Assembly: GCF_002802915.1 (NCBI RefSeq)
Contig: NZ_PEBJ01000001.1
Coordinates: 434,001 to 498,000, forward strand
Length of the DNA: 64,000 nucleotides
Source of the DNA: Bifidobacterium felsineum
Lineage (GTDB): Bacteria; Actinomycetota; Actinomycetes; Actinomycetales; Bifidobacteriaceae
Direction of reading: 5' to 3'
Shown: piece by piece, positions 1-64,000 of the stretch
Position numbering within the stretch: the first letter of the stretch is position 1
Layout: every line of letters starts with the position of its first letter
The notes under the pieces: model-generated
Told to the model about the DNA's origin: nothing
What the model saw: only the letters and a program-made list of their open reading frames with translations
Databases searched by the model: none
Program-made: the position numbers and the translations under genes

Positions 1-650
1 TCGACTCCGCGGCCCCACAGCTGAATCAGAGAAGGCTGCACGCCGAATGATTCAAGTCGTTTGCGTGCCTGATCGGTGGGTGCAAGGGTCAACGTGGCCA
101 TATTGTGCATCTGCGCAATGCGTTTGGCTACGATGTCTTCGGCCTTCTCGCCCGCCGCCTTGCTGACTTTACGCAGCCATCCGGTGCGGTGCGGTGCCAC
201 GCCATCCGCCACACCGTCCACCGCTTGCCGGGCGAATCGGCGCGCATATTGCGCCACGTCGGTCTGATAGATGGCCACGGTTGGCACGCCGAGTTCTTCG
301 CCGGCGATCAGCGCGGCATGGCCGAGCTTAGAAATTGGCGCGGCGACGTGGATGATGTCCGGTTTCGGACCGTTTTCAATGGATTGGATGATTGGTGTTT
401 TCGGGGAGATAGCGACATTGAACTTCTGGATTGGCACGGTCGGCACTTCGTCCACCGCAAATCCCGCGTAGGTGCCGTTTGCGGGAGCCGGCTGAGGTGC
501 AATGACGCGGGCGGTGAACCCTCGCTCGCTGAGCCGGTCGAGAATATGCTTGACGCTACCGGATACGCCATTGGTCTGCTCGAGCGACGATTCACTGACC
601 ACCAGTACCGATAAAGGTCGATGCCCGTCTTCGGTGTAATTCGAATTCAT
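1..650 (-). CDS. Glycosyltransferase family 4 protein, N-terminal part (3' end beyond window)
   Basis: The reverse strand is open from an ATG at 650 to the window edge, giving about 216 residues. The N-terminus (MNSNYTEDGHRPLSVLVVSE, then SLEQTNGVSGSVKHILDRLSERGF) matches the donor-free first Rossmann domain of GT-B glycosyltransferases of the GT4 / GDP-mannose-dependent alpha-mannosyltransferase (MgtA/PimB-like) type. PDIIHVAAPISKLGHAALIAGEELGVPTVAIYQTDVAQYARRF is the usual segment of that family. In actinobacteria such enzymes mannosylate phosphatidylinositol or glycolipid acceptors at the inner membrane face. The donor-binding C-terminal domain is outside the window, so the sugar cannot be read. 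The gene is divergent from the UMF1 transporter. Family assignment is firm; substrate is not. Confidence 0.85.
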   Translation of the reverse strand, partial: MNSNYTEDGHRPLSVLVVSESSLEQTNGVSGSVKHILDRLSERGFTARVIAPQPAPANGTYAGFAVDEVPTVPIQKFNVAISPKTPIIQSIENGPKPDIIHVAAPISKLGHAALIAGEELGVPTVAIYQTDVAQYARRFARQAVDGVADGVAPHRTGWLRKVSKAAGEKAEDIVAKRIAQMHNMATLTLAPTDQARKRLESFGVQPSLIQLWGRGV

Positions 651-950
651 GAAGAGAGAGCCATCCTCAGTGCTTATCGCGCCCTGCTTGCTTGGTTACA
701 GCAGACCATGCTACATTGCCGATTCGTTGAAATTACGCCGGTTTACAGTGTGTAACCGTGCTGTTCTCTTATTGTTTGCCATGCAGGGGGAAACTGTAGC
801 GACGCTGAAGGTGCAATACTCCTATGCGGCGTGCAGTGGCATGGGCATGAATCGCAATATTGTTCACGCTCCGTTCAACTAAAACGGCATCCCGCTGATA
901 TTCTTCGCTTTTACGATTGATGCAGTCATGAATTTTTCCAGGAGTAATGT
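651..950. other. Divergent intergenic region with a possible operator palindrome
   Basis: These 300 nt separate the glycosyltransferase (leftward) from the UMF1 transporter (rightward). Short ORFs here lack ribosome sites and recognisable products. The only structure I see is the inverted repeat CGGTTTACA-gtg-TGTAACCG at 739-758, which has the size and symmetry of a helix-turn-helix regulator site. The transporter's ribosome site AGGAG is at the right end, 8 nt before its ATG. Confidence 0.4.
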
Positions 951-2231
951 ATGAGCGCTGCCATCGCATCATCGCCCGCGAACAATACGAATAAACTATC
1001 GACCCGCGAGAAGAAGTGGATTATCTATGACGTCGGCAATTCGGCGTTCGTGCTGCTGTCCACGGCAGTCATCCCGATTTATGCAAAATCCTTGATGCCC
1101 GCGGACGGCAACATCGTGTCGGCCTGGGGCTATGCACAGACGATTGCCTCGCTGGTCATCGCATTGCTGATGCCATTGCTGGGCTCCATCGCCGATGTGC
1201 AAGGCATGAAAATCAAGTTTTTCCTAGGCTTCTTCGGCACCGGCGTGGTGATGTGCTGCGCGATGGCGTTGCCGCTTACCTGGCTGCCATTCCTGATTAT
1301 TTATGTGCTCGCCACAATCGGCCTCAACGGTTCGCTGACGTTCTATGATTCGATGCTGATCGACACGACCACCAACGAGCGTATGGATAAGGTGTCGTCG
1401 CATGGGTACGGCTGGGGTTATGTGGGCTCCACAGTGCCGTTCATCGTGTGCATCGCGCTGATTTTCGGCGGACCTGCGCTGTTTGATTGGTCCACCGTGG
1501 CCTGCACGCGCGCGAGCTTCGTGATTACTGCAATCTGGTGGGTGGCGTTCACCATCCCGCTGATCACCAGCTACCGCCAGGTGCACTATCGCGCCACTCG
1601 CGACCATGCGCATGAGGCGATTCGCGGCACGTTCACCGAGCTCGGTTCCACGTTCGGCAAGATCGTCAAGAACAAGCCGCTGTGGATGTTCATGATTGCA
1701 TTCTTCTTCTACATCGATGCCGTGAATACTGTGATTTCGATGAGCACGTCCTATGGCACGCAGCTCGGCATCGACTCCACCCAGCTGGTGGTGGCCTTGC
1801 TGGTCACCCAGTTCGTGGCCTTCCCCTGCGCGATTCTGTACGGTCGTCTGGCCGGCCGCTTCGGCTGCAAGCCGATGATCACCGCCGCTGTGGTGGCATA
1901 CATGGGCATCGTGTTCTTTGCCACGTTCTTCCTGAAGTCCGCGGTCGAGTTCTGGATTTTGGCGATTCTGGTCGGCATGTTCCAAGGTGGAATCCAGGCG
2001 TTGAGCCGCTCCTACTATGGCAAGATCATCCCGAAGGACCACGCCAACGAGTACTACGGCTTCTACGATATTTTCGGCAAGACCGCCTCGATTCTCGGCA
2101 CGTTCCTGGTCGCCACCACCACATCGTTGACCGGTAACGCGAGTCTCGGCGTGCTGTCGATCGCGATCCTGCTCGTGGCCGCGCTGGTGTTCCTTCTGCT
2201 GCAGAAGGACCCGACGAAGGCTGCGGCGTGA
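951..2231 (+). CDS. MFS transporter, UMF1 (Atg22-like) family
   Basis: A 426-residue polytopic membrane protein with about 12 hydrophobic segments. The N-terminal KKWIIYDVGNSAFVLLSTAV and the following long TM2-TM3 segment (SLVIALLMPLLGSIADVQG) are the family hallmark of UMF1/Atg22 major facilitator proteins, which in eukaryotes export amino acids from vacuoles. In bacteria the substrate is generally unknown. AGGAG stands 8 nt before the ATG. The stop overlaps the next start by 4 nt (GTGA), so the two genes are probably translationally coupled. The last 50 residues occur again as a broken copy at 2850-3002. Confidence 0.85.
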   Translation: MSAAIASSPANNTNKLSTREKKWIIYDVGNSAFVLLSTAVIPIYAKSLMPADGNIVSAWGYAQTIASLVIALLMPLLGSIADVQGMKIKFFLGFFGTGVVMCCAMALPLTWLPFLIIYVLATIGLNGSLTFYDSMLIDTTTNERMDKVSSHGYGWGYVGSTVPFIVCIALIFGGPALFDWSTVACTRASFVITAIWWVAFTIPLITSYRQVHYRATRDHAHEAIRGTFTELGSTFGKIVKNKPLWMFMIAFFFYIDAVNTVISMSTSYGTQLGIDSTQLVVALLVTQFVAFPCAILYGRLAGRFGCKPMITAAVVAYMGIVFFATFFLKSAVEFWILAILVGMFQGGIQALSRSYYGKIIPKDHANEYYGFYDIFGKTASILGTFLVATTTSLTGNASLGVLSIAILLVAALVFLLLQKDPTKAAA

Positions 2232-2788
2232 CGACGGATGGCCGCAAGCCGAAATACGGACATGTGCTCGGCGGACATCTGCTGCTGGACGTGGTCGTCT
2301 CGTTTCCGGCGAGTGCGCTGATCGCGTGGATCGGGCTGCGGTTCGCGATGCGCGTGGCGTTCGATGGCGGGGAGCTGGCGGCACTGCTGTTTGTGGCGTG
2401 GGTGTTGCTGTCGCTGATCGACGCGCGCATCGACTATGCGGTGTGGCGGAGAACCGGACGTACCCAGCCGAGGATGCCGTGGCCGTTAATCGCTCTTAAG
2501 GTGCTGATTCCGTTTGTTCTGCCGTGGCTGGCGGCGCTGCTGCACGAGGATGCGACGATGATGGCCGCCGCATGCATGGCGATGGGTGCGGTGCGATTGG
2601 CGGAACTCATCGGTCTCGAGCGGCCGTGGAAGGGTGAGGATGAGAGCGTGATCGAGCGCCGGACGGGGGAACTGCGGAAGCTGAACCGCGAAACGCTTGA
2701 GGAGATCCGCGAGGAACGGCGTACTCGGGCCGGCCGGCCGGACGATGCCGGAACTTACGATCCCTACAATCTGCGCGGCAAGCGGTGA
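2228..2788 (+). CDS. Small membrane protein of unknown function
   Basis: A 186-residue protein starting at a GTG that overlaps the upstream stop (GTGA). It has three or four hydrophobic stretches (about residues 12-35, 45-65, 83-105, 110-125) and then a charged, arginine-rich cytoplasmic-looking tail (about 130-186). I do not recognise the family. The four-base overlap puts it in one transcript with the UMF1 transporter, so an accessory role in the same membrane process is possible, but nothing in the sequence shows it. Confidence 0.7.
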   Translation: MTTDGRKPKYGHVLGGHLLLDVVVSFPASALIAWIGLRFAMRVAFDGGELAALLFVAWVLLSLIDARIDYAVWRRTGRTQPRMPWPLIALKVLIPFVLPWLAALLHEDATMMAAACMAMGAVRLAELIGLERPWKGEDESVIERRTGELRKLNRETLEEIREERRTRAGRPDDAGTYDPYNLRGKR

Positions 2789-2849
2789 GCCGCCCGCCCG
2801 TGTCGCCCGCCGATTCTTTCCGACCTGCTCCCCTTTGCACGCAGATTGG

Positions 2850-3002
2850 AACAAGACGGCCTCGATTCTGGGCACGTTCCTCGTGGCGACCACCACGTCC
2901 CTGACCGGCAACGCCAGCTTCGGCGTGCTCTCCATCGCCATCCTCCTGGTCGTAGCCCTCGTCTTCCTCACCCTCCAAAAGGATCCGACCAAAACGGCAT
3001 GA
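2850..3002 (+). pseudogene. Broken duplicate of the 3' end of the UMF1 transporter gene
   Basis: Translated in frame this stretch reads NKTASILGTFLVATTTSLTG followed by NASFGVLSIAILLVVALVFL and TLQKDPTKTA. That is nearly residue for residue the C-terminus encoded at 2079-2231 (GKTASILGTFLVATTTSLTG and so on). Many third codon positions differ, so the copy is old. It has no start codon or ribosome site of its own and lies 62 nt after the stop of the 186-residue gene. It most likely remains from a tandem duplication of the transporter gene, or from recombination with a paralogous locus, after which the body of the second copy was lost. Confidence 0.8.
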
Positions 3003-3113
3003 TTTCTTTCGTTGCCCAAGCTGGCTTGACCGATGCTGCTGCCACTACACTGGGGATAGTGGAATCGATGTGGTTCTGCGTATCGTCAGTCAGTCGGACT
3101 TAAGGAGGCTGTC

Positions 3114-3479
3114 ATGATTGATCATGTTGGATTGTTTGTGAAGGATGCCAACGAGCGTGCTGCGTTCTATGAGCAGCTGCTGGCTCCGCTGGGATATGTG
3201 AAGAAGCATGATTTCCCGGGTGCCGTGTGCTTCGCCAACGAAAAGGACGGAGACAGCGTCTGGCTGGAATCTCCGAAGGATGGCAACCCGGTGGTGCCCA
3301 CCCATCTGGCCTTCCGCGCCGCCGATGAGGATGCGATCAAAGCGTTCCATGCGGCCGGTCTGGCCGCTGGCGGCACCGATAACGGCCAGCCTGGTCCTCG
3401 CCCGAACTATGGACCGACGTATTACGCCGCGTTCATCCATGACCCGGACGGCAACAATATCGAAGCCTGCCTGCAGTAA
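3114..3479 (+). CDS. VOC (glyoxalase/bleomycin-resistance fold) protein
   Basis: A 121-residue single-module vicinal-oxygen-chelate protein. It begins MIDHVGLFVKDANERAAFYE, with the conserved N-terminal His5, and ends IHDPDGNNIEACLQ, with the C-terminal Glu typical of VOC metal sites. VOC proteins act as dimers that bind a divalent metal and cover glyoxalases, dioxygenases and drug-binding proteins; this sequence alone does not say which. A very strong ribosome site (TAAGGAGG, 6 nt before ATG) supports the start. It is monocistronic and followed by a long palindromic terminator. Confidence 0.85.
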   Translation: MIDHVGLFVKDANERAAFYEQLLAPLGYVKKHDFPGAVCFANEKDGDSVWLESPKDGNPVVPTHLAFRAADEDAIKAFHAAGLAAGGTDNGQPGPRPNYGPTYYAAFIHDPDGNNIEACLQ

Positions 3480-3509
3480 TTAATTCATATTGTTGAGCTG
3501 AAACATTGA

Positions 3510-3560
3510 TAGGCCGGTTTGATGGCGATGATTCATACCATCGCCGCCAAACCGGCCTAT
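3510..3560. terminator. Bidirectional terminator-like palindrome between convergent genes
   Basis: TAGGCCGGTTTGATGGCGATG at 3510-3530 pairs with CATCGCCGCCAAACCGGCCTA at 3539-3559, giving a stem of about 20 bp with a short loop. It lies between the convergent VOC and PfkB genes, so it probably ends both transcripts. Confidence 0.75.
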
Positions 3561-3602
3561 TGCATTGATTATTGCACTGGATTGCCGCGCTGGGCTGCTG
3601 CA

Positions 3603-4619
3603 TCAGCTCTTGAGCAGCGCCAGTGCCTCGTCGTAGTCCGGGCACTGCGGGATGCCGTTGCGGCTGCGGGAGATGGCGATGGAGGTGGCGGCGTTGGCCA
3701 GTTTGACCGCATCGGTAAGATCGCGGCCTTCGGCCAGCATGGCGCACATCACACCGGTGTGGCATCCGCCTGCGGAGCGTGTATGCACGGCCTTGGTGGG
3801 GAAGCCTGGGACATGAATGGTTTCTCCGCCGGGCTCGCGCACCCAGGCGCCCAAGGAACCCACGCGCACCACCAGCGGGGCACGCAACGTGTGGCCGAGC
3901 CCATCGCATAGCTGATGCATGAAATCATCGAGCCCACCGCCGATGGTCACTTTGCTGTCATCGATCGGCGCGCCAAGGCGTTCGGCCAGCGTCATCGCCT
4001 CCTGACGATTGCAGGACCAGATCGGGCGAGCCAGCACCAAATCCTCAAGCATATGGTCGTTCACCAGGCGAAGTGTGTTGGTCGGATTGATCACGAGCGC
4101 ATAGTCGCGTGTGGCGGGATCGGTACCGGCCTGTAAGAGGAAGCCATCCACGCCGGCAGCTGTGTGATCCATCAGCGTATTGCCACTGATATGCACCACA
4201 TCATGATTCTGCGGCTCCAGCATCTCGAACGTATCCGCGCCGCCGTGTGCCTCGGCGCCATAGGAGGCAATAAACGTTTTCTTTGGATCTCCGGAGCTCA
4301 ACACCACACGGAAGCCTGAGTCCTCGTCCAGGCGATCCTGGCCGATATGGTTGATGCCGTTATCTTGGAACGATTGGCGAATGAAGTTGGCCCACAAGCC
4401 GTTGCCGAGAATGCCGGCATGCTCGGCTTGCACGCCCATGCGGCTGACCGCCTCGAGCACGCGGTAGCTGCCGCCGATCGAGGGCTTGGGATGGTCGGCC
4501 ACAGCGAATCCGCCTTGTGGAGGAATCTCATCCACGTTCATCATGATGTCTACCCACACCTGGCCCAGCGAAATGACGCTTGGTTGATGGGTGCCGATAC
4601 CTCGCCTGAGATCCAACAT
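3603..4619 (-). CDS. PfkB-family (ribokinase-fold) protein with altered catalytic motifs
   Basis: A 338-residue protein. I place the start at the ATG at 4619 (MLDLRRGIGTHQPSVISLGQ) because AAGGAGG lies 5 nt before it; an upstream ATG at 4637 lies before that site. The fold is PfkB/ribokinase: N-terminal SLGQVWVDIMMNVDEIP, a GG substrate motif (PSIGGSYRVLEAVSRMG), and a C-terminal region where the ATP/anion-hole motif DTxGAGD is expected. Here that motif reads VHTRSAGGCHTG (about residues 278-289). The catalytic Asp position is Gly285, and the first Asp is His. The GG-motif Asn is also missing. Either the enzyme uses a rearranged active site (His287 is near) or it is no longer a kinase. Its substrate is unknown and it is transcribed alone. 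Confidence 0.75.
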   Translation of the reverse strand: MLDLRRGIGTHQPSVISLGQVWVDIMMNVDEIPPQGGFAVADHPKPSIGGSYRVLEAVSRMGVQAEHAGILGNGLWANFIRQSFQDNGINHIGQDRLDEDSGFRVVLSSGDPKKTFIASYGAEAHGGADTFEMLEPQNHDVVHISGNTLMDHTAAGVDGFLLQAGTDPATRDYALVINPTNTLRLVNDHMLEDLVLARPIWSCNRQEAMTLAERLGAPIDDSKVTIGGGLDDFMHQLCDGLGHTLRAPLVVRVGSLGAWVREPGGETIHVPGFPTKAVHTRSAGGCHTGVMCAMLAEGRDLTDAVKLANAATSIAISRSRNGIPQCPDYDEALALLKS

Positions 4620-4794
4620 GACAGCCTCCTTCGGCATTATTCAACATACGTGGCTCGTTTCCGCGCCGCGGGAGCCCCTTCGCTCCTCAAGTCTCTTATA
4701 TCGAGATTATAAGAGAGACAGCTGCGCTGGGAATAGACAAAACGGCGAGTCTTATTGAGTAATTATCGAGTGATTTGTCCGGTTCGCTGATGGC

Positions 4795-5472
4795 TCAGAG
4801 CATCGCGAGCGCGAAATCGACTAACAGTTTGATGCCATACAACGTAATGATTCCGCCGCATACGCGATTGAGTACATCGATGATACGCGGGCTGAACCTG
4901 TGGGCGAAGGCGTTGACGATAAGTGTGACGCCAAAGAACCAGAGCACGGAGGCGGTTTCGACTCCGGTGATGAATGGAGTGGTCTGCTGAGCATTGAGTG
5001 TGGCGGCAAATGCTCCGAGCATCAACGTGCCGTCGATGATGGCTTGTGGATTGAACCAAGTGACTGCGCATGCCGTGCAGATGGTATTGAGCAGGCCTTG
5101 TGCTCCGAGATGCTGTGCACTGTGCTGCTGGGCCGTGGCGTTCGCCGGTGTTGCCGCGGTGTTGGCGCTCGCAGATTGAGATGGCTCGTCTTTGCGGCTT
5201 GGCAGCGCCAATCCGAGTCCGATGCGGATTACGACCAGTCCGCCCAGGCCAAGCACAATGTTTTCCAGCCATGGTTGGGATTGCATCAGTGCTCCGATGC
5301 CGAAGAAGCAGGACAGTGACAGTGCCATGTCGAAGAAAATGACGATCAACGCCGTGATAAGCGCATTGCGTCGGGTGCGGGTCAGGGCTGAATTGATGAC
5401 GAACAGATTCTGCATGCCGATGGGTGCGGTATAGGCAAGACCCATCGTCAATCCCTGAATATACAGACCCAT
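4795..5472 (-). CDS. LysE/ArgO-family amino acid exporter
   Basis: A 225-residue membrane protein with six hydrophobic segments. The LysE signature is clear at the N-terminus: GLTMGLAYTAPIGMQNLFVI, then ALTRTRRNALITALIVIFFD. Proteins of this family export lysine, arginine or other basic and small amino acids by proton antiport. The start is supported by GGTAAGGA about 9 nt upstream. A hydrophilic Ser/Ala/Thr/Gln-rich loop lies between TM3 and TM4 (about residues 112-140). It is divergent from a MocR regulator, and the shared intergenic region is rich in one repeated motif, so that regulator probably controls it. Confidence 0.88.
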   Translation of the reverse strand: MGLYIQGLTMGLAYTAPIGMQNLFVINSALTRTRRNALITALIVIFFDMALSLSCFFGIGALMQSQPWLENIVLGLGGLVVIRIGLGLALPSRKDEPSQSASANTAATPANATAQQHSAQHLGAQGLLNTICTACAVTWFNPQAIIDGTLMLGAFAATLNAQQTTPFITGVETASVLWFFGVTLIVNAFAHRFSPRIIDVLNRVCGGIITLYGIKLLVDFALAML

Positions 5473-5497
5473 AATGTTCGTTCCTTACCTCACATAT

Positions 5498-5728
5498 GTT
5501 TGGCTGGTTTATTGCTGACCAACCAAAACCAGCCAAACAAGTAATCCTACTGAGGTATATATGTTGGCTGGATGTGGTGCTAATTCCTTATCTTCCAGTG
5601 CCATTGCATCATGATATGCTGTGAACTATTTGCGGCAACCAGCCAAGTGCTGATGATAATACCCAACCAAATATGTGCAAATGGTTGGATAATAGTTGAT
5701 GTGGTCTGAGATAAACGGATTTGGCTGG
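5498..5728. promoter_or_regulatory. Repeated TTGGCTGG operator-like motif between lysE-type and mocR-type genes
   Basis: The octamer TTGGCTGG occurs forward at 5500-5507, 5564-5571 and 5721-5728, and as its complement CCAGCCAA at 5529-5536 and 5639-5646. Degenerate copies (CCCAACCAAAT at 5662-5672, TGGTTGG at 5682-5688) lie between. The first two copies form a near-perfect palindrome (TTTGGCTGGTTT / AAACCAGCCAAA). MocR-type GntR regulators commonly bind such paired direct or inverted sites in the divergent region beside their own gene. Confidence 0.7.
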
Positions 5729-5760
5729 ACGATGATGCATGGCTAGTGAGGGGCGGAACT

Positions 5761-7230
5761 ATGGTTCGAATGGCACCATTGGATATCGATTGGAAGCCTG
5801 ATCGTTCCGGCGGCAAGTCGGTCACCGAACAGATCGTTGAGTATTTATGTGGTCGCATCGCTTCAGGCGAGTGGCCCATTGGAGCCAGGTTGCCCAGCCA
5901 GCGTGCCATGGCCGATCGGTTTGGGGTGAATCGGTCCACTATTATCGCAGCGTTGGAGGAACTGGCTGATTACGGCATCATCGAAGGATGTCACGGTGCC
6001 GGCACCAGAATCGTCAGCAATACATGGTCGTTGATGCTTTCGAACGCACCTGATTGGGCGGATTATGTCTCATCGGGGTTCTTCAAAGCCAACAATGCCA
6101 CGATTCAGGCCATCAATCGATTTGAGTTCGATGCTACTAAGGTGCGGCTTGGCACTGGCGAGCTTGATCCGAGGCTGTTCCCGCGTGACATGTGGAAGTG
6201 TGTGGCGCGTCAGGCCGCCGAGGAACTTGAATCGCTTGGATACCCACCGCCCGAAGGGCTGGATGTGCTGCGTGAGGCAGTCGCCCTGCATATGAAGCAG
6301 TGGGGAGTCGATTGCAGACCGGAGCAGGTGCTCGTCTCTTCCGGCGCGTTGCAGGGATTGCAGATGGTTTCGGTAAGCCTGCTGTCATCAGGGTCGACCG
6401 TGTATGCGGAGGCGCCGAGCTATATCAAATCCTTGCAAGTGTTCCAATCGGCGGGAATGAAGCTTGCCGGTGTGCCCATGGATGCGCAAGGATTGAATAT
6501 GGAGGCCCTGCGTGCCGCACTTCCTGATGCATCGTTTGGGGCGCATGCGCGTGGCGACGCGGTGCTGTATACCATTCCGACAAACCACAATCCGACTGGA
6601 ATCACCATGACCGCCGAGCGTCGGCGTGCTCTGATTGACGCTTGTGTGGAGTGTCGGTTGCCGGTTATCGAAGATTGCGCTTATCAAGATCTGGTGATTG
6701 ACGGTCCTGTGCCGCAGTCGTTGAAGACGTTCGATACCACCGGCATGGTGATCACGGTGGGAAGCGCATCGAAGTCGCTGGCGCCGGGATTGCGTATTGG
6801 ATGGATAGTGGCCGACGAGCGAATCGTGCATCGTCTGGCCGACGTTAAAATGCAGATGGACTATGGTGCCAGCACGCTGAGTCAGTGGGTGTTCGCGCGA
6901 TTCCTCACCTCCGGGATGTATGGCGAATATTTGAAGCAGCTGCGCACCGAATTGCGCCGTCGGCGGGATGCCGCGGTAGAGACGCTGGAGCGCTTGTTCT
7001 CGGGGCGCGCTCGCTGGAATGTACCGCAAGGCGGCTTTTACATTTGGTTGACGTTTGATGAGCCGGTGCGTATGGGGCGTCTTTTCCAGCGCGCACTCGA
7101 ACATGGCGTGCTACTTAATCCTGGCGATATCTATGATTTCGCCAGCGACAACTCGCTGCGTTTGAGCTATGCGTACACGACGCCGGAAGAGTTTGCGTGT
7201 GCCGCCGAAGTGGTCGCGTCGCTGGTGTGA
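5761..7230 (+). CDS. MocR-type GntR regulator with PLP aminotransferase-like domain
   Basis: A 489-residue protein from the ATG at 5761 (GAGGGG 9 nt upstream; an in-frame GTG at 5746 has no site). Residues about 10-80 form a GntR winged helix (SVTEQIVEYLCGRIASGEWP, LPSQRAMADRFGVNRSTIIA). Residues about 120-485 are a fold-type I aminotransferase domain with the PLP lysine in GSASKSLAPGLRIGW and the SGALQG and NPTG motifs. MocR proteins sense PLP or amino-compound ligands and regulate neighbouring genes. Divergence from the LysE exporter and the shared repeats suggest control of amino acid export, in line with LysG-type logic but with a different regulator class. Confidence 0.9.
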   Translation: MVRMAPLDIDWKPDRSGGKSVTEQIVEYLCGRIASGEWPIGARLPSQRAMADRFGVNRSTIIAALEELADYGIIEGCHGAGTRIVSNTWSLMLSNAPDWADYVSSGFFKANNATIQAINRFEFDATKVRLGTGELDPRLFPRDMWKCVARQAAEELESLGYPPPEGLDVLREAVALHMKQWGVDCRPEQVLVSSGALQGLQMVSVSLLSSGSTVYAEAPSYIKSLQVFQSAGMKLAGVPMDAQGLNMEALRAALPDASFGAHARGDAVLYTIPTNHNPTGITMTAERRRALIDACVECRLPVIEDCAYQDLVIDGPVPQSLKTFDTTGMVITVGSASKSLAPGLRIGWIVADERIVHRLADVKMQMDYGASTLSQWVFARFLTSGMYGEYLKQLRTELRRRRDAAVETLERLFSGRARWNVPQGGFYIWLTFDEPVRMGRLFQRALEHGVLLNPGDIYDFASDNSLRLSYAYTTPEEFACAAEVVASLV

Positions 7231-7332
7231 GATGTGCGGCTGCCCGGATTGGCGGGGTTGCGTGATGTGCTCTGGCAGTGGGGGATGATAAAGTCGTGGT
7301 CGGCGAATACCGCGGCATAATACACGCAAGGG

Positions 7333-7361
7333 TTGCGGTTGTCGGTATTGAGCTATATATT
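7333..7361 (+). promoter_or_regulatory. Probable promoter of rpmB
   Basis: TTGCGG at 7333-7338 and TATATT at 7356-7361 are separated by 17 nt, which fits a housekeeping sigma-70-type promoter. The transcript would have a leader of about 80 nt before rpmB. Confidence 0.55.
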
Positions 7362-7448
7362 TGTGAAGTTGTGTGTTCGGCATGTCGGGCAAAACCGGCG
7401 GTCGGACGCGTGAAAGACTTGAAACATCAAGGTTTAAGGGAGTCCATC

Positions 7449-7643
7449 ATGGCAGCTCGTTGCGCAGTGTGCGGTAAGGGTCCGCAGACCGGTTACACCG
7501 TATCTCATTCGCATCGTCGTACCAAGCGTACCTTCCGCCCGAACCTGCAGTCTGTGCGCACCACCATCGACGGCGAGAACACTCGCCTGCGCGTGTGCGG
7601 CAAGTGCCTCAAGGCTGGCAAGGTTCAGCGCGTGGCCGCGTGA
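7449..7643 (+). CDS. rpmB: 50S ribosomal protein L28
   Basis: A 64-residue basic protein beginning [20 protein letters not shown] and ending [15 protein letters not shown]. It is full length for L28. It keeps both CxxC pairs (C5/C8 and C50/C53), so this is the zinc-binding (C+) form, which is replaced by a C- paralog under zinc starvation in some actinobacteria. The ATG follows AAGGGAG by 7 nt; the frame is open further upstream but has no ribosome site there. Its position just before recG is a widespread arrangement. Confidence 0.97.
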
Positions 7644-7663
7644 ATTACGTATTGACGTTTGCG

Positions 7664-7698
7664 AAACCCGCTTAGCTTCGGCTGAGCGGGTTTTGTTT
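7664..7698 (+). terminator. Rho-independent terminator of rpmB
   Basis: AAACCCGCTTAGC-TTCG-GCTGAGCGGGTTTTGTTTT forms a stem of about 12 bp with a UUCG tetraloop followed by a T-rich tract. recG starts about 20 nt later from its own promoter. Confidence 0.85.
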
Positions 7699-7716
7699 TA
7701 ACTAGAATGGGCCGCT

Positions 7717-10179
7717 ATGAGCATTACGTTGAGCACTACACTGGCATCGCTGATCACCAATAAGCGACGTGTGTCCGCGCTCAAATCGCTGGGTGTCACC
7801 ACCGTGGGTGAGGCCCTGACTTATTTTCCGTTCCGCGTCACCGACCCGGTCCGTCTGCAAACGCTTCGCCAAGCACAAATCGGCCAGCAGATGGCATTTG
7901 TGGCTACAGTGCGCGACGTGCGCGTGGTACCCGGCCGCATGCTGCGCGTAATCGCCACTGTCGATGATGTGGATTTCGCTCGTATGCACCATATGCCTGA
8001 CAGCACTGCTCAACTCACGTTCTTCGGTGGTCGTAAAAACTATATCGACTGGGTGAGCATGCGGCTCAAATCCAGTCCGATACTGGTGGTTTCCGGCACT
8101 CCTAGTGAATACATGGGGCAGTTGCAGTTCACGCATCCTGATTTTTTGACTGTAGCTCCGCCCGAGTTCGCCGGTATGCCTGCCGCTGCGGCCTCACAGA
8201 CCGGCGCAAAACTTAAGTATGACGCTGATTCTGTCGACGAGGCAGTCTTGCGCGTAACTCGTCCGCGCCCGGTCTACCATGCCAGCTCACGCATATCCTC
8301 CGAGCATATTCATGAAACGATTCTGAATCTCCTGTGGATGATGGGTGCGCGCACCTCAACCTCGCAAAACGCGCAAACCGCTTTGGTGCCGCCGTCCACC
8401 AGCAGTATCGCCGTGCAACCGGGGGAAGGGGCGGCGATCGGCACATTGGCCCAGTCCATCCCTGATATCTTGCCCGAATCGGTCCGAGAGACCAAAAACC
8501 TCATGCACAGGGCGGAGGCGTTCCTCGCCATCCATGATTCCGATTCGCGAGACCGATTCAACGAAGCCATCGCAACCTTGCGCTATGAGGAAGCGTTTAT
8601 CTCCCAGGTCTCGCTGCTGAAGGCCCGGTCCCATGCGCATAAATCCGCGGCTCACCCCTGCTCCCTGGACGATGCGACAGCAAATACTGCCGTGAACAAC
8701 ACGGAAAGCGGCAGCGGTGCGCACAATTTGCGCGACCAGTTCATTAGCGCCCTGCCGTTCACCCTCACCGACGGCCAGCGGCAGGTCATCGATGACATCG
8801 CCTCTGATCTTTCCCGCGACTGGCCGATGCAACGCCTGCTGCAAGGCGAAGTCGGCTCCGGCAAAACCGTGGTGGCGCTCGCCGCCATGCTGCAAGCTGT
8901 AGGTGCCGGCTATCAGGCCGTGCTTGTGGCGCCAACTCAGGTGCTGGCCGAGCAGCACGCCGAAACCATCGGCAATATGGTGGCAAACCTCACGCCGGAA
9001 GTGCCGGTTACGCTGCTGACCGGTGGCATGAAGCTCGCCGCACGCCGCAAGGCGCTCGCGGCCGCCGCCAGCGGTGAACCAGGCATCATCGTGGCTACGC
9101 ATGCGGCCTTCTCCAAAACCTTCCAAGCCCCGCATTTGGCTTTGGTGGTGATTGACGAGCAACACCGATTCGGTGTGGAACAGCGCGAAAGCCTCAACGC
9201 CAAAACCGATGACGGCACCACGCCGCATCTGTTGGTGATGACCGCCACCCCGATTCCGCGCACTGCGGCTATGACCTGGTTCGGCGACCTCGATATCTCA
9301 TGGCTCACCGAGCTGCCCGGTGGGCGCAAACCAATCCGCACAGTCGTGGTGAATGAAGCCGATGCGCCCACGATGGTACGCATGTTCCAGCACATCCGCG
9401 CACGCGTCGATGCGGGGGAGCGGGCGTACATCGTCTGCCCGCGCATCGATGAGGATGATGATTCGGATGCGTCGGCTGGCAGGCGCAAGCGGAGCGAAGC
9501 TGAAATCATCGGTATCGATAACCCGTACGAAACCTACGACGACAATGGAGAAGCCGAAGCCCGGCCACCGCTGCACTCGGTGGAGGAAATCGCCGGACGA
9601 CTGCAAAAACTCCCGCAGTTCGCCGGCATACGGTTCGCCACGCTGACCGGTCGTGACAAGGATGATGTCAAAACCCAAGTCATGGCAGATTTCGCAGCCG
9701 GAAAGACGCCGATTTTGGTCTCCACCACGGTGATCGAAGTCGGTGTGGATGTCAAACAGGCCAGCTGCATCGTGATTTTCGACGCCGACCGCTATGGCCT
9801 CTCCCAGTTGCATCAGTTGCGCGGCCGCGTGGGCCGAGGCGGCACCAACTCATGGGCGTTCCTGATTTCCCGCGCAGAACCCGGCTCTATTGCCGAACAG
9901 CGGCTCGAAGTCATCCATAATTCGCTCGATGGTGCCGAAATCGCTCAAGCCGACTTGGAATTCCGCGGTGCCGGCGATGTGCTGGGCGACGCCCAATCGG
10001 GTGGCAAGTCCAGCCTGAAACTATTGCGCGTGGTCAAGGATGCGGACATGATCGCCGACGCCCGCGCTCGCGCCGAACAAGTGCTGACTGCCGACCCGGA
10101 ACTCACGAACGAAGTGCAGCTGGCTGGTGCGGTACTTGATTTCACGCGTGGCAACGAAACCTTCCTGACCTCCAACTGA
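7717..10179 (+). CDS. recG: ATP-dependent DNA helicase RecG
   Basis: An 820-residue superfamily 2 helicase that regresses stalled forks and migrates Holliday junctions. Visible are the N-terminal wedge/OB region (about 60-150), Walker A GEVGSGKTVVALAA, DEQH box VVIDEQHRFGVEQRE, motif III MTATPIPRTAA, and motif VI QLRGRVGRGG. Two loops are longer than usual: a Ser/Thr/Ala-rich stretch before the helicase core (about 310-340) and an acidic insert in the second helicase domain (about 570-610, EDDDSDASAGRR). The start lies 8 nt after a TAGAAT -10 hexamer with no ribosome site, so the mRNA is probably leaderless. Confidence 0.97.
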   Translation: MSITLSTTLASLITNKRRVSALKSLGVTTVGEALTYFPFRVTDPVRLQTLRQAQIGQQMAFVATVRDVRVVPGRMLRVIATVDDVDFARMHHMPDSTAQLTFFGGRKNYIDWVSMRLKSSPILVVSGTPSEYMGQLQFTHPDFLTVAPPEFAGMPAAAASQTGAKLKYDADSVDEAVLRVTRPRPVYHASSRISSEHIHETILNLLWMMGARTSTSQNAQTALVPPSTSSIAVQPGEGAAIGTLAQSIPDILPESVRETKNLMHRAEAFLAIHDSDSRDRFNEAIATLRYEEAFISQVSLLKARSHAHKSAAHPCSLDDATANTAVNNTESGSGAHNLRDQFISALPFTLTDGQRQVIDDIASDLSRDWPMQRLLQGEVGSGKTVVALAAMLQAVGAGYQAVLVAPTQVLAEQHAETIGNMVANLTPEVPVTLLTGGMKLAARRKALAAAASGEPGIIVATHAAFSKTFQAPHLALVVIDEQHRFGVEQRESLNAKTDDGTTPHLLVMTATPIPRTAAMTWFGDLDISWLTELPGGRKPIRTVVVNEADAPTMVRMFQHIRARVDAGERAYIVCPRIDEDDDSDASAGRRKRSEAEIIGIDNPYETYDDNGEAEARPPLHSVEEIAGRLQKLPQFAGIRFATLTGRDKDDVKTQVMADFAAGKTPILVSTTVIEVGVDVKQASCIVIFDADRYGLSQLHQLRGRVGRGGTNSWAFLISRAEPGSIAEQRLEVIHNSLDGAEIAQADLEFRGAGDVLGDAQSGGKSSLKLLRVVKDADMIADARARAEQVLTADPELTNEVQLAGAVLDFTRGNETFLTSN

Positions 10180-10245
10180 GACCGTAACGCGCCAGTTTAC
10201 GCGAACTCGCTACGGTATGGGCAGTCTACCTAACAAGGAGGGCCC

Positions 10246-10965
10246 ATGGGCGAGACCGTGCGCGATGCGTTGTTCCTGATCGTGCTGTTCGCCGCGAACG
10301 TGATTCAGGCGATCACCGGATTCGCGGGAACCGTACTTGCCATGCCGTTCTCGATGCTGCTGCTTGGTACCGATACCGCCAAAGTGGTACTGAACATCAC
10401 CACATTGCTGGCTTGCCTGTGGCTCGGTGTGCAGCACCGTGCCCATATTCGCTGGAGAATCCTCGGTGAGATGGTAGGGCTCATGGCCATTGGCATGGCT
10501 GCTGGCGTGGCGTTGTATGCCGTGCTGCCGCTTGCCCCATTGCAGAAGGCCTATGGCGTGTTCATCATCGCGATCGCGCTGAAAAACCTGATCTGGCCCT
10601 CGCATGCCGAGCCGCCTCGCTGGTTGCTGATCATCATCGTGCTGGCGGCCGGCGTGATTCATGGCATGTTCATCTCCGGCGGCGCACTCTTGGTGATCTA
10701 TGCGGCGGTTCGACTCAAAGACAAGAATGAATTCCGCGCCACGATGGCCTGTGTGTGGGTGGCGCTGAACTCGGTGCTGACTGTGCAGCAAGGGGTTGCC
10801 GGCGTGATTACACCGCATGCGCTGGTGCTTACTGCCATATCGATTCCGCCATTGATTGTGGCGATTATCATCGGCAATCGCCTGCAACAGCATGTCAGCC
10901 AGCAGGCTTTTTTGAAGCTTACCTATGTGCTGCTGGTGATTTCCGGCGCCTCGATTGTGCTGTGA
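10246..10965 (+). CDS. TauE/SafE-family exporter
   Basis: A 239-residue membrane protein with seven or eight hydrophobic segments and the TauE/SafE signature near the N-terminus (AANVIQAITGFAGTVLAMPF). A second repeat-like segment follows (VIHGMFISGGALLVIYAAVR). The family exports small organosulfonates or sulfite. AAGGAGG stands 7 nt before the ATG. It is 15 nt upstream of a PucR regulator and near the aminotransferase/dehydrogenase pair. I infer export of the sulfonate end product (isethionate if the pathway is taurine), which would let the cell keep only the amino nitrogen. Confidence 0.85.
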   Translation: MGETVRDALFLIVLFAANVIQAITGFAGTVLAMPFSMLLLGTDTAKVVLNITTLLACLWLGVQHRAHIRWRILGEMVGLMAIGMAAGVALYAVLPLAPLQKAYGVFIIAIALKNLIWPSHAEPPRWLLIIIVLAAGVIHGMFISGGALLVIYAAVRLKDKNEFRATMACVWVALNSVLTVQQGVAGVITPHALVLTAISIPPLIVAIIIGNRLQQHVSQQAFLKLTYVLLVISGASIVL

Positions 10966-10980
10966 CAGAAAGAAGATGGT

Positions 10981-12159
10981 ATGACCGTTCGATTGAAGGA
11001 ACTGGTGGAACAGGCCGCCGACAAGGACATGGTGCTGGTGGCCGGCAAAAATGGCCTCGACAAACCGGTGCGCTGGGTGCACATGGTTGAAAACGAGGAG
11101 ATCGCCGGCTTCCTCGAAGGTCAGGAAATCGCTTTCACCACCGGCATCGGCTTGGAAACACAGGAGGATTTATATCCCCTGGTCAAAAGCGCCTACGCTT
11201 CCGGGGCCACGGGCGTGGTGGTGAATATCGGCCCGTTCATCCATCAGATCAGTCCGGAAACTATTCGTTTCTGTGATGAGCACGATTTCCCGCTGTTCAA
11301 AGTGCCGTGGAGCGTGCATATGGCGCAGATCATGCACAGTTTCAGTCTGGCCATCACGATGAGCGAAAAGCACAGCATGGAGCTGGCCGCGGCGTTGGAA
11401 AATGCGATTTTCCATCCGGATCGCGAGGAAATGTATCTCGAATACCTGGAGCAATCCGGGTTCGGCAAGGATTGGAATTACTGCGTCACTGTGTTCAGCG
11501 CATGTCTGGATGCGGAACACGGTGGCCATGACGCCGAACTGATCGCCAAATACTCGCGTGAAGCTGAATCGTTGATTACGGCAAACCAATGGCGTGTGGC
11601 TGTAGTTCACATCGAAGAGCGCTTGGTGCTGGTGTTTGCACGGTACACAGCCGAGCAAGTGGAGCTGATGGTCCGCGAAATCATCGCCGCGATTCGCAGG
11701 CGCGGCGTGATACTCGAACGCACCTATATCGGCGTCGGCAAAGTCACCAAATCCGCCCGATGCATCGGCAAAAGCTATAATCAGGCGCTCAAACTCGAAC
11801 GATTGCAGCATTTGCGCGGGCGTGTGGGCGAAGTCGCATTGTACGACAATTCCGGCATCGATAAGCTGCTGCTCGCCGTCTCGGACCGTGCGATTTTGGA
11901 AGATTATTATCAAGACAGCATTGGGCCGCTCGTGGAATACGATCGCGTGAACGGTACCGATCTTACCGAGACGCTGCATGCCTATTTCCAGTTCTCCGGA
12001 TCAGTCAAAGAGACCGCGGCCAGCATGTTCGTACATCGCAACACCGTGAGCTACAAGCTCAACAAAATCGAGGACATCCTCGGTGTGAGTCTGTCCGATT
12101 TCCGAACGCGTGAGTTCCTCTCGGTGGGATTGCAGGTGCGTGAGATTCTTGATTGCTAG
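10981..12159 (+). CDS. PucR-family transcriptional regulator
   Basis: A 392-residue regulator. Residues about 1-125 are the PucR N-terminal sensor domain (MTVRLKELVEQAADKDMVLV, AFTTGIGLETQEDLYPL, VGVVVNIG region). A middle GGDEF-like cyclase-fold segment follows. The C-terminal 60 residues are the PucR helix-turn-helix (LTETLHAYFQFSGSVKETAA, then SMFVHRNTVSYKLNKIEDIL). PucR proteins control nitrogen salvage such as purine, allantoin or amino acid catabolism. It sits 15 nt after the TauE-like exporter gene, and the aminotransferase is the next gene, so control of the whole nitrogen-assimilation cluster is the simplest reading. Confidence 0.9.
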   Translation: MTVRLKELVEQAADKDMVLVAGKNGLDKPVRWVHMVENEEIAGFLEGQEIAFTTGIGLETQEDLYPLVKSAYASGATGVVVNIGPFIHQISPETIRFCDEHDFPLFKVPWSVHMAQIMHSFSLAITMSEKHSMELAAALENAIFHPDREEMYLEYLEQSGFGKDWNYCVTVFSACLDAEHGGHDAELIAKYSREAESLITANQWRVAVVHIEERLVLVFARYTAEQVELMVREIIAAIRRRGVILERTYIGVGKVTKSARCIGKSYNQALKLERLQHLRGRVGEVALYDNSGIDKLLLAVSDRAILEDYYQDSIGPLVEYDRVNGTDLTETLHAYFQFSGSVKETAASMFVHRNTVSYKLNKIEDILGVSLSDFRTREFLSVGLQVREILDC

Positions 12160-12505
12160 GAATCGGTCTGTGACCGATAGATTTTTCGCGAGCGTATGCT
12201 CGCGCTTCTCTCCCTCAGCTTCGCTATGCTCAGCAGCTCCCTCATCAGAGGGAGCCGAGTAGTGTGATTGTGCTGGAGCACAATCAACTTTAGGTTCTGC
12301 GATATAGAACATCAACTCGTCCGCTCGTAGACTGCAAAGCAATCACGGAATCCACAAGGATTTCATGCAGTTGCCGAACGGATGGCTTCACGGGAATGCA
12401 ATCCGATGCATGCGGAACAAATGTTTCGATTGTGTATCGTGCACATTTCTGTCTCACATGGTCTCGTCCATTCGGCTTATCAAAGCCCCACGAAAGGACG
12501 AGACG
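12160..12505. repeat. Intergenic region with dispersed hairpin repeats upstream of the aminotransferase
   Basis: The first part is a string of short hairpins: CGGTC/GACCG (12165-12177), GCGAGCGTATGCTCGC (12187-12202), CTCCCTC/GAGGGAG (12236-12254), GATTGTGCTGGAGCACAATC (12266-12285) and GTTCTGCGATATAGAAC (12294-12310). CTCCCTC...GAGGGAG and the GCGAGC hairpin recur elsewhere in the window (13.9, 16.3, 27.6 and 63.4 kb). The rest, 12311-12505, should hold the aminotransferase promoter. CGATTGTGTATCG at 12426-12438 is a small imperfect palindrome. CGAAAGGACGAG is the ribosome site. Confidence 0.65.
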
Positions 12506-13867
12506 ATGAGCGAATCACTGGCGACCAAGGAACTGACCGGCGAAGAAGTTGCTGAACTGCACCGCGAGTATGTGATGCAGTCCTGGCACAAGCAGGGCGA
12601 ACCGGTGATGCCGGTCAAGTCCGCCAAGGGTATCTACGTCTACGATTATGACGGCAACAAGTACGCCGATATGTCGTCGCTCTTGGTGTGTTCCAACCTC
12701 GGCCACGAACTGCCGGAGATTGTGGACGCCATCAAGGATCAGGCCAGCAAGATGTGTTTCATGGCACCGGCGTACGCTTCCGAGCCGAAGTCCAAGCTTG
12801 CCAAGATGATTGTCGACCTTGCCGGCAATGAATTCTACCAGCGCGTGTTCTTCACCAATGGCGGTGCCGACTCCAACGAAAACGCCATCAAGATGGCCCG
12901 CATGGTCACCGGCCGCCAGAAGATCTTCAGCTGCTACCGTTCCTACCACGGCTCCACTTTGGGCGCGTCCTTCGCATCCGGCGACTGGCGTCGTTTCGCC
13001 ACTGAAGCCGGTGGCGCAGCCCCGAGCTTCGTGCACTTCATGAACCCGAACATGTATGAGGATGGCTTCAACCGTGGCGAGGATGACGAAAAGGTCACCG
13101 CCCTGTACCTGAAGCGCCTCGAAGATCAGCTCATCTACGAGAACCCGGATGATGTGGCCGCCATCCTGATGGAATCCATCGTCGGCGCAAACGGCGTGAT
13201 CCTGCCACCAAAGGGCTACATGGAAGGCGTGCGCGCACTGTGCGATAAGTACGGCATCCTGATGATCTGCGACGAGGTCATGGCCGGCTGGTGCCGCACC
13301 GGCAAGATGTTCGCCTGGCAGAACTTCGACATCAAGCCCGATATCTTCACCTTCGCCAAGGGCGTCACCTGCGGCTATGTGCCGCTGGGCGGCGTGGTGG
13401 TCTCCAAGCAGATCTCCGACTACTTCACCGATCACGTGCTGCAGTGCGGCCTGACCTACTCCGGCCACACGCTGGCCTGCGCCGCCGGCGTCGCCGCCGT
13501 GAACTACTACGTTGAGCACGACATCGCCGGCCACGTCAAGGAGATGGAAGGCATCCTGAAACCGTTCCTCGAGGAGATGGAAGCCAAGCACAAGTGCGTG
13601 GGCGAATCCCGCTGCATCGGCCTGTTCTCCGCCATGACCATCGTCAAGAACAAGGAGACCCGCGAGCTGATGAGCCCATATCACACCGCCAACCCGGTGA
13701 TGGGCAAGATCATGGGCGCCCTGAAAGACAAGGGCTTCCTGACCTTCGGCCGTGAAACCAACGTGAACATCTGCCCGCCGCTGACCATTACCGCTGAGGA
13801 ACTCAAGGCCGAACTGCCCAAGGTCGACGAGGTTCTGACCTGGGTCGACGAGAACTTCTGCGACTAA
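12506..13867 (+). CDS. toa: Class III aminotransferase, probable taurine:2-oxoglutarate aminotransferase
   Basis: A 453-residue fold-type I PLP enzyme starting at the ATG after CGAAAGGACGAGACG. GADSNENAIKMARMVTGRQK, the Tyr-His in CYRSYHGSTLGA, DEVMAGWCRTGK, and the PLP lysine K285 in FAKGVTCGYVPLGG all fit omega-amino acid aminotransferases. From family knowledge, the taurine:pyruvate (Tpa) and the bifidobacterial taurine:2-oxoglutarate (Toa) enzymes belong to this group. The product would be sulfoacetaldehyde plus glutamate. The assignment rests on neighbours: an iron-type alcohol dehydrogenase, a TauABC-like transporter and a TauE-family exporter. Beta-alanine or GABA remains a possible alternative substrate. 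Confidence 0.75.
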   Translation: MSESLATKELTGEEVAELHREYVMQSWHKQGEPVMPVKSAKGIYVYDYDGNKYADMSSLLVCSNLGHELPEIVDAIKDQASKMCFMAPAYASEPKSKLAKMIVDLAGNEFYQRVFFTNGGADSNENAIKMARMVTGRQKIFSCYRSYHGSTLGASFASGDWRRFATEAGGAAPSFVHFMNPNMYEDGFNRGEDDEKVTALYLKRLEDQLIYENPDDVAAILMESIVGANGVILPPKGYMEGVRALCDKYGILMICDEVMAGWCRTGKMFAWQNFDIKPDIFTFAKGVTCGYVPLGGVVVSKQISDYFTDHVLQCGLTYSGHTLACAAGVAAVNYYVEHDIAGHVKEMEGILKPFLEEMEAKHKCVGESRCIGLFSAMTIVKNKETRELMSPYHTANPVMGKIMGALKDKGFLTFGRETNVNICPPLTITAEELKAELPKVDEVLTWVDENFCD

Positions 13868-13877
13868 TTACCAATTG

Positions 13878-13997
13878 GCCCCCTCTGACGAGGGGGCTCC
13901 CGGCAAAGCCGGGTGGGGGAGAGACCGATGCGATATATCGCAATGTGAACAACTACCCCTCAGTCATGCTACGCATGACAGCTCTCCTGACGGGGGA
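13878..13997. repeat. Dispersed hairpin repeat between aminotransferase and dehydrogenase genes
   Basis: CCCCCTCTGACGAGGGGG (13879-13896) is followed by CCCGGCAAAGCCGGG (13899-13913) and GTGGGGGAGAGACC. The small hairpin GCGATATATCGC and a second half CCCCTCAGTCATGCTACGCATGACAGCTC with CTGACGGGGG come next. The words match the repeats at 12.2, 16.3, 27.6 and 63.4 kb. The region has no ORF of note and ends at the ribosome site (AAAAAGGAAACACC) of the dehydrogenase. Confidence 0.7.
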
Positions 13998-14027
13998 AGC
14001 CAATCCACGTTAGAAAAAGGAAACACC

Positions 14028-15158
14028 ATGCTTTGGGATTATCAACAGCCGGTGGCTATTCGCTTCGGCAATGGCCGTGTCCGTGAAATCAAGGATGTGG
14101 CTGCGGAAATGGGTCTGATTGAAGGTGGCCTGCTCGTCTCTGAGCACCTCTTCGCCAAGAACGGCACCGCCGAGCGCATCGTCAAGGACTCCGACGGCGC
14201 AATCAGCGAAATCTTCTCCGATTTCTCGCCGAACCCGGACGTTACCGAAGTGGATAAGGCCGCGGCCCTGATTCGCGAAAAGCACCTGAAGTTCGTCGTA
14301 GCCATGGGCGGCGGCAGTGCGATGGACCTCGCCAAGTCGGCGGCCAGCATCGCCCTGACCAACGATTCCATCGCCGAATACCACGGCACAGGCAAGGCCA
14401 TGCCGCAGGAGCATCTACCCATCATCGCAGTGCCCACCACCGCCGGCACCGGCTCCGAAGTCACCTGCGTATCCGTGCTCACCAACCGCGCACTTGGCAA
14501 AAAGGCGCCGATCGTCTCCGACGGGTTCTTCCCATCCGTGGCCATCATCGACCCGGAACTCACCTATTCGGTGCCGCCGCACGTCACCGCGTCGACCGGT
14601 ATGGACGTGCTGAGCCAGGCGATCGAAGGCTACTGGAGCAAAGGCCATCAGCCGATCTGCGACGCCTGCGCCATCCACGCGGCGCCGCTGGTCTTCAAAT
14701 ACCTACCGATTGCCGTTGCCGAACCGAACAACGCCGAAGCCCGCCAGAAGATGTGTGAGGCGTCGGTGATTGCAGGCCTCGCGTTCACCCTGCCGAAGAC
14801 CACGTCTTCGCACGCCTGCTCCTTCCCACTGACCAATATTCACGGCATTCCACACGGCGAGGCCTGCGGCCTGACGCTTGACTGGTTCGCCCGCATCAAC
14901 AAAGATGCCCAGCACGGCCGTGTGCAGGAGTTCGCCCGTGCCATCGGATTCGAGGACGTCGATGCGATGGCCGACGCCATCCATGAGCTCAAGGTCAAGG
15001 TGGGCTTGCGTACCGGGTTGAAGGATCTCAACCTGAGCGCCGAGCAGATCGCCGATCTGGTGCGTATCAGCCGCCATCCGAACCTGTACAACAATCCAGT
15101 CGAGATCACCGACGAGATGCTTCAGGACATGTACGAGCACCTTGCCGCCACCGACTGA
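14028..15158 (+). CDS. sarD: Iron-type (group III) alcohol dehydrogenase, probable sulfoacetaldehyde reductase
   Basis: A 376-residue protein from the ATG after AAAAAGGAAACACC; an in-frame extension to 13875 runs through a repeat and is rejected. The NAD(P)-binding GGGSAMDLAKSAA (about 97-109), PTTAGTGSEVT (about 137-147) and the metal-binding C-terminal half with SSHACSFPLTNIHGIPHGEA are typical of iron-dependent dehydrogenases. Next to a taurine-type aminotransferase it would reduce sulfoacetaldehyde to isethionate, regenerating NAD+ and detoxifying the aldehyde. The symbol is given by context; the family also contains reductases for malonic semialdehyde, succinic semialdehyde and lactaldehyde. 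Confidence 0.72.
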   Translation: MLWDYQQPVAIRFGNGRVREIKDVAAEMGLIEGGLLVSEHLFAKNGTAERIVKDSDGAISEIFSDFSPNPDVTEVDKAAALIREKHLKFVVAMGGGSAMDLAKSAASIALTNDSIAEYHGTGKAMPQEHLPIIAVPTTAGTGSEVTCVSVLTNRALGKKAPIVSDGFFPSVAIIDPELTYSVPPHVTASTGMDVLSQAIEGYWSKGHQPICDACAIHAAPLVFKYLPIAVAEPNNAEARQKMCEASVIAGLAFTLPKTTSSHACSFPLTNIHGIPHGEACGLTLDWFARINKDAQHGRVQEFARAIGFEDVDAMADAIHELKVKVGLRTGLKDLNLSAEQIADLVRISRHPNLYNNPVEITDEMLQDMYEHLAATD

Positions 15159-15169
15159 TTGCAACCTTG

Positions 15170-15199
15170 TGGGGCTTCCGAAGATATGCGGAAGCCCCA
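15170..15199 (+). terminator. Terminator-like hairpin after the dehydrogenase gene
   Basis: TGGGGCTTCCG pairs perfectly with CGGAAGCCCCA across an 8-nt loop, 11 nt after the stop codon. There is no clear T-run, so it may stop or only process the transcript before the transporter genes. Confidence 0.6.
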
Positions 15200-15325
15200 T
15201 ATCTGAAACACCGAAAATCGTGTAACCAGCCTGAAACGCGAAGGCAGCAATCCGTAAAAACTACGTAATCAATGCGGCGACTGTTTCCCGTACAACCAAG
15301 GCAGATGCGATGGAGAGGAACGATT

Positions 15326-16261
15326 ATGAGCGATGCGACAACACCGGCTCCCAATACGCCGAATACGTCAGATACTCCGGTAGTGGCCGGCACTGCAGTG
15401 ACCGGTACGTCGATTGTGGCAAATGAAGCTATGGCCAAGCGCAAGCCGATGCCGGCTTGGATGAAGTCGAAGAAAATTCAGCCGGTGATTTCCTTGGTGC
15501 TGTTGATTGCCGTATGGTGGGGTGTCACCTCGGCTGGTTTGATTAATTCGCTGTATCTGCCTGGTCCGAAAGCCGTCTGGGATGCGTTCATCGAAGCCAA
15601 CAGCTGCCGTCCGGCGTCAGCTGGCTCTTCGCGCATCGTTTGTGGTGAACAGCAGTACTTCCTCTGGCAGCATCTGGTGGTTTCCCTGGAACGTATCGGT
15701 ATCGGCATGGCTCTGGGCATTGTGTTCGGCGTGCTGATCGGCTTCATTCTGGCGGAAATCGGCTGGTTGAACCGCATCATCCTGCCGTACATCAACTTTA
15801 TTCGCGCTCTGCCGCCGCTAGGTTACATCGGTTTGCTGATCGTCTGGTTCGGTATTGGCGACACCACAAAGATTTGGCTTCTGTTCCTCGCGGCGTTCCC
15901 GCCGATTGTGCTCGCCACCGTCGATGGCATCAACGGTGTGAACCGCGATCGTGTGAACTCGGCGCTGTCGCTTGGCGCATCCCGCCCGAAGGCATTCCTG
16001 TTCGTGGTCTTCCCGAGCGCTCTGCCTTCCATCATGAACGGCATCCGACTGGCGGTCGGCTTTGCATGGACCACCGTGGTGGCCGCCGAGCTCAACAACG
16101 GTATCCCTGGCATCGGCGCACTCGCCTACCTCTCCGGCACTGAGCTCAATACGCCGCTGACCATCGCCTGCATCTTCGTCATCGGTATTGCGGCACTGCT
16201 GCTTGACTGGCTGATTCTCGGCATCACCCATCTGGTGACCCCGTGGGTTGGCAAGGAATAG
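15326..16261 (+). CDS. ABC transporter permease, nitrate/sulfonate/taurine (TauC) type
   Basis: A 311-residue membrane protein from the ATG after GGAGAGGAACGATT. An N-terminal cytoplasmic stretch of about 50 residues rich in Thr, Pro and Asn precedes six hydrophobic segments. The permease coupling loop NSALSLGASRPKAFLFVVFP (about 208-227) has the usual EAA-like form. An unusual periplasmic loop containing two cysteines (SCRPASAGSSRIVCGE) lies after TM1. The order permease, binding protein, ATPase differs from E. coli tauABC. Context makes taurine import the leading role. Confidence 0.85.
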   Translation: MSDATTPAPNTPNTSDTPVVAGTAVTGTSIVANEAMAKRKPMPAWMKSKKIQPVISLVLLIAVWWGVTSAGLINSLYLPGPKAVWDAFIEANSCRPASAGSSRIVCGEQQYFLWQHLVVSLERIGIGMALGIVFGVLIGFILAEIGWLNRIILPYINFIRALPPLGYIGLLIVWFGIGDTTKIWLLFLAAFPPIVLATVDGINGVNRDRVNSALSLGASRPKAFLFVVFPSALPSIMNGIRLAVGFAWTTVVAAELNNGIPGIGALAYLSGTELNTPLTIACIFVIGIAALLLDWLILGITHLVTPWVGKE

Positions 16262-16284
16262 GTGCAGTTGCGATAACGACACCT

Positions 16285-16336
16285 CTCTCGGCTCCCCCCT
16301 GTCAGGGGAGCTGTCGGCAAAGCCGACTGAGGGGTA
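16285..16336. repeat. Dispersed hairpin repeat between permease and binding-protein genes
   Basis: CTCCCCCCTGTCAGGGGAG, GTCGGCAAAGCCGAC and TGAGGGGTAG give two adjacent hairpins of the same family as at 12.2, 13.9, 27.6 and 63.4 kb. It lies inside what should be one transporter transcript and may set the ratio of permease to binding-protein message. Confidence 0.65.
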
Positions 16337-16385
16337 GTTGGGATGCGCGGCATCAACGTTGTACGTCGTAAGAGAGGAATCGAAC

Positions 16386-17507
16386 ATGCGTGAAACAACC
16401 TGTGGAACAATGCTAGACATTCGTGGAACACGCCGTGAAACAATCCGTAAGATTGGTGCATTGCTGGTTTCCGCTACTTTGCTCACCAGCCTCGCCGGCT
16501 GCGGCAAAATGCCCACTGCCGACGAGCTGGTGGGCAACACATCGGGCGCAGCTGTCACCGACTGCCCGGTGCCGTCAGCTAAGAACGAGGACTTCAAAGG
16601 CACTATCCGCATCGCATGGCAGGCCATTCCGAATGCGGACCTGATTGTCAAAGACAAGGGACTTTTGGAAGCCTGCCTGCCGAACGCCACCATTCAGTGG
16701 AGCCAATTCAACTCCGGCGGCGATGTGATTCAGGCGTTCGGCTCGAACTCGCTGGACATTGGCCTGGCCGGTTCCTCGCCGGCCGTGCGCGCGGCATCCG
16801 CCCCGCTGAACCTGCCGGTCAAAGTAATTTGGATTCATGACATCATCGGCGACGCTGAGTCCCTGGTGGCCCGCGGCGGCGACTACAAGTCCATCAAAGA
16901 CCTTGCCGGCAAGAACATCGCCGTACCATTCGGCTCCACTTCACACTTCTCACTGCTCTCCGCACTGCATAACGCCGGTATGAACGAGACCAGCGTGAAC
17001 CTCATCAACCTGGACCCGGATAAGATGTCCGCCGCGTGGACGCGTGGCGAAATCGACGCGGCTTGGGTCTGGGATCCGGTCTTAAGCAAACTGAAGGCGG
17101 ACGGCGGCGCCATCGTGACATCCAGTGCGGCCACCGCCAAAACCGGCTCCGCCACCTACGATATGGAACTCGCCACCAATGCGTTCATCAAAGCCAACCC
17201 GAAGGTAATGGAGACTTGGACCGCTGTGGAGAATTATGCGGCTGGGCTGATCTCCAGCAAGGAAGCGGACTCCGCGGAATCCATCTCCACGATTCTCGGC
17301 AACTCGGTTGCGGATGTGAAGAAGCAGTTCAAGGGGTACACCTACCCGCAGGCCAAGGACCAAAGCGATATCTTCCACGGTCAGCTGCCGGGCATCTTCA
17401 AGGACACCGCCGAATTCCTCAAAACCCAGGGCAGCTTGGACAAGGTAAGCGACGATTATTCCAGCGTGCTCTACACCGATGCCATCGACCAAGTGGCCAA
17501 GCAGTGA
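16386..17507 (+). CDS. ABC transporter substrate-binding lipoprotein, TauA-like
   Basis: A 373-residue lipoprotein. A basic N-terminus (RGTRRETIRKIGALLVSATL) leads into the lipobox LAGC at about residues 36-39. The mature part has the NMT1/TauA two-lobe pattern: TIRIAWQAIPNADLIVKDKG, GLAGSSPAVRAA, DLAGKNIAVPFGSTSHF and the hinge-proximal AAWVWDPVL. It binds its ligand outside the membrane and delivers it to the permease. AGAGAGGAATCGAAC precedes the ATG. Relatives bind aliphatic sulfonates, nitrate, bicarbonate or thiamine precursors; taurine is inferred from the neighbouring enzymes. Confidence 0.85.
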   Translation: MRETTCGTMLDIRGTRRETIRKIGALLVSATLLTSLAGCGKMPTADELVGNTSGAAVTDCPVPSAKNEDFKGTIRIAWQAIPNADLIVKDKGLLEACLPNATIQWSQFNSGGDVIQAFGSNSLDIGLAGSSPAVRAASAPLNLPVKVIWIHDIIGDAESLVARGGDYKSIKDLAGKNIAVPFGSTSHFSLLSALHNAGMNETSVNLINLDPDKMSAAWTRGEIDAAWVWDPVLSKLKADGGAIVTSSAATAKTGSATYDMELATNAFIKANPKVMETWTAVENYAAGLISSKEADSAESISTILGNSVADVKKQFKGYTYPQAKDQSDIFHGQLPGIFKDTAEFLKTQGSLDKVSDDYSSVLYTDAIDQVAKQ

Positions 17508-17518
17508 AAGGACTTATC

Positions 17519-18367
17519 ATGGCGAACGACAACGCGCTCACCTGGGGTGAGCTCACCGAAAAGAAGACGATGGACGACCAGGGCGTGGCCGTGGATATCC
17601 GCGGCGTCAACAAGCGCTTCGTCACCCAGCAGGGCGACCATGTGACCGCCCTGCACGACATCAATCTGACCATCAACAAGCATGATTTCATTTGTGTAGT
17701 CGGCCGCTCCGGTTGCGGCAAAACCACGCTGCTCAACATGCTGGCTGGATTCGAAAAGCCGTCCGATGGCGAACTGATTTCCGGTGGCGTGGCCATCAAC
17801 GGTCCCAGCCCGAAGCGTGGCGTGGTCTTCCAGAAGCCGCCGCTCTACCCGTGGCTCACCGTGCGCAAGAATGTGGAATTCGGCATGAAAATGCAAGGTG
17901 TACCGGCGGCCGAGCGCAAGGAGAAGGCCGATCACTTCCTCGACTTGGTGGGGTTGACCTCCGCCGCCGACCGCCGTCCATACGAACTCTCCGGCGGTAT
18001 GCAGCAGCGTGCGCAAATCGCCCGTGTGCTCGCCACCGAGCCGGACCTGATTCTGATGGACGAGCCCTATGGCGCATTGGACGCCCTGACCCGCGAAAAG
18101 CTGCAGAACGAACTGCTGCGCATCTGGCGCGAACGCCACAGCACAGTGTTCTTCATCACCCACAGCGTGGATGAGGCCATTTTCCTCGCCACCCGTGTGA
18201 TTGTGATGAGCGCGCACCCGGGAACCGTGAAAATGGATATTCCGATCACTCTTCCGCGTGACCCTGATGATCCGGACAATATGGAAAAGGTGCGTGCCAT
18301 GCCGGAATTCGTGAAGTTGCGCGAGGAGATCACCCAGGCCATCTACGTACAGGACGATCAGGAGTAG
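17519..18367 (+). CDS. ABC transporter ATP-binding protein, TauB-like
   Basis: A 282-residue ATPase. Walker A GRSGCGKTTLLNML, Q-loop VVFQKPPLYPW, signature LSGGMQQRAQIAR, Walker B LILMDEPYGALDAL and the switch His in FFITHSVDEAIFLA are all intact. It begins 11 nt after the binding-protein stop and closes the transporter operon. The SsuB/TauB subfamily energises uptake of sulfonates and related compounds. About 30 residues precede the nucleotide-binding domain. No terminator is visible before rsmD, but rsmD has its own -10 hexamer. Confidence 0.9.
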   Translation: MANDNALTWGELTEKKTMDDQGVAVDIRGVNKRFVTQQGDHVTALHDINLTINKHDFICVVGRSGCGKTTLLNMLAGFEKPSDGELISGGVAINGPSPKRGVVFQKPPLYPWLTVRKNVEFGMKMQGVPAAERKEKADHFLDLVGLTSAADRRPYELSGGMQQRAQIARVLATEPDLILMDEPYGALDALTREKLQNELLRIWRERHSTVFFITHSVDEAIFLATRVIVMSAHPGTVKMDIPITLPRDPDDPDNMEKVRAMPEFVKLREEITQAIYVQDDQE

Positions 18368-18394
18368 TTTTTAGCAGCGGCTAAGCTGGTCGCT

Positions 18395-18976
18395 ATGCGC
18401 GTAATCTCAGGACGATTCAAAGGCGTGGCACTGGCCACTCCGAAAACCGGTACCCGACCCACCACCGACCGTACCAAGGAAGCGATCTTCTCCCACTTGG
18501 ATTCATGGGAAGTTCTGGATGATGCCCGCGTCCTGGATTTGTTCGCCGGCACCGGCGCGCTTGGTATCGAAGCACTGAGCCGAGGTGCCCGCGAATTGGT
18601 GGCTGTGGAAAGCTCTCGCCCGGCTGCCGCATTGATTACCAAGACACTGGCGGACTTGAAGAAGAATCGTTCATGGAGAGCCGATCTGCGTGCCCGTGTG
18701 CTGGTAAAGAAGGCCGAAGCGGTAGCCGATGGCTTCGGTGAACCGTTCGATGTGATTTTCATCGACCCGCCGTACGCTTATGAAACCGACGCCTGCAATC
18801 AACTGCTCGCTGATTTGGCAGCCGGCAGCGCCACCAATGAGCACACGGTAATCATGCTCGAACGTTCGATCCGCTCCGACGATCCCACCGCGCCTCAAGG
18901 CTGGGAGATCACCGAGCGGCGCAACTACGGCGAAACCGCCGTGTTCTACATTGAGCCTATTGCCGAATCCAGGTAA
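18395..18976 (+). CDS. rsmD: 16S rRNA (guanine(966)-N2)-methyltransferase RsmD
   Basis: A 193-residue class I methyltransferase. The SAM loop is LDLFAGTGALGIEALSRGA, and the catalytic N2-methyltransferase motif is FIDPPYAYE (DPPY). It modifies G966 of 16S rRNA during 30S assembly. The ATG is 7 nt after TAAGCT and has no ribosome site, so a leaderless mRNA is likely. In many actinobacteria rsmD directly follows recG; here the taurine-type cluster separates them. Confidence 0.95.
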   Translation: MRVISGRFKGVALATPKTGTRPTTDRTKEAIFSHLDSWEVLDDARVLDLFAGTGALGIEALSRGARELVAVESSRPAAALITKTLADLKKNRSWRADLRARVLVKKAEAVADGFGEPFDVIFIDPPYAYETDACNQLLADLAAGSATNEHTVIMLERSIRSDDPTAPQGWEITERRNYGETAVFYIEPIAESR

Positions 18977-19010
18977 ACGTCTTTCAACTTCTTAGAAGAC
19001 GTCCTTCATC

Positions 19011-19176
19011 GTCCATAATTCGGGTAAACGACCCACGTCTCCCGATTTTTGGACACTGAGGAGTAATGGGCGTCCAAAAATCGGGTCAGTGCGGCATTGT
19101 TCCGGAATTATGGATGTTGAGTTGGTGTCAATGTCCATAATTCCGACAGTTAGGTCTATTTTTCGTAAAATTGGAC
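19011..19176. repeat. Alternating inverted-repeat array with exact 61-bp unit (convergent rsmD/trmD junction)
   Basis: One 14-nt word recurs in alternating orientation: GTCCATAATTCGGG at 19011, CCCGATTTTTGGAC at 19041, GTCCAAAAATCGGG at 19072, CCGGAATTATGGAT at 19102, GTCCATAATTCCGA at 19133 and a decayed TCGTAAAATTGGAC at 19163. Same-orientation copies are exactly 61 bp apart, and neighbours alternate at 30 and 31 bp. The words differ by substitution, not length. The array fills the gap between the stop codons of two convergent genes and could form three successive hairpins or a row of protein sites. Confidence 0.85.
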
Positions 19177-19190
19177 GCGGGAAACGGCTA

Positions 19191-20114
19191 CTAACGATCC
19201 AACTTGCGTGGATGGGCGGCTGAAACCTCCCAGCCCAATGCCATCAACGTTTTACGGTCGGCCTTATCCAAGGCCTTGCAATCCAAGGCCTCGATAAGAT
19301 CCGGTCGTATTTCGTTGGTGCGAGTCAACGCCTCATCGCGGCGGAAACGGTCAACCTTGCCGTGATCACCGGAAAGCAGCACATCGGGCACCGCAATGCC
19401 ACGCCACACTGCCGGCTTCGTGTACTGGCGATGTTCCAGCAGCGCGCCTTCGCCGGTGTAGGATTCCTCCACAATCGAATCCGGGTTGCCCATGAAACCG
19501 GGCATCAGGCGGGTGATGGCCTCAAGCATCACGGAAACCGCCACTTCGCCGCCGTTCAGTACATAATCACCGATGGAATACTCTCGTACATCAATGCCCT
19601 GCGCGCGATAGTAATCAGGAATGCGAGAGTCATAGCCCTCATATCGGCCGCAGCTGAACAACAGATGCTCAGCATGGCTCAGCTCGGTGGCATCGCGCTG
19701 CGTAAACAGAGGAGCGGACGGATTCGGAAAAATCAGTACCGGGGCGGCGGCATTGGAATCGTCATCTTCCTCAGTCTCATCATTAGGTATTCCAGAGAAG
19801 TCGAGAGCATCGTCGGCAGGAGAATCCGAAGATTCAGAGGTGGGGAAAACCAGCTCATCAGGAGAATCGTCCTCGTTCGGAGCGGGCAAATTGAGCAGCT
19901 CGTCAAGGCATTCCGCCCACACTTCTGGCTTCATCACCATGCCAGCACCGCCGCCGACCGGAGTGTCATCCACCGAATGGTGCACATCATGGGTCCAATC
20001 ACGCAGATTATGCGCGGTGATTTCCAATAGACCCTTGGACTGGGCCTTGCCCATCAGGCTCAAGTTCAGCACTTCGAAGTATTCGGGGAATACGCTCACG
20101 ATATCGATCTTCAT
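19191..20114 (-). CDS. trmD: tRNA (guanine(37)-N1)-methyltransferase TrmD
   Basis: A 307-residue SPOUT methyltransferase starting MKIDIVSVFPEYFEVLNLSL; the frame is open further upstream but the family N-terminus fixes the ATG at 20114. The trefoil-knot motifs LLFSCGRYEGYDSRI and YSIGDYVLNGGEVA are intact, with the C-terminal domain after them. It methylates G37 of tRNAs that read CNN codons and prevents +1 frameshifts. Between about residues 78 and 128 lies an acidic, low-complexity insert (EDDSPDELVFPTSESSDSPA, then NDETEEDDDSN) that lengthens the protein well beyond the usual 240-260 residues. Confidence 0.95.
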   Translation of the reverse strand: MKIDIVSVFPEYFEVLNLSLMGKAQSKGLLEITAHNLRDWTHDVHHSVDDTPVGGGAGMVMKPEVWAECLDELLNLPAPNEDDSPDELVFPTSESSDSPADDALDFSGIPNDETEEDDDSNAAAPVLIFPNPSAPLFTQRDATELSHAEHLLFSCGRYEGYDSRIPDYYRAQGIDVREYSIGDYVLNGGEVAVSVMLEAITRLMPGFMGNPDSIVEESYTGEGALLEHRQYTKPAVWRGIAVPDVLLSGDHGKVDRFRRDEALTRTNEIRPDLIEALDCKALDKADRKTLMALGWEVSAAHPRKLDR

Positions 20115-20149
20115 GCAACACAGCCTACCGATACCCGTCCATAAACAAA

Positions 20150-20248
20150 GAATCCGACCACTGACTGTAGGTTTTTGAACGAAAAACGTTAAAAATCCTA
20201 CAGTCAGTGTTAGAAATCCGACAGTCAACGTTGGAAAACCTACAGTTG
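20150..20248. repeat. 21-bp direct repeats with one inverted copy upstream of trmD / U32 gene
   Basis: AAAAATCCTACAGTCAGTG (20191), AGAAATCCGACAGTCAACG (20212) and GAAAACCTACAGTTG (20234) are direct copies with the TCC/ACC register at 20196, 20217 and 20238, exactly 21 bp apart. A partial copy (AATCCGACCACTG) has its TCC at 20153, 43 bp earlier. An inverted copy, CACTGACTGTAGGTTTTT (20159-20176), pairs with the first direct copy in a stem of about 18 bp. The array lies between the divergent trmD and U32 genes, close to both starts. Confidence 0.75.
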
Positions 20249-20338
20249 TGTGGGGTGGTGGGCCGTGCTGGGGGAGCATCATCGTTGAGATGAGGTCTGG
20301 AACGGGCATGTGCAACGTATTCATTACACTATTGCGTG

Positions 20339-21913
20339 ATGAATACGACGATGAGAATCCCCACACGCAAGAAGCCGGAGGTACTGTCTCCGGCCGGCAA
20401 CCTGCGCGGTCTGAAGGCTGCGGTCGATTATGGTGCCGATGCCGTCTACTGCGGCGGCAAGGCCTTCGGCATGCGCTCGGCACCGAAGAACCTGAGCCTT
20501 GAGGACTTCGAGGAAGGCTCGCGCTATGCGCATGAGCGTGGCGCCCGCGTGTACGTGACTTGCAACGTACTGCCGCGCAACAACGAGATCGAGGCGATGC
20601 GCGAATACGTCGGTCAGCTCAAAGACACTGGCGTGGACGCGCTGATCGTCTCCGATATCGGCGTGATGATGATGGCCCGCCAGGTGGCTCCGAACCTGGA
20701 ACTGCACGTCTCCACCCAGGCTGGTGTGACCAACTATCAGGCCGCCAACGCATTCTATGAGCTCGGTGCCCGCCGTGTGGTGCTGGCCCGCGAGATGGAC
20801 CTGCAGGCCGTGCGTGATATTCGCGCGAACATTCCGGACGATCTCGACATCGAATGTTTCGTGCATGGCGCAATGTGCATGGCCTTCTCCGGTCGTTGCC
20901 TGTTCTCCAATTACCTGACCGGTCGCGATGGCAATCATGGCGAATGTGCGCAGCCATGCCGTTGGAAGTATTCGATTGTGGAGGAGAAACGCCCCGGCCA
21001 GTACTTCCCGATTGAACAGACCAAGGATGGCGCCTACCTGTTCAACTCGCAGGACATGAACATGCTTGGTCATTTAGATGATCTGATCGACTCCGGTGCC
21101 ACGAGCCTCAAAATCGAGGGTCGTGCGAAAAGCGCGTACTACATCGCCGCCATGACCAACGCCTATAAGACCGCGGTGAATGAATACATGATTCAGCGCG
21201 GCTTCGAGTCTGCTGATGGCACGGTGTTGAAACCTTTCCATGATCAGGTGATTCGCCCGGGCGACCCGGACTTCGGCAAGATGGACGGTGAGGACGCGAT
21301 CATGCGCAATGCCGATAAGGCGTTCGCCGGCGTGGCCGATGAAGGCTACGAACGCGTTGAAGCTGTTGATGATTCCGCTTCTGCCCCGGAACCTGATGGC
21401 ATGAGCGCTCACGCTCGCTCCACCCGCCGCAAGTCCAATACCGCAGTGGAAATTATCGAAAGCGATTGGAAGCATGCGGCCGTACGCCCGGCTCTACATG
21501 TCGAATTGCCGGAATGGCTGCTCGAGGAAACCGATAAGGTGGCCCATCGCGACTACTCCACCGGTTTCTATTACCCGGAACACAAGGTGACGCAGAACAC
21601 CGACCGCTCCGCCTACTTCCGCTCGTGGCTGGTGGTTGGCGAAGTGCTGAGCTGGAGCGCCGATGAAGGCGGCCGCGTAACCCTGATGAGCCGCAACAAG
21701 ATCGAGCCCGGTCAGGAAGTTGAATTCCTGCTGCCAGGCGAGCGTCCGCTGGTGTTCACCGTGCCGGAAGACGGTCTGAAGGATGCCGAGGGATTGCCGG
21801 TGCCGGCCATCAACAATCCGGCGCATGTGTTCTCCATGCCCTGCCCACATCAGGTGCCTGTCAACGCAGCCATCCGCTCCCGCACCAAAAAGCCTATGTT
21901 GAAAGCCGAGTGA
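20339..21913 (+). CDS. U32 peptidase-family protein (TrhP/RlhA-like RNA hydroxylation factor)
   Basis: A 524-residue protein. The start is ATG 20339 or 20351; TACACT is 8 nt before 20339 and no ribosome site is seen. The barrel begins RKKPEVLSPAGNLRGLKAAV and DYGADAVYCGGKAFGMRSA. The conserved four-cysteine cluster ECFVHGAMCMAFSGRCLFSN...GECAQPCRWKY is the iron-sulfur signature of U32 proteins. Members once called collagenases are now known to act in prephenate-dependent hydroxylation of tRNA U34 (TrhP) or 23S rRNA (RlhA). The C-terminal beta-barrel domain (about 390-510) is present. The following gene starts within 2 nt of its stop. Confidence 0.85.
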   Translation: MNTTMRIPTRKKPEVLSPAGNLRGLKAAVDYGADAVYCGGKAFGMRSAPKNLSLEDFEEGSRYAHERGARVYVTCNVLPRNNEIEAMREYVGQLKDTGVDALIVSDIGVMMMARQVAPNLELHVSTQAGVTNYQAANAFYELGARRVVLAREMDLQAVRDIRANIPDDLDIECFVHGAMCMAFSGRCLFSNYLTGRDGNHGECAQPCRWKYSIVEEKRPGQYFPIEQTKDGAYLFNSQDMNMLGHLDDLIDSGATSLKIEGRAKSAYYIAAMTNAYKTAVNEYMIQRGFESADGTVLKPFHDQVIRPGDPDFGKMDGEDAIMRNADKAFAGVADEGYERVEAVDDSASAPEPDGMSAHARSTRRKSNTAVEIIESDWKHAAVRPALHVELPEWLLEETDKVAHRDYSTGFYYPEHKVTQNTDRSAYFRSWLVVGEVLSWSADEGGRVTLMSRNKIEPGQEVEFLLPGERPLVFTVPEDGLKDAEGLPVPAINNPAHVFSMPCPHQVPVNAAIRSRTKKPMLKAE

Positions 21914-21915
21914 CT

Positions 21916-22896
21916 ATGACCGAATATAGTGACGAAATCCTTGACTCCAGTGCCATGAGCTCTACCGATCGCAATGGCCGACCGATTCCGGTGACCATTC
22001 CGATTGCGCTGGCCCCCGGTATTACCGTGGTCTACACCACGCGCCTCGGCGGTCTTTCCACCGGAGACTACGGCAATCTGAACTTGGGCGGTAAGTCCGG
22101 CGATGATCCGGAAGCCGTACTCTCCAATCGCATCGCTCTGTCCGAAGCGATCGGAGCACCGTTGTCCCTGGTCAGTCAAGTGCATTCCGGCATTGCCATC
22201 GATATCGATGAGCCGGGCCACGAATCCAATACTGACTTCGGTTTTGACGCTTCCGGCACCCACGGCGAGGAACCGGTCGCAGCCATTGAAGCTGATGGGC
22301 AGGTGACTTCTCGCCGAGACGTTGCACTTGGCATGTTCGCCGCCGACTGTCTGCCGGTGCTGATGGCCGACCCGGAAACCGGCATTATCGGTGCCGTGCA
22401 TTGCGGCCGCCGTGGACTGGAACGTGGTGTTATCGGTGCCACCGTGGAACTGATGCAGCGAAAGGGCGCTGATCCCAGCCGCATCATCGCCACGCTCGGC
22501 CCGCGTATCTGCGGCGACTGCTATGAGGTAGGCGACGAAATCGCCGACACTTTCATCAAACGTTTCCCGCTGACCAAGACCCAGACGCGCTTCGGCGGTG
22601 CCGGCATCGACATCGCCGAAGCCGCGATGATCGATCTGGCATTTGCCGGTGTGCATCAGGTGGTCGATTCGATGCCTCGCGTGCACGCCGCCACCGAATA
22701 TCTGGAAGAGGACGCCGAACTCGCCGAACTGTGCCGCACCGATGGCGAAGGCCCGGCCGAACTTGCCGAGCGTATCGGCTCCATCAGTCACAGCATGTGC
22801 ACGTTGGAGAATCCGCTCTGGTATTCGCATCGCCGCGCCGCGCTCGCCGGCAAGGCCTACGAAGGTCGTCTGCTCGCCCTTATCGTGCGCCACTAG
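21916..22896 (+). CDS. pgeF: Peptidoglycan editing factor PgeF / polyphenol oxidase-family (YfiH) protein
   Basis: A 326-residue CNF1/YfiH-fold protein. It has TRLGGLSTGDYGNLNLGGKS near the N-terminus, SLVSQVHSG, ADCLPVLMADP, GAVHCGRRGLERGVIGATVE, and GPRICGDCYEVGDEI. The conserved His and Cys residues in SQVHSG, AVHCG and CGDCYEV would form the metal/nucleoside site. Relatives are reported as laccase-like, as purine nucleoside phosphorylases, or as editors that remove L-Ser-containing muropeptides. An acidic stretch about residues 80-115 is longer than usual. Its start lies 3 nt after the U32 stop (a GTG at 21910 overlaps it). Confidence 0.85.
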   Translation: MTEYSDEILDSSAMSSTDRNGRPIPVTIPIALAPGITVVYTTRLGGLSTGDYGNLNLGGKSGDDPEAVLSNRIALSEAIGAPLSLVSQVHSGIAIDIDEPGHESNTDFGFDASGTHGEEPVAAIEADGQVTSRRDVALGMFAADCLPVLMADPETGIIGAVHCGRRGLERGVIGATVELMQRKGADPSRIIATLGPRICGDCYEVGDEIADTFIKRFPLTKTQTRFGGAGIDIAEAAMIDLAFAGVHQVVDSMPRVHAATEYLEEDAELAELCRTDGEGPAELAERIGSISHSMCTLENPLWYSHRRAALAGKAYEGRLLALIVRH

Positions 22897-22965
22897 CGCG
22901 CACATTCCGTGGAGAAGGTGTGAGGCAGGTCACGAACGGGCATGCCTCACCCTACGGTGGAGCCT

Positions 22966-23823
22966 ATGACTGAGAATGAGAGAGCAAACGAGACTGCAAT
23001 GAATACGATGGCTGACGATCCCAAGCCTCAGACCGTGCCTGTCGTGGCCGTGGTATTGGCGGCCGGATTCGGCACACGATTCGACCCGGACAATCCCAAG
23101 CAACTGGTGTCTGTGGGCGGCAAGCCCATTGTGTGTTGGAGCATCGAGGCGTTCGAACGCTGCGCGCGCGTAAGCGATATCGTCGTAGTGGTCAACAGCA
23201 AGGTTCGTGAGGAAGTCGAATCGCTGATCGATCAGCAGGGCTATGGCAAAGTTCGCGTGGTCATCGATGGCGGCGCCGAACGTGTGGACAGCACAGCGGC
23301 GGCTTTGGATACGTTAGCTCAGGCCGGTATTCCCGGCGATGCCAAGATTCTCATCCACGATGCCGTCCGTCCGTTCGTCGCCCAGTCCGCCATCGATGGT
23401 TCCATCGATGCCCTTGATCAGTTCAAAGCGGCCACGGTTGCCTATGCGTCCACCGATACCGTGTTGCTAACCCAGGATTTGGGTGATTTGAAGGTCGTCA
23501 AATCGGTTCCTGACCGTCCGAACACATTCCGTGCGCAGACGCCGCAGTCCTTCCGCTTCGCAACAATTCGCAAGGCCTACGAACTGGCTGCACAGGACCC
23601 GGATTTCCATCCCACGGACGATACGCGCGTGGTGGTCGATTACCTGCCGGGCGAGCCGGTGGCCATTGTCTCCGGCGCTGAGACCAACCTGAAGATCACC
23701 ACATTGGAAGACATTCCCACCGCTGAGCGCATCGCCGAACAGTTGGAGGGATTCGACCCCAAGGAGGCGGCTCGTGCCCGCATGCATGCGCTGCTCGCCC
23801 AGGCCGCCGGACAGATGCGCTAG
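22966..23823 (+). CDS. ispD: 2-C-methyl-D-erythritol 4-phosphate cytidylyltransferase
   Basis: Codes for 285 residues if started at ATG 22966 (GGTGGAG 5 nt upstream); ATGs at 22942 and 22999 are alternatives. The nucleotide-binding VVLAAGFGTRFDPDNPKQLV, the ILIHDAVRPFV metal site and RAQTPQSFRF are diagnostic of IspD, the third enzyme of the MEP route to isoprenoids. The N-terminal 30 residues are an extension without known function. The C-terminus is followed by a tail of about 20 residues. The related CDP-ribitol synthases share the fold, but nothing nearby suggests teichoic acid synthesis. Confidence 0.9.
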   Translation: MTENERANETAMNTMADDPKPQTVPVVAVVLAAGFGTRFDPDNPKQLVSVGGKPIVCWSIEAFERCARVSDIVVVVNSKVREEVESLIDQQGYGKVRVVIDGGAERVDSTAAALDTLAQAGIPGDAKILIHDAVRPFVAQSAIDGSIDALDQFKAATVAYASTDTVLLTQDLGDLKVVKSVPDRPNTFRAQTPQSFRFATIRKAYELAAQDPDFHPTDDTRVVVDYLPGEPVAIVSGAETNLKITTLEDIPTAERIAEQLEGFDPKEAARARMHALLAQAAGQMR

Positions 23824-23859
23824 TGCTCGGTTTGCGGCTATGACGCTACACTAGGCAGT

Positions 23860-24537
23860 ATGCGTGAACTCAATGTGGTGATTTCCGGATTCGACCATTA
23901 TGAAGGCGTGGACGTCAACCCAGCGTACGAAGTGCCCAAAGCCATTGCCGAGCAGGGGTTGGGTGCGCCGTTGGGAACCGATGACCCGCTGAACGATGTT
24001 CATGTGACCATCCATGCCGTGCAGCTTCCGGTCAGCTTCACCAAAGCATGGCCGCAGCTGAAGGAAACCATCGAGGCCACGAATCCGGATATCGTTATCG
24101 CCACCGGGCTCAAGCATTCGGCCCGAAGCGTCATGCTCGAGCGTTGCGCCACGAATCTGATGGATGCCGAACGCCCGGATGCCGATAACGTGATTCAACG
24201 CCGCAAGCCAATTGATCCCAACGGCCCGGCTGCGTATTGGACCCGGTTGCCATTGCGTTCGATTCTGCAGGACTTCACCGATGATTCCATTGCGGCTTCC
24301 CTGAGTTCCGATGCCGGCACGTTCGTATGCAACTCGTTGTTCTACAATCTGCTGAACTGGACCGCCACCCAGGAGCGCGTCCTGGGTGGTTTTGTGAGCT
24401 TCCCGCCGGTGCGCCCCGCTGGTTCGGCGCAGCACGGACTGCCGCTTGAACAGCAGATCGCAGCCGGACGCGATGTGGTTCGCGAGGCGATTCGCTACTA
24501 CTTGAAGCCATCCAGCTCCGACATTCTCATCGCGTAA
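23860..24537 (+). CDS. pcp: Pyroglutamyl-peptidase I (C15) homolog lacking the catalytic His
   Basis: A 225-residue C15-fold protein. VVISGFDHYEGVDVNPAYEV is the N-terminal signature (VTGFxPFxG...NPS) with changes. The catalytic Glu is present (E94 in MLERCATN), as is the catalytic Cys (C157 in GTFVCNSLFYNLLNW). The third residue, His in the family motif GFIHVP, is replaced by Ser180 in GGFVSFPPV, and no other His stands close by. The protein may be inactive on L-pyroglutamyl peptides or use another base. TACACT lies 7 nt before the ATG, suggesting a leaderless mRNA. Confidence 0.8.
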   Translation: MRELNVVISGFDHYEGVDVNPAYEVPKAIAEQGLGAPLGTDDPLNDVHVTIHAVQLPVSFTKAWPQLKETIEATNPDIVIATGLKHSARSVMLERCATNLMDAERPDADNVIQRRKPIDPNGPAAYWTRLPLRSILQDFTDDSIAASLSSDAGTFVCNSLFYNLLNWTATQERVLGGFVSFPPVRPAGSAQHGLPLEQQIAAGRDVVREAIRYYLKPSSSDILIA

Positions 24538-24739
24538 TACGAGGTTCTGTACCCGGGCGCTTTTCTATAGAAGAAACTGTCCGTATCGCGGACTGAAGAG
24601 AGTACGTATCGGCAACAAACTAGAACATCATTCGCACGCATTGTAACGATTGCATATCAATGTGTGTCTCCAGTGCCCCTATGCGCTACAGTGCATGAGG
24701 ACATGCCAAAGGCTTATGGATGTGAAAGGATATTCAGCC

Positions 24740-26155
24740 ATGGTGGATCGTTTCCCGGTGGTGCTGCGAGGATATGACAAAGAGAAGGTTGACTTGGCGT
24801 TCGACGCCGCCCAGGACAGCCTGAACCAGGCCCAGAAGACGCTGGCCAGTATGCGTGAGCAGATTGCCGCGGATGATGATCGCATTTTGCAGTTGCAGGC
24901 TCAGCTGCAGGAAGAGCGCAACAAGAAGCCGCAGAACAACAGCTTCGCATCGCTGGGTGCCAATGCTCAGCAGATGCTCGCATCCGCCGAGCAGACCAGC
25001 ACCGAGCTGCTCAATCGCGCCAAGCAGGATGCCTCTGCAACGCGCACGGCCGCTCAGGCTCAGGCCGAAACCCTGATCAACAATGCCAAGCTCGATGCTC
25101 AGCACATCCTTGACGATGCCAATGCCAAGGCTTCCTCGATTCTGCAGAATGCCAACAATCAGGCTGAGTCCCTGACCTCCTCCGCCAAGCAGGAGACCGA
25201 TCAGCTCCGCTCCGAGACCACCAAGAACATCACCGAGCAGCGTCAGGCCGTCGAACTTGAGCTCAGCAACGCCCGTGAAGAGCACAACAAGAAGCTTTCC
25301 TCCGAGCGTGCCACCCAGGAGCGTGAACTCGCTGAGCTGAAGGCCGAAGCCACCGCGAAGATCGCCGAGCAGCGCAAGAGCGCCAACGAGGAGATCTCCA
25401 AGCTGAAGTCCGATTCCAACGATCAGATCGAAGCCGCACTGGCCGAAGCCAACAAGAAGCTTGCGGACGTGCGCGAGCAGGTTTCCAAGATGATGACCGA
25501 AGCGCAGCGCAAGGCTGGCGAGATCATCGATACCGCCAAGTCCAAGGCTCAGGAGATTACCGACGAGGCCGAGGTCAGCCGCACCAACACCATCAGTCAG
25601 GTCAGCGCCGAAGTGGAGCAGATTCGCTCCGACATCGCCGCTCAGCAGGATGAGGCCACCACCAAGGTCAATGAGCTGCTCGCCCACCTCGAAGAGCGTC
25701 GCGACGCAGCCAAGAAGGAAGCTGACGAGCTGGTCAGCCAGGCCAAGACCACTCGCGAGGAGGCCGATTCCTACGCCGCCAACAAGCGCCAGGAAGCCGA
25801 TGCTCAGGCCGCTGCCATTGTGCACAAGGCCGGTGAAGACGCTGACGCTCAGATCGAAGAGCGTCGTGCCGCCGCCCAGAGCGAGCTTGATAGTCTGAGC
25901 AAGCACATTGCCGATCTGCAGGAACGTGAGGCCACCATCACTCAGCGTGTTTCCGAACTGCGTTCCATGTTTGCTCAGGCCTTCTCCGGCTTTGCATTCG
26001 ACGCGGTGAACAAGCAGGAGGAAGCTCAGTCGCTGCCGGTGGTCAACCCGGTTCCTGAACAGGGCAAGGCCGCTGGTGAACCGGATGCTGACCAGCAGGA
26101 GGAGCAATCCGCTAACGAATCCGAACAGCCGGCCGAGACGGAAGCTGAAAACTAA
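24740..26155 (+). CDS. DivIVA/FilP-like coiled-coil protein
   Basis: A 471-residue protein from ATG 24740 (GTGAAAGGA 10 nt upstream). The N-terminal 30 residues (MVDRFPVVLRGYDKEKVDLA) resemble the DivIVA membrane-binding segment. Nearly all the rest, to about residue 420, is a continuous Ala/Glu/Lys/Gln-rich coiled coil with repeated AxxEAExLI-type heptads. The last 50 residues are an acidic disordered tail. In actinobacteria such proteins (FilP, Scy, DivIVA/Wag31) form polar or cytoskeletal assemblies that direct tip growth and branching. A role in the branched bifid cell shape is an inference. Confidence 0.75.
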   Translation: MVDRFPVVLRGYDKEKVDLAFDAAQDSLNQAQKTLASMREQIAADDDRILQLQAQLQEERNKKPQNNSFASLGANAQQMLASAEQTSTELLNRAKQDASATRTAAQAQAETLINNAKLDAQHILDDANAKASSILQNANNQAESLTSSAKQETDQLRSETTKNITEQRQAVELELSNAREEHNKKLSSERATQERELAELKAEATAKIAEQRKSANEEISKLKSDSNDQIEAALAEANKKLADVREQVSKMMTEAQRKAGEIIDTAKSKAQEITDEAEVSRTNTISQVSAEVEQIRSDIAAQQDEATTKVNELLAHLEERRDAAKKEADELVSQAKTTREEADSYAANKRQEADAQAAAIVHKAGEDADAQIEERRAAAQSELDSLSKHIADLQEREATITQRVSELRSMFAQAFSGFAFDAVNKQEEAQSLPVVNPVPEQGKAAGEPDADQQEEQSANESEQPAETEAEN

Positions 26156-26198
26156 GTAGTAATGACAAGCCCTCGACTACACTGCTAGAGGCAAAAGA

Positions 26199-26235
26199 AC
26201 TGCGGCACCTGTGCACTTTCGCCAGGTGCCGCAGT
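26199..26235. terminator. Hairpin between the coiled-coil gene and pepC
   Basis: ACTGCGGCACCTG (26199-26211) and CAGGTGCCGCAGT (26223-26235) make a perfect 13-bp stem with an 11-nt loop. It lies 44 nt after the coiled-coil stop and 48 nt before pepC. No T-run follows. Confidence 0.65.
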
Positions 26236-26283
26236 CGTTGGTAAACCGCGCCACAAGCGCACCAATCCAAAGAAGGAGTAGAC

Positions 26284-27627
26284 ATGAGTGAACTGACGCC
26301 GCTCACCGGCGAAGCGCTAAGCGCACTGCGCGACGAGTTCGACGCTGATGGCACCAGCCGTCTGGCCATGAACGCAGTGACCGCGGCCGGCATCGAGAAG
26401 GTGGCACGCAACTATGACCGTGCCCGCCTGCTGCAGCGCCGCTTCTCCACCGTGGTCGATAACGGCGAAGCCACCCATCAGGATCGTTCCGGTCGTTGCT
26501 GGCTGTTCAGCTCCCTGAACGTGGCTCGTTTCATCGCCAAGAAGAACATGAATCTGAAGGAATTCGAGTTCTCCCAGAACTATGCGATGTACTACGACAA
26601 GCTGGAGCGCGTCAACTACTTCCTGAAGGATATGGCCGCTCTGGTCGCCGCCGGCGAACCGTCCGACTCCCGTCTGGTGCAGCACCTGCTCGCCGATGTG
26701 ATGGGTGACGGTGGCCAGTGGACCATGGCTATGAACGTGTACAAGAAGTATGGTGCCGTGCCGAAGGACCTGTTCCCGGAGACCGAATCCTCCAAGAACA
26801 CCCGTGAGATGAACGTGCAGCTGCGCGCTCTGCTGCACACTGCAGTGGCTCACATGTACGCTGCCGCCGGCGATCAGGCTGCCATCGACCAGATCGTTGC
26901 CGATACCACCGCTGCCGGTCACCGTATTCTTACCATCCATTTGGGTGAGCCGCCGGTCTCCTTCGACTGGGAGTGGACCGATAAGGACGGCGAATTCCAC
27001 CGCGATGGTGAGATCACGCCGGTCGAGTTCTGGAAGAAGTATGTGGGCCCGGCCGGTCTCGAGGATTACGTGTGCCTTGTGGACGATCCGCGTGCCGAAC
27101 ATGCCAAGGGCAAGAAGATCGGCATCGAGCACCTGGGCAATGTGGCCGGCGGCGACGCCACCGAGTACCTCAACGTGCCGAACCAGTTCATGAAGGACTG
27201 CGTCAAGCAGATTCTCGTCGAGCAGGGCATTCCGGTGTGGTTCGGTGCCGACTGCCACCCGTTCATGGATCGCGAGAATGGTGCCTGGGCCACCGACCTG
27301 TTCGAGTATGGCAAGGTTTACGACGTGGACTTCGACCTCGATAAGGAAGCCCGCGTGCGTTTCGGCGATTCCGCCATGAATCACGCCATGGCATTCGCCG
27401 GTGTGGACGTGGCCGATGACGGTTCCACCCGCCGCTGGCGCGTGGAGAACTCCTGGGGTTCCAAGATCGCCGACAAGGGCTACTTCACCATGTCCGACGA
27501 CTGGTTCACCGAGTATGTCTACGAAGTGGCCGTCCCGAAGACCATGCTCCCGGCCGAATATCAGAAGGCCCTGGAAGAGCCGGCGACCATGCTCCCCGCA
27601 TGGGATCCGATGGGCGCTCTGGCCTGA
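26284..27627 (+). CDS. pepC: Aminopeptidase C (C1B cysteine peptidase)
   Basis: A 447-residue bleomycin-hydrolase-type peptidase. The triad is visible: Cys72 in SGRCWLFSSLN, His367 in SAMNHAMAFAG and Asn389 in VENSWG. Such enzymes form cytoplasmic hexamers and remove N-terminal residues from peptides taken up or made during protein turnover. In bifidobacteria and lactic bacteria PepC is a major general aminopeptidase. AAAGAAGGAG lies 6 nt before the ATG. The codon usage is strongly biased, as in highly expressed genes. It is monocistronic. Confidence 0.96.
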   Translation: MSELTPLTGEALSALRDEFDADGTSRLAMNAVTAAGIEKVARNYDRARLLQRRFSTVVDNGEATHQDRSGRCWLFSSLNVARFIAKKNMNLKEFEFSQNYAMYYDKLERVNYFLKDMAALVAAGEPSDSRLVQHLLADVMGDGGQWTMAMNVYKKYGAVPKDLFPETESSKNTREMNVQLRALLHTAVAHMYAAAGDQAAIDQIVADTTAAGHRILTIHLGEPPVSFDWEWTDKDGEFHRDGEITPVEFWKKYVGPAGLEDYVCLVDDPRAEHAKGKKIGIEHLGNVAGGDATEYLNVPNQFMKDCVKQILVEQGIPVWFGADCHPFMDRENGAWATDLFEYGKVYDVDFDLDKEARVRFGDSAMNHAMAFAGVDVADDGSTRRWRVENSWGSKIADKGYFTMSDDWFTEYVYEVAVPKTMLPAEYQKALEEPATMLPAWDPMGALA

Positions 27628-27830
27628 AGGCCAGAGCGCCTGAGCCGGAGTCCGGCTCCCTCTGATGGGACATTGCCTACGAACAGCACGGTGTGCTGTT
27701 CGTAGGCAATGTGCATGCCGATAGGCATGCCGTCAGATTGAGGGCGGTAGCCCGTCCGTACTTGCAGGACGAGCTGTCAGCGAAGCTGACTGAGGGAGAG
27801 ACCTTGCGAGCGGATGCTCGCAAAAACTAG
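27619..27830. repeat. Chain of consecutive short hairpins after pepC (includes dispersed repeat)
   Basis: This part of the 340-nt gap holds one hairpin after another: GGCCTGAAGGCC, GAGCCGGAGTCCGGCTC, and a perfect 19-bp stem (CATTGCCTACGAACAGCAC at 27671-27689 with its complement at 27693-27711, loop GGT). Then come GCATGCCGATAGGCATGC (27713-27730), GTCAGCGAAGCTGAC and GCGAGCGGATGCTCGC. CTCCCTCTGATG, CTGAGGGAGAGACC and the GCGAGC hairpin match the repeat at 12.2 and 13.9 kb. The stretch could end pepC transcription or be transcribed as a structured RNA. Confidence 0.65.
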
Positions 27831-27857
27831 TCTCGCCGTAGGCGAGTCCACTATTGC

Positions 27858-27892
27858 AAACGCCCGACCGTCCACGAAACGGCCGGGCGTTT
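27858..27892. terminator. Terminator-like hairpin upstream of the first DAHP synthase
   Basis: AAACGCCCGACCGT pairs with ACGGCCGGGCGTTT over a short loop, flanked by A- and T-richer ends, so it could act in either direction. The space from here to 27967 must hold the promoter of the following aro gene; its ribosome site GAGAGAGGAG is clear. Confidence 0.65.
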
Positions 27893-27967
27893 CCATATCC
27901 GCATGCCCGCATGTAGACTTACCATTTCGCATGCTTACGTAATCGAAGAAGAGAGAGGAGAGTCGGC

Positions 27968-29098
27968 ATGGCAGCACTTCGTGGTCCGGATAGTTCCGAG
28001 GACGAACGTCGTTTGGGGGAGCAGGCCGTCTTTCCTGAGACGGTCGATGTCAATATCCGTCAGCTCGATCCGATCCCAGCGCCTCGAGCGTTCCTCAAAG
28101 AGCAGCCTCTTACTGACGAGATGAGTAATCTCGTGCTGCATTCGCGCCAGGAGATTCGTGACGTGCTCAATGGTCGCGACGATCGTCTGCTTGTCATCGT
28201 GGGTCCATGTTCCATCCACGATCCCAAGGCCGCGCATGAGTATGCCGAGAAACTGGCTGCCGTCAAGCGTGAGCTGGAAGATCGTCTCGTCATCGTGATG
28301 CGCGTCTACTTCGAAAAGCCTCGTACCACCATTGGCTGGAAGGGCCTGATTAACGATCCTGATCTGGATGGCCGTTTCAATATTCGCAAGGGTATGTGGC
28401 TGGCCCGCAAGGTGCTGACCGACGTGCTGAGCCTTGGTCTTCCCGCCGCCACCGAATGGCTCGACCCCATCACCCCGCAGTACATTTGCGATGCGATCAG
28501 CTGGGGTGCCATCGGTGCACGTAATACGGAAAGCCAGGTCCACCGCGAACTGGCCAGCGGCTTGTCCATGCCGGTCGGCTTCAAGAACTCCACCGACGGT
28601 TCCATCAAGGCCGCCGCCGACTCCTGCTACACCGCAGGCTTCGAACATCATTTCCTGTCCATCAACCTGGATGGCCGCGTCATCTCCGCCGAAACCAAGG
28701 GCAATCCGGATTGTCATCTGGTGCTTCGCGGTTCGAGCTCTGGTCCGAACTACGATGCTGAATCGGTGCGTAAGGCTTTGGAAGCGCTGAAGGCGTCCAA
28801 GGCTTCCGGCCCGAGTCAGTACGGTCTGGTCATCGACGCCGCTCACGGCAACTGCGGCAAAAACGAGGTCCGTGAGGCTGAAGTCGTCGAGGAAATCGCA
28901 GCCCGCCTTGCCAAGGGTGAGCCAGGCATCACCGGCGTGATGATGGAAAGCTTCCTTGTGGGTGGCCATCAGAAGCCGGCACCGCTTGACCAGCTGGTCT
29001 ACGGTCAATCCGTCACCGATGCCTGCGTGCCATGGAATCGCACCAACGAGCTGCTGCACACGCTGGCCGACGCCGTCACCGCCCGTCGCGCACTATAA
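27968..29098 (+). CDS. aroG: 3-deoxy-7-phosphoheptulonate (DAHP) synthase, class I
   Basis: A 376-residue enzyme that condenses phosphoenolpyruvate with erythrose 4-phosphate, the entry to the shikimate pathway. Motifs are VIVGPCSIHDPKAAHEYA, VMRVYFEKPRTTIGWKGLIN, AISWGAIGARNTESQVHREL, the metal-binding Cys in GPCSIHD, the ligand His in IDAAHGNCGKN and MMESFLVGGHQ. It matches the short class I (AroF/G/H) type, in which an N-terminal extension carries amino acid feedback control. A second, 410-residue paralog lies 1.7 kb downstream, so the two isozymes probably answer to different aromatic amino acids; which is which cannot be read. Confidence 0.93.
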   Translation: MAALRGPDSSEDERRLGEQAVFPETVDVNIRQLDPIPAPRAFLKEQPLTDEMSNLVLHSRQEIRDVLNGRDDRLLVIVGPCSIHDPKAAHEYAEKLAAVKRELEDRLVIVMRVYFEKPRTTIGWKGLINDPDLDGRFNIRKGMWLARKVLTDVLSLGLPAATEWLDPITPQYICDAISWGAIGARNTESQVHRELASGLSMPVGFKNSTDGSIKAAADSCYTAGFEHHFLSINLDGRVISAETKGNPDCHLVLRGSSSGPNYDAESVRKALEALKASKASGPSQYGLVIDAAHGNCGKNEVREAEVVEEIAARLAKGEPGITGVMMESFLVGGHQKPAPLDQLVYGQSVTDACVPWNRTNELLHTLADAVTARRAL

Positions 29099-29138
29099 CA
29101 ATAGATTTCTGCGGTAACCTCGAACTTTGATTCGATAG

Positions 29139-29197
29139 TTATCCACCATGCCGCCTTTGTGCTTTGTGGATATTGAAAAGTTATCCACAAAGCACAA
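29139..29197. promoter_or_regulatory. Palindrome carrying DnaA-box-like TTATCCACA words
   Basis: TTGTGCTTTGTGGATA (29157-29172) and TTATCCACAAAGCACAA (29181-29197) form a 16-bp inverted repeat. Each arm ends in the DnaA-box core TTATCCACA or its complement. A third copy, TTATCCACC, is at 29139-29147. It lies between aroG and the AbiEi/nuclease-like gene, 70-130 nt before that gene's ATG. It may be an operator, a terminator of aroG, or a DnaA target. Confidence 0.55.
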
Positions 29198-29268
29198 TAC
29201 TGCGTCACAGTATGCACATTTTCTTGTGCGGCTTGTTCTCGATGCTGAGATAACCATATTGTCGGTAC

Positions 29269-30222
29269 ATGAAAGAGCACAAAGAAGTCGCCGCTGCGTT
29301 AAGGTCCGCACAATCGGATTATCGTTGTGCTTCAGGTACCAATGATGCATTGCGAAAAGCCATGCGCCGTCGTGCCGCTGCAGGAGATTTGGTTTCACCT
29401 TATCGGAATATGTATGCCGCACGCGATTATTGGAATGCGTTGAATAATGAGCAACAATCATTGCATGTGATTCGAGGATTAGCGTATCGGCATCCATCGT
29501 GGGTCTTTACGGGGCTAAGCGCAGCGTGCTTGTATGGGGTGCAGCATTCGCGTTCTTTGCATGATGGGAAAGTATATGTGGCATCCACGGGCGGGATCGG
29601 TGGTGCTGATGAATCACATCTTGTGCGCGTCTATATGAATCAAATTCCTCAGCGCATGGTGCAGGGCATTCGTCTTGTTTCGCCAGCCCGAATGATACTC
29701 GACTGTGCAGGGTATCCGTTTGTTCATGCGTTGGCCATTATTGATTCGACGTTACGGATGGGATTGACTTCGTGTGAAGAAATTGAAGCATTGTCGCTGC
29801 AAAGCGTTTGTGATGAGCGATCAGTGAAGCGGTTAGTGCGCTATGCGGATGCGGGAAGCGAGAATGGGGGAGAATCGTTGTTCCGCGGCATGCTGATAGA
29901 GCGGAATTATGCCGAGCCGTTGTTACAGGTGGAATTTGGGAACCCGGATAATCCAGCGATGCCTTATCGGGTTGATTTTTGTTGGAAACTTGCGGATGGT
30001 CGCATTATTGTAGCCGAATACGATGGTATGGCGAAGTATGCAGATGCGACTAATAAAAATCGAGCCAGTCTTCAAGCTAAGTTGGATTACGAACGTCGGA
30101 GAGAGCAACATCTCAAAGCGCAAAAGGTAACGGCAATCATCCACGTCTTCTTTGAGGATTTGATGTCTCCGCGGCGCTTTGAGGAAAAGATGAATGAGGC
30201 CGGAGTTCCTAAAATCGTGTGA
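29269..30222 (+). CDS. AbiEi-like antitoxin / DUF559 nuclease-fold hypothetical protein
   Basis: A 317-residue protein. Residues about 20-150 resemble the AbiEi-type winged-helix region: RRAAAGDLVSPYRNMYAARD, SWVFTGLSAACLYG, then SPARMILDCAG. Residues about 225-310 look like a Vsr/DUF559 PD-(D/E)xK fold: YRVDFCWKLADGRIIVAEYD with D, ExD and downstream K/R residues. It has no adjacent toxin (AbiEii) gene. Its DNA is visibly richer in A and T than both neighbours, pointing to transfer. No ribosome site is seen; CATATT is 8 nt before the ATG. Such stand-alone proteins are common in bifidobacterial genomes and their role is unknown. Confidence 0.6.
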   Translation: MKEHKEVAAALRSAQSDYRCASGTNDALRKAMRRRAAAGDLVSPYRNMYAARDYWNALNNEQQSLHVIRGLAYRHPSWVFTGLSAACLYGVQHSRSLHDGKVYVASTGGIGGADESHLVRVYMNQIPQRMVQGIRLVSPARMILDCAGYPFVHALAIIDSTLRMGLTSCEEIEALSLQSVCDERSVKRLVRYADAGSENGGESLFRGMLIERNYAEPLLQVEFGNPDNPAMPYRVDFCWKLADGRIIVAEYDGMAKYADATNKNRASLQAKLDYERRREQHLKAQKVTAIIHVFFEDLMSPRRFEEKMNEAGVPKIV

Positions 30223-30310
30223 ATCGAGGTGTTTCCTCGGTGAAATGGTTCTAGTCAGAGTCATAGCGGTGAATAGAGCTTTTGCCGGTGTATTAAGCGG
30301 TTCAAAATTT

Positions 30311-30644
30311 CGTTCTGAACCCATATTTCGTGAAAAGGAGCCACTGAGCGGCCGTCAGTGGCTCCTTTTTTCGAGATAATTCCTAAGTTCGTGAAAAGAG
30401 GCCACTGACTATTCCTCAGTGGCGTATATTCACGAGCTGTACCTTTTCCTCGAAATAATACGCCACTGAGTCATCGTCAGTGGCTTCTTTTTACGAGGTC
30501 AACGAATATCTCGAAATAATAAGCCGATCGAACGCACTCAGCGGCGTTATTTTTCGGAGAGACTCCATATTTCGTGAAAATACGCCATTGATCAATTGTC
30601 AGCAGCTTCTTTTTTCGGGATAATCCCATATCTCGTGAAAAAGC
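30311..30644. repeat. Tandem palindromic array, exact 61-bp unit, more than five units
   Basis: The unit has the form ATTTCGTGAAAA-nGCCACTGA-loop-TCAGTGGC-TTTTTTCGAGATAA. The TCG of the left arm is at 30328, 30389, 30450, 30511, 30572 and 30633. The CG of the right arm is at 30311, 30372, 30433, 30494, 30555 and 30616. Every step is exactly 61 bp, although units differ by many substitutions. Unit 1 is a near-perfect 25-bp-plus stem ending in a T-run (AAAAGGAGCCACTGA / TCAGTGGCTCCTTTTTT). Units 4 and 5 are the most decayed. The array fills most of the 608-nt space between the AbiEi-like gene and the second DAHP synthase. There is no ORF; 30645-30830 holds the aro promoter region. Confidence 0.92.
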
Positions 30645-30830
30645 ACCGCGAGGGAACTGAAGCGGTCGTTATTGGTTTGGCGCCGATCGTCGGCATCGGT
30701 ATCAGTGTCGGTATTGGTGGCGCTGATGCGTGTAATGCTGTCGATAATAATGTTGCCGAGTCTACGGCTGACACTGTTGCCGCTATGGTTAGGTATCCTT
30801 GGGGTGGATGAATCACAAGGAGTACGAGAC

Positions 30831-32063
30831 ATGCAGCAGCAGCAAGGCGCAGTGCCAGCCGAAAATCCATTGCAGGTTGGCCCGCAGCCGTTGAACACGC
30901 CTGAAGAGCTTCGCGCCATTCGCCAAGCCATGGGCGAAGGCAAGAATCCGTTGATTGCCACGGATGTGCCACGCTGGGAGGATCAGGTTGGTGTCAGCCG
31001 CATCATCAATCGTCGTGTATTGGAACTTGAGCCGCTGCCCACGCCGGCCCAGGTGCTTGCGGAACTGCCGCTGACTCCTCAGGCCCAGGGAATCGTCGCC
31101 TATTCGCGCGATGAGATTCGCGCATGCCTCTACGGGCAGGATGATCGTCTGTTGGTGATTGTGGGCCCCTGCTCGGTTCATGATCCCGCAGCTGCGCTCG
31201 ATTATGCGCACCGCTTGGCCAAGGTGATGAAGGAAACCGAGCGTGAGCTGCTCATTGTGATGCGTGTGTACTTTGAGAAGCCGCGCACCACTGTGGGTTG
31301 GAAGGGCCTGATTAACGACCCGGACATCGACGGCAGCCACCATATCAAGAAAGGCCTGCTGCTTGCCCGAAAGACGTTGCTCGGTGTGCTTGGCGAAGGA
31401 TTGGCTGCCGCCACGGAATTCCTCGAGCCCACGAGCCCACAGTTCATCGCCGATGCAGTGAGCTGGGGTGCCATCGGCGCCCGCAATACGGAGAGCCAGG
31501 TACATCGTCAGCTGGCCAGCGGCTTATCCATGCCGGTGGGATTCAAGAATGCCACTGACGGCTCGGTGAAAGCAGCAGTCAACGGCTGCTTTGCCGCAGC
31601 CCAACAGCACACGTTCTTTGGCATCGACCATTTGGGCCGTGCATGCGCAGTGGAAACGCTCGGCAATCCTGATTGCCATGTGGTGCTGCGCGGCTCGATT
31701 CATGGGCCGAACTATGACGCTCAATCCGTAGCCAAGGCGATGGATACCATTCGCGATGAGATGCCGGCTGATTCCGCGGCCTGCCATGGCCTGATTGTGG
31801 ATTGCTCGCACGGCAACTCCGGCAAGGATGAGCATCGTCAGGCCGAAGTAGTGCGCGATATCGCACGTCGCATCGCGGCGGGGGAGCGTGGAATCACCGG
31901 CATCATGATGGAAAGCTTCATCGAGGGCGGCAATCAGAAGGCCGCGCCGCTCGATCAGTTGGTGTACGGCAAATCCATCACCGATAAGTGCATCAGTTGG
32001 CCGGATACCGAAGCGCTGCTGCATGAGCTCGCCGAAGCCGTGGCCGCACGCCGTTGGAAGTGA
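30831..32063 (+). CDS. aroF: DAHP synthase paralog, class I, with N-terminal extension
   Basis: A 410-residue enzyme from ATG 30831 (AAGGAG 8 nt upstream); the frame is open to 30672 without a ribosome site. Its catalytic body repeats the motifs of the first copy (VIVGPCSVHDPAAALDYA, VSWGAIGARNTESQVHRQL, SHGNSGKDE, MMESFIEGGNQ). It has about 30 additional N-terminal residues (MQQQQGAVPAENPLQVGPQP) and a different regulatory region. The two proteins are recognisable paralogs, probably an old tandem duplication later separated by the insert between them. The symbol marks only the isozyme; its feedback inhibitor is unknown. Confidence 0.9.
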   Translation: MQQQQGAVPAENPLQVGPQPLNTPEELRAIRQAMGEGKNPLIATDVPRWEDQVGVSRIINRRVLELEPLPTPAQVLAELPLTPQAQGIVAYSRDEIRACLYGQDDRLLVIVGPCSVHDPAAALDYAHRLAKVMKETERELLIVMRVYFEKPRTTVGWKGLINDPDIDGSHHIKKGLLLARKTLLGVLGEGLAAATEFLEPTSPQFIADAVSWGAIGARNTESQVHRQLASGLSMPVGFKNATDGSVKAAVNGCFAAAQQHTFFGIDHLGRACAVETLGNPDCHVVLRGSIHGPNYDAQSVAKAMDTIRDEMPADSAACHGLIVDCSHGNSGKDEHRQAEVVRDIARRIAAGERGITGIMMESFIEGGNQKAAPLDQLVYGKSITDKCISWPDTEALLHELAEAVAARRWK

Positions 32064-32093
32064 AGTCAAGGAAATAAGGGGAAGGAAACCAGT

Positions 32094-32807
32094 ATGGGTA
32101 TGAAAACCGTTGCAATCATTGGTGCTCTTCATGAGGAAGTGGCGCTGATCGCCCAGTCGCTCACTCATGTCACCCACGTGAACAAGGGCAGTTTGGATAT
32201 CGCCGTGGGTACCGTGGACTCTTTCGGCGCTGACGTGATTAAGGTCGCGGCGACTGTCGGTGGCATGGGTTTGGTCAATGCCGCATCCACCGCACAGCTA
32301 CTGATTGACGAGTTCAACCCTGATGCTGTGATTTTCAGTGGCATCGCCGGCAACCTCAACAAGCATCTGCACATCAATGATGTGGTGCTCGGTGGCACGC
32401 TGCGCTACCTTGACACCGATATGCGTCTGGTAGGCCAGTGGAAGCCGGGCACGGAAGACAAGCCGGTCCATGAATTCTTCTCTGACCCGAAGCTGCTCGA
32501 AGTTGCCGATCAGGCGCTGAGCAATGCGGGTATCACGCATATCACCGGCATTATCGCGTCCGGCAATTATTTTGTGGACACCCCTGAAAAGGTCGAGGAA
32601 GTCATTCGCCTGACCGGTGCCGATGCCGTGGAGATGGAAGGCGCCGCGGTGGCCCAGGTCGCGGCTCGCAACGATGTGCCGGCATTGGTGATCCGCGCGC
32701 TGTCCGATAACGCGGATACTGATTACGAGGTATTCAAGGAGTTTGATATCTCCGAGTACGCCGATACCGCCGCTCGCCTTGCCGTAGACATCGTCAAGCG
32801 GCTGTAG
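32094..32807 (+). CDS. mtnN: 5'-methylthioadenosine/S-adenosylhomocysteine nucleosidase
   Basis: A 237-residue nucleosidase of the PNP/UDP superfamily. MGMKTVAIIGALHEEVALIA carries the catalytic-base Glu region. FSGIAGNLNKHLHINDVVLG and IASGNYFVDTPEK follow, then VEMEGAAVAQVAARNDVPAL with the ribose-binding Met-Glu, and RALSDNADTDY with the catalytic Asp. It cleaves adenine from MTA and S-adenosylhomocysteine, giving S-ribosylhomocysteine, the precursor of AI-2 where luxS is present. GGGGAAGGAAACC precedes the ATG, 30 nt after the DAHP synthase stop, so the two are probably co-transcribed. Confidence 0.95.
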   Translation: MGMKTVAIIGALHEEVALIAQSLTHVTHVNKGSLDIAVGTVDSFGADVIKVAATVGGMGLVNAASTAQLLIDEFNPDAVIFSGIAGNLNKHLHINDVVLGGTLRYLDTDMRLVGQWKPGTEDKPVHEFFSDPKLLEVADQALSNAGITHITGIIASGNYFVDTPEKVEEVIRLTGADAVEMEGAAVAQVAARNDVPALVIRALSDNADTDYEVFKEFDISEYADTAARLAVDIVKRL

Positions 32808-32881
32808 TCCTGGGCATGTGGGCTTCTCCGTCAAGGGAAGTCAATAGTGTCGGTGGATTGATTGTTGCGGGTGATTGATAC

Positions 32882-32910
32882 GAGGCTCACACGGCAGTGG
32901 GCCTCTTTTT
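32882..32910 (+). terminator. Rho-independent terminator after mtnN
   Basis: GAGGCTCAC-acggca-GTGGGCCTC followed by TTTTT is a classical intrinsic terminator for the aro-mtnN transcript. Confidence 0.85.
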
Positions 32911-33152
32911 AATAATTGGTGACCATCTCACCGATTTCACTATGTGAACTCTCTCGCTTCCCTCGCCGCCATGTGGGCCATACTCGAGCATCAGGCACAG
33001 CGATGTGTGGAGAACATTGCTGTGGCCACAAGCCGTAATAGCTCTTCTTCCACTTGCCTGTCGTTGTGCTCAATACTTTGAGCTGAGCAATACATCGATT
33101 GCAAGGCCATGCTGCATGAGGACATATACGCAGCATGATGAAGAGAGGGATT
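32911..33152 (+). other. Upstream region of the MHS transporter
   Basis: About 240 nt without a gene. I see no repeats or strong hairpins apart from TTGCTGTGGCCACAA near 33020. The region must contain the transporter promoter; a confident -35/-10 pair is not visible. The ribosome site GAGAGGGA lies immediately before ATG 33153. Confidence 0.35.
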
Positions 33153-34466
33153 ATGTCTGCAACTGCTACTGCGGCCACCAAGGAACCGGTGAAGAAGGAT
33201 TCGGTTCCTGAGATCATCGCCGCATCCATGGTCGGCACGGCCATCGAATTCTACGATAACTACTGTTACTCCATCGCAGCCGCCAGCTACTTCGGCATGG
33301 TGTTCTTCACCGAAGTCGCCAAGTCCAACCAGGCGCTGGCCACGCTGATGGCATTCGTCACCTTCGCCGTCTCCTTCCTCGCCCGTCCGTTCGGCTCCAT
33401 GTTGTTCGGCCACTTCGGCGACAAGATGGGCCGCAAGAAGACGCTGGTTATCGCCCTGATGACCATGGGCATCGCCACCTTCCTGGTCGGCTGCCTGCCT
33501 GGCTACGATCAGATCGGCGCCTGGTCTGTGGTGATTCTGTGCATCTGCCGTGCATGCCAGGGCGTCGGTCTCGCCGGTGAATGGTCCGGCGCCGCACTGG
33601 TGGCCACGGAGAACGCTCCGGCCGATAAGCGCGCTCTGTATGGTTCCTTCCCGAACCTCGGCGCTCCGATTGGCTTCTTCTGCGCCTACGGCCTGAACCT
33701 GCTGCTCGAATCCAACCTGAGCCAGGAGCAGATGGTGGCCTTCGGCTGGCGTATCCCGTTCCTGTGCTCCGCAGTGCTGGTGGCCATCGGTCTGTACGTG
33801 CGTGCTCGTATGTCCGAGACCCCGGTGTTCCGCAAGGCCTCCGAGGAGAAGCGTACTTCCAAGCACCCGCTGCGCGACCTGCTGCCGTACACCAAGGAAG
33901 TTCTGCTTGGTACCGTTGCTATGGGTATCACCTACACGCTGTTCTACGTGCTCGGCACTTGGTCCCTCGCTTATGGCGTCAAGGGCCTGAAGTTCACCCA
34001 GGGCGAGTACCTGCTCATGCAGATGACCTCTGTGGTCTTCTTCGCCATCTTCATCGTTGTCTCCTGCGTTTACGCCGACAAAGTGGGCCGCAAGAAGGTT
34101 CTCATGCTGGTGACCTTCGGTACGCTGGTGTTCAGCTTCTTCACCCCATTGCTGCTGGTGCACTCCGCAGCGCACATCATGATCTTCCTGTGCGTCGGCT
34201 TCGTGCTTATGGGTGGTCTGTTCGGCCCCTGCGGCGCTTACCTGCCTGAGCTCTTCCCGGTGCATGTGCGTTACTCCGGCGCTGGCCTGAGCTACAACCT
34301 GGCCGCCATCTTCGGTGGTGCTTTCGCTCCGACCATCGCTCAGGCTCTGGTCTCCTCCAAGTTCGGCGTTGCCGGTGTGGGCTGGTACATGGCCATCATG
34401 GCTGCCATCGCACTGCTCGCCCTGTTCCTGATCAAGGAAAGCAAGGACAAGGATTACGAGCTGTGA
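33153..34466 (+). CDS. MHS-family MFS transporter (ShiA/ProP-like proton symporter)
   Basis: A 437-residue protein from ATG 33153 (GAGAGGGA upstream; an ATG at 33135 precedes that site). The MHS hallmarks are present: ASMVGTAIEFYDNYCYSIAA in TM1, FLARPFGSMLFGHFGDKMGRKK between TM2 and TM3, and RACQGVGLAGEWSGAALVAT in TM4-TM5. The family takes up organic anions and zwitterions such as shikimate, alpha-ketoglutarate, proline or betaine with protons. Here the upstream neighbours are aromatic-pathway genes, but a terminator separates them, so shikimate uptake is only a guess. Codon use indicates strong expression. Confidence 0.87.
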   Translation: MSATATAATKEPVKKDSVPEIIAASMVGTAIEFYDNYCYSIAAASYFGMVFFTEVAKSNQALATLMAFVTFAVSFLARPFGSMLFGHFGDKMGRKKTLVIALMTMGIATFLVGCLPGYDQIGAWSVVILCICRACQGVGLAGEWSGAALVATENAPADKRALYGSFPNLGAPIGFFCAYGLNLLLESNLSQEQMVAFGWRIPFLCSAVLVAIGLYVRARMSETPVFRKASEEKRTSKHPLRDLLPYTKEVLLGTVAMGITYTLFYVLGTWSLAYGVKGLKFTQGEYLLMQMTSVVFFAIFIVVSCVYADKVGRKKVLMLVTFGTLVFSFFTPLLLVHSAAHIMIFLCVGFVLMGGLFGPCGAYLPELFPVHVRYSGAGLSYNLAAIFGGAFAPTIAQALVSSKFGVAGVGWYMAIMAAIALLALFLIKESKDKDYEL

Positions 34467-34490
34467 TCGCTTGATTTAAGCCAATGCCAA

Positions 34491-34520
34491 GGCGTCATCC
34501 GCAAGGGTGACGCCTTTTTT
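34491..34520 (+). terminator. Rho-independent terminator of the MHS transporter
   Basis: GGCGTCATCC-gcaag-GGTGACGCC is followed by TTTTTT. The stem has about 9 bp and lies 25 nt after the stop codon. Confidence 0.88.
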
Positions 34521-34575
34521 GGTTGCTATTGGTCGCTATTGATGGGCGATAAGCAAATGAACAATAGGCGAACTT

Positions 34576-34605
34576 ACGTAGTTTGATGTGAGTGCTACGT
34601 CAAGT
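34576..34605 (+). promoter_or_regulatory. TACGTAGTTT motif upstream of the sensor kinase (candidate RegX3 site)
   Basis: TACGTAGTTTG at 34576-34586 and TACGT at 34597-34601 are 21 bp (two helical turns) apart. The same word stands before regX3 (TACGTACTTTA at 36022) and twice before pstS (36971 and 36982), which suggests a shared regulator of the phosphate genes. Confidence 0.5.
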
Positions 34606-34624
34606 GCGTTTTACTCTTGAAACC

Positions 34625-35944
34625 ATGAGTATCTGGCAATTCATAGTGATTGTGGTGCTGCTGGCACTGGCCCTGGCATGGGCCATCGTCATCTCATACG
34701 GCAAGGGGCGGGCTTCGGGCCGAGCCGCAGCGGAGGAGGCCTTCGCCTCCGATGAAGATGCGAAGTCACTGTTTGGTGATGATGTGCCTGTGCGTCCTAC
34801 CGAGCGCCGATTGATTGAAGTGCTGCCGGAAGCGCTGATTGTTACCGACCGCAACGGTCTCGTGCATTATGCCTCTCCGGGGTCCGTGCCCTTCGGCCTG
34901 GTCTCAGGCAAACGCATCAATTCACGTGAAGTCGAGGATATTCTGACCCAGGCGGCATCCGATGGCGGTGTACGTGAACGTGAGGTGCAGCTACCGCTGG
35001 ACCGTGGTCCGTTCCCATCGCTTACCGGCAAAGGCATTGAAGCAGGTCAGCTGCGCCCCTCGAATACTAGATATTTGCGTGTGCGTATCGGAGATGTCGG
35101 CGATGATCTGTATGCGATTTTCATCAGTGACATGTCCGAGCAGCGTCGTTTCGAAGCCGTGCGGCGTGACTTCGTGACCAACGTGTCGCATGAGCTGAAG
35201 ACGCCGGCCGGCGCGATTTCCCTGCTTGCCGAGACTGTGACTGATGCCGCTGATGATCCGGACGCCGTGCGCTACTTCTCCGGGCGAATCTCCAAGGAAT
35301 CCGCTCGTCTCACGGAGCTGGTGCATCATCTGATCGATCTGCAACGCGCGCAGAGCTCGCAGGGCATGAGCGATACGAAGCGGATCTCGGCACTGGCCGT
35401 GGCCCGTGCCGCGATTTCGGATAACCAGGTGCAGGCCGAAGCCCATCACGTGGATATTCGCTTGAACGCCAACGGGCGTGCTGTGCCTCTTGACTCCACA
35501 GATGCGACTGAGGAGGATGTCGAAGCCGGCAAGAACCTCACCATCCTCGCCGACGCCGACGCGATGCAGACGGCCGTGAAGAATCTCGTGGAAAACGCCA
35601 TCCATTACTCGCCCGAACACACCACGGTCGCCGTCGATGTGGCCGCACGCAACGGCAAGGTCACTATTCGCGTGGTCGATCAGGGCATTGGCATTCCGGA
35701 GGAATCCTTGGATCGCGTATTCGAGCGCTTCTATCGCGTCGATCCTGCGCGTTCGCGTCAGACGGGCGGCTCCGGTCTGGGATTGGCCATCACCAAACAT
35801 TGCGTGCAGGAGAACGGCGGTCGTATTTCGGTATGGTCCAGGCAGGGCGAAGGATCGACATTCACTATCGAGCTGCCGGCCGCCGCACAGAAGGATACGC
35901 AGCCGGCGACCAAGGCCAAGGAAGACAAGCACGGCGATCAGTGA
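34625..35944 (+). CDS. senX3: Phosphate sensor histidine kinase SenX3/PhoR-like
   Basis: A 439-residue kinase from ATG 34625; the frame reaches 34592 without support. One N-terminal TM helix (SIWQFIVIVVLLALALAWAIVI) anchors it, a PAS-like domain spans about 60-165 (LPEALIVTDRNGLVHYASPG), and the phosphoacceptor is His189 in FVTNVSHELKTP. The ATPase domain has LVENAIHYSPE (N box), VVDQGIGIP (G1), FERFYRVDPARS (F) and GGSGLGLAI (G2). It has no extracellular sensor, as for SenX3, which reads the state of the Pst transporter. The response regulator follows about 180 nt later. Confidence 0.92.
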   Translation: MSIWQFIVIVVLLALALAWAIVISYGKGRASGRAAAEEAFASDEDAKSLFGDDVPVRPTERRLIEVLPEALIVTDRNGLVHYASPGSVPFGLVSGKRINSREVEDILTQAASDGGVREREVQLPLDRGPFPSLTGKGIEAGQLRPSNTRYLRVRIGDVGDDLYAIFISDMSEQRRFEAVRRDFVTNVSHELKTPAGAISLLAETVTDAADDPDAVRYFSGRISKESARLTELVHHLIDLQRAQSSQGMSDTKRISALAVARAAISDNQVQAEAHHVDIRLNANGRAVPLDSTDATEEDVEAGKNLTILADADAMQTAVKNLVENAIHYSPEHTTVAVDVAARNGKVTIRVVDQGIGIPEESLDRVFERFYRVDPARSRQTGGSGLGLAITKHCVQENGGRISVWSRQGEGSTFTIELPAAAQKDTQPATKAKEDKHGDQ

Positions 35945-36125
35945 GTGTTGGCGGAGGTTCGTCACAAGCGCACAACATCACGGTTCACTATGATGATGCG
36001 GTGTAGTGGATAACCGGAAATTACGTACTTTAGGCAAATGACAGGCCAACGAAGAGGGAATGGTTACGATGGTATCTGAGAATTTTGCGCTTACGCGAAC
36101 GGGCACCTACCCGAGAAAGGCCACT

Positions 36126-36833
36126 ATGACACGCATTCTTATCGTCGAAGACGAGGAATCCTATCGCGAACCACTGGTCTACCAACTTACACGCGAGGGG
36201 TATGACGTGTCTGCTGCTGCCACCGGCGAGGAAGGCTTGGAGCTGTTCACCAAAGGCGGCATCGATTTGGTGCTGCTTGATCTGATGCTGCCGGGAATCG
36301 ATGGCACCGCACTGTGCCGCCGCATTCGCGAGCAAAGCCGAGTGCCAATCATCATGCTGACAGCCAAAAGTGCGGAAATCGACAAGGTAGTCGGTTTGGA
36401 AATCGGTGCCGATGATTACGTGACCAAGCCGTATTCCTTCCGTGAGCTGCTGGCCCGCATTCGCGCCGTGCTGCGCCGCAATCAGGTCACGGCTCAGGCC
36501 GCAGGTTCCGTGGATGACGATATTCCACTGGTATGCGGCGATATTTCGATGCAGGTTGGCCAGCATCAGGTCACGGTACGCGGCGAAACGGTATTCTTCC
36601 CGCTGAAGGAATTCGAGCTGCTGGAATACCTGATGCAAAACAAGGGTCGCGTGATGACCCGCCACCAGCTTATCGACCGTATTTGGGGTTCGGATTACGT
36701 CGGGGATACGAAGACTCTGGATGTGCACGTCAAGCGCGTGCGCTCCAAGATCGAAGAAGATCCAGCTCATCCCAAGTATCTGACTACCGTGCGTGGCTTG
36801 GGTTATAAAATCGATACCCCGGCAGAGCAGTAG
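36126..36833 (+). CDS. regX3: Phosphate response regulator RegX3/PhoB-like
   Basis: A 235-residue OmpR/PhoB-family regulator from ATG 36126 (GAGAAAGGCC upstream). The receiver domain has the acidic pocket E8/D9, phosphoacceptor Asp52 in LVLLDLMLPG, and Lys101 in VTKPYSFRELLARIRAVLRR. The C-terminal winged helix (about 135-230) has PLKEFELLEYLMQNKGRVMT and TLDVHVKRVRSKIEEDP. It should activate pstSCAB when phosphate is scarce. The gap to senX3 and the motif at 36022 suggest an additional promoter inside the operon. Confidence 0.93.
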   Translation: MTRILIVEDEESYREPLVYQLTREGYDVSAAATGEEGLELFTKGGIDLVLLDLMLPGIDGTALCRRIREQSRVPIIMLTAKSAEIDKVVGLEIGADDYVTKPYSFRELLARIRAVLRRNQVTAQAAGSVDDDIPLVCGDISMQVGQHQVTVRGETVFFPLKEFELLEYLMQNKGRVMTRHQLIDRIWGSDYVGDTKTLDVHVKRVRSKIEEDPAHPKYLTTVRGLGYKIDTPAEQ

Positions 36834-36870
36834 GGGCATATCTCAGGGGGGTATTCTTCCTTAAATGCGA

Positions 36871-36906
36871 TGGGAAAGCGGTCTGATAGGCCGCTTTCCC
36901 ATTATT
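36871..36906 (+). terminator. Rho-independent terminator of senX3-regX3
   Basis: TGGGAAAGCGG-tctgatagg-CCGCTTTCCCA is a perfect 11-bp stem followed by TTATTGC, 37 nt after the regX3 stop. Confidence 0.8.
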
Positions 36907-36970
36907 GCATGTGAGCCAGCGCCTGTCTTGGGCGTGCACTGTGTTTCGGCTGTCTCGCGCGTTCATAAAC

Positions 36971-37028
36971 TACGTAGTATTTACGTAGTTTCATATATCA
37001 GCAAGTGTTCATCTTCTGTTTACTGATT
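36971..37028 (+). promoter_or_regulatory. PHO-box-like 11-nt direct repeats upstream of pstS
   Basis: Two pairs of contiguous 11-nt direct repeats are present: TACGTAGTATT | TACGTAGTTTC (36971-36992) and GTTCATCTTCT | GTTTACTGATT (37007-37028). The second pair resembles the actinobacterial PHO box (GTTCACC-type units, 11-nt pitch) bound by PhoP/RegX3. It would place RegX3 about 115-170 nt before the pstS start. The remaining intergenic sequence (36907-37143) shows no other structure. Confidence 0.65.
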
Positions 37029-37143
37029 TCGGTATAGCGCTCCCTCCAACGCAAATAGGCTTGTAGTTGTCACGAAATGACCGGGCCTTGTGCACGTCGT
37101 GAACATAGCCCGAGATTTATTGATAGAGGGAATAAGAAACATT

Positions 37144-38274
37144 ATGCAGAAGAACATTTTCGTTCGCTCCCTTGCCGCTCTGTCCGGCATCGCGATGCTT
37201 GCCACCGTCGCTGCCTGCGGCGATAACACTGCTTCCACTGGCGACAACTCTTCTTCCAGCGACACCACCAAGTCCGCTCCGATTTCCGGCGACTTCCAGG
37301 GCGCTGGCGCTACCTCCCAGCAGGCTGCTGTCGAGGCTTGGATCGCTGGCTTCCAGGGCACCAACCCGAACGCCAAGATCGCTTACAACCCGACTGGTTC
37401 CGGCGCTGGTGTGACCACCTTCCTGACCGGCGCTACCGCTTGGGCTGGCTCCGATAAGGCTCTTTCCGATGACGACATCGCCAAGTCCAAGGCTGTCTGC
37501 GCTTCCGGCCAGGCCTTCGACGTGCCGGTCTACATCTCCCCGATTGCCATCGTCTTCAACCTGAAGGGCGTTTCCGACGCTGGCAAGCACATCAACCTTG
37601 ATGCCACCACCGCCGCCAAGATCTTCGACGGCAAAATCACCACTTGGAACGACCCGGCTATCCAGGATCAGAACAAGGACCTGAAGCTGCCGAGCACCCC
37701 GATCACCGTGGTGCACCGTTCCGATAAGTCCGGCACCACCCAGAACTTCGTCTCCTACTTCAAGGATCAGGCTCCTGACGCCTGGAGCTACGACCTCTCC
37801 GAGAACTGGCCGAACGAGGTTGGCCAGGGTGCTAAGGGTACTTCCGGCGTGATCTCCACCGTCAAGCAGGCTGACGGCACTATCGGCTACGCTGACTTCT
37901 CCCAGGTTGGTGACCTCGGTACCGCTGCCATCAAGGTTGGCGACTCCTACAACGCGATTTCCGCTGAGGCTGGCTCCAAGGTCATCGAGGACTCCAAGCT
38001 CGACGACACCGCCAAGGGCGAGAACCGTGTGGTTGTCAAGATCAACCACGCCACCGAAGCCAAGGGCGCTTACCCAATCGTCCTGGTCTCCTACGACATC
38101 GTCTGCCCGGCCTACAAGGACACCAAGCAGGCTGAGTTCGCCAAGGCTTGGCTGACCTACGTCACCTCCGACGAAGGCCAGAAGGCCGCTCAGGATGCTG
38201 CCGGCTCCGCTCCGCTGCCGTCCAGTCTGACCTCTCAGATCTCCAAGTCCATCGAAGCCATCAAGACCAAGTGA
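37144..38274 (+). CDS. pstS: Phosphate-binding lipoprotein PstS
   Basis: A 376-residue lipoprotein. The signal MQKNIFVRSLAALSGIAMLA leads to lipobox VAAC (Cys25), then a Ser/Thr-rich linker. The phosphate-binding loop GAGATSQQAAVEAWI, the GSGAGVTTFL loop and HRSDKSGTTQNF are the PstS signatures. It captures Pi outside the membrane for PstCA. Codon usage is extremely biased, which fits very high expression on induction. A strong hairpin follows the stop and may raise pstS mRNA above the rest of the operon. Confidence 0.97.
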   Translation: MQKNIFVRSLAALSGIAMLATVAACGDNTASTGDNSSSSDTTKSAPISGDFQGAGATSQQAAVEAWIAGFQGTNPNAKIAYNPTGSGAGVTTFLTGATAWAGSDKALSDDDIAKSKAVCASGQAFDVPVYISPIAIVFNLKGVSDAGKHINLDATTAAKIFDGKITTWNDPAIQDQNKDLKLPSTPITVVHRSDKSGTTQNFVSYFKDQAPDAWSYDLSENWPNEVGQGAKGTSGVISTVKQADGTIGYADFSQVGDLGTAAIKVGDSYNAISAEAGSKVIEDSKLDDTAKGENRVVVKINHATEAKGAYPIVLVSYDIVCPAYKDTKQAEFAKAWLTYVTSDEGQKAAQDAAGSAPLPSSLTSQISKSIEAIKTK

Positions 38275-38354
38275 GCAGACGGTTTCAAGAAAACCGCATG
38301 AATCACTGGTTGGTTCCGATAACTAAATAACTAAAGAAGACCATTTCGGTCTGA

Positions 38355-38397
38355 ACTTTGAGCCGCAGTCGTAAGCAATACGGCTGCGGCTCAAAGT
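38355..38397 (+). terminator. Intercistronic stem-loop between pstS and pstC
   Basis: ACTTTGAGCCGCAG (38355-38368) pairs perfectly with CTGCGGCTCAAAGT (38384-38397). A 14-bp stem without a clean T-run suits a partial terminator or 3' stabiliser that lets binding protein outnumber the membrane subunits. Confidence 0.75.
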
Positions 38398-38478
38398 GGG
38401 TCAAGGGGCATACGGTTTTGCAAGCTTTTTGACCACCAATCCTTACATCCTTACCAATATCTTCGTTAAGGAGAACCC

Positions 38479-39435
38479 GTGAGTTCGCAAGACAAAACGG
38501 CTCTCGCACCATCGGGCGGCAAAACCGCCGACAAGGTGTTCCGTGGTGTGGCATACGCCTGCGGCATTCTGATCCTTGTAGTGCTTGCTGCCGTGTTCCT
38601 CTTCCTCTTCTTCCGCGCCTGGCCGCTTATCGGCGGTGATCAGAAGGCCAACAGCGACGTTATCTCCAGCTTCACTGGTGGCAAGGTCTCCAACTTCTGG
38701 GGCTATGTGCTGCCGTTGCTGTTCGGCACTGTGCTTATCTCCATCTTGGCCCTGATCATTGCATTCTTCGTGTCCATCGGCATCGCATTGTTCATCTCCC
38801 ATTACGCACCGAAGAAGGTCGCCACCGGTCTGAGCTATGTCATCGATTTGCTCGCCGCAATTCCTTCCGTTATCTACGGTCTGTGGGGCGGCTTGATTCT
38901 GGTGCCCGCCATCTACCCGTTCTGGAACTGGGTGGCCAACCACCTCGGTTGGTTCCCTCTGTTCGCAGGCCCAGCCGCCAACCCGCAGCGTACTGTCGCC
39001 ACCGTGGCTGTGGTGCTCGCCGTCATGGTGCTGCCGATTATCACCTCTATGTCGCGTGATATCTTCCTGCAGACCCCGACCCTTCAGCAGGAGGCCGCCT
39101 ACGGCTTGGGTGCCACCAAGTGGGAAATGATCAAGCTTGCCGTTATTCCGTTCGGCCGCTCCGGCATCGTGTCCGCCTCCATGCTGGCTCTTGGCCGTGC
39201 ACTCGGTGAGACGATGGCTGTGTTGATGATTCTTTCCCCGAGCGTTACCGGCTACTCCATCAAGATTCTGCAGGCTTCTCAGAGCAACGCAATCGCATCC
39301 AACATTGCCGCCCAGTACCCTGAAGCCAACGATCTTGGTGTGTCCGTGCTGATTGGAACTGGTTTGATCCTGTTCCTCATCACCTTCATCGTGAACTTCG
39401 TGGCTCGTAAGATCACTGAGAAAGCGGGTGTCTGA
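38479..39435 (+). CDS. pstC: Phosphate ABC transporter permease PstC
   Basis: A 318-residue membrane protein from a GTG preceded by AAGGAGAACCC. It has six main hydrophobic segments. The coupling loop EAAYGLGATKWEMIKLAVIP and YVIDLLAAIPSVIYGLWGGL are characteristic of PstC. It pairs with PstA to form the phosphate channel. The last base of its stop overlaps the pstA start (TGATGG), so translation is coupled. Confidence 0.96.
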   Translation: MSSQDKTALAPSGGKTADKVFRGVAYACGILILVVLAAVFLFLFFRAWPLIGGDQKANSDVISSFTGGKVSNFWGYVLPLLFGTVLISILALIIAFFVSIGIALFISHYAPKKVATGLSYVIDLLAAIPSVIYGLWGGLILVPAIYPFWNWVANHLGWFPLFAGPAANPQRTVATVAVVLAVMVLPIITSMSRDIFLQTPTLQQEAAYGLGATKWEMIKLAVIPFGRSGIVSASMLALGRALGETMAVLMILSPSVTGYSIKILQASQSNAIASNIAAQYPEANDLGVSVLIGTGLILFLITFIVNFVARKITEKAGV

Positions 39436-40427
39436 TGGCTGAAGAAACCAAGAAGAAGAACTTGGACGGCGCACCCGTCATCGACTTCGACAAGTTCCGC
39501 CCTACGCGCTCCTCCGAGCAGTACCGTAAGGGCAAGGACTACTTCATGTCCGGTCTTATCGCACTGGCCTTCGTGATTGCCTGTATCCCGCTGGTTTCCG
39601 TGCTGTGGACCACCATTGTCAATGGCTTTAAGCGTCTGAACCTGAACTTCCTGACCTACAACATGACTGGTGTGGTCGGCGGCAACCCGACTCCGTCCGG
39701 TGGCTACGGCGGTGTGCTGCACGCCATCATCGGTACGCTGGAGATTACCGGTGGCGCAATGCTCATCTCCATCCCGATCGGCATCATGTGCGCTGTGTAC
39801 CTTGTCGAGTACGCTCACGGTGGCAAGCTCGCCATGACTGTTTCTCTGCTGGTCGATGTGATGAGTGGTATTCCTTCCATCGTCGCTGGTTTGTTCGCAT
39901 TCTCAATGTTCACCATCGTGTTCGGACCGGGTACCATCAACGGTTTCGAAGGTTCCGTGGCATTGTCCCTGCTGATGCTGCCGACCGTGGTGAAGTCCTG
40001 CGAAGAGATGCTTAAGATCGTGCCAAACGATCTTCGTGAAGCCTCTCTGGCGCTGGGTGTCACCAAGCAGCGCACCATCACCAAGATTGTGCTGCGTACC
40101 GCATTGCCGGGCATCGTCTCCGGCTGCATCCTCGCCATCGCTCGTGTGATTGGTGAGACCGCACCATTGCTGATGACCGCAGGCTACATCGCCAGCACCA
40201 ACGTCAACCTGTTCGCAGGCCAGATGACCACGCTGCCGGTGTACGTCTACCAGGAGTACTCCAAGCTCTCCGCCAACTGCCCGGCCAACGCCACTGCAGC
40301 TTGCGTGCCTACCATTCCGATGGAACGTGCGTGGGCCGCAGCTCTCGTGCTGATCGTCGTAGTGCTGGTGCTCAACCTCATCGGTCGTCTGGTGGCTAAG
40401 ATCTTCGCCGTCAAGACCGAGCGCTAA
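39435..40427 (+). CDS. pstA: Phosphate ABC transporter permease PstA
   Basis: A 330-residue permease with a longer cytoplasmic N-terminus than PstC (about 40 residues), then six hydrophobic segments. [20 protein letters not shown], the coupling loop [20 protein letters not shown] and [13 protein letters not shown] are family signatures. A periplasmic loop with two cysteines ([14 protein letters not shown]) lies before the last TM helix and could form a disulfide. It overlaps pstC by one base. Confidence 0.96.
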
Positions 40428-40462
40428 GCCGTACTGGAAAGTCAAGAAATAAAGGAAACATC

Positions 40463-41242
40463 ATGGGACAACGTATTGACGTCAACCACGAGAACATCTA
40501 CTACGGCGACTTCCTTGCTGTGGAAGATGTGAACATCAACATCGAGGCCAACAAGGTCACCGCCTTCATCGGCCCCTCTGGCTGTGGCAAGTCCACCGTG
40601 CTGCGCACGCTTGACCGCATGCATGAGCTCATCCCCGGCGCTCACGTCGAGGGTGAGGTGCTGCTCGAGGGCAAGAACCTGTATGACAAGGACGTGGATC
40701 CTGTGTCCGTCCGTCGTGACGTCGGCATGGTCTTCCAGCGCCCGAACCCGTTCCCGACCATGTCCATCCGCGAGAACGTGCTCGCCGGTGTGCGTCTGAA
40801 CAACAAGCACATCAGCAAGTCCGACGCCGACGATCTGGTTGAGTGGGCTCTTCGCGGTGCTAACCTCTGGAACGAGGTTAAGGATCGTCTGGATAACCCG
40901 GGTATCGGTCTTTCCGGTGGTCAGCAGCAGCGTCTGTGCATCGCCCGCGCTGTGGCCGTGCACCCGCAGGTCGTGCTGATGGACGAGCCTTGCTCCGCAC
41001 TCGACCCGATTTCCACCCTGGCCGTTGAGGATCTGATCAACGAGCTCAAGGACGATTACACCATCGTGATTGTGACCCATAACATGCAGCAGGCAGCCCG
41101 TATCGCCGACTACACCGCCTTCTTCAACCTGAAGGCCGTTGGCCAGCCTGGCCACCTCGAGTACTTCGCGGACACCACCACGATGTTCAACAACCCGCAG
41201 AACGAAGAAGCCGAGCGTTACATCTCCGGCCGCTTCGGCTGA
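40463..41242 (+). CDS. pstB: Phosphate ABC transporter ATPase PstB
   Basis: A 259-residue ATPase. Walker A is [14 protein letters not shown], the Q-loop [13 protein letters not shown] is specific to PstB, the signature is [14 protein letters not shown], Walker B is [16 protein letters not shown] and the switch His is in [15 protein letters not shown]. All are intact. It drives phosphate import and in PhoR systems helps transmit the phosphate signal. The operon has no phoU after pstB, so the kinase-transporter link must use a PhoU encoded elsewhere or none. Confidence 0.97.
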
Positions 41243-41291
41243 TCGTTTCTTCGTGCGGCAGTAATTATGCCGTACGAAGATTTGAATATGA

Positions 41292-41326
41292 GAAGGTCCC
41301 GTATGGTTATTCCATGCGGGACCTTC
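41292..41326 (+). terminator. Terminator-like hairpin after pstB
   Basis: GAAGGTCCCG (41292-41301) pairs with CGGGACCTTC (41317-41326), extended inside by TATGG/CCATG. The tail CCCGTATTTG is only weakly T-rich. Confidence 0.7.
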
Positions 41327-41387
41327 CCGTATTTGTGAGCAGGCGCTCTTCGAGGGCTTGCTAGGACTTGTGCGGTTTCAACGGTTT

Positions 41388-41618
41388 GGCACAATCTTTA
41401 TAACTAATCGTCCGACGCTGCTGTTGTGACAATATACAGCGGTACAACTTACTGATTCTTTGGTTTCATGACAGTCGTGACAATTATTCTTGTCACAATC
41501 ATTGAAATCCTGCCAATTCGAACCTGTTGTGGCAAGGAGAATGGCGGAACATAGTTCCTTGTGCATTGAGGGCCGTGGCACAATCCATTGAAATCGTTCC
41601 ATGCCCAATGTTGTGGCA
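41388..41618. repeat. Degenerate inverted repeats (GGCACAATC / GTTGTGGCA) between pstB and the purine permease
   Basis: The 507-nt gap (41243-41749) holds three copies of a forward word at 41388 (GGCACAATC), 41492 (GTCACAATC) and 41577 (GGCACAATC). A reverse word follows each 31-33 nt later at 41423 (GTTGTGACA), 41526 (GTTGTGGCA) and 41610 (GTTGTGGCA). Copies 2 and 3 continue as CATTGAAATCC / CCATTGAAATCG. GTGACAATTATTCTTGTCAC at 41477-41496 is a local palindrome. Unit spacings are about 104 and 84 bp. No gene is present. Confidence 0.6.
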
Positions 41619-41666
41619 CGATTTTTGTCCCGCTTCCAGAATCAATCGTTTGCTGTTACTGCCGAG

Positions 41667-41701
41667 ATAAAAAGAGGCTGGACTCGATGAGGAGTCCAGC
41701 C
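41667..41701 (-). terminator. Rho-independent terminator of the purine permease gene
   Basis: Read on the reverse strand, GGCTGGACTC-ctcatc-GAGTCCAGCC is followed by TCTTTTTAT. A perfect 10-bp stem with a T-run ends the leftward transcript. Confidence 0.88.
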
Positions 41702-41749
41702 TTGTAATGCTGCTACAGCGCGATTGCTAGCGATTCACAATCGTGCACA

Positions 41750-43144
41750 TTACAGAATCGCCATGCACACGAAGTCCAGGATGAACAGTGCGGAGACGAT
41801 CCACAGAATCGGGTGCACTTCCTTGGCCTTGCCCTTGCAGGTCTTCACGATGCAGTACATGATGAAGCCGCCAGCGATGCCGTAGGAGATGGAGTAGGAG
41901 AAGGCCATGAACACGGCGGCGAAGAACGCCGGAATAGCGTCATCGATGTTGGCCCAATCGACTTCCTTCAGGGAAGCAGCCATCATGCAGCCAACAATCA
42001 CCAGCACACCTGCAGTGGCGGCGGATGGCACGGCGGAGATAACCGGAGCCAGGAAGGCGGACAGGGCGAAGCAGATGGCCACAACCACGGAGGTCAGACC
42101 AGTGCGACCGCCGGCGGCGATACCGGCAGAGGATTCCACGTAGGTGGTGGTGTTAGAGGTACCGCAGATAGCGCCGATGGAGGTGGCGATGGAATCGGCG
42201 AACAGGGCCTTATCCATCTTGGAGGAGAATCCGTGGCCGTTCTCCAGGGCCTCTTCGTCGGCTGCGGAGAAGATGCCGGTGCGACGGCCGGTGCCGATGA
42301 AGGTGCCGAGGGTGTCGAATGTATCGGACATCGAGAAGGCGAAAATGGTCACGATAACCAGCGGCAGCTTGGCCGGGTCAGAGAACAATGCCGGGAAGCC
42401 GTCGGCGGTGAAGATTGCGCCAAAGGTCTGCGGCAGCTGGGAGAAGGTCTCGGAAATGGAAACGGAGGAACCGAAGTTGGTCACGCCGAACGGAATGCCG
42501 ATCACGGTGGTGATGGCGATGGCCAGCAGCAAGCCGCCCTTGATCTTCATTACGGTGAACACGATGGCCAGCACGAGGCCGATGAGGAAGACCCACAGCA
42601 CCTTGTCGTTAAAGGTGGCGAGACCTGGGGTGGCGGCCACGGCGCCACCCTTGGCGGCGGCCTTCGGGTCGCCCGGAGTGAACTTGATAAGGCCAACGTT
42701 CAGCATGCCCACATATGCTACGAACAGACCGATGCCGCCGCCGATGGCCTGCTGCAGCACCTCGGGGATGGCCATGATGATCATCTTGCGGATCTTGGTG
42801 ACGGTGATGAGGATGTTGATCAAACCGCACAGGAACACCATGCACATGGTCTGCTGCCAGGTGAAGCCCAGGCCGAAGCACACCGTGTAGGTGAAGAATG
42901 CGTTGAGGCCCATGCCGGCTGCCTGTGCGTAAGGCACGTTGGCGAACAGACCCATAACCAAGGTGCCGATGATGGCTGCGATGATGGTGGCGAGGAATAC
43001 GCCGCCCCAGGGCATACCCGTCTGAGACAGAATCTGCGGGTTGACGACGATGATGTACGCCATTGCGAAGAACGTAGTCAGGCCGGCCAGAATTTCGGTC
43101 GAAACCGTCGTGTTGTTCTCCTTCAAATGGAAGAACTTCTCCAT
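41750..43144 (-). CDS. NCS2-family purine (guanine/hypoxanthine/adenine) permease, AzgA/PbuG-like
   Basis: A 464-residue protein with about 12-14 hydrophobic segments. MEKFFHLKENNTTVSTEILA, GLTTFFAMAYIIVVNPQILS, and PYAQAAGMGLNAFFTYTVCF with the conserved MGLNAFF motif are signatures of the AzgA/PbuG branch. TSNTTTYVESSAGIAAGGRT is the substrate-site segment. It imports purine bases with protons. AAGGAAGTAGAGAG precedes the ATG. The leader upstream is about 130 nt long and GC-rich. Confidence 0.92.
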   Translation of the reverse strand: MEKFFHLKENNTTVSTEILAGLTTFFAMAYIIVVNPQILSQTGMPWGGVFLATIIAAIIGTLVMGLFANVPYAQAAGMGLNAFFTYTVCFGLGFTWQQTMCMVFLCGLINILITVTKIRKMIIMAIPEVLQQAIGGGIGLFVAYVGMLNVGLIKFTPGDPKAAAKGGAVAATPGLATFNDKVLWVFLIGLVLAIVFTVMKIKGGLLLAIAITTVIGIPFGVTNFGSSVSISETFSQLPQTFGAIFTADGFPALFSDPAKLPLVIVTIFAFSMSDTFDTLGTFIGTGRRTGIFSAADEEALENGHGFSSKMDKALFADSIATSIGAICGTSNTTTYVESSAGIAAGGRTGLTSVVVAICFALSAFLAPVISAVPSAATAGVLVIVGCMMAASLKEVDWANIDDAIPAFFAAVFMAFSYSISYGIAGGFIMYCIVKTCKGKAKEVHPILWIVSALFILDFVCMAIL

Positions 43145-43288
43145 TACTCTCTACTTCCTTGGGTTGTGCGGGGCTTGGCGCGTGAGCTGATGCGCTCCGG
43201 TTGCCCCGGCGAGAATTGCGACTCGCCCTGATCGGCCTGGCCGCGCGCGTTCGGCGCATCCACCCGATCAGAACCATCGTTGATTATA
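43145..43288 (-). promoter_or_regulatory. Promoter and structured leader of the purine permease gene
   Basis: A reverse-strand TATAAT (43283-43288) gives a leader of about 130 nt. It can fold into GGCGAG/CTCGCC and GCGC-rich hairpins. I do not recognise the purine (guanine) riboswitch core in it, so the control mode is open. Confidence 0.45.
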
Positions 43289-43356
43289 ACCGGTGCATAT
43301 ATCGTGAAACCGCGGTGTGAAAGCCGAGTTACACTGAAGTCATCTATTGCGTTTTC

Positions 43357-43473
43357 GCGTGAAAAGTACGGAAAGCAGGAGTATTCGTACGTTTTTGCGC
43401 ACTTTCCGCGCGAAACGTGCGCGGAATGGGTGGATTGAGACCGTTTTGCGCGCATATCGCGCGAAAAGTACGG
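43357..43473. repeat. Alternating inverted-repeat array with 51-bp unit upstream of the hydrolase
   Basis: Forward words GCGTGAAAAGTACGG (43357), GCGCGAAACGTGCGC (43408) and GCGCGAAAAGTACGG (43459) are each 51 bp apart. Reverse words CGTACGTTTTTGCGC (43386) and GAGACCGTTTTGCGC (43437) are also 51 bp apart and alternate with them. The layout is that of the arrays at 19.0 and 30.3 kb, but with a different word and a unit 10 bp shorter. It lies between the divergent purine permease and alpha/beta hydrolase genes. The last copy ends 27 nt before the hydrolase ATG. Confidence 0.82.
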
Positions 43474-43500
43474 TAGGGGATTGAGGACAAGAGGTGGAAC

Positions 43501-44217
43501 ATGGCGAAAACACCAGTGGAAGTCAGCATTACTTCGTGGCGCAAGAACACGGTGAAGCCGGGGCAGGAGCATGGTCGTGTGCTGCTGATGCCAGGTACCG
43601 GATACAACTGCGATCGTCCGCTGCTGTACTGGGCTGCGCAGGCCTTGGCCGAGAACGGTTGGCGCATCGACCGCATGAATGTGCGCAACGCCTCGGATGA
43701 TTTGTCGACTGTGATTCCAGTGCTGAACAATGCCATTGATGGCTGGGTTGAATCGGTGGATTGCGAGCGATTGCTGCTTATCGGTAAGTCGCTCACCACG
43801 ATGACTTACCCGCATGTGGCTTCCCACTATGGGTTGCCGTTCGTACTGTTGACTCCGGTGCTTCATCATGCCGACTTCGATCCATCGGCCCGTGTGATTC
43901 CGGTGCCGGCAGTTGGCGATGACATTGTCGGCGAGGACGAAGCGCCGAGCGTGGATGAGGCAGCTCAGGTGATTCGTTCGGAGCATGCCGGTGGCTCGCA
44001 TGCTCGTGGTTCTCGGTACAACGGTCCCGCCCCGCTGATTTGCGCCGGTACCGCCGATCCGTTCTATGACCGCATTCGAGCCAACGCGCTGACCCCGCAC
44101 GTGCATGAATACCCGGATGCCAACCATTCAATCGAGGTTCCGGGTCATTGGCGCCGTTCGCTGGATTATTTAAAGGAAGTGACCGCTTCGGTGGCCCAAT
44201 ACGCCGCCACTTTATAA
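43501..44217 (+). CDS. Alpha/beta hydrolase-fold protein
   Basis: A 238-residue protein. HGRVLLMPGTGYNCDRPLLY has the oxyanion-hole region, and LLLIGKSLTTMTYPHVASHY carries the nucleophile elbow GKSLTT (Ser). ICAGTADPFYD supplies the acid Asp, and YPDANHSIEVPGHWRRS the catalytic His (NHSIEV). All three triad positions are therefore plausible. Substrate unknown; the closest look is to small KANL3/dienelactone-type hydrolases. The start follows AGGTGG by 5 nt. It is divergent from the purine permease. Confidence 0.8.
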   Translation: MAKTPVEVSITSWRKNTVKPGQEHGRVLLMPGTGYNCDRPLLYWAAQALAENGWRIDRMNVRNASDDLSTVIPVLNNAIDGWVESVDCERLLLIGKSLTTMTYPHVASHYGLPFVLLTPVLHHADFDPSARVIPVPAVGDDIVGEDEAPSVDEAAQVIRSEHAGGSHARGSRYNGPAPLICAGTADPFYDRIRANALTPHVHEYPDANHSIEVPGHWRRSLDYLKEVTASVAQYAATL

Positions 44218-44230
44218 TGCATTCGAAAAT

Positions 44231-44275
44231 CTCACTAAACGTACACTGACGGTTAGTCAGCGTACGTTTAGTGAG
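44231..44275. terminator. Long palindrome ending the hydrolase transcript
   Basis: CTCACTAAACGTACACTGAC (44231-44250) pairs with GTCAGCGTACGTTTAGTGAG (44256-44275) at 19 of 20 positions. A similar palindrome with the same AAACGTAC and ACTGAC words stands at 55.7 kb. Confidence 0.75.
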
Positions 44276-44329
44276 AAAAGGCGTATGGATTGCGACACGC
44301 CGAAGGGTGCATTGTCGTCGGTCATACGT

Positions 44330-44497
44330 AAATTATCAGACCGTAAACCACAGACCGTTGGTTGAAGTGCGCGTGAGTGCGCTTCCGAAGTTTGGTTCGC
44401 CAAGCCAACGCAGGTTGAGAGATGTAAGCCCGTAAAGGGCTCGTGCAAGTCACTTCACGAGATTATGTTGCTCTGCCTGCGTGCAGGGCTTTTTTAT
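44330..44497 (+). ncRNA. Putative ribosomal protein L10 leader with attenuator hairpin
   Basis: The rplJ message has an untranslated leader of over 200 nt containing a multi-branched segment (44340-44460, with GTGCGCGTGAGTGCGC and AGCCCGTAAAGGGCT hairpins). CTGCCTGCGTGCAGGGCTTTTTT (44473-44495) then looks like an intrinsic terminator. L10(L12)4 binding to such a leader represses rplJL in many bacteria. Assignment is by position and structure, not by a covariance match. Confidence 0.55.
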
Positions 44498-44551
44498 TGC
44501 CCAGCCGAGCGTTCCGATTTCAAATCAACGGCCGATTTAGGAAGGAACGCC

Positions 44552-45073
44552 ATGAAGAGGCCCGAAAAGGAAGCGGTGGTCGCACAGCTTACGGAACAGT
44601 TCCGTAACGCTGACGCTGTCTACCTGACCGAGTACCGCGGGCTTACCGTTCCGCAGGTTTCCGAACTGCGCGAAAAGCTAGGCCGCGATACTTCCTACAC
44701 TGTGGCTAAGAACACGCTGGCACGTATTGCCGCCAAGGAAGCGGGCATTGAGGGTCTTGACGACCTGCTCAAGGGCCCGACCGCCATCACCTTCGTGAAG
44801 GGCGACTTCATTGAGGCTGCAAAGGTCCTGCGTGATTTTGCCAAGACCAACAAGGCTCTCGTTATCTCGGGCGGCTATGCCGATGGCACCGTCTACGACG
44901 GCGAGGGTGCGAAGAAGCTGGCAGACATGATGTCTCGCCCGCAGCTCCTGTCCAAGTTTGCCGGCGACCTCAAGGCCACTACCGCCAAGGCCGCTTACCT
45001 GTTCGTCGCTCTGCCGACCAAGGCTGTGCGTACAATCGACGCTCTGCGCGAGAAGCAGGAAAAGGCAGCTTGA
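44552..45073 (+). CDS. rplJ: 50S ribosomal protein L10
   Basis: A 173-residue protein of normal length, MKRPEKEAVVAQLTEQFRNA, with the rRNA-binding N-terminal domain and the C-terminal helix that carries L7/L12 dimers. GGAAGGAACGCC precedes the ATG. It anchors the GTPase stalk and is followed by rplL after about 100 nt, the standard order. Confidence 0.97.
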   Translation: MKRPEKEAVVAQLTEQFRNADAVYLTEYRGLTVPQVSELREKLGRDTSYTVAKNTLARIAAKEAGIEGLDDLLKGPTAITFVKGDFIEAAKVLRDFAKTNKALVISGGYADGTVYDGEGAKKLADMMSRPQLLSKFAGDLKATTAKAAYLFVALPTKAVRTIDALREKQEKAA

Positions 45074-45178
45074 TTTCCATGCGGCTTGCCGCATGAATAA
45101 TTCGGAAAACAAACAAAACATTGAGACGGTGCGTCCACCAAGTCGAGTAGACCGCCGCCAGAATGAAAGGAAGCCATC

Positions 45179-45562
45179 ATGGCTAAGTACACCAACGAAG
45201 AGCTCCTGGAAGCTTTTGGTGAAATGACCCTCGTCGAACTCTCCGAGTTCGTCAAGGCCTTCGAAGAGAAGTTCGACGTCGAGGCTGCTGCCCCGGTCGC
45301 CGCTGTTGCTGCCGCTCCGGCTGCTGGCGCTGGCGCTGAGGAAGAAGAGAAGACCGAGTTCGACGTCGTCCTGACCGCTGTCGGCGACAAGAAGATCCAG
45401 GTCATCAAGGCTGTCAAGGCCATCACCAACGCTGGCCTGGCTGACGCCAAGGCTATGGTTGACGGCGCTCCGAAGACCATCCTCGAGAAGGCCAAGAAGG
45501 AAGACGCCGAGAAGGCCAAGTCCCAGCTGGAAGAGGCTGGCGCCACCGTCGAGCTCAAGTGA
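45179..45562 (+). CDS. rplL: 50S ribosomal protein L7/L12
   Basis: A 127-residue stalk protein: N-terminal dimerisation helices ([20 protein letters not shown]), an Ala-rich hinge ([20 protein letters not shown]) and a C-terminal domain ([20 protein letters not shown]) that binds translational GTPases. GAAAGGAAGCC precedes the ATG. Codon bias is very strong. Confidence 0.98.
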
Positions 45563-45608
45563 TTTTGGCGGCATAAGCCGCAAATCACGAGCTTTCGATA
45601 GCTTGCGA

Positions 45609-45643
45609 AACCCCGCACCTGAGCAATCAGGTTGCGGGGTTTT
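45609..45643 (+). terminator. Rho-independent terminator of rplJL
   Basis: AACCCCGCACCTGA pairs with TCAGGTTGCGGGGTT around GCAA and is followed by TTTCC. Stem about 13 bp with one mismatch, 47 nt after the rplL stop. Confidence 0.88.
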
Positions 45644-45766
45644 CCGCATTTGCACCATAATCAGGTAGACTTGGCGATTCTTCTCGGATTAATCCATGAA
45701 AAATCAGTACAAGATGACACAATTGCACGTAATGTGGTCTGTAGTGTGTTTAGGAAGGCGGTCACG

Positions 45767-47350
45767 GTGAGCGAGTGGACGGTGCGGATCAATGGGGTTG
45801 ATCAGGTCAGCGTCAAACCTGGCAATAGCGTGGAGATAGGTCGTAAACCATTGCGCCCGCTTGCCGCCGACGGCGCCCAACGCCTTGATGTGACCGACCA
45901 GACCAAATCGATGTCGAAACGTCACGCCTTGTTCACGGTGAACGAAAACGGTTCGGCCAGCGTACGTGATCTCGGCTCAACGAACGGGTCCTATGTGGTG
46001 CGCGACAATGGTGATTTGCTGCGACTGCCGCCTAATGCGGATTTCTTGCTACCAGTCTCACCGATGCGCATGCAGTTCGGTGATGTTCCTGCGGACTTTA
46101 TTCGCATCGACGAGCCATCATTGAGCGAACAGAAGCCGATTCCGGATTTGTTCGGATACGCTGCATCGGATGCTCCTCAGGAGCCGGACGCCGCTGATAT
46201 GTCCGTCGATGACATTCTCGATCTGCGCGCGGGTGAGCCTACTGCAATGTTTAGTGCGAGCAGCGTAAAGCATAAGGTTGATGAGCTGGAAATCGGCAGC
46301 CTCAACATTGTGCAGCTCAATCAGAAGCCCGAAGAGCCGGCTCTACCGCGTGACCTGTTCGCCGATGCCGAAGCGAAGCAGCAGGAGGAAGAGGAACAGC
46401 GCAAGGCCAAGGAGGCCATGGATGCTGTAGCCTTGCCGGAACCGGTTGAGCCGGAACCGAAGTCTGCGCTTCGTCCGGGCATCCGTATCTCCGGGTTGGT
46501 GCCAGTCGATGCCATTGCGCACCCGGCTCATGTGCAGCCGCATGTCGTACCTAGTGTCGAACCGGCTCAGACTGAGCCATCAACAGCGCCTGTTGAACAA
46601 ACCGAACCTGAGCATGCGGAACCTGAGGCTCCGGCGGCTCAGAAGGATCCCACAGCACAAGAGCCGTCTCAGCAGTCGCCTATCGCTGATGCCGGGGCAG
46701 CCAGCGCCGCTACAGCATTCGCCGGCCAGCCGACTGATCAGTCTCAGACTACCGATGCATCCCAGTCTGATGCTGCAGCGGCGGAATCGACCGAATCCGA
46801 ACCGGTGAACGATGCCGGGCAGACCGCAACAGAACCGGTGGAATCAGCTGCAGGGCAGCAAACTGAAGCCGAGCAGCCTGAGCCGCAGAACACCAATCCG
46901 GCTTTGGTTTTTGAGCCGATAAAAGACACGGCTAACGAGAATGCGGATGGTACTGTCATCGCTTCGGGCGAGCCGGATTCCGCGGATACCAGCGAAACCG
47001 CGAACGCTGCGACTGCAACGAATGATGCGGACATGGATGCGAATGGTGGGTACAAGCCGGCTTTTGAACCCGGATCGGTATTCGATCGCGTGGCCAAAGG
47101 CGAGTTGAAGGCTCAAGAACCGGTGGTGGAAGTCGCTGGGCTTAGCTCCAACGACGCGAAAACCACTCAGGATTTCTCCCTGCAGTTCGAAATCGCGCGT
47201 CATCCTGAACTGTTGGCTTTCCTCGCCATGAACCCCTACCTGTATGACGACATGTACGCATGGCTTGCCGCTCGTGGCGAAGCCGATATCGATGAAGCTC
47301 TGGCCCACAACAAGGGCTACCAGGAATACCGCGAAGCGGTTGGAAAGTGA
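45767..47350 (+). CDS. FHA-domain protein with long disordered acidic region
   Basis: A 527-residue protein from GTG 45767 (GGAAGG 8 nt upstream). Residues about 15-95 are a forkhead-associated phosphothreonine-binding domain (GNSVEIGRK, SKRHALFTV, VRDLGSTNGSYVV, with the Arg, Ser and Asn-Gly contacts). Residues about 170-450 are low-complexity Pro/Glu/Ala/Gln/Thr, predicted disordered. The last 65 residues (FEIARHPELLAFLAMNPYLY, DDMYAWLAARGEADI) form a small helical domain. The stop overlaps the next gene. The protein probably docks a Ser/Thr-kinase target and works with the helicase-like partner encoded next. Confidence 0.8.
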   Translation: MSEWTVRINGVDQVSVKPGNSVEIGRKPLRPLAADGAQRLDVTDQTKSMSKRHALFTVNENGSASVRDLGSTNGSYVVRDNGDLLRLPPNADFLLPVSPMRMQFGDVPADFIRIDEPSLSEQKPIPDLFGYAASDAPQEPDAADMSVDDILDLRAGEPTAMFSASSVKHKVDELEIGSLNIVQLNQKPEEPALPRDLFADAEAKQQEEEEQRKAKEAMDAVALPEPVEPEPKSALRPGIRISGLVPVDAIAHPAHVQPHVVPSVEPAQTEPSTAPVEQTEPEHAEPEAPAAQKDPTAQEPSQQSPIADAGAASAATAFAGQPTDQSQTTDASQSDAAAAESTESEPVNDAGQTATEPVESAAGQQTEAEQPEPQNTNPALVFEPIKDTANENADGTVIASGEPDSADTSETANAATATNDADMDANGGYKPAFEPGSVFDRVAKGELKAQEPVVEVAGLSSNDAKTTQDFSLQFEIARHPELLAFLAMNPYLYDDMYAWLAARGEADIDEALAHNKGYQEYREAVGK

Positions 47351-47358
47351 GCCGGGAG

Positions 47359-50300
47359 ATGACTCAAACGCAGAACCAACAGGATCTGAAGACCGATACC
47401 GTATCTACTGACGTCATTGCCAATGGCGGGGCAACTGCTGCAAGCGCTCCAGTCAATCCTGCCGCTGAGGCAGTAATCGGATTGAACCGAATTCGTGGTT
47501 GGCGAGACAAGTATCGTGCCATGCTTGCCCCCTCGCCACTGGAGGACATCAACCAGTTGGTCGCCAAGCTGGATATGACCCATGCGCATCCCTCCGGCAT
47601 TGCCCAGCTGTTCGCATCCGGCCATGTGCGACTGGATTCGCTGTTTCGTGATACCGGTATGTTGAAGGCGGCCGAGCGCCATCTCACCCGTGTGCTTGAC
47701 GATCAGACCGCCAAGCGTCGGATTGCCGGTGTGGCTGAACTTTCGATGGCTGTTGGCGTGGCCACGTGGAAGGGCAATGCGCTCCCGGTGCTGCTGTACC
47801 CGGTTACCGTTTTCGTTCCCAAGGAAGGTTCGGCGCCAACCATCCAGTTCGCCGGTCGTGTGACGCTCAATAGCGCATTCGTCAATGTGTTGCGCGAGCA
47901 ACGCGTGTACCTGGATGAGGATTCTCTGTTCGATGGCTCCAACTATGACAGCGGCACTCCGGAGACTTCGGCCATGTTCGCTCGCATCACCGCTGAGGCC
48001 AGTGATTATATTGCCGACTTCTCCATCGAACGCCATATCGTAGTCGGCTGTTTCATGGACCCCTCGTCGCTGATTGTGGCCGAAAGTCAACAGTTCATCG
48101 ATCAACTGGAGAATGGCGCCACCGGCAATGTGCTACTTGACGCCCTCGCCGGTGATGAGAACGCGCGCGCTTCTCTCAAGGACGCGAATCCGCCACAATA
48201 CAGCCCGTTCGATTCCGATCCACATTCCGAGTTCGAGGTCGGCGATGTCGACAATACCGTGCGCTATGCTGCATCATTGGCCGCGGCCGGCCATAGCATC
48301 GTAGTCGATGGTTCCTTCCCCAAGGGGGCGGCCGAGCAGGCCGTGGCCATTGCGTCGCGCTGCATCATGAGCGGCCGCTCCGTACTGTATGTGCCGGGTG
48401 TAACCGAGCAGAAGCGTCGCTTCATGCAGGCGGCTTCCGCCAATGAGCTGAAGGCTCAGCTGCTGGATGTGTCTGATGAGCAGGGCAACGCCGCCATTGA
48501 TAAGCAGCTGATCGCCGCAGTAGGTTTCCAACAGGGTGTCGCCACCCAGCGATTCGACCAGCTTGCCGACGAACTCGTGGGCGTTCGCTCCCGCCTGACC
48601 CGTTATCTGGGTGATTTGCACGGTGTGAGCGACAAGTGGAATGTCTCCGCATATGAGACGATTCAAAACCTGGCTCGCATCTCCGTGCTGCCCACCCATC
48701 CGGCCACACATGTCAGGCTGCGTGAACAGAGCGCGCTCGCCGTTGGCGCGGATATGGAATCCTGGATCAGCAAACTGGAGCGTGCCGGCGAACTTGGTGA
48801 ATTCACCATCGGACCGGAGGATACCGCTTGGTACAAGGCGAATCTCACTACTGAAGACCAGGCCATTGATGCCTATCAGCGTGTGGATGACCTGTTGCGC
48901 CGATACCTGCCCGCCACCCGCGAGCAGGTGACGCGCACCGTGCAGACCTGTGGCTTCCCGGTTCCCACCACCACTCGCGAGTGGGAACGTCAAGTCACGG
49001 TGCTGAAGAACCTGAGGCGTGTGCTGGATGTGTTCCAGCCTGAGATCTTCGAACGAGACATCGATTCGATGATCGAGGCCACCATGCCCAAGGCGCAGCG
49101 CAAAGCTGAAGGCACGTCGATGGGCTTCTGGGAACGTCGCCGCCATATCAAGGAGGCCAAGTCGCTGCTGCGCGTCGGCGCACAGGTGGAAGACCTGCAC
49201 GAGGCGCTCAAGGTGGTCGCCAAGCAGGGCGAACAGTGGCGTCAGTTCGTGCCTCACGGCGGGTGGCCCGTGCTGCCGACCAAGCTGGATGACATCATCA
49301 CCACGCTTGACGGTTTGCTGGGCAATATGACGTCACTCGACACGGTACTGGCCACCACACCCAGCGGTGGCAATATGGAAACCGCTGATTTCAACACGGT
49401 TGAGGCACGCCTCAAGGCATTGCTGGATGACCGCAAGGCCTTGGATACGTTGCCTGAGCGTTGCCGTTTGGAGCAGGAGCTGTCTGCCGTTGGACTGACC
49501 GAACTGGTCAATGACCTGACTATTCGCCATGTCGGCGTCGATCAGGTGCGTGGCGAGCTGCAATTGGCTTGGTGGACCACCGTGTTCGATGACATTGTGC
49601 GTTCGTCGGCGATTATCTCCAATCAGGATGGTTCCGCGCTGCAGACCGCTTCCGACCGTTTCATCCAGGTTGACGTGGAACATGTTCGTTCCGTGGGCCC
49701 GATGGTGGCTCAGGAATCGATGCGCAGACTGTGCGACATGCTCTTCTCCCGCACCCAGGAAGCCAACCAGCTGCATACGGTGCTTGCTGGTCGCGCCAAT
49801 GTGACCTTGAGCCGCATCCGCCGCGATCATCCGGAGATTCTTGCCGCGGCCAAGCCGATTATGGTGGCCGCGCCTGGCACGCTTGCCGCGCTCACCGAAC
49901 CAGGTGTGCTTGCCGATGTGGCCATTCTGGACTCCTGCGCACACATTCCTTCCATCGAATTGCTTTCGATTTTGAGTCGTGTGCGGCAGGTCGTGGTAAT
50001 TGCCCATTGCGCCACCGTGACCAGCGAATCCGTCAAGGAACTGATTGGCATGCTGCCTCATGTCGAGGTGGCAGCCCAGCCATCCTGTCGAGCTCCTCGT
50101 CTGGCAGCGTTCCTCGAGTCCGAAGGATATGGGGTTGTTGACTATGATGTGGCGACCGAGCCGGCCACCGGCACGGTGAGATTCCATCGTGTCGAGGCCA
50201 ATGGCGTGCCGGTGATGTCGTCTGGCTTGGTGGAATCCAGTCAGCAGGAAATCGACGAAGTGGTGCGCATCATCACTGAGCGTGCCGCCAGCTTCACCGT

Positions 50301-51063
50301 GGTACCGTCGCGCTACATTCTGGCCGTGGTGGTGTTGACCGACGTGTTCCGTACGCGCTTGGGCGCTGAATTGAAGTCGTTGGCGTCCAAGAACAAGCCG
50401 ATGGGTCGTTTCCTGCGCCACGTGCGTCTGGTGCCGCTCCGCGATGTGGCGGGTACCCAAGCCACGGATGTGATTATCTCCATGTGCTATGCGAAGACCG
50501 TACACGGCCGTTTGTTGCAGCAGTTCGGAGTGCTGGAAAACGAAGGCGGCCGTGGCATGCTCCTCGATGCGTTGGCGCTCGCCGATCGCAACCTCGACAT
50601 CGTCTCTGCTTTCGGCCCGGAAGATATGGATGATGAACGTCTGCATCAGACAGGTCCGAGATTCCTGAAGACCGTGCTGAGCTGGGTCGACCAGCTGGAT
50701 GACCGCCCAGTGCTGCCGGTCCGCAATGCCGCTGGCGATAATGTGCTCTTCAACGATATCGCCGATCGCTTGCGCGCCCGTGGCCTCGATGCGGCAGTGG
50801 ATTACGGTTTCGACAAGGGCATCAAGATCCCGTTGGTCGTGGGATTGAAAGACAAGCCGTTTGCTTTGGCTGTGGAAACCGATGATGCGAACTTCATGTC
50901 CATTCAATCGACGCGTCGCCGCCATCGTCTGGGCAGCCAGGACCTGATGTCGCTCGGCTGGAATGTGATGACCGTATGGAGCGTGGCCGCATTCGTGAAT
51001 CCGGATAAGGAAGTCGATCGCATTGTGGCGCGCATCAGCGAAATCTACCGTGAGGTGGAGTGA
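47359..51063 (+). CDS. Large degenerate superfamily I helicase-like protein
   Basis: Codes for 1234 residues from ATG 47359 (a GTG at 47347 overlaps the FHA stop). The C-terminal half resembles actinobacterial SF1 helicase-like proteins ending in a Vsr/MTES_1575-type domain: VDYGFDKGIKIPLVVGLKDK, then FALAVETDDANFMS. SRRRHRLGSQDLMSLGWNVMTVWS follows. The expected Walker A is GSFPKGAAEQA (about 317-327), without GKT, and the Walker B region is VAILDSCAHIPSIE, without DE. ATP hydrolysis is therefore doubtful. It is co-transcribed with the FHA gene and a 66-residue protein gene. Confidence 0.65.
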   Translation: MTQTQNQQDLKTDTVSTDVIANGGATAASAPVNPAAEAVIGLNRIRGWRDKYRAMLAPSPLEDINQLVAKLDMTHAHPSGIAQLFASGHVRLDSLFRDTGMLKAAERHLTRVLDDQTAKRRIAGVAELSMAVGVATWKGNALPVLLYPVTVFVPKEGSAPTIQFAGRVTLNSAFVNVLREQRVYLDEDSLFDGSNYDSGTPETSAMFARITAEASDYIADFSIERHIVVGCFMDPSSLIVAESQQFIDQLENGATGNVLLDALAGDENARASLKDANPPQYSPFDSDPHSEFEVGDVDNTVRYAASLAAAGHSIVVDGSFPKGAAEQAVAIASRCIMSGRSVLYVPGVTEQKRRFMQAASANELKAQLLDVSDEQGNAAIDKQLIAAVGFQQGVATQRFDQLADELVGVRSRLTRYLGDLHGVSDKWNVSAYETIQNLARISVLPTHPATHVRLREQSALAVGADMESWISKLERAGELGEFTIGPEDTAWYKANLTTEDQAIDAYQRVDDLLRRYLPATREQVTRTVQTCGFPVPTTTREWERQVTVLKNLRRVLDVFQPEIFERDIDSMIEATMPKAQRKAEGTSMGFWERRRHIKEAKSLLRVGAQVEDLHEALKVVAKQGEQWRQFVPHGGWPVLPTKLDDIITTLDGLLGNMTSLDTVLATTPSGGNMETADFNTVEARLKALLDDRKALDTLPERCRLEQELSAVGLTELVNDLTIRHVGVDQVRGELQLAWWTTVFDDIVRSSAIISNQDGSALQTASDRFIQVDVEHVRSVGPMVAQESMRRLCDMLFSRTQEANQLHTVLAGRANVTLSRIRRDHPEILAAAKPIMVAAPGTLAALTEPGVLADVAILDSCAHIPSIELLSILSRVRQVVVIAHCATVTSESVKELIGMLPHVEVAAQPSCRAPRLAAFLESEGYGVVDYDVATEPATGTVRFHRVEANGVPVMSSGLVESSQQEIDEVVRIITERAASFTVVPSRYILAVVVLTDVFRTRLGAELKSLASKNKPMGRFLRHVRLVPLRDVAGTQATDVIISMCYAKTVHGRLLQQFGVLENEGGRGMLLDALALADRNLDIVSAFGPEDMDDERLHQTGPRFLKTVLSWVDQLDDRPVLPVRNAAGDNVLFNDIADRLRARGLDAAVDYGFDKGIKIPLVVGLKDKPFALAVETDDANFMSIQSTRRRHRLGSQDLMSLGWNVMTVWSVAAFVNPDKEVDRIVARISEIYREVE

Positions 51064-51065
51064 TT

Positions 51066-51266
51066 ATGGCTGAGTATTCGGCAACGCGCCGCACGCCGCG
51101 CAAACATAAACGTGTGGTGATGAAAGGCACTGAGCGATTTGATGCCGACGGTGTGAAACTGGAACCGGGGGACATGCAAACCGCTCAGCAGCGTCAAGCC
51201 GATGACGATAAGCGCATCCTCGGCGAACTGCCGCCTCATTGGGCGGTATTCAACGAGAAGCAGTGA
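51066..51266 (+). CDS. Small basic protein co-transcribed with the helicase-like gene
   Basis: A 66-residue protein, MAEYSATRRTPRKHKRVVMK..., with a strongly basic N-terminal third and an acidic/Gln-rich middle (about residues 35-52). It ends HWAVFNEKQ. It starts 2 nt after the preceding stop, so translation is coupled. I do not recognise it; the basic N-terminus suggests contact with nucleic acid. Its last codons sit in an inverted repeat (CCGCCTCATTGGGCGGT / ACCGTCCAATGAGGCGG, 51231-51286) that may terminate transcription, and the same 33 nt recur at 51361. Confidence 0.7.
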   Translation: MAEYSATRRTPRKHKRVVMKGTERFDADGVKLEPGDMQTAQQRQADDDKRILGELPPHWAVFNEKQ

Positions 51267-51360
51267 ACACCGTCCAATGAGGCGGCCTTCGCGACCGCTT
51301 GTAGTGCGGTCGCTCACTTCGCCTACAGGCAGCCCACTGGGCTGTCTGTTATACGGCTCA

Positions 51361-51393
51361 GCTCATTGGGCGGTATTCAACGAAAAGCAGTGA
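51361..51393 (+). repeat. Second copy of the 3' end of the small basic protein gene
   Basis: GCTCATTGGGCGGTATTCAA followed by CGAAAAGCAGTGA repeats 51234-51266 (CCTCATTGGGCGGTATTCAA, CGAGAAGCAGTGA) with two differences, stop codon included. It lies 95 nt after the first copy and 10 nt before the stop of the convergent SAF-domain gene. Confidence 0.85.
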
Positions 51394-51402
51394 GCGTCTG
51401 AT

Positions 51403-52080
51403 TCACTGCATGACGGCCATAATCGGTCCTGATTCTTGATGCCGCATCACCCGTGCTGCAGCATTTGGATCCATAGCAAACGAAACCAACTGCCGACCAT
51501 CGGTATACGATGTGTCGGCAGTCTTGTTTATTCCCATTACCAGTGCAGCATCAGCGAGCACACAATGGGCATGGTCTGCGTTGGAATCGTCGTCCTCGTT
51601 CGTACCAGCTGCATCCGTCTCACAGCCCAATGCCGACACCAGCTGTACGGTGTCTCCGGCCAGTAATTCATCAACCGAACTGGTTAAGCGCACGTCAATC
51701 ACCGTGGCGCCCTCCGGAACTACCGGTGCGGTGCGCGCCATATGCGCCAGTATTGGATCGCCGACCGTGATATCGATATGTGCAATATGCCCCACCGCAT
51801 CATCCACCGAGCTGAGCATGGAATCACTCGCAGCAGACGGTGGAAAATACCGGATCGCCATATCCGAGAGGCCTATGGTGCTGCCGCGTGCGATATGCCG
51901 TGTAGCGACCACTACCGGCACGGTCGCGATGTGCGCGGTCATAGTTTCAAGAGCGAACAGCACCGCCAATCCGGCGCATATCGCGGCAGCTACGCGCCGT
52001 AGCGTGTGCAGCATTCTGCGCTGTTTGAGCGAGCCAGATGCAGGTAGCCTCAGTGATAAGGGTATAGAAAAGGTCACCAT
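51403..52080 (-). CDS. SAF-domain (CpaB/FlgA-like) membrane-anchored protein
   Basis: Codes for 225 residues from ATG 52080; an ATG at 52185, right after the zinc-ribbon stop, would add 35 basic residues, so the start is uncertain. A TM helix (RRVAAAICAGLAVLFALETM) is followed by a SAF domain: VPVVVATRHIARGSTIGLSD, then LSSVDDAVGHIAHIDITVGD. SAF domains occur in Flp pilus CpaB/RcpC, flagellar FlgA and sialic-acid synthase. A tad pilus link is conceivable, since bifidobacteria have Tad pili, but no tad gene is here. Confidence 0.7.
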   Translation of the reverse strand: MVTFSIPLSLRLPASGSLKQRRMLHTLRRVAAAICAGLAVLFALETMTAHIATVPVVVATRHIARGSTIGLSDMAIRYFPPSAASDSMLSSVDDAVGHIAHIDITVGDPILAHMARTAPVVPEGATVIDVRLTSSVDELLAGDTVQLVSALGCETDAAGTNEDDDSNADHAHCVLADAALVMGINKTADTSYTDGRQLVSFAMDPNAAARVMRHQESGPIMAVMQ

Positions 52081-52186
52081 GAATCCATGGTGACCTGGAC
52101 GCTTCCGCCTGCGCAAGCTCAATCGACCTATGTGGTCCGAGCTTGCCGAGTTATCCACATTGCGCGGCATGACGCCACGCAACATG

Positions 52187-52372
52187 CTACTTGGACGACT
52201 TATCCGTACGGTAGAAGCCGTGACCCTTGAACTCGATCGGCACGGCAGAGTACACTTTGCGCACCTGCTCCTGGCCGCACTTCGGGCATACGGTAATCGG
52301 ATCGTCGGAGAACGACTGCTGTTCGGTGAAATCGTAGCCGCAGTTCTTGCAGCGGTAATGATAAGTAGGCAA
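52187..52372 (-). CDS. FmdB-family zinc ribbon protein
   Basis: A 61-residue protein that starts at TTG: GGAGGAATCCG precedes it, and the family N-terminus (M)PTYHYRCKNCGYDF begins exactly there. A four-cysteine ribbon is made by CKNCG and CPKCGQ. The C-terminus (SAVPIEFKGHGFYRTD) is the FmdB_N consensus. The function is unknown; these small regulators occur next to many housekeeping genes in actinobacteria. It lies between the cyclo-ligase and SAF genes in the same orientation, consistent with one operon. Confidence 0.88.
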   Translation of the reverse strand: MPTYHYRCKNCGYDFTEQQSFSDDPITVCPKCGQEQVRKVYSAVPIEFKGHGFYRTDKSSK

Positions 52373-52441
52373 CGGATTCCTCCACACAAATAAACGCAAA
52401 TTCGCACGGCTCTAACGCCATGCCAAGCAACCGTTCATATC

Positions 52442-53155
52442 CTAGTCATTGCCCTGACAGTTTGCCGCTGGATTATCATGGCCGGCATCACGGCTCAGCA
52501 TATGGAAGCCATTCGGCGTAAGCACTGCGTCAGCAGGCACATCGTGCGGCTCGGCAGGCAGATTACTGTCAATGACCTCCCATGGCCAGCAAATCGCGAT
52601 TAGCGGACAGCCGGACGCACGAGCCGCCAATGCGCGGTCATACCAGCCGGCACCGCGGCCTAGCCGGAAGCCACGAGGATCCACACCGAGTGCCGGTGCG
52701 AATACCACGCTCGCCTGAATCAGGGCCTGAGGAGGCAAGGTCTCGCCTTCAGGCTCGTCAGGACGCAAATGACCATGGCCATCCACGGCGTGCAGATCAT
52801 CCAATGAACGCAGCACGCTCCAGCCGATTTCCAATCCGGATCCCAGCTTCGGCACCAATACCGTGCATCCGCGTTCCAGCAGCCAGCCGAGCAGTGGGCG
52901 GGTCTCGATCTCCGAGCCCATCGATACATAGGCGGCCACCGTGGCTCCTGATTTCAGCGGACCCATTGCCTGTGACGACTCAGATTCAGAGGAGCCGGTC
53001 AGCTGTTGCACCAGCGCATGCCCGGCGTCAAGTCGTTCCTCGGCAGAGGTGAGCTTGCGTCTAGCCAAAGCCTGATGCCGCAGAGCGGATTTATCCGCTG
53101 CCTGAGCGCCGGTTGGCTGCCCGTTCGCGTTGTCCGTAATCCCTACACCACTCAT
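52442..53155 (-). CDS. 5-formyltetrahydrofolate cyclo-ligase
   Basis: A 237-residue protein. Residues about 20-45 (DKSALRHQALARRKLTSAEE) form the ATP-binding N-terminal helix, and VAAYVSMGSEIETRPLL contributes the folate site. The signature GFRLGRGAGWYDRALA is near the C-terminus. It converts 5-formyl-THF to 5,10-methenyl-THF with ATP. The start at 53155 lies exactly 7 nt after a reverse-strand TACGTT, indicating a leaderless message; an ATG at 53164 is less likely. It is divergent from the GNAT gene with only 33 nt between. Confidence 0.92.
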   Translation of the reverse strand: MSGVGITDNANGQPTGAQAADKSALRHQALARRKLTSAEERLDAGHALVQQLTGSSESESSQAMGPLKSGATVAAYVSMGSEIETRPLLGWLLERGCTVLVPKLGSGLEIGWSVLRSLDDLHAVDGHGHLRPDEPEGETLPPQALIQASVVFAPALGVDPRGFRLGRGAGWYDRALAARASGCPLIAICWPWEVIDSNLPAEPHDVPADAVLTPNGFHMLSRDAGHDNPAANCQGND

Positions 53156-53188
53156 ACCGCACAACGTAGCACGGCTACAATAAGGGCC

Positions 53189-53854
53189 GTGTCAGTATTC
53201 CAGTCCATCAAAGAGGCGCTCAGGCCAGACAATCAGATTCGCATGCCCCGCCTGACCCACCCCGGTTGCCCTATTGCGCTTCGCCCTCTCACCATGGATG
53301 ATGAGGAGGCATGGAACGAAGTGCGTTGGCGCAACAACGCATGGCTGGCTCCGTGGGAATCCGGGGACCCGATGCACGGCGGTGCCATCACCTTCAACCA
53401 ATGGATCCAGCGTCAGCGCCGCAACGAACAGCATGGCACCGGAGCATTGTTCGCCATCGAATACCAGATGCGCATCGTCGGCCAGATCTCGCTGGGTGCC
53501 ATCTCATATGGCGCGATGCGCACGGGAGTGGTGGGATACTGGGTCGATCAGCTCTACGCTGGTCGTGGTTTCGCTCCAATGGCTCTCGCCATGCTCGCCG
53601 ACTGGGCGCTGACCGATCCGTTCGGCCCGGCATTGCACCGTTTGGAAATCGCGATTCTGCCTGATAACGCGCGCTCGCTGGCCGTGGTGCGCAAGGTCGG
53701 CGCACATCATGAGGGGTTGAAAGAGCGCTACATGTATGTCAACGGACAGTGGCGGGACCATGTGACGTTCTCGCTGCTGGCTGAAAACGCCGGAGAAGGA
53801 TTTACCGAGCGTCTGCTGCAATCGGGTTCATCATCCGACACGCCCGGCGAGTAA
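53189..53854 (+). CDS. GNAT-family N-acetyltransferase, RimJ/RimL-like
   Basis: A 221-residue protein from a GTG 7 nt after TACAAT (leaderless). LRPLTMDDEEAWNEVRWRNN is the RimJ-type N-terminus, and GVVGYWVDQLYAGRGFAPMA is the acetyl-CoA pyrophosphate loop (Q/RxxGxG/A). LEIAILPDNARSLAVVRKVG and the GLKERYMYVNGQWRDHVTFS end complete the family pattern. Such enzymes acetylate protein N-termini (S5, S18) or small amines. The substrate is unknown. The frame is open to 53006 through the cyclo-ligase gene, but this is overlap. Confidence 0.9.
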   Translation: MSVFQSIKEALRPDNQIRMPRLTHPGCPIALRPLTMDDEEAWNEVRWRNNAWLAPWESGDPMHGGAITFNQWIQRQRRNEQHGTGALFAIEYQMRIVGQISLGAISYGAMRTGVVGYWVDQLYAGRGFAPMALAMLADWALTDPFGPALHRLEIAILPDNARSLAVVRKVGAHHEGLKERYMYVNGQWRDHVTFSLLAENAGEGFTERLLQSGSSSDTPGE

Positions 53855-53892
53855 CCGCCCAGTTCGTCGGCACGTCTCCTATTCTTGACTCT

Positions 53893-55158
53893 ATGGGTTA
53901 CGAGTCACTGAGCACCATTATTGTGCTGGTGATTGCGGTGATTGTTATTGCTGTATGGCTGCCTGCACGCACGGCCAACGGCATGAAGCGTGCAGCCGAA
54001 CACCGTCAGGATCGTTACTCGCCGTCACTGCGCATTGTGCAGGCGGAAGATGGCAGACGATTCGGCGATGTCAAGCCGCGTGAGGCGAAAGGGGCAGCAA
54101 TGCCAGCATCTACAACGTCAGCGAAGCTGACACCGGCGCATATTGCACATGTGCGTGAGCTGCGCAAGCAGTCCATCCGGCGCCGTCAGATTCTGGTTGG
54201 TTCGCTGCTTGCCGTGACGGTGCTGATGCTGGTGCTGGCGTTCGCCTTGCACTTCAGCCCGCTGTTCGCCTTGATTCCGTTTGCACTGACCGTTGTGGTT
54301 CTGGCTTTGGGCGCCAATGCGGCGCGCCATGCCCGCGAGTGGGAACAGAAGGTTCAGCGCTATGAGCGTGCACGCAAGCGCGCCCCGCAGCTGGCAAAGC
54401 GTCAGCAGAAGGCCGCCGCAGTTACCAATGAAACTGCTGACAAGAACGCTCAGATCGCAACGTCGAGTGCCGATGCTGCTGCTGAGGAGGCCTCCACTGA
54501 GGTGATGGAGAGCCGCCAGATTCGTCGTGCTCTGCGCGCGGCTGAAATCGAGCAGGCAAAGGCCAAGGCGGCGCGTGAAGCTGCGGCTGGCGATAATGCC
54601 GCTGAAGCTAAGTCCGATGCCGCTGCCGAAGGCCAGCAGGCCAAGGTGGAACCTTCCCTGACGGTTCGTGATGAACGCGACAACGAAACCGAAGCCGCCG
54701 ACGCAACTTCCGAGTTGGCCTCGGTCAAGCCCGCACGCGCTCTGGATGTATTCGATATGGCCACTTCCCAGGACCTTATCTCCTTCTCGCTGGGTGAGCC
54801 TCGCAATGAGGGCAATGCTCCCGAGAGCCTGGAGATCAAGTCCACCCGCCAGGTATCCAAGGCCGAACCGGTTGAACCTGAAGTCGCTGAGAAGCTGATC
54901 GATGAGGCCCGCGCGGTGAAGGCCGCCGACGATGCGCAGGCTGCGGCCAGCGGCAAGTCCGTTGAAGTCGACTCTGTAGCTGCTGATACCAATGCAGAGA
55001 AGGCCGACGCTGCCGATAATGCAGATGATATTGCTGCGCAGGAGCCCCAAGAATCATTCCGCGAACGTGAGGAACATGCCGAAGTGGAGGCCCCAGCCGC
55101 TACTTCTGACTCACTGAGCGTGGGCCTGGATTCCATCCTTGCCCGCCGCGGCAACTGA
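53893..55158 (+). CDS. Membrane protein with charged coiled-coil C-terminus, unknown function
   Basis: A 421-residue protein. TM1 is at about 7-25 (LSTIIVLVIAVIVIAVWLPA) and two further TM helices at about 100-120 and 124-143. An Arg/Lys/Gln-rich helical region (145-175) follows, then an Ala/Glu-rich low-complexity cytoplasmic tail to residue 421. I recognise it only as a common bifidobacterial/actinobacterial membrane protein found near groES. The start lies 7 nt after TATTCT without a ribosome site. The stop is 16 nt before the CIRCE element. Confidence 0.75.
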   Translation: MGYESLSTIIVLVIAVIVIAVWLPARTANGMKRAAEHRQDRYSPSLRIVQAEDGRRFGDVKPREAKGAAMPASTTSAKLTPAHIAHVRELRKQSIRRRQILVGSLLAVTVLMLVLAFALHFSPLFALIPFALTVVVLALGANAARHAREWEQKVQRYERARKRAPQLAKRQQKAAAVTNETADKNAQIATSSADAAAEEASTEVMESRQIRRALRAAEIEQAKAKAAREAAAGDNAAEAKSDAAAEGQQAKVEPSLTVRDERDNETEAADATSELASVKPARALDVFDMATSQDLISFSLGEPRNEGNAPESLEIKSTRQVSKAEPVEPEVAEKLIDEARAVKAADDAQAAASGKSVEVDSVAADTNAEKADAADNADDIAAQEPQESFREREEHAEVEAPAATSDSLSVGLDSILARRGN

Positions 55159-55173
55159 TTTTCTCTCACAGCG

Positions 55174-55200
55174 TTAGCACTCGAGTTGGCAGAGTGCTAA
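55174..55200. promoter_or_regulatory. CIRCE operator (HrcA site) of groES
   Basis: TTAGCACTC-GAGTTGGCA-GAGTGCTAA is a perfect 9-9-9 CIRCE element, the binding site of the heat-shock repressor HrcA. It stands 118 nt before the groES start. Confidence 0.98.
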
Positions 55201-55318
55201 TAATCGCGCTACCATGTGTCCTAGCGCAAAGGGACAACGCAAGTGATCGTCAGCCTCTTGAGGCGTTCTGGCGCGGCATTATCGAACTGAACTACAAGCA
55301 GATACGAGGTGACCCACA

Positions 55319-55612
55319 GTGTCGATTAAGCTCACACCGTTGGAAGACAAGATCATCGTCAAGCAGGCAGAAGCCCAGACCCAGACCGCATCCGGCCTGT
55401 ACATTCCGGACAACGCCAAGGAGAAGCCGCAGCAGGGTGAAGTGCTGGCCGTTGGCCCGGGCCGTCGTGACGACAAGGGCGAGCGTATCCCGATGGACGT
55501 CAAGGTCGGCGACAAGGTGCTGTACTCCAAGTACGGCGGCACCGAAGTGCACTACGAGGGTGAGGATTACCTCATCATCGGCGCTCGTGACGTGCTGGCC
55601 ATCCTCGGCTGA
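55319..55612 (+). CDS. groES: Co-chaperonin GroES
   Basis: A 97-residue protein of normal length from a GTG start: [20 protein letters not shown], the mobile loop [20 protein letters not shown], and the C-terminal [20 protein letters not shown]. It caps the GroEL ring. groEL is not adjacent, as expected in bifidobacteria where groES stands alone. Transcription is under CIRCE/HrcA control and ends at a strong terminator. Confidence 0.98.
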
Positions 55613-55636
55613 GTAACGGTACACGGTACTTACTGA

Positions 55637-55669
55637 AAATCCCGGTTCCCCGCAGGGCCGGGATTTTTG
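55637..55669 (+). terminator. Rho-independent terminator of groES
   Basis: AAATCCCGGTTCCC-cgc-AGGGCCGGGATTTTTG folds into a long stem ending in a T-run, about 25 nt after the groES stop. Confidence 0.9.
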
Positions 55670-55684
55670 TATTCCCTTCCCTTT

Positions 55685-55730
55685 CTTGGCAAACGTACGC
55701 TTACTGACGCTCAGTGTGCGTTTGCCGAGG
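55685..55730. repeat. Palindrome related to the one at 44.2 kb
   Basis: CTTGGCAAACGTACGCTTACTGA and TCAGTGTGCGTTTGCCGAGG form an imperfect stem of about 19 bp. The words AAACGTACxCT and ACTGAC are shared with 44231-44275. It lies between the groES terminator and the moxR promoter (TACACT at 55802). Confidence 0.7.
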
Positions 55731-55842
55731 GAAGGGGCGGTGCGAAGTAGGAATGTGCAGCCATGCTCACAGCGTATTTGGGCCGGCGCAGGCGGCACAC
55801 GTACACTGGATAGCGGTGAAGTCCCTATGAAAGAGGCTGTCT

Positions 55843-56859
55843 ATGACCGCTACCGCTCCCGCTGTCGAACCATCCACCAATACGCCTGCAACGCTGCATG
55901 CCGAATCCGTTGCGGCGCCAGTCACTCCGGACGCACTCACCCGTATCGCCGATATGCTTGAATCCGCACTGTCCAGCTCGCGCGAGGTCATCGACTTGGT
56001 GATCACCACGTTCGCGGCAGGCGGTCATCTGCTTCTCGAAGACGTGCCCGGTGTAGGTAAAACCACGCTTGCACGTGCCATGAGCCAGGCCATTGGCGGG
56101 GAGGCCAACCGCATCCAGTTCACGCCGGATTTGCTGCCCAGCGATTTGACGGGTGTGAGCATCTATTCGCAGGATTCCCATGATTTCGAATTCCATCCTG
56201 GACCGCTGTTCGCGAATATCGTCATAGCCGACGAGATCAACCGCGCGAACCCCAAAACCCAGTCGGCGATGTTGGAGGCCATGAACGAAGGACAGATCAG
56301 CGTCGACGGCCACAGCCATTCGCTGCCAGACCCGTATTTTGTCATCGCCACTCAGAATCCGATTGAACTTGAGGGCACTTATCCGCTTCCGGAAGCGCAA
56401 CTTGACCGTTTTATGTCCTGCACGAGTTTCGGGTACCCGTCGGCGCAAGCCGAGGCGGCTATGCTTACCTCCGCTGATTGGTCCAATCCACTTGACCGAG
56501 TGAGTCAGGTGTGCAGTGCGCGTGAAGCAAGCGTCATACGATCGGCGGTGCGCAAAGTGGCTATCGCCGATACGGTAGCCGACTATCTGGTTTCGATTAC
56601 TCGCTCCACGCGAGAGCATGAAAGCGTGCGTTTCGGTGCCTCCCCAAGAGCCAGCCTGCATCTGGCGGCCATGGCCCGTGCCCGCGCCTATATTGCGGGC
56701 CGTGACTATGTGCTGCCGGATGATGTACAGGTGCTTGCCTCGCCGGTGCTCGCACATCGACTGGTACTGGATGATGCTGGCTTTGGCTCCGGCGATTTGA
56801 ACCGTGCGCGGCAGATTATCGCGGATATCGTGTCCGGCATCCCTGTGCCGCGCGCGTGA
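55843..56859 (+). CDS. MoxR-family AAA+ ATPase
   Basis: A 338-residue ATPase. Walker A is EDVPGVGKTTLARAM, Walker B is IVIADEINRANPKTQSAMLE, sensor 1 is FVIATQNPIELEGTYPLPEA, and the DRFMS arginine finger and RASLHLAAMARARAYI lid follow. All are intact. MoxR proteins act as chaperones with DUF58 and VWA partners, often in cell-envelope assembly. Here the DUF58 partner is fused into the next protein. AAGAGG is 6 nt before the ATG, and the gap to the next start is 7 nt. Confidence 0.93.
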   Translation: MTATAPAVEPSTNTPATLHAESVAAPVTPDALTRIADMLESALSSSREVIDLVITTFAAGGHLLLEDVPGVGKTTLARAMSQAIGGEANRIQFTPDLLPSDLTGVSIYSQDSHDFEFHPGPLFANIVIADEINRANPKTQSAMLEAMNEGQISVDGHSHSLPDPYFVIATQNPIELEGTYPLPEAQLDRFMSCTSFGYPSAQAEAAMLTSADWSNPLDRVSQVCSAREASVIRSAVRKVAIADTVADYLVSITRSTREHESVRFGASPRASLHLAAMARARAYIAGRDYVLPDDVQVLASPVLAHRLVLDDAGFGSGDLNRARQIIADIVSGIPVPRA

Positions 56860-56866
56860 AGGTTGA

Positions 56867-59800
56867 ATGATCATGGCCATGCCTAAGCGGCTCCAGCGGC
56901 AGCATCATCGCCGGCACGGATTGATTCGCCCCACGGTTGGTGGACTCGTACTGTTGGCTGCAGGTGGCGCAAGCTGCTTTGGCGGCCTGTTGCTCGATGA
57001 GCGGATGCTGATGGATACGACCATTGCCATTGCGATACTCTTCGTCTGCTCATTGGTGATGATTATGCTGCAATGGTTCGGTGTGCTGGCCATTGGACGC
57101 CCGCAATGCCGGAAACAAATCGAGCAGCGGGATCAATTCGGGCATACGGTGGCGCGTATGATAGGCGACCCGCCTGCGAACCGACGTGGACGATACGTAA
57201 CGCTGAATACGGCGGTGCATTGGATCGCGCCGTTGGGCTTGTTCGCGGCAACCAAAATCGTGCCTACATCAGAGGAGACTTTGGTGTTGCCGCAAGTCAA
57301 AGGCCCGGCAGACGGCGATGGTGTTGCCGCTGATATGCGGCAAGCTGGTACCAGTCATCAGGAGCAATCTGGTGGTGTGCGCACCTATGCTCCGGGCGAT
57401 CCACTGAAGTTGATCTCATGGAAGCATACGGCCCGGCGCGGTGAGCTGATGACGCGTGAAACCGGGCGTGATGCCCGCCCTACGATCATCGTGGTGTTGC
57501 ATTCCGATACGAGCGCCGAGCAGCTCGACGTTCAAGTGGCTTCCGTGCTGTCGGTCGTGCGCGCGGCGGGGAAACGCCGGCAGCGCATTATTGCCACCGA
57601 TGGAGTCCAATGCCATGAGGGAATCGCTGACATTGAACGATTCCTGGCTGCGGTACGCCCTGCGGAATCAGGACCGGCATCGTCGCGAGAGGCGGCCATT
57701 CGCCGGCTCACCACCCAAGGGCCGTCGCTGGTGGTGGATGCGATGGAGGTGCAGCCCCTCGTAGTGGAGTTCTCTCCCCGTAAACCGGTTTCACAGGAGG
57801 TTTTCTTCTCTACAAGAGGCTGGCTGCCGCTGCTCATCTCCTTTGCCATTGCTCTTAACGCGCTTACGGGCCTTATCGCTCCAACAGGTATGTGGATTTG
57901 GTTTGCCGCTGCTAGTTTCGCAACGGTTGCCATCGGAAGCGTCATCCCGAGTGCGCGCCTGGCGATGCATATTCATCGCCCGCGATGGGCCGTCGATATA
58001 TGCAGAATCGTGGCCTTTGCGGTAATGGAGATTCTTGTCGTCGCCGTACTTTCCATAGTGCATCTGAAGGATCTGCTGGCGCCGATTTGGCATCAGGGCG
58101 GTTTGGCCGCAAACCTTGCGGATTCGTGGAGACTTTATACCAGCACTGTGGTCAGCGGATTCGATGCGCTGAACCTGCAATTGCCCCCGCTTAAGGTCGT
58201 GGGACATGCAGACCTGTTCCTACTGTTGCTCGTTGCCGCTGCGGCATTGTTGATTCGCCTGGTATTGATTTGGCGGGTTGCCCGGCCGATTATGGCCGTA
58301 CTGCCGGTAACCGCATTGGCTGCGGATTACGCGCTCGCCGGTCACACGGCGCCATTGTGGGCCATAGGACTCGTCGTTGCGGCTTTCCCGTTGTTGCTGT
58401 GGGCCGCGCATCCTGAGCGCACGCATCCCGACATGAAGTTCGAAACAGGCTTGCGAGGGCATAAGCATACTTCGTTGCAAATGAGCCGTATCCGACTGGC
58501 TGCGCCGGCAGCTCGCGCAATATCGTCGCCTTTCTCGCTCAAAGGACCCGGCAGTACCTTAAGTCTCGCACCATTACTTGCCGTCGTACTTGCCGTCACC
58601 ATCACCGTGCCGCTCACGGCACCGGCTGCCGAACTGGCTTATCAAGTGCCATTATCCATCGGTGAAGGCGGCGGCATGTTCACGTCGAACACCGTCAGCC
58701 CGATGATTGACCTGAAACGCAACATCGAAGCCGGGTCCGACGCCACCGTGCTCACCTACCAGGCGTATAAACGCAGCTATATGCGCCTCACAACATTGGA
58801 TAACTTCGACGGTGACTCTTGGGGCTACGATCGCGAACTCGCACTTGACGCTGGACTATATGGTTCCGGCATCCAGCTTGGTCGCAATAGCGAAGACGAA
58901 CTCACTCGAGAACAACGCCGCGGCATGAACCCCTTAAGCATGTACATGTATTCCTTGGGTTACGACGGCTACATGGTAGCCACCTCCAACCGGAACACGC
59001 TCGAACAGTTCATGGTGAATGCCACCGTGCGCATCGACACCCTCAAATCCCGTTTCCTGCCAGTGCCCGGCATGGCCTCGTACGTGGAAGGTGCAGGCGC
59101 TGACTGGCTCATGTATCAGGACGGCACGGTATACAACCGCACATCCGGTACCTCGGCAGACACCACGTACACTGTGTTCGGCGCCGACTTTGACCCCATT
59201 ACCAATTCAAGTGGTTTCAGCAAGCTTTCCGTCATCACGGACGCTAAAAACAGTCTGATAGGCACCAAGGTTGCAGCTGGAGAAGAGGAAAAGAACGCTT
59301 GGTATCAGGCTCGTCGCAACCTTGCCGATACCGGACTTGTCAGTGTCCAAGACGATACGCTGATCATCAATGCCACCATCAGTGATGACGGCTCGATCAT
59401 TGGACCGTCAGGTTGGTATCTGGGCAAAGCCAGTGATGACGGCGGAGAGGTGCGAATCGCTGATGGCAAGTACATCAGCATGCCCAGCGGCATTGTTTTT
59501 GACGATACCGTAGTAGATCAGCTGGGATTCGGCCGTGACGATTACGTTATCGGCGTAGGCGCACCGAATACTCTTGTTCTCGCCATGCCCATTATTGATG
59601 TAGTTGGTACCCAGGCTATGGATGGTGGTGTTGCCACATTTTATGGCCAGGATTTGTGGACCAGCCAAGCTCTCGCCGCATTAAGGCGTATGAACTCCGG
59701 GCTTTCCGGTTATACGATGATGGTCGGCAGTGATAGCGACGTCAGCAATCCGATCACTGAACGATTGAAACAGTATGTGGAGCGCAGTGATGAACATGCG

Positions 59801-60931
59801 CATGAAAGCCGGTACACATCCTTGCCGGAGCGGCTGCCGGCCAACATTCGTGCCGTGATTCAGCAGGCTCAAGCGGCGGGAATATCCATTACCAGTTCCA
59901 GCTACGACGATCAGGTGCGCGCGATGCGCTGGCTCGTGGAATACTTCACCAATCCGGAGAACAAGTTCACGTATTCACTTGATGCACCGGACGGCGATGG
60001 GCGAGACAATCTGGAAGTCATCAACGATTTCCTCGATCCGGAAAACGGGCATTCGGGCTATTGCCAGCATTACGCATCGGCTTTGGCGGTGCTTGGCCGT
60101 GCGCTGGGCGTGCCCACGCGCATCGTGATCGGCTACAACGCCGGCGTCGAGCCTCGCGGCAAAGACGGATTCTTCACCGTGCAATCCAAGCAATTGCATG
60201 CATGGGTGGAGGCTTATATGGATGGCGTTGGCTGGGTGCCATTCGATGTGACGCCCGCTACCACCGAGAACGGCTCGGCCTCTTCGGATTCAGGCACCAG
60301 CTCGTCCGATACCTCCGACTCGAACTCTGCTGCTGCTTCTGATGGTTCGGATGCCGCAGTCACTCCCGACCAAAGCCAGACTGATGGCCAAGCCGAGCAA
60401 AACAGTAATACCGGCAGCGAGCAGTCCTCTGATGCCGCCAACAACGCCGATAAACAACAGTTTGCCGATACCGTTGCCGATGGCTCTGGAAACATCTGGG
60501 CTGAAGCGGCTGATCGGTTCATGGCCAATCCGACATGGTTGCGCGTTCTGATTATTGCCGCACTGGTATTGGCGCTGGTTGGTGCCGGTTGTGGAGCACC
60601 ACGATTATGGCGTTGGCTACGCCGCAGGCGCGTACTGGTGATAATCGACCGTGCCAAAGCAGCCCCTGACAATCACAAGCTTGTTGCAGCGGCCTGGCAG
60701 GCCGCATGGCATGAAGTGCGTCGAGCGGCGAAAAAGCCTAAGCCGGCTGCCGCCGATACGGATATGGATATTGCCGAAGCTATAGCACAGCAATATCCCG
60801 ATTGTGCTGAGGCGGTGCTCGCCATCGCACGCAATGCTACTGCATCCACCTTTGGCGGCACATCCAAGCCGGTGGACGGGCTTGCCGAACAGTTGAAAGC
60901 ATTGTGGAGTTTGGCGGAATCCAGGAGATGA
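56867..60931 (+). CDS. Fused DUF58 - TgpA-like transglutaminase membrane protein
   Basis: A single 1354-residue reading frame. Two TM helices (about 20-75) and a DUF58 domain (about 165-300; RTYAPGDPLKLISWKHTARR) come first. A group of TM helices (about 315-520) and another at about 565-585 follow, then a large extracytoplasmic region. Its transglutaminase core has Cys1066 (SGYCQHYASA), His1111 (LHAWVEAY) and Asp1127 (PFDVTPA). A Ser/Asp-rich linker, a last TM helix (about 1222-1242) and a cytoplasmic tail complete it. In most actinobacteria DUF58 and transglutaminase proteins are separate genes after moxR; here they are one polypeptide. The likely role is envelope or cell-wall maintenance with MoxR. 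Confidence 0.88.
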   Translation: MIMAMPKRLQRQHHRRHGLIRPTVGGLVLLAAGGASCFGGLLLDERMLMDTTIAIAILFVCSLVMIMLQWFGVLAIGRPQCRKQIEQRDQFGHTVARMIGDPPANRRGRYVTLNTAVHWIAPLGLFAATKIVPTSEETLVLPQVKGPADGDGVAADMRQAGTSHQEQSGGVRTYAPGDPLKLISWKHTARRGELMTRETGRDARPTIIVVLHSDTSAEQLDVQVASVLSVVRAAGKRRQRIIATDGVQCHEGIADIERFLAAVRPAESGPASSREAAIRRLTTQGPSLVVDAMEVQPLVVEFSPRKPVSQEVFFSTRGWLPLLISFAIALNALTGLIAPTGMWIWFAAASFATVAIGSVIPSARLAMHIHRPRWAVDICRIVAFAVMEILVVAVLSIVHLKDLLAPIWHQGGLAANLADSWRLYTSTVVSGFDALNLQLPPLKVVGHADLFLLLLVAAAALLIRLVLIWRVARPIMAVLPVTALAADYALAGHTAPLWAIGLVVAAFPLLLWAAHPERTHPDMKFETGLRGHKHTSLQMSRIRLAAPAARAISSPFSLKGPGSTLSLAPLLAVVLAVTITVPLTAPAAELAYQVPLSIGEGGGMFTSNTVSPMIDLKRNIEAGSDATVLTYQAYKRSYMRLTTLDNFDGDSWGYDRELALDAGLYGSGIQLGRNSEDELTREQRRGMNPLSMYMYSLGYDGYMVATSNRNTLEQFMVNATVRIDTLKSRFLPVPGMASYVEGAGADWLMYQDGTVYNRTSGTSADTTYTVFGADFDPITNSSGFSKLSVITDAKNSLIGTKVAAGEEEKNAWYQARRNLADTGLVSVQDDTLIINATISDDGSIIGPSGWYLGKASDDGGEVRIADGKYISMPSGIVFDDTVVDQLGFGRDDYVIGVGAPNTLVLAMPIIDVVGTQAMDGGVATFYGQDLWTSQALAALRRMNSGLSGYTMMVGSDSDVSNPITERLKQYVERSDEHAHESRYTSLPERLPANIRAVIQQAQAAGISITSSSYDDQVRAMRWLVEYFTNPENKFTYSLDAPDGDGRDNLEVINDFLDPENGHSGYCQHYASALAVLGRALGVPTRIVIGYNAGVEPRGKDGFFTVQSKQLHAWVEAYMDGVGWVPFDVTPATTENGSASSDSGTSSSDTSDSNSAAASDGSDAAVTPDQSQTDGQAEQNSNTGSEQSSDAANNADKQQFADTVADGSGNIWAEAADRFMANPTWLRVLIIAALVLALVGAGCGAPRLWRWLRRRRVLVIIDRAKAAPDNHKLVAAAWQAAWHEVRRAAKKPKPAAADTDMDIAEAIAQQYPDCAEAVLAIARNATASTFGGTSKPVDGLAEQLKALWSLAESRR

Positions 60932-60935
60932 CTCA

Positions 60936-60975
60936 GTGCCTAGTGCATACGCATATGGGCGCATGCACTAGGCAC
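60936..60975. terminator. Bidirectional terminator between convergent genes
   Basis: GTGCCTAGTGCAT (60936-60948) pairs perfectly with ATGCACTAGGCAC (60963-60975), extended by GCG/CGC in the loop. It sits between the stops of the transglutaminase gene and the convergent PLP-enzyme gene. Confidence 0.8.
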
Positions 60976-60984
60976 TCAGCAGGA

Positions 60985-62229
60985 TCACACCTCGAAGCCG
61001 GCCTTAGCCAGCGCGTGATCGATATCGCGAATCAGATCGTCAGTATCCTCAAGTCCCACAGCCAGACGGAAGAAGCCGCGATGGAACTCCGGCGGATACA
61101 GGTACTGGCGCTCATCATCCTCGCCGAGGAACACGATCAGCGATTCATCGTGGCCTAGGGACACCGCCGAGGTGATCACATTGAGTTTGGAGACGAACCG
61201 ATTGTGCCCATCATGGTCGGTGTCCAGGCCGAACGCCAGCACGCCGCCGAACCCTGAATCAGGCCGGGCGAGCTGGCTTACCGCAACATCATGATGCGGA
61301 TGTGATTCCAAACCGGGGTAAGCGACGAAGCGCACGGACGGAATCGACTCCAGATGCTTGGCGATGGCTAGAGCCGAAGCGTTATGCTGGCGGATGCGCA
61401 GTGGCAATGTCACCGAGCCGCGGTTGATGAGCCAAGCGTTGAACGGCGAAATGATGCCGCCGAAGTTCACCTGTGCCGTGAAACGAATCTCATTGGCGCG
61501 GGCCTTGGTGGTGGCGATCACGCCGCCGAGTGCGTCGCCATGGCCGTTGATGTATTTGGTCAGCGATTCGATGACGATATCGGCGCCCAAATCAAGTGGG
61601 CGGACGTTATACGGCGTATTGAACGTGTTATCCACACTGACGAGCGTCTCGGTGCCGGTCTTCTGGCCGTGCTCATGCACCAGATCGGCAATCGCCTTGA
61701 TGTCGGATACCTTCAGCGTCGGATTGGCCGGCGTCTCGATATGCACCAGTTTGGTATTCGGGCGCAGCGCATCGGCGACGTTCTGCGGGTCGGAGGTATC
61801 CACAATCGAAGTCTCAATGCCGTATTTTTCCGGCAGAATCTGATTAAGCAGACGATATGCGGCGATATATGTGGTGTCGGAGAAGATCGCATGATCCCCA
61901 CGGTTGAGGAATGTGGTGAACGTGGCGGAAAGGGCGGCCACGCCGGAGGCGAGCACCACCGCGTCTTCGGAGCCTTCCAGCCGGGCGAGTTTTTCCTCCA
62001 GATACCGCTGGTTCGGGTGGCCATTGCGGGTGTAGAGATTCACATCCGAGCTGGACCAGTTGATATCGGACGGATCGTAGGGCAGCGCGTAGGCGTTGGC
62101 GAGCGTGATGGGGCGACGGATGGCGCCGGTTTCAGCGTCAACACCATTGCCAAGATGGATGGACAGCGTGCCGAACCCCAATGGCTTGCCGTCGAAGGAT
62201 TTGCCGTGATGTACAAGATCAGAAGTCAT
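60985..62229 (-). CDS. Cys/Met-metabolism PLP enzyme (cystathionine gamma-synthase/lyase or methionine gamma-lyase type)
   Basis: A 414-residue protein from ATG 62229 (MTSDLVHHGKSFDGKPLGFG); the longer open frame upstream is antisense to hisC. YTRNGHPNQRYLEEKLARLE, ASGVAALSATFT and DNTFNTPYN are family motifs. The PLP lysine lies in ESLTKYINGHGDALGG, and SVSLGHDESLI-type C-terminal residues follow. Members make or break cystathionine, homocysteine or methionine C-S bonds. The GHGD form of the lysine motif leans towards gamma-lyase, but substrate cannot be fixed. It is divergent from hisC. Confidence 0.87.
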   Translation of the reverse strand: MTSDLVHHGKSFDGKPLGFGTLSIHLGNGVDAETGAIRRPITLANAYALPYDPSDINWSSSDVNLYTRNGHPNQRYLEEKLARLEGSEDAVVLASGVAALSATFTTFLNRGDHAIFSDTTYIAAYRLLNQILPEKYGIETSIVDTSDPQNVADALRPNTKLVHIETPANPTLKVSDIKAIADLVHEHGQKTGTETLVSVDNTFNTPYNVRPLDLGADIVIESLTKYINGHGDALGGVIATTKARANEIRFTAQVNFGGIISPFNAWLINRGSVTLPLRIRQHNASALAIAKHLESIPSVRFVAYPGLESHPHHDVAVSQLARPDSGFGGVLAFGLDTDHDGHNRFVSKLNVITSAVSLGHDESLIVFLGEDDERQYLYPPEFHRGFFRLAVGLEDTDDLIRDIDHALAKAGFEV

Positions 62230-62343
62230 GTGCCCAGCATGCCAGCAGCGGTCAATGGCGCGCAAGCATGGGCAATCAGCCGAAAACCGCGCTAATTCGG
62301 GCTTTTTGAGCGGTGTATAAGAAAAACGGTATAGGATAGGGCC

Positions 62344-63423
62344 ATGAGTTTCAAACATCGCAGCATTATCGATACCATCCCCTCCTACAAGCAAGGCAAG
62401 CCGGCCCCCAAGGTTGAGGGTCAGCGCTCCTTCAAGATTTCCAGCAATGAAAATGCGTTTGATCCGCTGCCTAGCGTGGTCAAGGCCATCGAAGGCCATG
62501 CGTTGCCGCATCTGAACCGTTACCCTGATATGCGTGGCTGGGCCGTGGTGGAGCGCTTGGCCGAGGAAATCGGCGTCAAGCCGGAGAACATCGTGCTTGG
62601 CTGCGGCTCCACTGAAGTCATCACCCAGCTGGTTCAGCTCGTGGCCGGCCCCGGCGACGAAGTCGTCTACCCGTGGCGCAGCTTCGAGGCATACCCGATT
62701 ATCGTGGCTGGTGCTGGGGCCACCAGCGTGCAGGTGCCGAACCTGCCGGATGGCTCGCATGATATCGATGGTCTGATCAATGCGGTCAACGGGAAGACCC
62801 GTCTGGTAATCGTCAACAATCCGAACAACCCGACCTCCACGTCCGTGGCGGCAGCCGACGCCCACCGCCTGATGGAAGCCGTGCCCTCCGACGTGCTGGT
62901 ACTGTTCGACGAGGCCTACTTCCAGTTCAACACAGATGCGGATACGTCCGTGGCCATGGATCTCTTCCGCGAATTCCCGAACGTAGTGGTGGCCCACACC
63001 TTCTCCAAGGCCTATGGTCTGGCCGGTCTGCGCATCGGTTACGGCATCGCTCCGGAGGATGTAATCGATGGTATGCGCAAGGTGGCCCTGCCATTCGGCG
63101 TGACCGATGTAGCTCAGACCGCGGCGCTCGCCAGCCTCAACGCCTACGACGAGCTGACCGACCGTGTGAAGTCGATTATCTCCGAGCGCAACCGTGTGGT
63201 GGCTGCGCTGAAGGAACAGGGATGGGACTTCCCGGAGCCATACGCGAACTTCTTCTGGCTGCCTCTGGGGGAGAAGACCGATGAAGCCGCCGCTCAGTTC
63301 CTGGCCGCAGGCCTGTCCACGCGTGTCTTCTCCGGTGAGGGTATCCGTATTTCCATCGGTGAGGTAGAGGCCAACGACCTGGTCATCGACGTGTGCGCCA
63401 AGCTCAAGGCCGCTGGCTTCTAA
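62344..63423 (+). CDS. hisC: Histidinol-phosphate aminotransferase
   Basis: A 359-residue fold-type I aminotransferase. SSNENAFDPLPSVVKAIEGH, NIVLGCGSTEVITQLVQLVA and VIVNNPNNPTSTSVA are followed by the PLP lysine in HTFSKAYGLAGLRIGYG, then RVFSGEGIRISIG. These are HisC/Cobyric-type signatures. Here it is a stand-alone gene away from a his operon, so it may also serve as an aromatic aminotransferase. A TATAGGAT hexamer ends 6 nt before the ATG, giving a very short leader or none. Confidence 0.88.
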   Translation: MSFKHRSIIDTIPSYKQGKPAPKVEGQRSFKISSNENAFDPLPSVVKAIEGHALPHLNRYPDMRGWAVVERLAEEIGVKPENIVLGCGSTEVITQLVQLVAGPGDEVVYPWRSFEAYPIIVAGAGATSVQVPNLPDGSHDIDGLINAVNGKTRLVIVNNPNNPTSTSVAAADAHRLMEAVPSDVLVLFDEAYFQFNTDADTSVAMDLFREFPNVVVAHTFSKAYGLAGLRIGYGIAPEDVIDGMRKVALPFGVTDVAQTAALASLNAYDELTDRVKSIISERNRVVAALKEQGWDFPEPYANFFWLPLGEKTDEAAAQFLAAGLSTRVFSGEGIRISIGEVEANDLVIDVCAKLKAAGF

Positions 63424-63430
63424 GGCTATG

Positions 63431-63540
63431 ACCTTGGCTCCCTCTGATGACGGGCTCCCGGCGGAAGCCGGGCGGGCCCGTAGATGCACAGTCAGACGAA
63501 GTCTGTCCGTGTGCGACACGCCGAAACGTGTTTAGAGTTG
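63431..63540. repeat. Dispersed hairpin repeat between hisC and the tRNA cluster
   Basis: GGCTCCCTCTGATGACGGGC, CCCGGCGGAAGCCGGG (63458-63473) and CAGACGAAGTCTG form a chain of short hairpins. The first words match the repeats at 12.2, 13.9, 16.3 and 27.6 kb. They probably include the hisC terminator. Confidence 0.6.
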
Positions 63541-63612
63541 CGTGAGTCCGCCAGATGTGTTTATATATCCGAGTTGCCTGTTGAGGTCAAACGCCGCAGC
63601 GGGAAACAGACT

Positions 63613-63694
63613 GGCGGATTTCCCAAGCGGTCAAAGGGAGCTGACTGTAAATCAGCCGCTTCGTGCTTCAGTGGTTCGAATCCACTATCCGCCA
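63613..63694 (+). tRNA. tRNA-Tyr (GTA anticodon)
   Basis: The 82-nt class II tRNA has acceptor arms GGCGGAT / ATCCGCC, D-arm TCCCAAGCGGTCAAAGGGA, anticodon loop CTGTAAA (GTA), a long variable arm, and T-arm GTGGTTCGAATCCAC. The CCA end is not fully encoded. Confidence 0.97.
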
Positions 63695-63695
63695 C

Positions 63696-63767
<72 letters not shown>

Positions 63768-63771
63768 CTCT

Positions 63772-63845
63772 GGCGGGGTAGCTCAGCTGGCTAGAGCGTA
63801 CGACTCATAATCGTAAGGTCAAGAGTTCGAGCCTCTTCCTCGCTA
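63772..63845 (+). tRNA. tRNA-Met (CAT anticodon, elongator)
   Basis: The 74-nt tRNA has acceptor arms GGCGGGG / CCTCGCT (two G-U pairs), D-arm GCTCAGCTGGCTAGAGC, anticodon stem-loop TACGA-CTCATAA-TCGTA (CAT) and T-arm AAGAGTTCGAGCCTCTT. It lacks the three G-C pairs of initiator anticodon stems, so it is an elongator. Tyr-Thr-Met-rpmG is a common actinobacterial order. Confidence 0.93.
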
Positions 63846-63850
63846 CAAAC

Positions 63851-63874
63851 TGCGCCCGCTAACCGGTGGGCGCA
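63851..63874 (+). terminator. Hairpin between tRNA-Met and rpmG
   Basis: TGCGCCC-gctaaccggt-GGGCGCA makes a 7-bp stem, followed by AAATTAT. It may be a weak terminator or a processing signal, as rpmG is often co-transcribed with these tRNAs. Confidence 0.5.
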
Positions 63875-63907
63875 AATTATACCTAGTAAACACAGAGGTG
63901 AATGAGA

Positions 63908-64000
63908 ATGGCTAAGAGCGCCGACATCCGTCCGGGCATCACGCTGGCCTGCACCGAGTGCAAGGAGCGCAACTACATTACGACCAAGAACCGTCGTAAC
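63908..64000 (+). CDS. rpmG: 50S ribosomal protein L33, N-terminal part (cut by window end)
   Basis: The 31 visible residues, [20 protein letters not shown] then [11 protein letters not shown], are the L33 N-terminus. CTECKE is the first CxxC of the zinc-binding form; the second pair lies beyond the window. AGAGGTGAATGAGA precedes the ATG. Confidence 0.95.

Follow-up and report, generated by a model that had tools for sequence, protein, structure and literature searches.

The regularly spaced repeat arrays in this window (the whole stretch of 64,000 nucleotides of Bifidobacterium felsineum DNA that was analyzed) are, in our judgement, likely to be arrays of binding sites that belong to a two-part system of the REP/RAYT type, with an AbiEi-Vsr nuclease in the place of the Y1 transposase. 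Part one would be a family of genes for proteins of ~317 to 370 aa, each combining a DNA-binding region like that of AbiEi with a Vsr/homing-endonuclease-like domain at the C terminus, and part two would be arrays of the protein's own 19- to 21-nt word, alternating or converging in orientation and set at a pitch of whole helical turns. Such arrays would lie on both sides of the gene, with gene-free copies scattered in intergenic DNA, and each paralogue would recognize its own word; paralogue-specific words would then account for several families per genome (A, B, D, E, and J here). Bifidobacterium genomes contain many families of such helically phased arrays, several of which flank their own predicted DNA-binding/cutting gene, and this suggests a REP-like, self-spreading DNA system of a new kind. 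The features of the window are summarized in Table 1.

Table 1. Repeat arrays, single hairpins, and associated features, in window positions
Feature	Position	Strand	Description
Array A	30294..30652	.	Six 54-bp units with 7-bp gaps between, pitch 61; word TTCGTGAAAATAAGCCACTGA, strands alternating, first word degenerate
Array B	19006..19181	.	Three 54-bp units spaced by 7 bp, 176 bp in all, at pitch 61; word ~TCAGTGTCCATAATTCGGG
Array C	43346..43472	.	Palindrome near CGTACTTTTCGCGCGAAAAGTACG three times, pitch ~51 bp
Array D	20161..20249	.	A single word on the plus strand, then an AT-rich centre and three words on the minus strand; register of 21 bp, with 26 spanning the centre (26 then 21, 21)
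Single J-type hairpin	44229..44277	.	ACGTACACTGA-N7-TCAGCGTACGT, outer arms covarying; folding z -9.5
Single J-type hairpin, more degenerate	55683..55731	.	
Cognate gene, 317 aa	29269..30222	+	AbiEi-like region and C-terminal Vsr/homing-endonuclease-like domain (predicted)
DnaA-box-like sequence, exact	29181..29189	+	TTATCCACA, upstream of gene 29269-30222

The first-pass annotation of this DNA had described arrays of fixed pitch and alternating strand, an observation that was partly confirmed. The pitch was nearly exact in the window arrays (61, 61, 51, and 21 bp), with word steps alternating between 28 and 33 in array A and between 35 and 26 in array B, each pair making up 61. Strand alternation held for the A words and failed for the D words, which stand in tandem and converge on a centre. 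Among copies in the genome of origin, adjacent intervals were 28 or 33 in 54/54 cases for family A (plus one double step of 60 instead of 61), 35 or 26 in 38/38 for family B, and 21 or 26 in 59/60 for family D, the remaining one being a double step of 42; regular intervals were likewise found in relatives for A (37/38) and D (121/124). The words of families A, B, and D are 19 to 21 nt long and are separated by linkers that are fixed in length and near random in sequence, so that the N7 linkers of family A show an identity of 0.29 while the spacings stay fixed. CRISPR geometry, with direct repeats and unique spacers of roughly repeat length, was rejected, since the words alternate or converge and the linkers in A and B measure 7, 12, or 16 bp.

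BLAST of each array against the genome of origin revealed that arrays A, B, C, and D are each one copy of a family recurring elsewhere (8 loci for A, 8 for B, and 14 for D), with dispersed intergenic copies that lack a gene, and the earlier view that each word is specific to its locus was therefore rejected. A hairpin model gave 102 matches in the same genome, both strands counted. Rfam searches of the window at curated thresholds returned three matches, all tRNAs, and a sub-threshold search of six loci returned nine, to microRNA models below their cut-offs. Literature word searches found no description of such arrays or of the gene-array pairing; among the matches listed for array sequence words, each was to one word in unrelated work.

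The pitch distribution was examined by a de novo lag scan of the intergenic DNA (53.7 kb) in a 464-kb sample of the genome of origin, made up of the window and 20 sampled stretches. Set against dinucleotide shuffles, as the first-pass annotation had proposed, the distribution was not flat: direct-repeat lags peaked at 21 (20 versus 1.5), 61 (16 versus 1.5), and 51 bp (16 versus 1.0), followed by 42 and 63. In other species the scan required an inverted copy as well, because coding periodicity of 3 contaminated the direct-repeat scan. Genus-wide, array pitches favoured multiples of ~10.2 to 10.4 bp, corresponding to one helical turn. At 10.35 bp the phase was near 0, with R values of 0.53 in the genome of origin and 0.345 in 73 other loci, and a further set of 40 stretches replicated this phasing (V-test, u 2.62 and 2.70); R was 0.60 in the flanks of homologues of gene 29269-30222. 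A period of 3 gave a nearly equal R of 0.49 in the genome of origin (0.23 elsewhere), since 21, 42, 51, and 63 all divide by 3, and in the 40 replication stretches the signal was weaker for pitches not divisible by 3 (u 1.23 for all lags and 1.98 for minimum lags). The non-flat scans support the proposal of a rule that fixes pitch and recurs across different words, and the suggested packing on a repeating protein scaffold fits, as the pitches favour whole helical turns.

The agent behind the arrays is probably encoded within the interval itself, by gene 29269-30222, because homologues of this gene are flanked by such arrays. Its product scored 26.1 bits against Pfam AbiEi_1, a model that matched 3/19 family members (~317 to 370 aa), while the PADLOC AbiEi models matched all 19/19 at E ≤0.1 (best 1.2e-10), the window member being weak at E 0.0075. 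Residues D236, E250, D252, K256, and R278 were kept in 67/67 homologues, and G253 and Y257 were likewise invariant. In structure comparison, the model of the C-terminal domain matched nucleases, namely the catalytic domain of I-Bth0305I, an EDxHD-type homing endonuclease (Z 10.5, 94 residues aligned at 3.1 Å), NGO0050 (Z 9.4), and Vsr (Z 9.1), and a mitoribosomal protein scored Z 8.0 beside them. These fold models are shallow, being built from 3 to 4 sequences; Foldseek with the 3-sequence C-terminal model gave a best E of 0.011, with none reaching E 0.001, a profile search of the family proteins yielded no nuclease-family match, and model confidence was low in the N-terminal region (pLDDT <50). 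Judged against the DnaA-box consensus, as used for TTATCCACA, a DnaA-box-like site lies ≤300 bp upstream of 50/67 homologues and downstream of 0/67, compared with 7/672 upstream and 4/672 downstream for control genes. The neighbours at the window locus are a DAHP synthase gene and a gene that shares ~68 to 70% DNA identity with DAHP synthase genes.

The 67 homologues, many of them orthologues of each other, came from 15 genomes chosen for being rich in R1 hairpins. The same word array, with direct and inverted words, was present on both sides of 33/67 homologues versus 2/672 control genes, and of 0/281 genes from four array-rich genomes. When homologues were clustered, 25/45 clusters at 70% identity and 12/16 at 50% contained a both-sided member. 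By this shared-word test, both-sided arrays were absent from the other 34, flanking arrays were lacking in a homologue group of 326 to 339 aa (e.g., L450 and L452-L457), and the window gene carries an array on one side only. Words were mostly distinct among the 33 both-sided genes, and in pairs drawn from these genes the sharing of the downstream-array word followed protein identity: 7/7 pairs at ≥75%, 3/16 at 60 to 75%, and 1/505 below 60%. Families A, B, D, E, and J adjoin a homologue gene in some genome: the cognate paralogue of B (C11:796141-797091) sits between two B arrays, E has a gene at C14:126701-127744 and two orthologues, D arrays flank a 333-aa gene in B. cebidarum, B. saguini, and B. 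colobi, and J words adjoin four genes in other genomes. C words were found beside none of the 67 homologues.

These arrays might instead be operator arrays of a host AbiEi-like regulator that polymerises on phased sites and silences or organises the chromosome, in which case they would not be mobile and the nuclease domain would be secondary. Helical phasing and regular spacing suit this explanation, as does the autorepression that AbiEi exerts on inverted repeats, according to the part of PMC3985639 covered here. So do the placement of one A array beside a cluster of five exact DnaA boxes in ~400 bp, with A arrays close to such clusters in three relatives too, and the location of 7/8 A loci on a single contig, C11. 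We nevertheless regard a purely regulatory role as unlikely, since arrays turn over between close species and the active-site-like residues are invariant. The module of gene and array A (~window 29099-30727) occupies the syntenic site in B. colobi but is missing from it in B. cebidarum and B. saguini, and a K array occurs in two species while the site is empty in five others examined. Moreover, D and J arrays persist in the genome of origin, where none of the five homologue loci is cognate to them. An insertion showed no duplication of its target site, which counts against the two-part system.

Families A and B share a CACTGA-N7-TCAGTG core hairpin and a unit of 54 + 7 bp, and so the first-pass annotation's description of them as unrelated sequences with an independent 61-bp pitch was not borne out. 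In the 464-kb sample, exact CACTGA..TCAGTG pairs numbered five at spacing 7 and zero at 20 other spacings tested, and loci from other species gave five at spacing 7, one at 4, and otherwise none; genome-wide, 40 sites matched with ≤1 mismatch versus four for a reversed control pattern. The palindromes at 44.2 and 55.7 kb, in which ACTGA/TCAGT words had been noticed earlier, belong to this superfamily, the latter with two core mismatches. The hairpin lies ≤1.5 kb from 16/17 genes at least 50% identical to the window protein, versus 8/53 others. Strong folding was found for 7/9 window hairpins tested (z -4.4 to -9.5), the exceptions being hairpin 30571-30619 and array C. J hairpins show arm-to-arm covariation. 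The case for covariation rests on the J test, because the modest excess of mid-word likeness between N7 partners in family A (0.73 versus 0.62, p ~0.02) is confounded by unpaired edge words; on alignment A1 covariation is inflated, as rows were picked partly for arm complementarity. The earlier interpretation stands in that a pitch rule recurs across words and falls in that the words are dispersed, A and B are related, and the agent, probably encoded in the interval, was missed.

Unit number differed in 14/14 orthologous D pairs by word-matrix count, as would be expected from neutral slippage or template-switch amplification of functionless palindromes, and the J covariation could reflect hairpin-templated correction. 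A neutral origin is, however, highly improbable: in the one orthologous array pair measured, words changed more slowly than linkers (12/114 versus 20/62, Fisher p 0.0008) with 0 indels in 176 bp, spacings are kept across near-random linkers, and the flanking is specific to one gene family. Templated amplification at hairpins, an earlier suggestion, is compatible with the data, since the J covariation and the interspecies changes in unit number agree with templated copying. That the hairpins serve as mRNA 3' ends or bidirectional intrinsic terminators is equally hard to credit, even with strong folding, several hairpins directly after stop codons, and some A hairpins passing a terminator-like scan, because arrays D and C lie between divergent genes and RNA hairpins leave the whole-turn DNA pitch and the one-gene-family flanking unexplained; for single hairpins intrinsic termination was rejected, as 0/12, read by eye on both strands, had ≥5 T among the 8 bases that follow the stem.

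Returning to the two-part system, the protein would bind the words, by analogy with the binding of 23-bp inverted repeats by AbiEi, and would cut DNA, and copies may spread and be homogenised by homing or gene conversion, with another array serving as template for the repair of breaks; gene expression may be tied to DnaA. A wider reading, which we advance tentatively, is that of genus-wide selfish or domesticated DNA, in which AbiEi-Vsr nucleases would home phased arrays of private words into intergenic sites, with replication-linked control through DnaA; the REP/RAYT strategy would then have been invented a second time, independently, with an enzyme of the homing-endonuclease type. In the literature covered, in part, the Y1 transposases are the single enzyme class linked to REP/BIME elements; a second enzyme family that follows this repeat-gene logic would, if true, mean that convergence gives rise to multi-copy repeat systems in intergenic DNA. 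The system would offer a natural protein-sequence-to-DNA-word code, with 33 both-sided genes and mostly distinct words, and its helical pitch predicts that binding is co-operative along one face of the DNA. Bifidobacteria are in wide use, and little of their intergenic DNA is well explained.

Among known systems, the part of PMC5217627 covered here describes in Bifidobacterium animalis a spaced inverted word, GGGACAG(N)15TGTCCC, with 21 intergenic copies and an unexplained function; the present arrays are likewise intergenic, spaced, inverted words, whereas that motif is reported there as a motif pair, without array pitch or gene. The family protein may resemble Vsr and the EDxHD homing endonucleases (I-Bth0305I) in its predicted C-terminal fold and differs from them in its association with multi-copy non-coding arrays; its residue pattern is E..D..ExDG..KY. 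It has AbiEi-like sequence, as in the type IV toxin-antitoxin systems whose AbiEi, in the portion of PMC3985639 covered, is an autorepressor that binds long inverted repeats as 23-bp boxes; unlike AbiEi, it carries a C-terminal nuclease-like domain (predicted), and at the window locus no AbiEii toxin gene neighbours gene 29269-30222. REP/BIME-RAYT, as far as PMC2817692 was covered, comprises dispersed intergenic palindromic words, alternating arrays, and gene-free copies, with inverted copies of the RAYT gene's own word on both sides of it and with word and protein co-evolving. Membership in RAYT/REP proper was rejected, because the Y1 (HUH) tyrosine transposase PF01797 had 0 matches in the genome of origin, with control genomes matching in 5/14. 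As for the GTAG/GTGG-type head at one end of REP repeats, inspection by eye placed GTGG in A words (TCAGTGGC) and GTAG in most D words at internal rather than terminal positions, and B, C, and J words have neither. Like REP/BIME-RAYT words, the Bifidobacterium words are dispersed, arrayed, gene flanking, and co-varying with the protein; unlike them, they accompany an AbiEi-like and Vsr-like (predicted) gene rather than a Y1 transposase, and the A, B, and D words are 19 to 21 nt long and form helically phased arrays with fixed-length, near-random linkers.

The word positions upheld the fixed pitch proposed for these intergenic arrays by the first-pass annotation, namely, 61 bp for each of arrays A and B and approximately 51 bp for array C. 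The strand of the word alternates in A and B, with steps of 28/33 and 35/26, respectively, and these steps add up to the same pitch of 61. Among the copies in the B. felsineum genome, all 54 adjacent steps of family A were regular (one extra double step being 60 rather than 61), as were all 38 steps of family B and 59 of 60 steps of family D (the remaining step being 42). Identity among the words was 0.72 (A) and 0.71 (B); the N7 linkers were near random (0.29 and 0.27), and the longer spacers gave 0.36 in both families.

Intergenic arrays of the window and their internal organization
Array	Position	Organization
A	30294-30652	Six 54-bp units, 7-bp gaps between units
B	19006-19181	Three 54-bp units, 7-bp gaps between units
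C	43346-43472	Palindrome recurring at ~51 bp
D	20161-20249	Words of 21 bp in converging orientation around an AT-rich centre

The same annotation had regarded the words as locus specific and the A and B sequences as unrelated, and neither view held. When the arrays were searched individually by BLAST in the genome that carries them, dispersed families emerged with 8 (A), 8 (B), about 10 (C, of varying strength), and 14 (D) loci, the window copy included. Seven of the eight family A loci lie on contig C11, on which the window spans 434001-498000. Of 49 copies placed relative to called ORFs, 5 fell within one, and mechanical ORF calling may err at these five. Arrays A and B have in common both their unit and gap lengths and a CACTGA-N7-TCAGTG core, and this core also occurs in the palindromes at 44.2 and 55.7 kb as well as in family K of two relatives. 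Exact CACTGA/TCAGTG pairs in a 464-kb sample numbered five at spacing 7 and none at any other of the 21 spacings tested; other species gave five at spacing 7 and one at spacing 4. Genome-wide, 40 sites matched the core with at most one mismatch versus 4 for a reversed control pattern. A hairpin covariance model yielded at least 102 matches in this genome (both strands counted, from scoring of 150 of the 527 candidates), and 59 or more of the 112 genus genomes gave one match or several (up to 54 candidates scored per genome). Other recurrent intergenic repeats were a word, TTGTGGCACAAT/TTGTGACAATA, in long regions at 41243-41812 of the window and in stretch L204, and long hairpins with GCGGGATGGAACTGCA-type arms (L204:18741-20000 and L207:1458-2015).

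Peaks at 51 and 61 bp in a wider scan were to count in favour of a common mechanism, and direct-repeat lags in 53.7 kb of intergenic DNA peaked at 21, 61, 51, 42, and 63 relative to shuffles. When an inverted copy was demanded besides the direct repeat, 47 region-lags versus 0 in shuffles were obtained for this genome and 172 versus 18 for 73 other loci. These pitches were periodic near 10.35 bp with a phase near zero (R of 0.53 and 0.345, respectively), and period 3 gave 0.49 and 0.23. A new set of 40 stretches, taken from 20 single-contig genomes, had arrays in 21 of 366 regions (30 region-lags versus 2 in shuffles); with 10.35 bp preset as the test period, u was 2.62 (all lags) and 2.70 (minimum lag). 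The best-fitting period was 10.0-10.2, period 3 reached only 0.14, and removal of multiples of 3 lowered u to 1.23 and 1.98. Lags of one family are not mutually independent.

The ORF at 29269-30222 directly precedes array A, and its relatives adjoin arrays at other sites; a protein search found homologues in all 15 array-rich genomes. Of 70 loci, the 67 whose open frame reached 280 aa were retained, and 450-bp flanks were compared for direct and inverted words common to both sides of the gene. Such sharing was found for 33/67 homologues versus 2/672 control genes (0/281 for controls of four array-rich genomes only), and after collapse at 70% identity 25 of 45 clusters contained such a both-sided member; one or both sides carried an array in 46/67 versus 90/672. 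Among both-sided genes, downstream arrays shared words in 7/7 pairs at ≥75% protein identity, 3/16 at 60-75%, and 1/505 below 60%. Of the 17 genes that share ≥50% identity with the window protein, 16 had the core hairpin no more than 1.5 kb away; among the 53 others the number was 8, including one through a stretched match to a D array. One homologue group of several genomes (L450 and L452-L457, 326-339 aa) shows no flanking arrays and is possibly a domesticated branch.

Family B flanks C11:796141-797091, and family E (word CGCGCAGTTACTGCC, with a pitch of 63) does the same for C14:126701-127744 as well as for the B. saguini and B. cebidarum orthologues of that gene. Together with B. colobi, these species are the nearest named relatives by one window protein (96% identity), and in all three, family D flanks a 333-aa gene. 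The five homologue loci of the B. felsineum genome did not include this gene, so the D arrays there look orphaned. Words of J, the single core hairpins with outer arms, flank genes of four other genomes. No partner gene was found for family C, whose palindrome core, TTTTCGC-GCGAAAA, is similar to parS and Noc sites. Stretches L220 (17963-18205) and L463 gave two further words: TGGTACGTCATC/GTTGTCG forms an array at L220:17963 to which no gene is assigned, and a separate word flanks the gene at C16:14447-15382 and recurs in L220 near 5600.

Gene and array A form a block (about 29099-30727) that is missing at the syntenic sites in B. cebidarum and B. saguini, where about 214 and 45 bp, respectively, are found instead; B. 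colobi has the gene and a shorter array. An exact TTATCCACA, which we take to be DnaA-box-like, lies within 300 bp upstream of 50/67 homologues versus 7/672 controls, and within 300 bp downstream of 0/67 versus 4/672. Within 28140-32060, the module has a DAHP synthase gene on one side and, on the other, a gene with about 68-70% DNA identity to relatives' DAHP synthase genes. A arrays also occur beside or close to an exact DnaA box cluster, possibly oriC, in this genome (L203:2540-3150, C11 about 122.5 kb; five exact boxes in about 400 bp) and in three relatives (L254, L256, and L259).

One orthologous pair of K arrays differed at 12/114 word positions versus 20/62 linker positions (p 0.0008), with no indels across 176 bp, and the site was empty in all five others examined (the window, L124, L174, L126, and L172). 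Orthologous D arrays kept their positions by flank BLAST, and their unit numbers, counted with a word matrix, were equal in 0/14 pairs. For J sites picked by one inner arm only, the partner arm lay at N7 in 14/17; mutual complementarity of the outer arms was 8.57/10 versus 6.19/10 for swapped arms (0/20,000 permutations), indicating that the pairing, not the outer sequence, is kept or copied.

The protein matches AbiEi models, and C-terminal residues D236, E250, D252, G253, K256, Y257, and R278 are present in all 67 homologue sequences (E202 in 66). Its C-terminal 128 residues were modelled with a mean pLDDT of 81, the N-terminal half at low confidence. The C-terminal model aligned with the catalytic domain of the homing endonuclease I-Bth0305I (Z 10.5, 94 residues, 3.1 Å), NGO0050 (Z 9.4), Vsr (Z 9.1), and a mitoribosomal protein (Z 8.0), with many other nucleases and TnsA lower; a Foldseek search with it gave no match at E <0.001. 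The published binding sites of AbiEi are inverted boxes of 23 bp (PMC3985639), which are, as an analogy, close to the 19-21-nt words of these arrays. A mechanism in which the protein would bind the words and cut DNA, followed by homing repair, goes a step beyond the association of gene and array.

In REP-RAYT systems as published (PMC2817692), the gene has its own repeat on both sides in inverted orientation, further copies without the gene are scattered through intergenic DNA, and repeat and protein co-vary. The gene family and arrays described here resemble that account in all three respects. Membership in REP-RAYT was ruled out, since the B. felsineum genome contains no Y1 transposase and the enzyme here is of another kind. 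By analogy, the array-gene system would operate like REP-RAYT without belonging to it.

Follow-up and report, generated by a model that had tools for sequence, protein, structure and literature searches.

The tandem palindromes between the AbiEi-like gene and a DAHP synthase gene in the window (the whole 64,000-nucleotide stretch of Bifidobacterium felsineum DNA analyzed here) are probably one local copy, amplified in tandem, of a non-autonomous palindromic element of REPIN-like type, which would be served by a protein combining an AbiEi-like region with a DUF559-type nuclease domain rather than by a RAYT transposase. Palindromes of the same fixed geometry form dispersed families in this genome and across the genus, and they are linked to genes of one protein family, with arm and protein divergence correlated.

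Array structure and dispersed copies in the genome

The array spans approximately 30294-30680 and consists of a 21-bp half-site, P (consensus TTCGTGAAAATAAGCCACTGA), which alternates with its inverse. The order is P, a 7-bp loop, inverse P and a 12-bp linker, repeated at an exact pitch of 61 bp, giving five units that are clear and a sixth that has decayed. The features are as follows (no strand assigned).

30294-30314: left-end half-site of the array (inverse arm), in register, with a 12-bp linker ahead of unit 1
30327-30375: hairpin unit 1, 21-bp arm, loop GCGGCCG, 21-bp arm
30388-30436: hairpin unit 2, loop CTATTCC
30449-30497: hairpin unit 3, loop GTCATCG
30510-30558: hairpin unit 4, partly decayed, loop AACGCAC
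30571-30619: hairpin unit 5, partly decayed, loop TCAATTG
30632-30680: unit 6, left arm retained, right arm decayed
30376-30387, 30437-30448, 30498-30509, 30559-30570 and 30620-30631: linkers, all exactly 12 bp

The TCG and CG marks listed in the original prediction were all correctly placed, and every step is 61 bp. Self-identity of the array was 0.58 at a lag of 61 and 0.57 at a lag of 122, against 0.25 at other lags, and in 1000 shuffles identity at any lag did not exceed 0.38. Tandem Repeats Finder, a tool of the kind proposed as a check, did not report the array because the units are only ~60-73% alike. The description of each unit as a palindrome holds for units 1-3, where the core GCCACTGA...TCAGTGGC is perfect and the hairpins are near-perfect; core and hairpin are damaged in units 4-5, and in unit 6 the core is gone and half of the hairpin is lost. 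Similarly, the proposal that length is conserved while sequence drifts was borne out for the fixed length and the free loops, but drift in the arms is limited: within the array's arm family, pairwise identity was 0.71 in the outer arm and 0.84 in the core, compared with 0.25 across the five inner bases of the loop.

The arms of this array form seven further arrays in the genome, typically with three full hairpins and a half unit at either end, and the terminal half-site at 30294-30314 is similar to a sister half-site, TCAGCGGCCCAAAATTTCGAA, in one of the related loci (L022). Spacing in the sister arrays is identical throughout, except for one 11-bp linker gap. The linkers, read by eye, are polar (TTTTTTCGA..TTCGTGAAA or the inverse) and usually occur as two of one polarity followed by two of the other, to which the window array adds two more of the first. 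Other hairpins of this kind in the window are listed below, again with no strand assigned.

19039-19087: second-family hairpin, core TTTTGGACACTGA, partner gene at G000:C11:796141-797091
19100-19148: another second-family hairpin, exactly 61 bp after the preceding one
44229-44277: single hairpin of the same architecture, core CGTACACTGA, 7-nt loop
55683-55731: single hairpin, partly decayed, core CGTACGCT, 7-nt loop

The second family is itself dispersed, with copies at C11:63993/64054, C13:8358, C14:238511/238633, C15:143597/143658 and window positions 19039/19100, in steps of 61 or 122 bp, and its hairpins flank the second paralogue of the AbiEi-like gene. The two single hairpins share CGTACRCT cores and 7-nt loops and possibly represent a third family. 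Separately, window positions 20185-20246 hold a 21-bp tandem repeat of three copies with 78% matches.

Arms, loops and spacing across the genus

A covariance model built from this genome recovered relatives in 6 of 39 genomes (counting the query genome itself), and a broader model recovered them in 51 of the 112 genomes of the genus. Subfamily arms are entirely different (e.g., TTCGCGAATATGTACCACTGA, TTCCCGAATTTCTCTCACTGA, GCGCCATAAACGAGCCGCTGA and TTCCTGAAATTCTGTCGCTGA), with CRCTGA-N7-TCAGYG common to the subfamilies. When loop length was left free in the fetched loci, 54 of 55 palindromes had a 7-bp loop and one had a 5-bp loop; in these loci the 61-bp pitch occurred in 73 close pairs, and any other spacing below 400 bp occurred once only. 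Linkers tend genus-wide toward A-W-N-A-G-G-C-C-W-N-W-T.

Loop sequence, in contrast to the arms, is close to unconstrained. Of the 205 hairpins, 196 had distinct loops and ~90% had a G or C at each end of the loop, and pairwise identity of the inner five loop bases in five subfamilies was at the random level (0.24-0.26, arms 0.70-0.85). Several hairpins in genome G056 have identical 21-bp arms yet different loops and flanks, and loops were random even between hairpins with 42/42 identical arm positions. Simple copying cannot explain these random loops, and either strong selection on the arms or a loop-changing step is needed. However, G056 also carries identical same-loop hairpins (CGCAAGC twice, CTAGCAG twice) at sites with different flanks, and therefore a unit can be copied whole. 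The original prediction offered replication slippage as a source of the array; this could account at most for tandem growth, as with two adjacent identical units in L230 (a tandem duplication), and it leaves the genome-wide dispersal unexplained.

Paired positions in this genome's family showed covariation no better than shuffles, on which ground selection for RNA structure within the family was rejected, and the half-sites therefore seem to be conserved by sequence, each individually. The same result, pairing no better than between shuffled arms, is as expected if each half-site is recognized on its own, and an ordered row of protein sites, one of the roles first suggested for the array, is still plausible. 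From one subfamily to another, the two arms change in concert (149 double-sided changes vs. 52 in shuffles, partly expected since the rows were found with a structured model), as would follow from the replacement of one recognized sequence by another.

Tandem bidirectional terminators or RNA-stabilizing hairpins, amplified by slippage and only incidentally linked to a gene, would fit the strong RNA fold of the array (z of -10.2 on the plus strand and -8.5 on the minus strand) and its terminator-like matches, 9 compared with 2.7 in shuffles. We regard this reading as improbable. Neither fixed loop nor fixed linker lengths would be required of terminators, covariation is absent within the family, and one gene family is linked to the hairpins at P about 1e-35 (below). 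Arrays lie in nearly random gene contexts (39 co-directional, 15 convergent and 12 divergent, about the frequencies expected by chance), with no excess at convergent ends, and the terminator or insulator role initially imagined thus found no support. Searches of the array against Rfam returned nothing at gathering score, the weak microRNA matches, far below gathering scores, being chance matches to a hairpin, and the related loci likewise gave no match at gathering level.

The orthologous intergenic space in G056, between a gene of 78% identity and the DAHP synthase gene, contains one full hairpin and half units, compared with five to six units here. The array has therefore long occupied this place; the anticipated variation in copy number at constant pitch is seen between species. 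Lone hairpins (L059, L236, L237, L238 and others) have ~5 bp of extra, locus-specific complementarity just outside the arms (0.71-0.43 at positions 1-5 vs. ~0.25), as if elements had inserted into palindromes or palindromes had grown outward. Neither a target duplication nor an excision product was observed.

Linkage to an AbiEi-like gene

The candidate partner gene lies directly before the array.

29269-30222, forward strand: 317-aa protein with an AbiEi-like N-terminal region and a C-terminal DUF559-like (PD-(D/E)XK-type) domain

Two different DAHP synthase genes (27968-29098 and 30831-32063) flank it. The first half of the protein matches AbiEi_1 (PF09407, E = 1.1e-5). The C-terminal half aligned to DUF559 with an hhalign probability of 96.8 (P 2.1e-10) in a one-profile comparison, not a database search, and carries an invariant E-(R)VDF-E-x-DG-x-x-KY; the protein gave no Pfam DUF559 match at the curated cut-off. 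Assignment as a nuclease-like domain is thus a prediction from the profile match. None of the solved structures matched the family profile, and a single-sequence AlphaFold model had a pLDDT of 35, too low to be usable.

When the genus was searched with the window DNA, the 3′ end of this gene recurred beside hairpin loci. A protein search identified ~32 members with at least 50% identity in 22 genomes, and hairpins were present in all 22 genomes with a gene of this close clade, compared with 29 of 90 genomes without one (Fisher 1.3e-9); G067 and G024 are examples of genomes with many hairpins and no close-clade gene. A hairpin lies within 700 bp in 25 of the 32 relatives of at least 50% identity, against 2 of 9 more distant ones (p = 0.0037), and with the chance of an adjacent hairpin at ~2% per gene, the observed linkage has a P of about 1e-35. 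A more divergent gene (G112, 40% identity) is itself flanked by hairpins. Hairpin-associated members cluster in the protein tree (four changes vs. 8.8 in shuffles). Every paralogue has its own arm type, with three in G056 and two each in G017, G054, G082 and this genome, and the arm and protein distances are correlated (Mantel r = 0.30, p = 0.0002; by protein part, 0.297 for the N-terminal, 0.172 for the middle and 0.263 for the C-terminal part). The original prediction had named the AbiEi-like neighbor; its role as partner and the dispersed family were missed. In-frame stops break three copies of the gene (G013:C16:238340, L328; G086:C3:204971, L314; G054:C16:80572, L336), of which L314 has also lost its hairpins while L328 and L336 retain theirs.

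It is also conceivable that the palindromes are binding sites only, that is, fixed-spacing operators of an AbiEi-like repressor or architectural protein whose dispersed, immobile copies form a regulon or organize the chromosome. Autoregulation of AbiEi through inverted repeats (PMC3985639), the rigid 7/12 spacing, the conserved arms with random loops and the conservation of half-sites independently of pairing are all in line with this. However, the sites among the 25 linked loci are found more often 3′ (24) than 5′ (16) of the partner gene, with 15 having both, which is unlike an operator; the dispersed copies have no promoter preference, the arrays are species-specific with one to six units, and the copies that share a loop but not their flanks imply copying. 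We therefore consider binding alone unlikely, though less so than the terminator reading.

A nuclease-based defense or addiction device, in which the palindromes would tag self DNA, shield it or help to retain the nuclease gene, could be proposed from the membership of AbiEi in a toxin-antitoxin family, the predicted nuclease-like domain and a PADLOC match. That match is weak (E = 0.0075), dozens of dispersed copies would not be needed, and neither an AbiEii partner nor a modification gene was noted next to the gene in the window, where its neighbors are the two DAHP synthases. This explanation appears to have as small a chance as the terminator reading. Viral contigs yielded no relative of the protein.

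Among 149 genomes of the order, 94 carry related AbiEi-like genes. Outside the genus, matching palindromes were found on both sides of the gene in 7 of 23 loci, a small set, compared with 0 of 62 DAHP synthase controls (Fisher 5e-5; mismatched-pair rate 0.2%), after a two-sided match at L290 was discarded as a run of N. Their arms are unrelated to the genus type, and some loci have a constant loop length with differing loop sequences; in L353 the loop is 12 bp, and its palindrome occurs once more in that genome, again with loop length kept and loop sequence varied. Around a more distantly related gene (L350, in G063), the flanking palindromes have a loop of 3 nt, TGTACCA-NNN-TGGTACA, which suggests other loop lengths in other subfamilies.

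Proposed mechanism and comparison with known systems

In the REPIN-like reading that we favor, the basic unit is a 21-bp arm, a 7-bp loop of free sequence and a 21-bp inverse arm. The adjacent AbiEi-like protein would recognize the arm and would probably use its N-terminal DNA-binding region to do so; the C-terminal DUF559-like nuclease domain may cut the palindrome or an extruded hairpin. Repair or replication would then copy the palindrome into new intergenic sites with the arms held in register, and tandem growth would add whole 61-bp units. One to a few such genes per genome may each maintain their own arm subfamily. A free loop of fixed length would fit a dimer bound to a pair of half-sites, or else a hairpin with an unread tip. 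These roles in binding, cutting and mobilization, and their division between the two domains, are what we infer; the dispersed families, their fixed geometry, the link to the gene, the correlated divergence and the copies sharing a loop but not their flanks are observed.

To our knowledge, RAYT transposases are the one established kind of helper enzyme for REP-like palindromes. We weigh about equally for and against the broader proposal that AbiEi-DUF559 nucleases, each specifically recognizing and propagating its own fixed-loop palindromes with no known transposase, form a new repeat-enzyme class across actinobacteria. No earlier description of such a system was found in the open-access literature. 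If correct, a second, unrelated helper would mean that partnerships of palindrome and enzyme evolved more than once in bacteria, and the very common and unexplained AbiEi-like protein family would gain a candidate role. The 21-bp arm and the protein encoded beside it offer a directly testable pair, and the bacteria that carry them are harmless inhabitants of the gut.

Arrays with short variable segments were also considered. In line with the original prediction, a CRISPR array was rejected on architecture, as there are no near-identical direct repeats; half-sites instead alternate with their inverses, and the variable zones are 7 and 12 bp. Each tandem unit of a TIGR array (TIGR-Tas) contains two short segments that vary in sequence but not in length (PMC12045711), and variable fixed-length segments are common to both systems. 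However, TIGR units are ~36 nt with two different repeats and an adjacent Nop-domain gene, whereas the repeats here are mutual inverses, dispersed and linked to an unrelated gene, and this candidate was likewise rejected on architecture.

Each half of the partner protein also has a known counterpart. AbiEi, the antitoxin of type IV AbiE systems, binds inverted repeats (PMC3985639) and is homologous to the N-terminal region (PF09407). Here, however, a nuclease-like C-terminal domain replaces the antitoxin half, repeats lie on both sides and are dispersed, and no AbiEii-type nucleotidyltransferase toxin is in operon with the window gene, the scanned neighbors being DAHP synthases. DUF559/Vsr-like PD-(D/E)XK nucleases share the motif order E...RVDF...E-x-DG and the profile match, but the domain is here fused to an AbiEi-like region and tied to palindrome families.

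The closest parallel is with REPIN-RAYT systems, in which dispersed intergenic palindromes have conserved ends and a less conserved, length-constrained middle, cluster beside a single-copy gene, differ in repeat type with each gene paralogue, and can form tandem arrays (PMC3116915). All of these traits are also found in the palindromes described here, which are many dispersed, extragenic palindromic doublets whose type is matched to the adjacent gene paralogue, with a different gene family. Y1/HUH transposases (Y1_Tnp, PF01797) were absent from all 24 genomes searched, including this one, while control genomes gave matches, and no conserved GTAG or CGTC tag stood beside the arms at the hairpin foot in 18 aligned flanks. 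A RAYT system was accordingly rejected, and because both the defining transposase and the tag are absent, the element is not a member of REPIN-RAYT. The pattern nevertheless matches step by step with an unrelated enzyme, the partner here being AbiEi plus DUF559-like, with an arm of 21 bp, a loop of 7 bp and a pitch of 61 bp.
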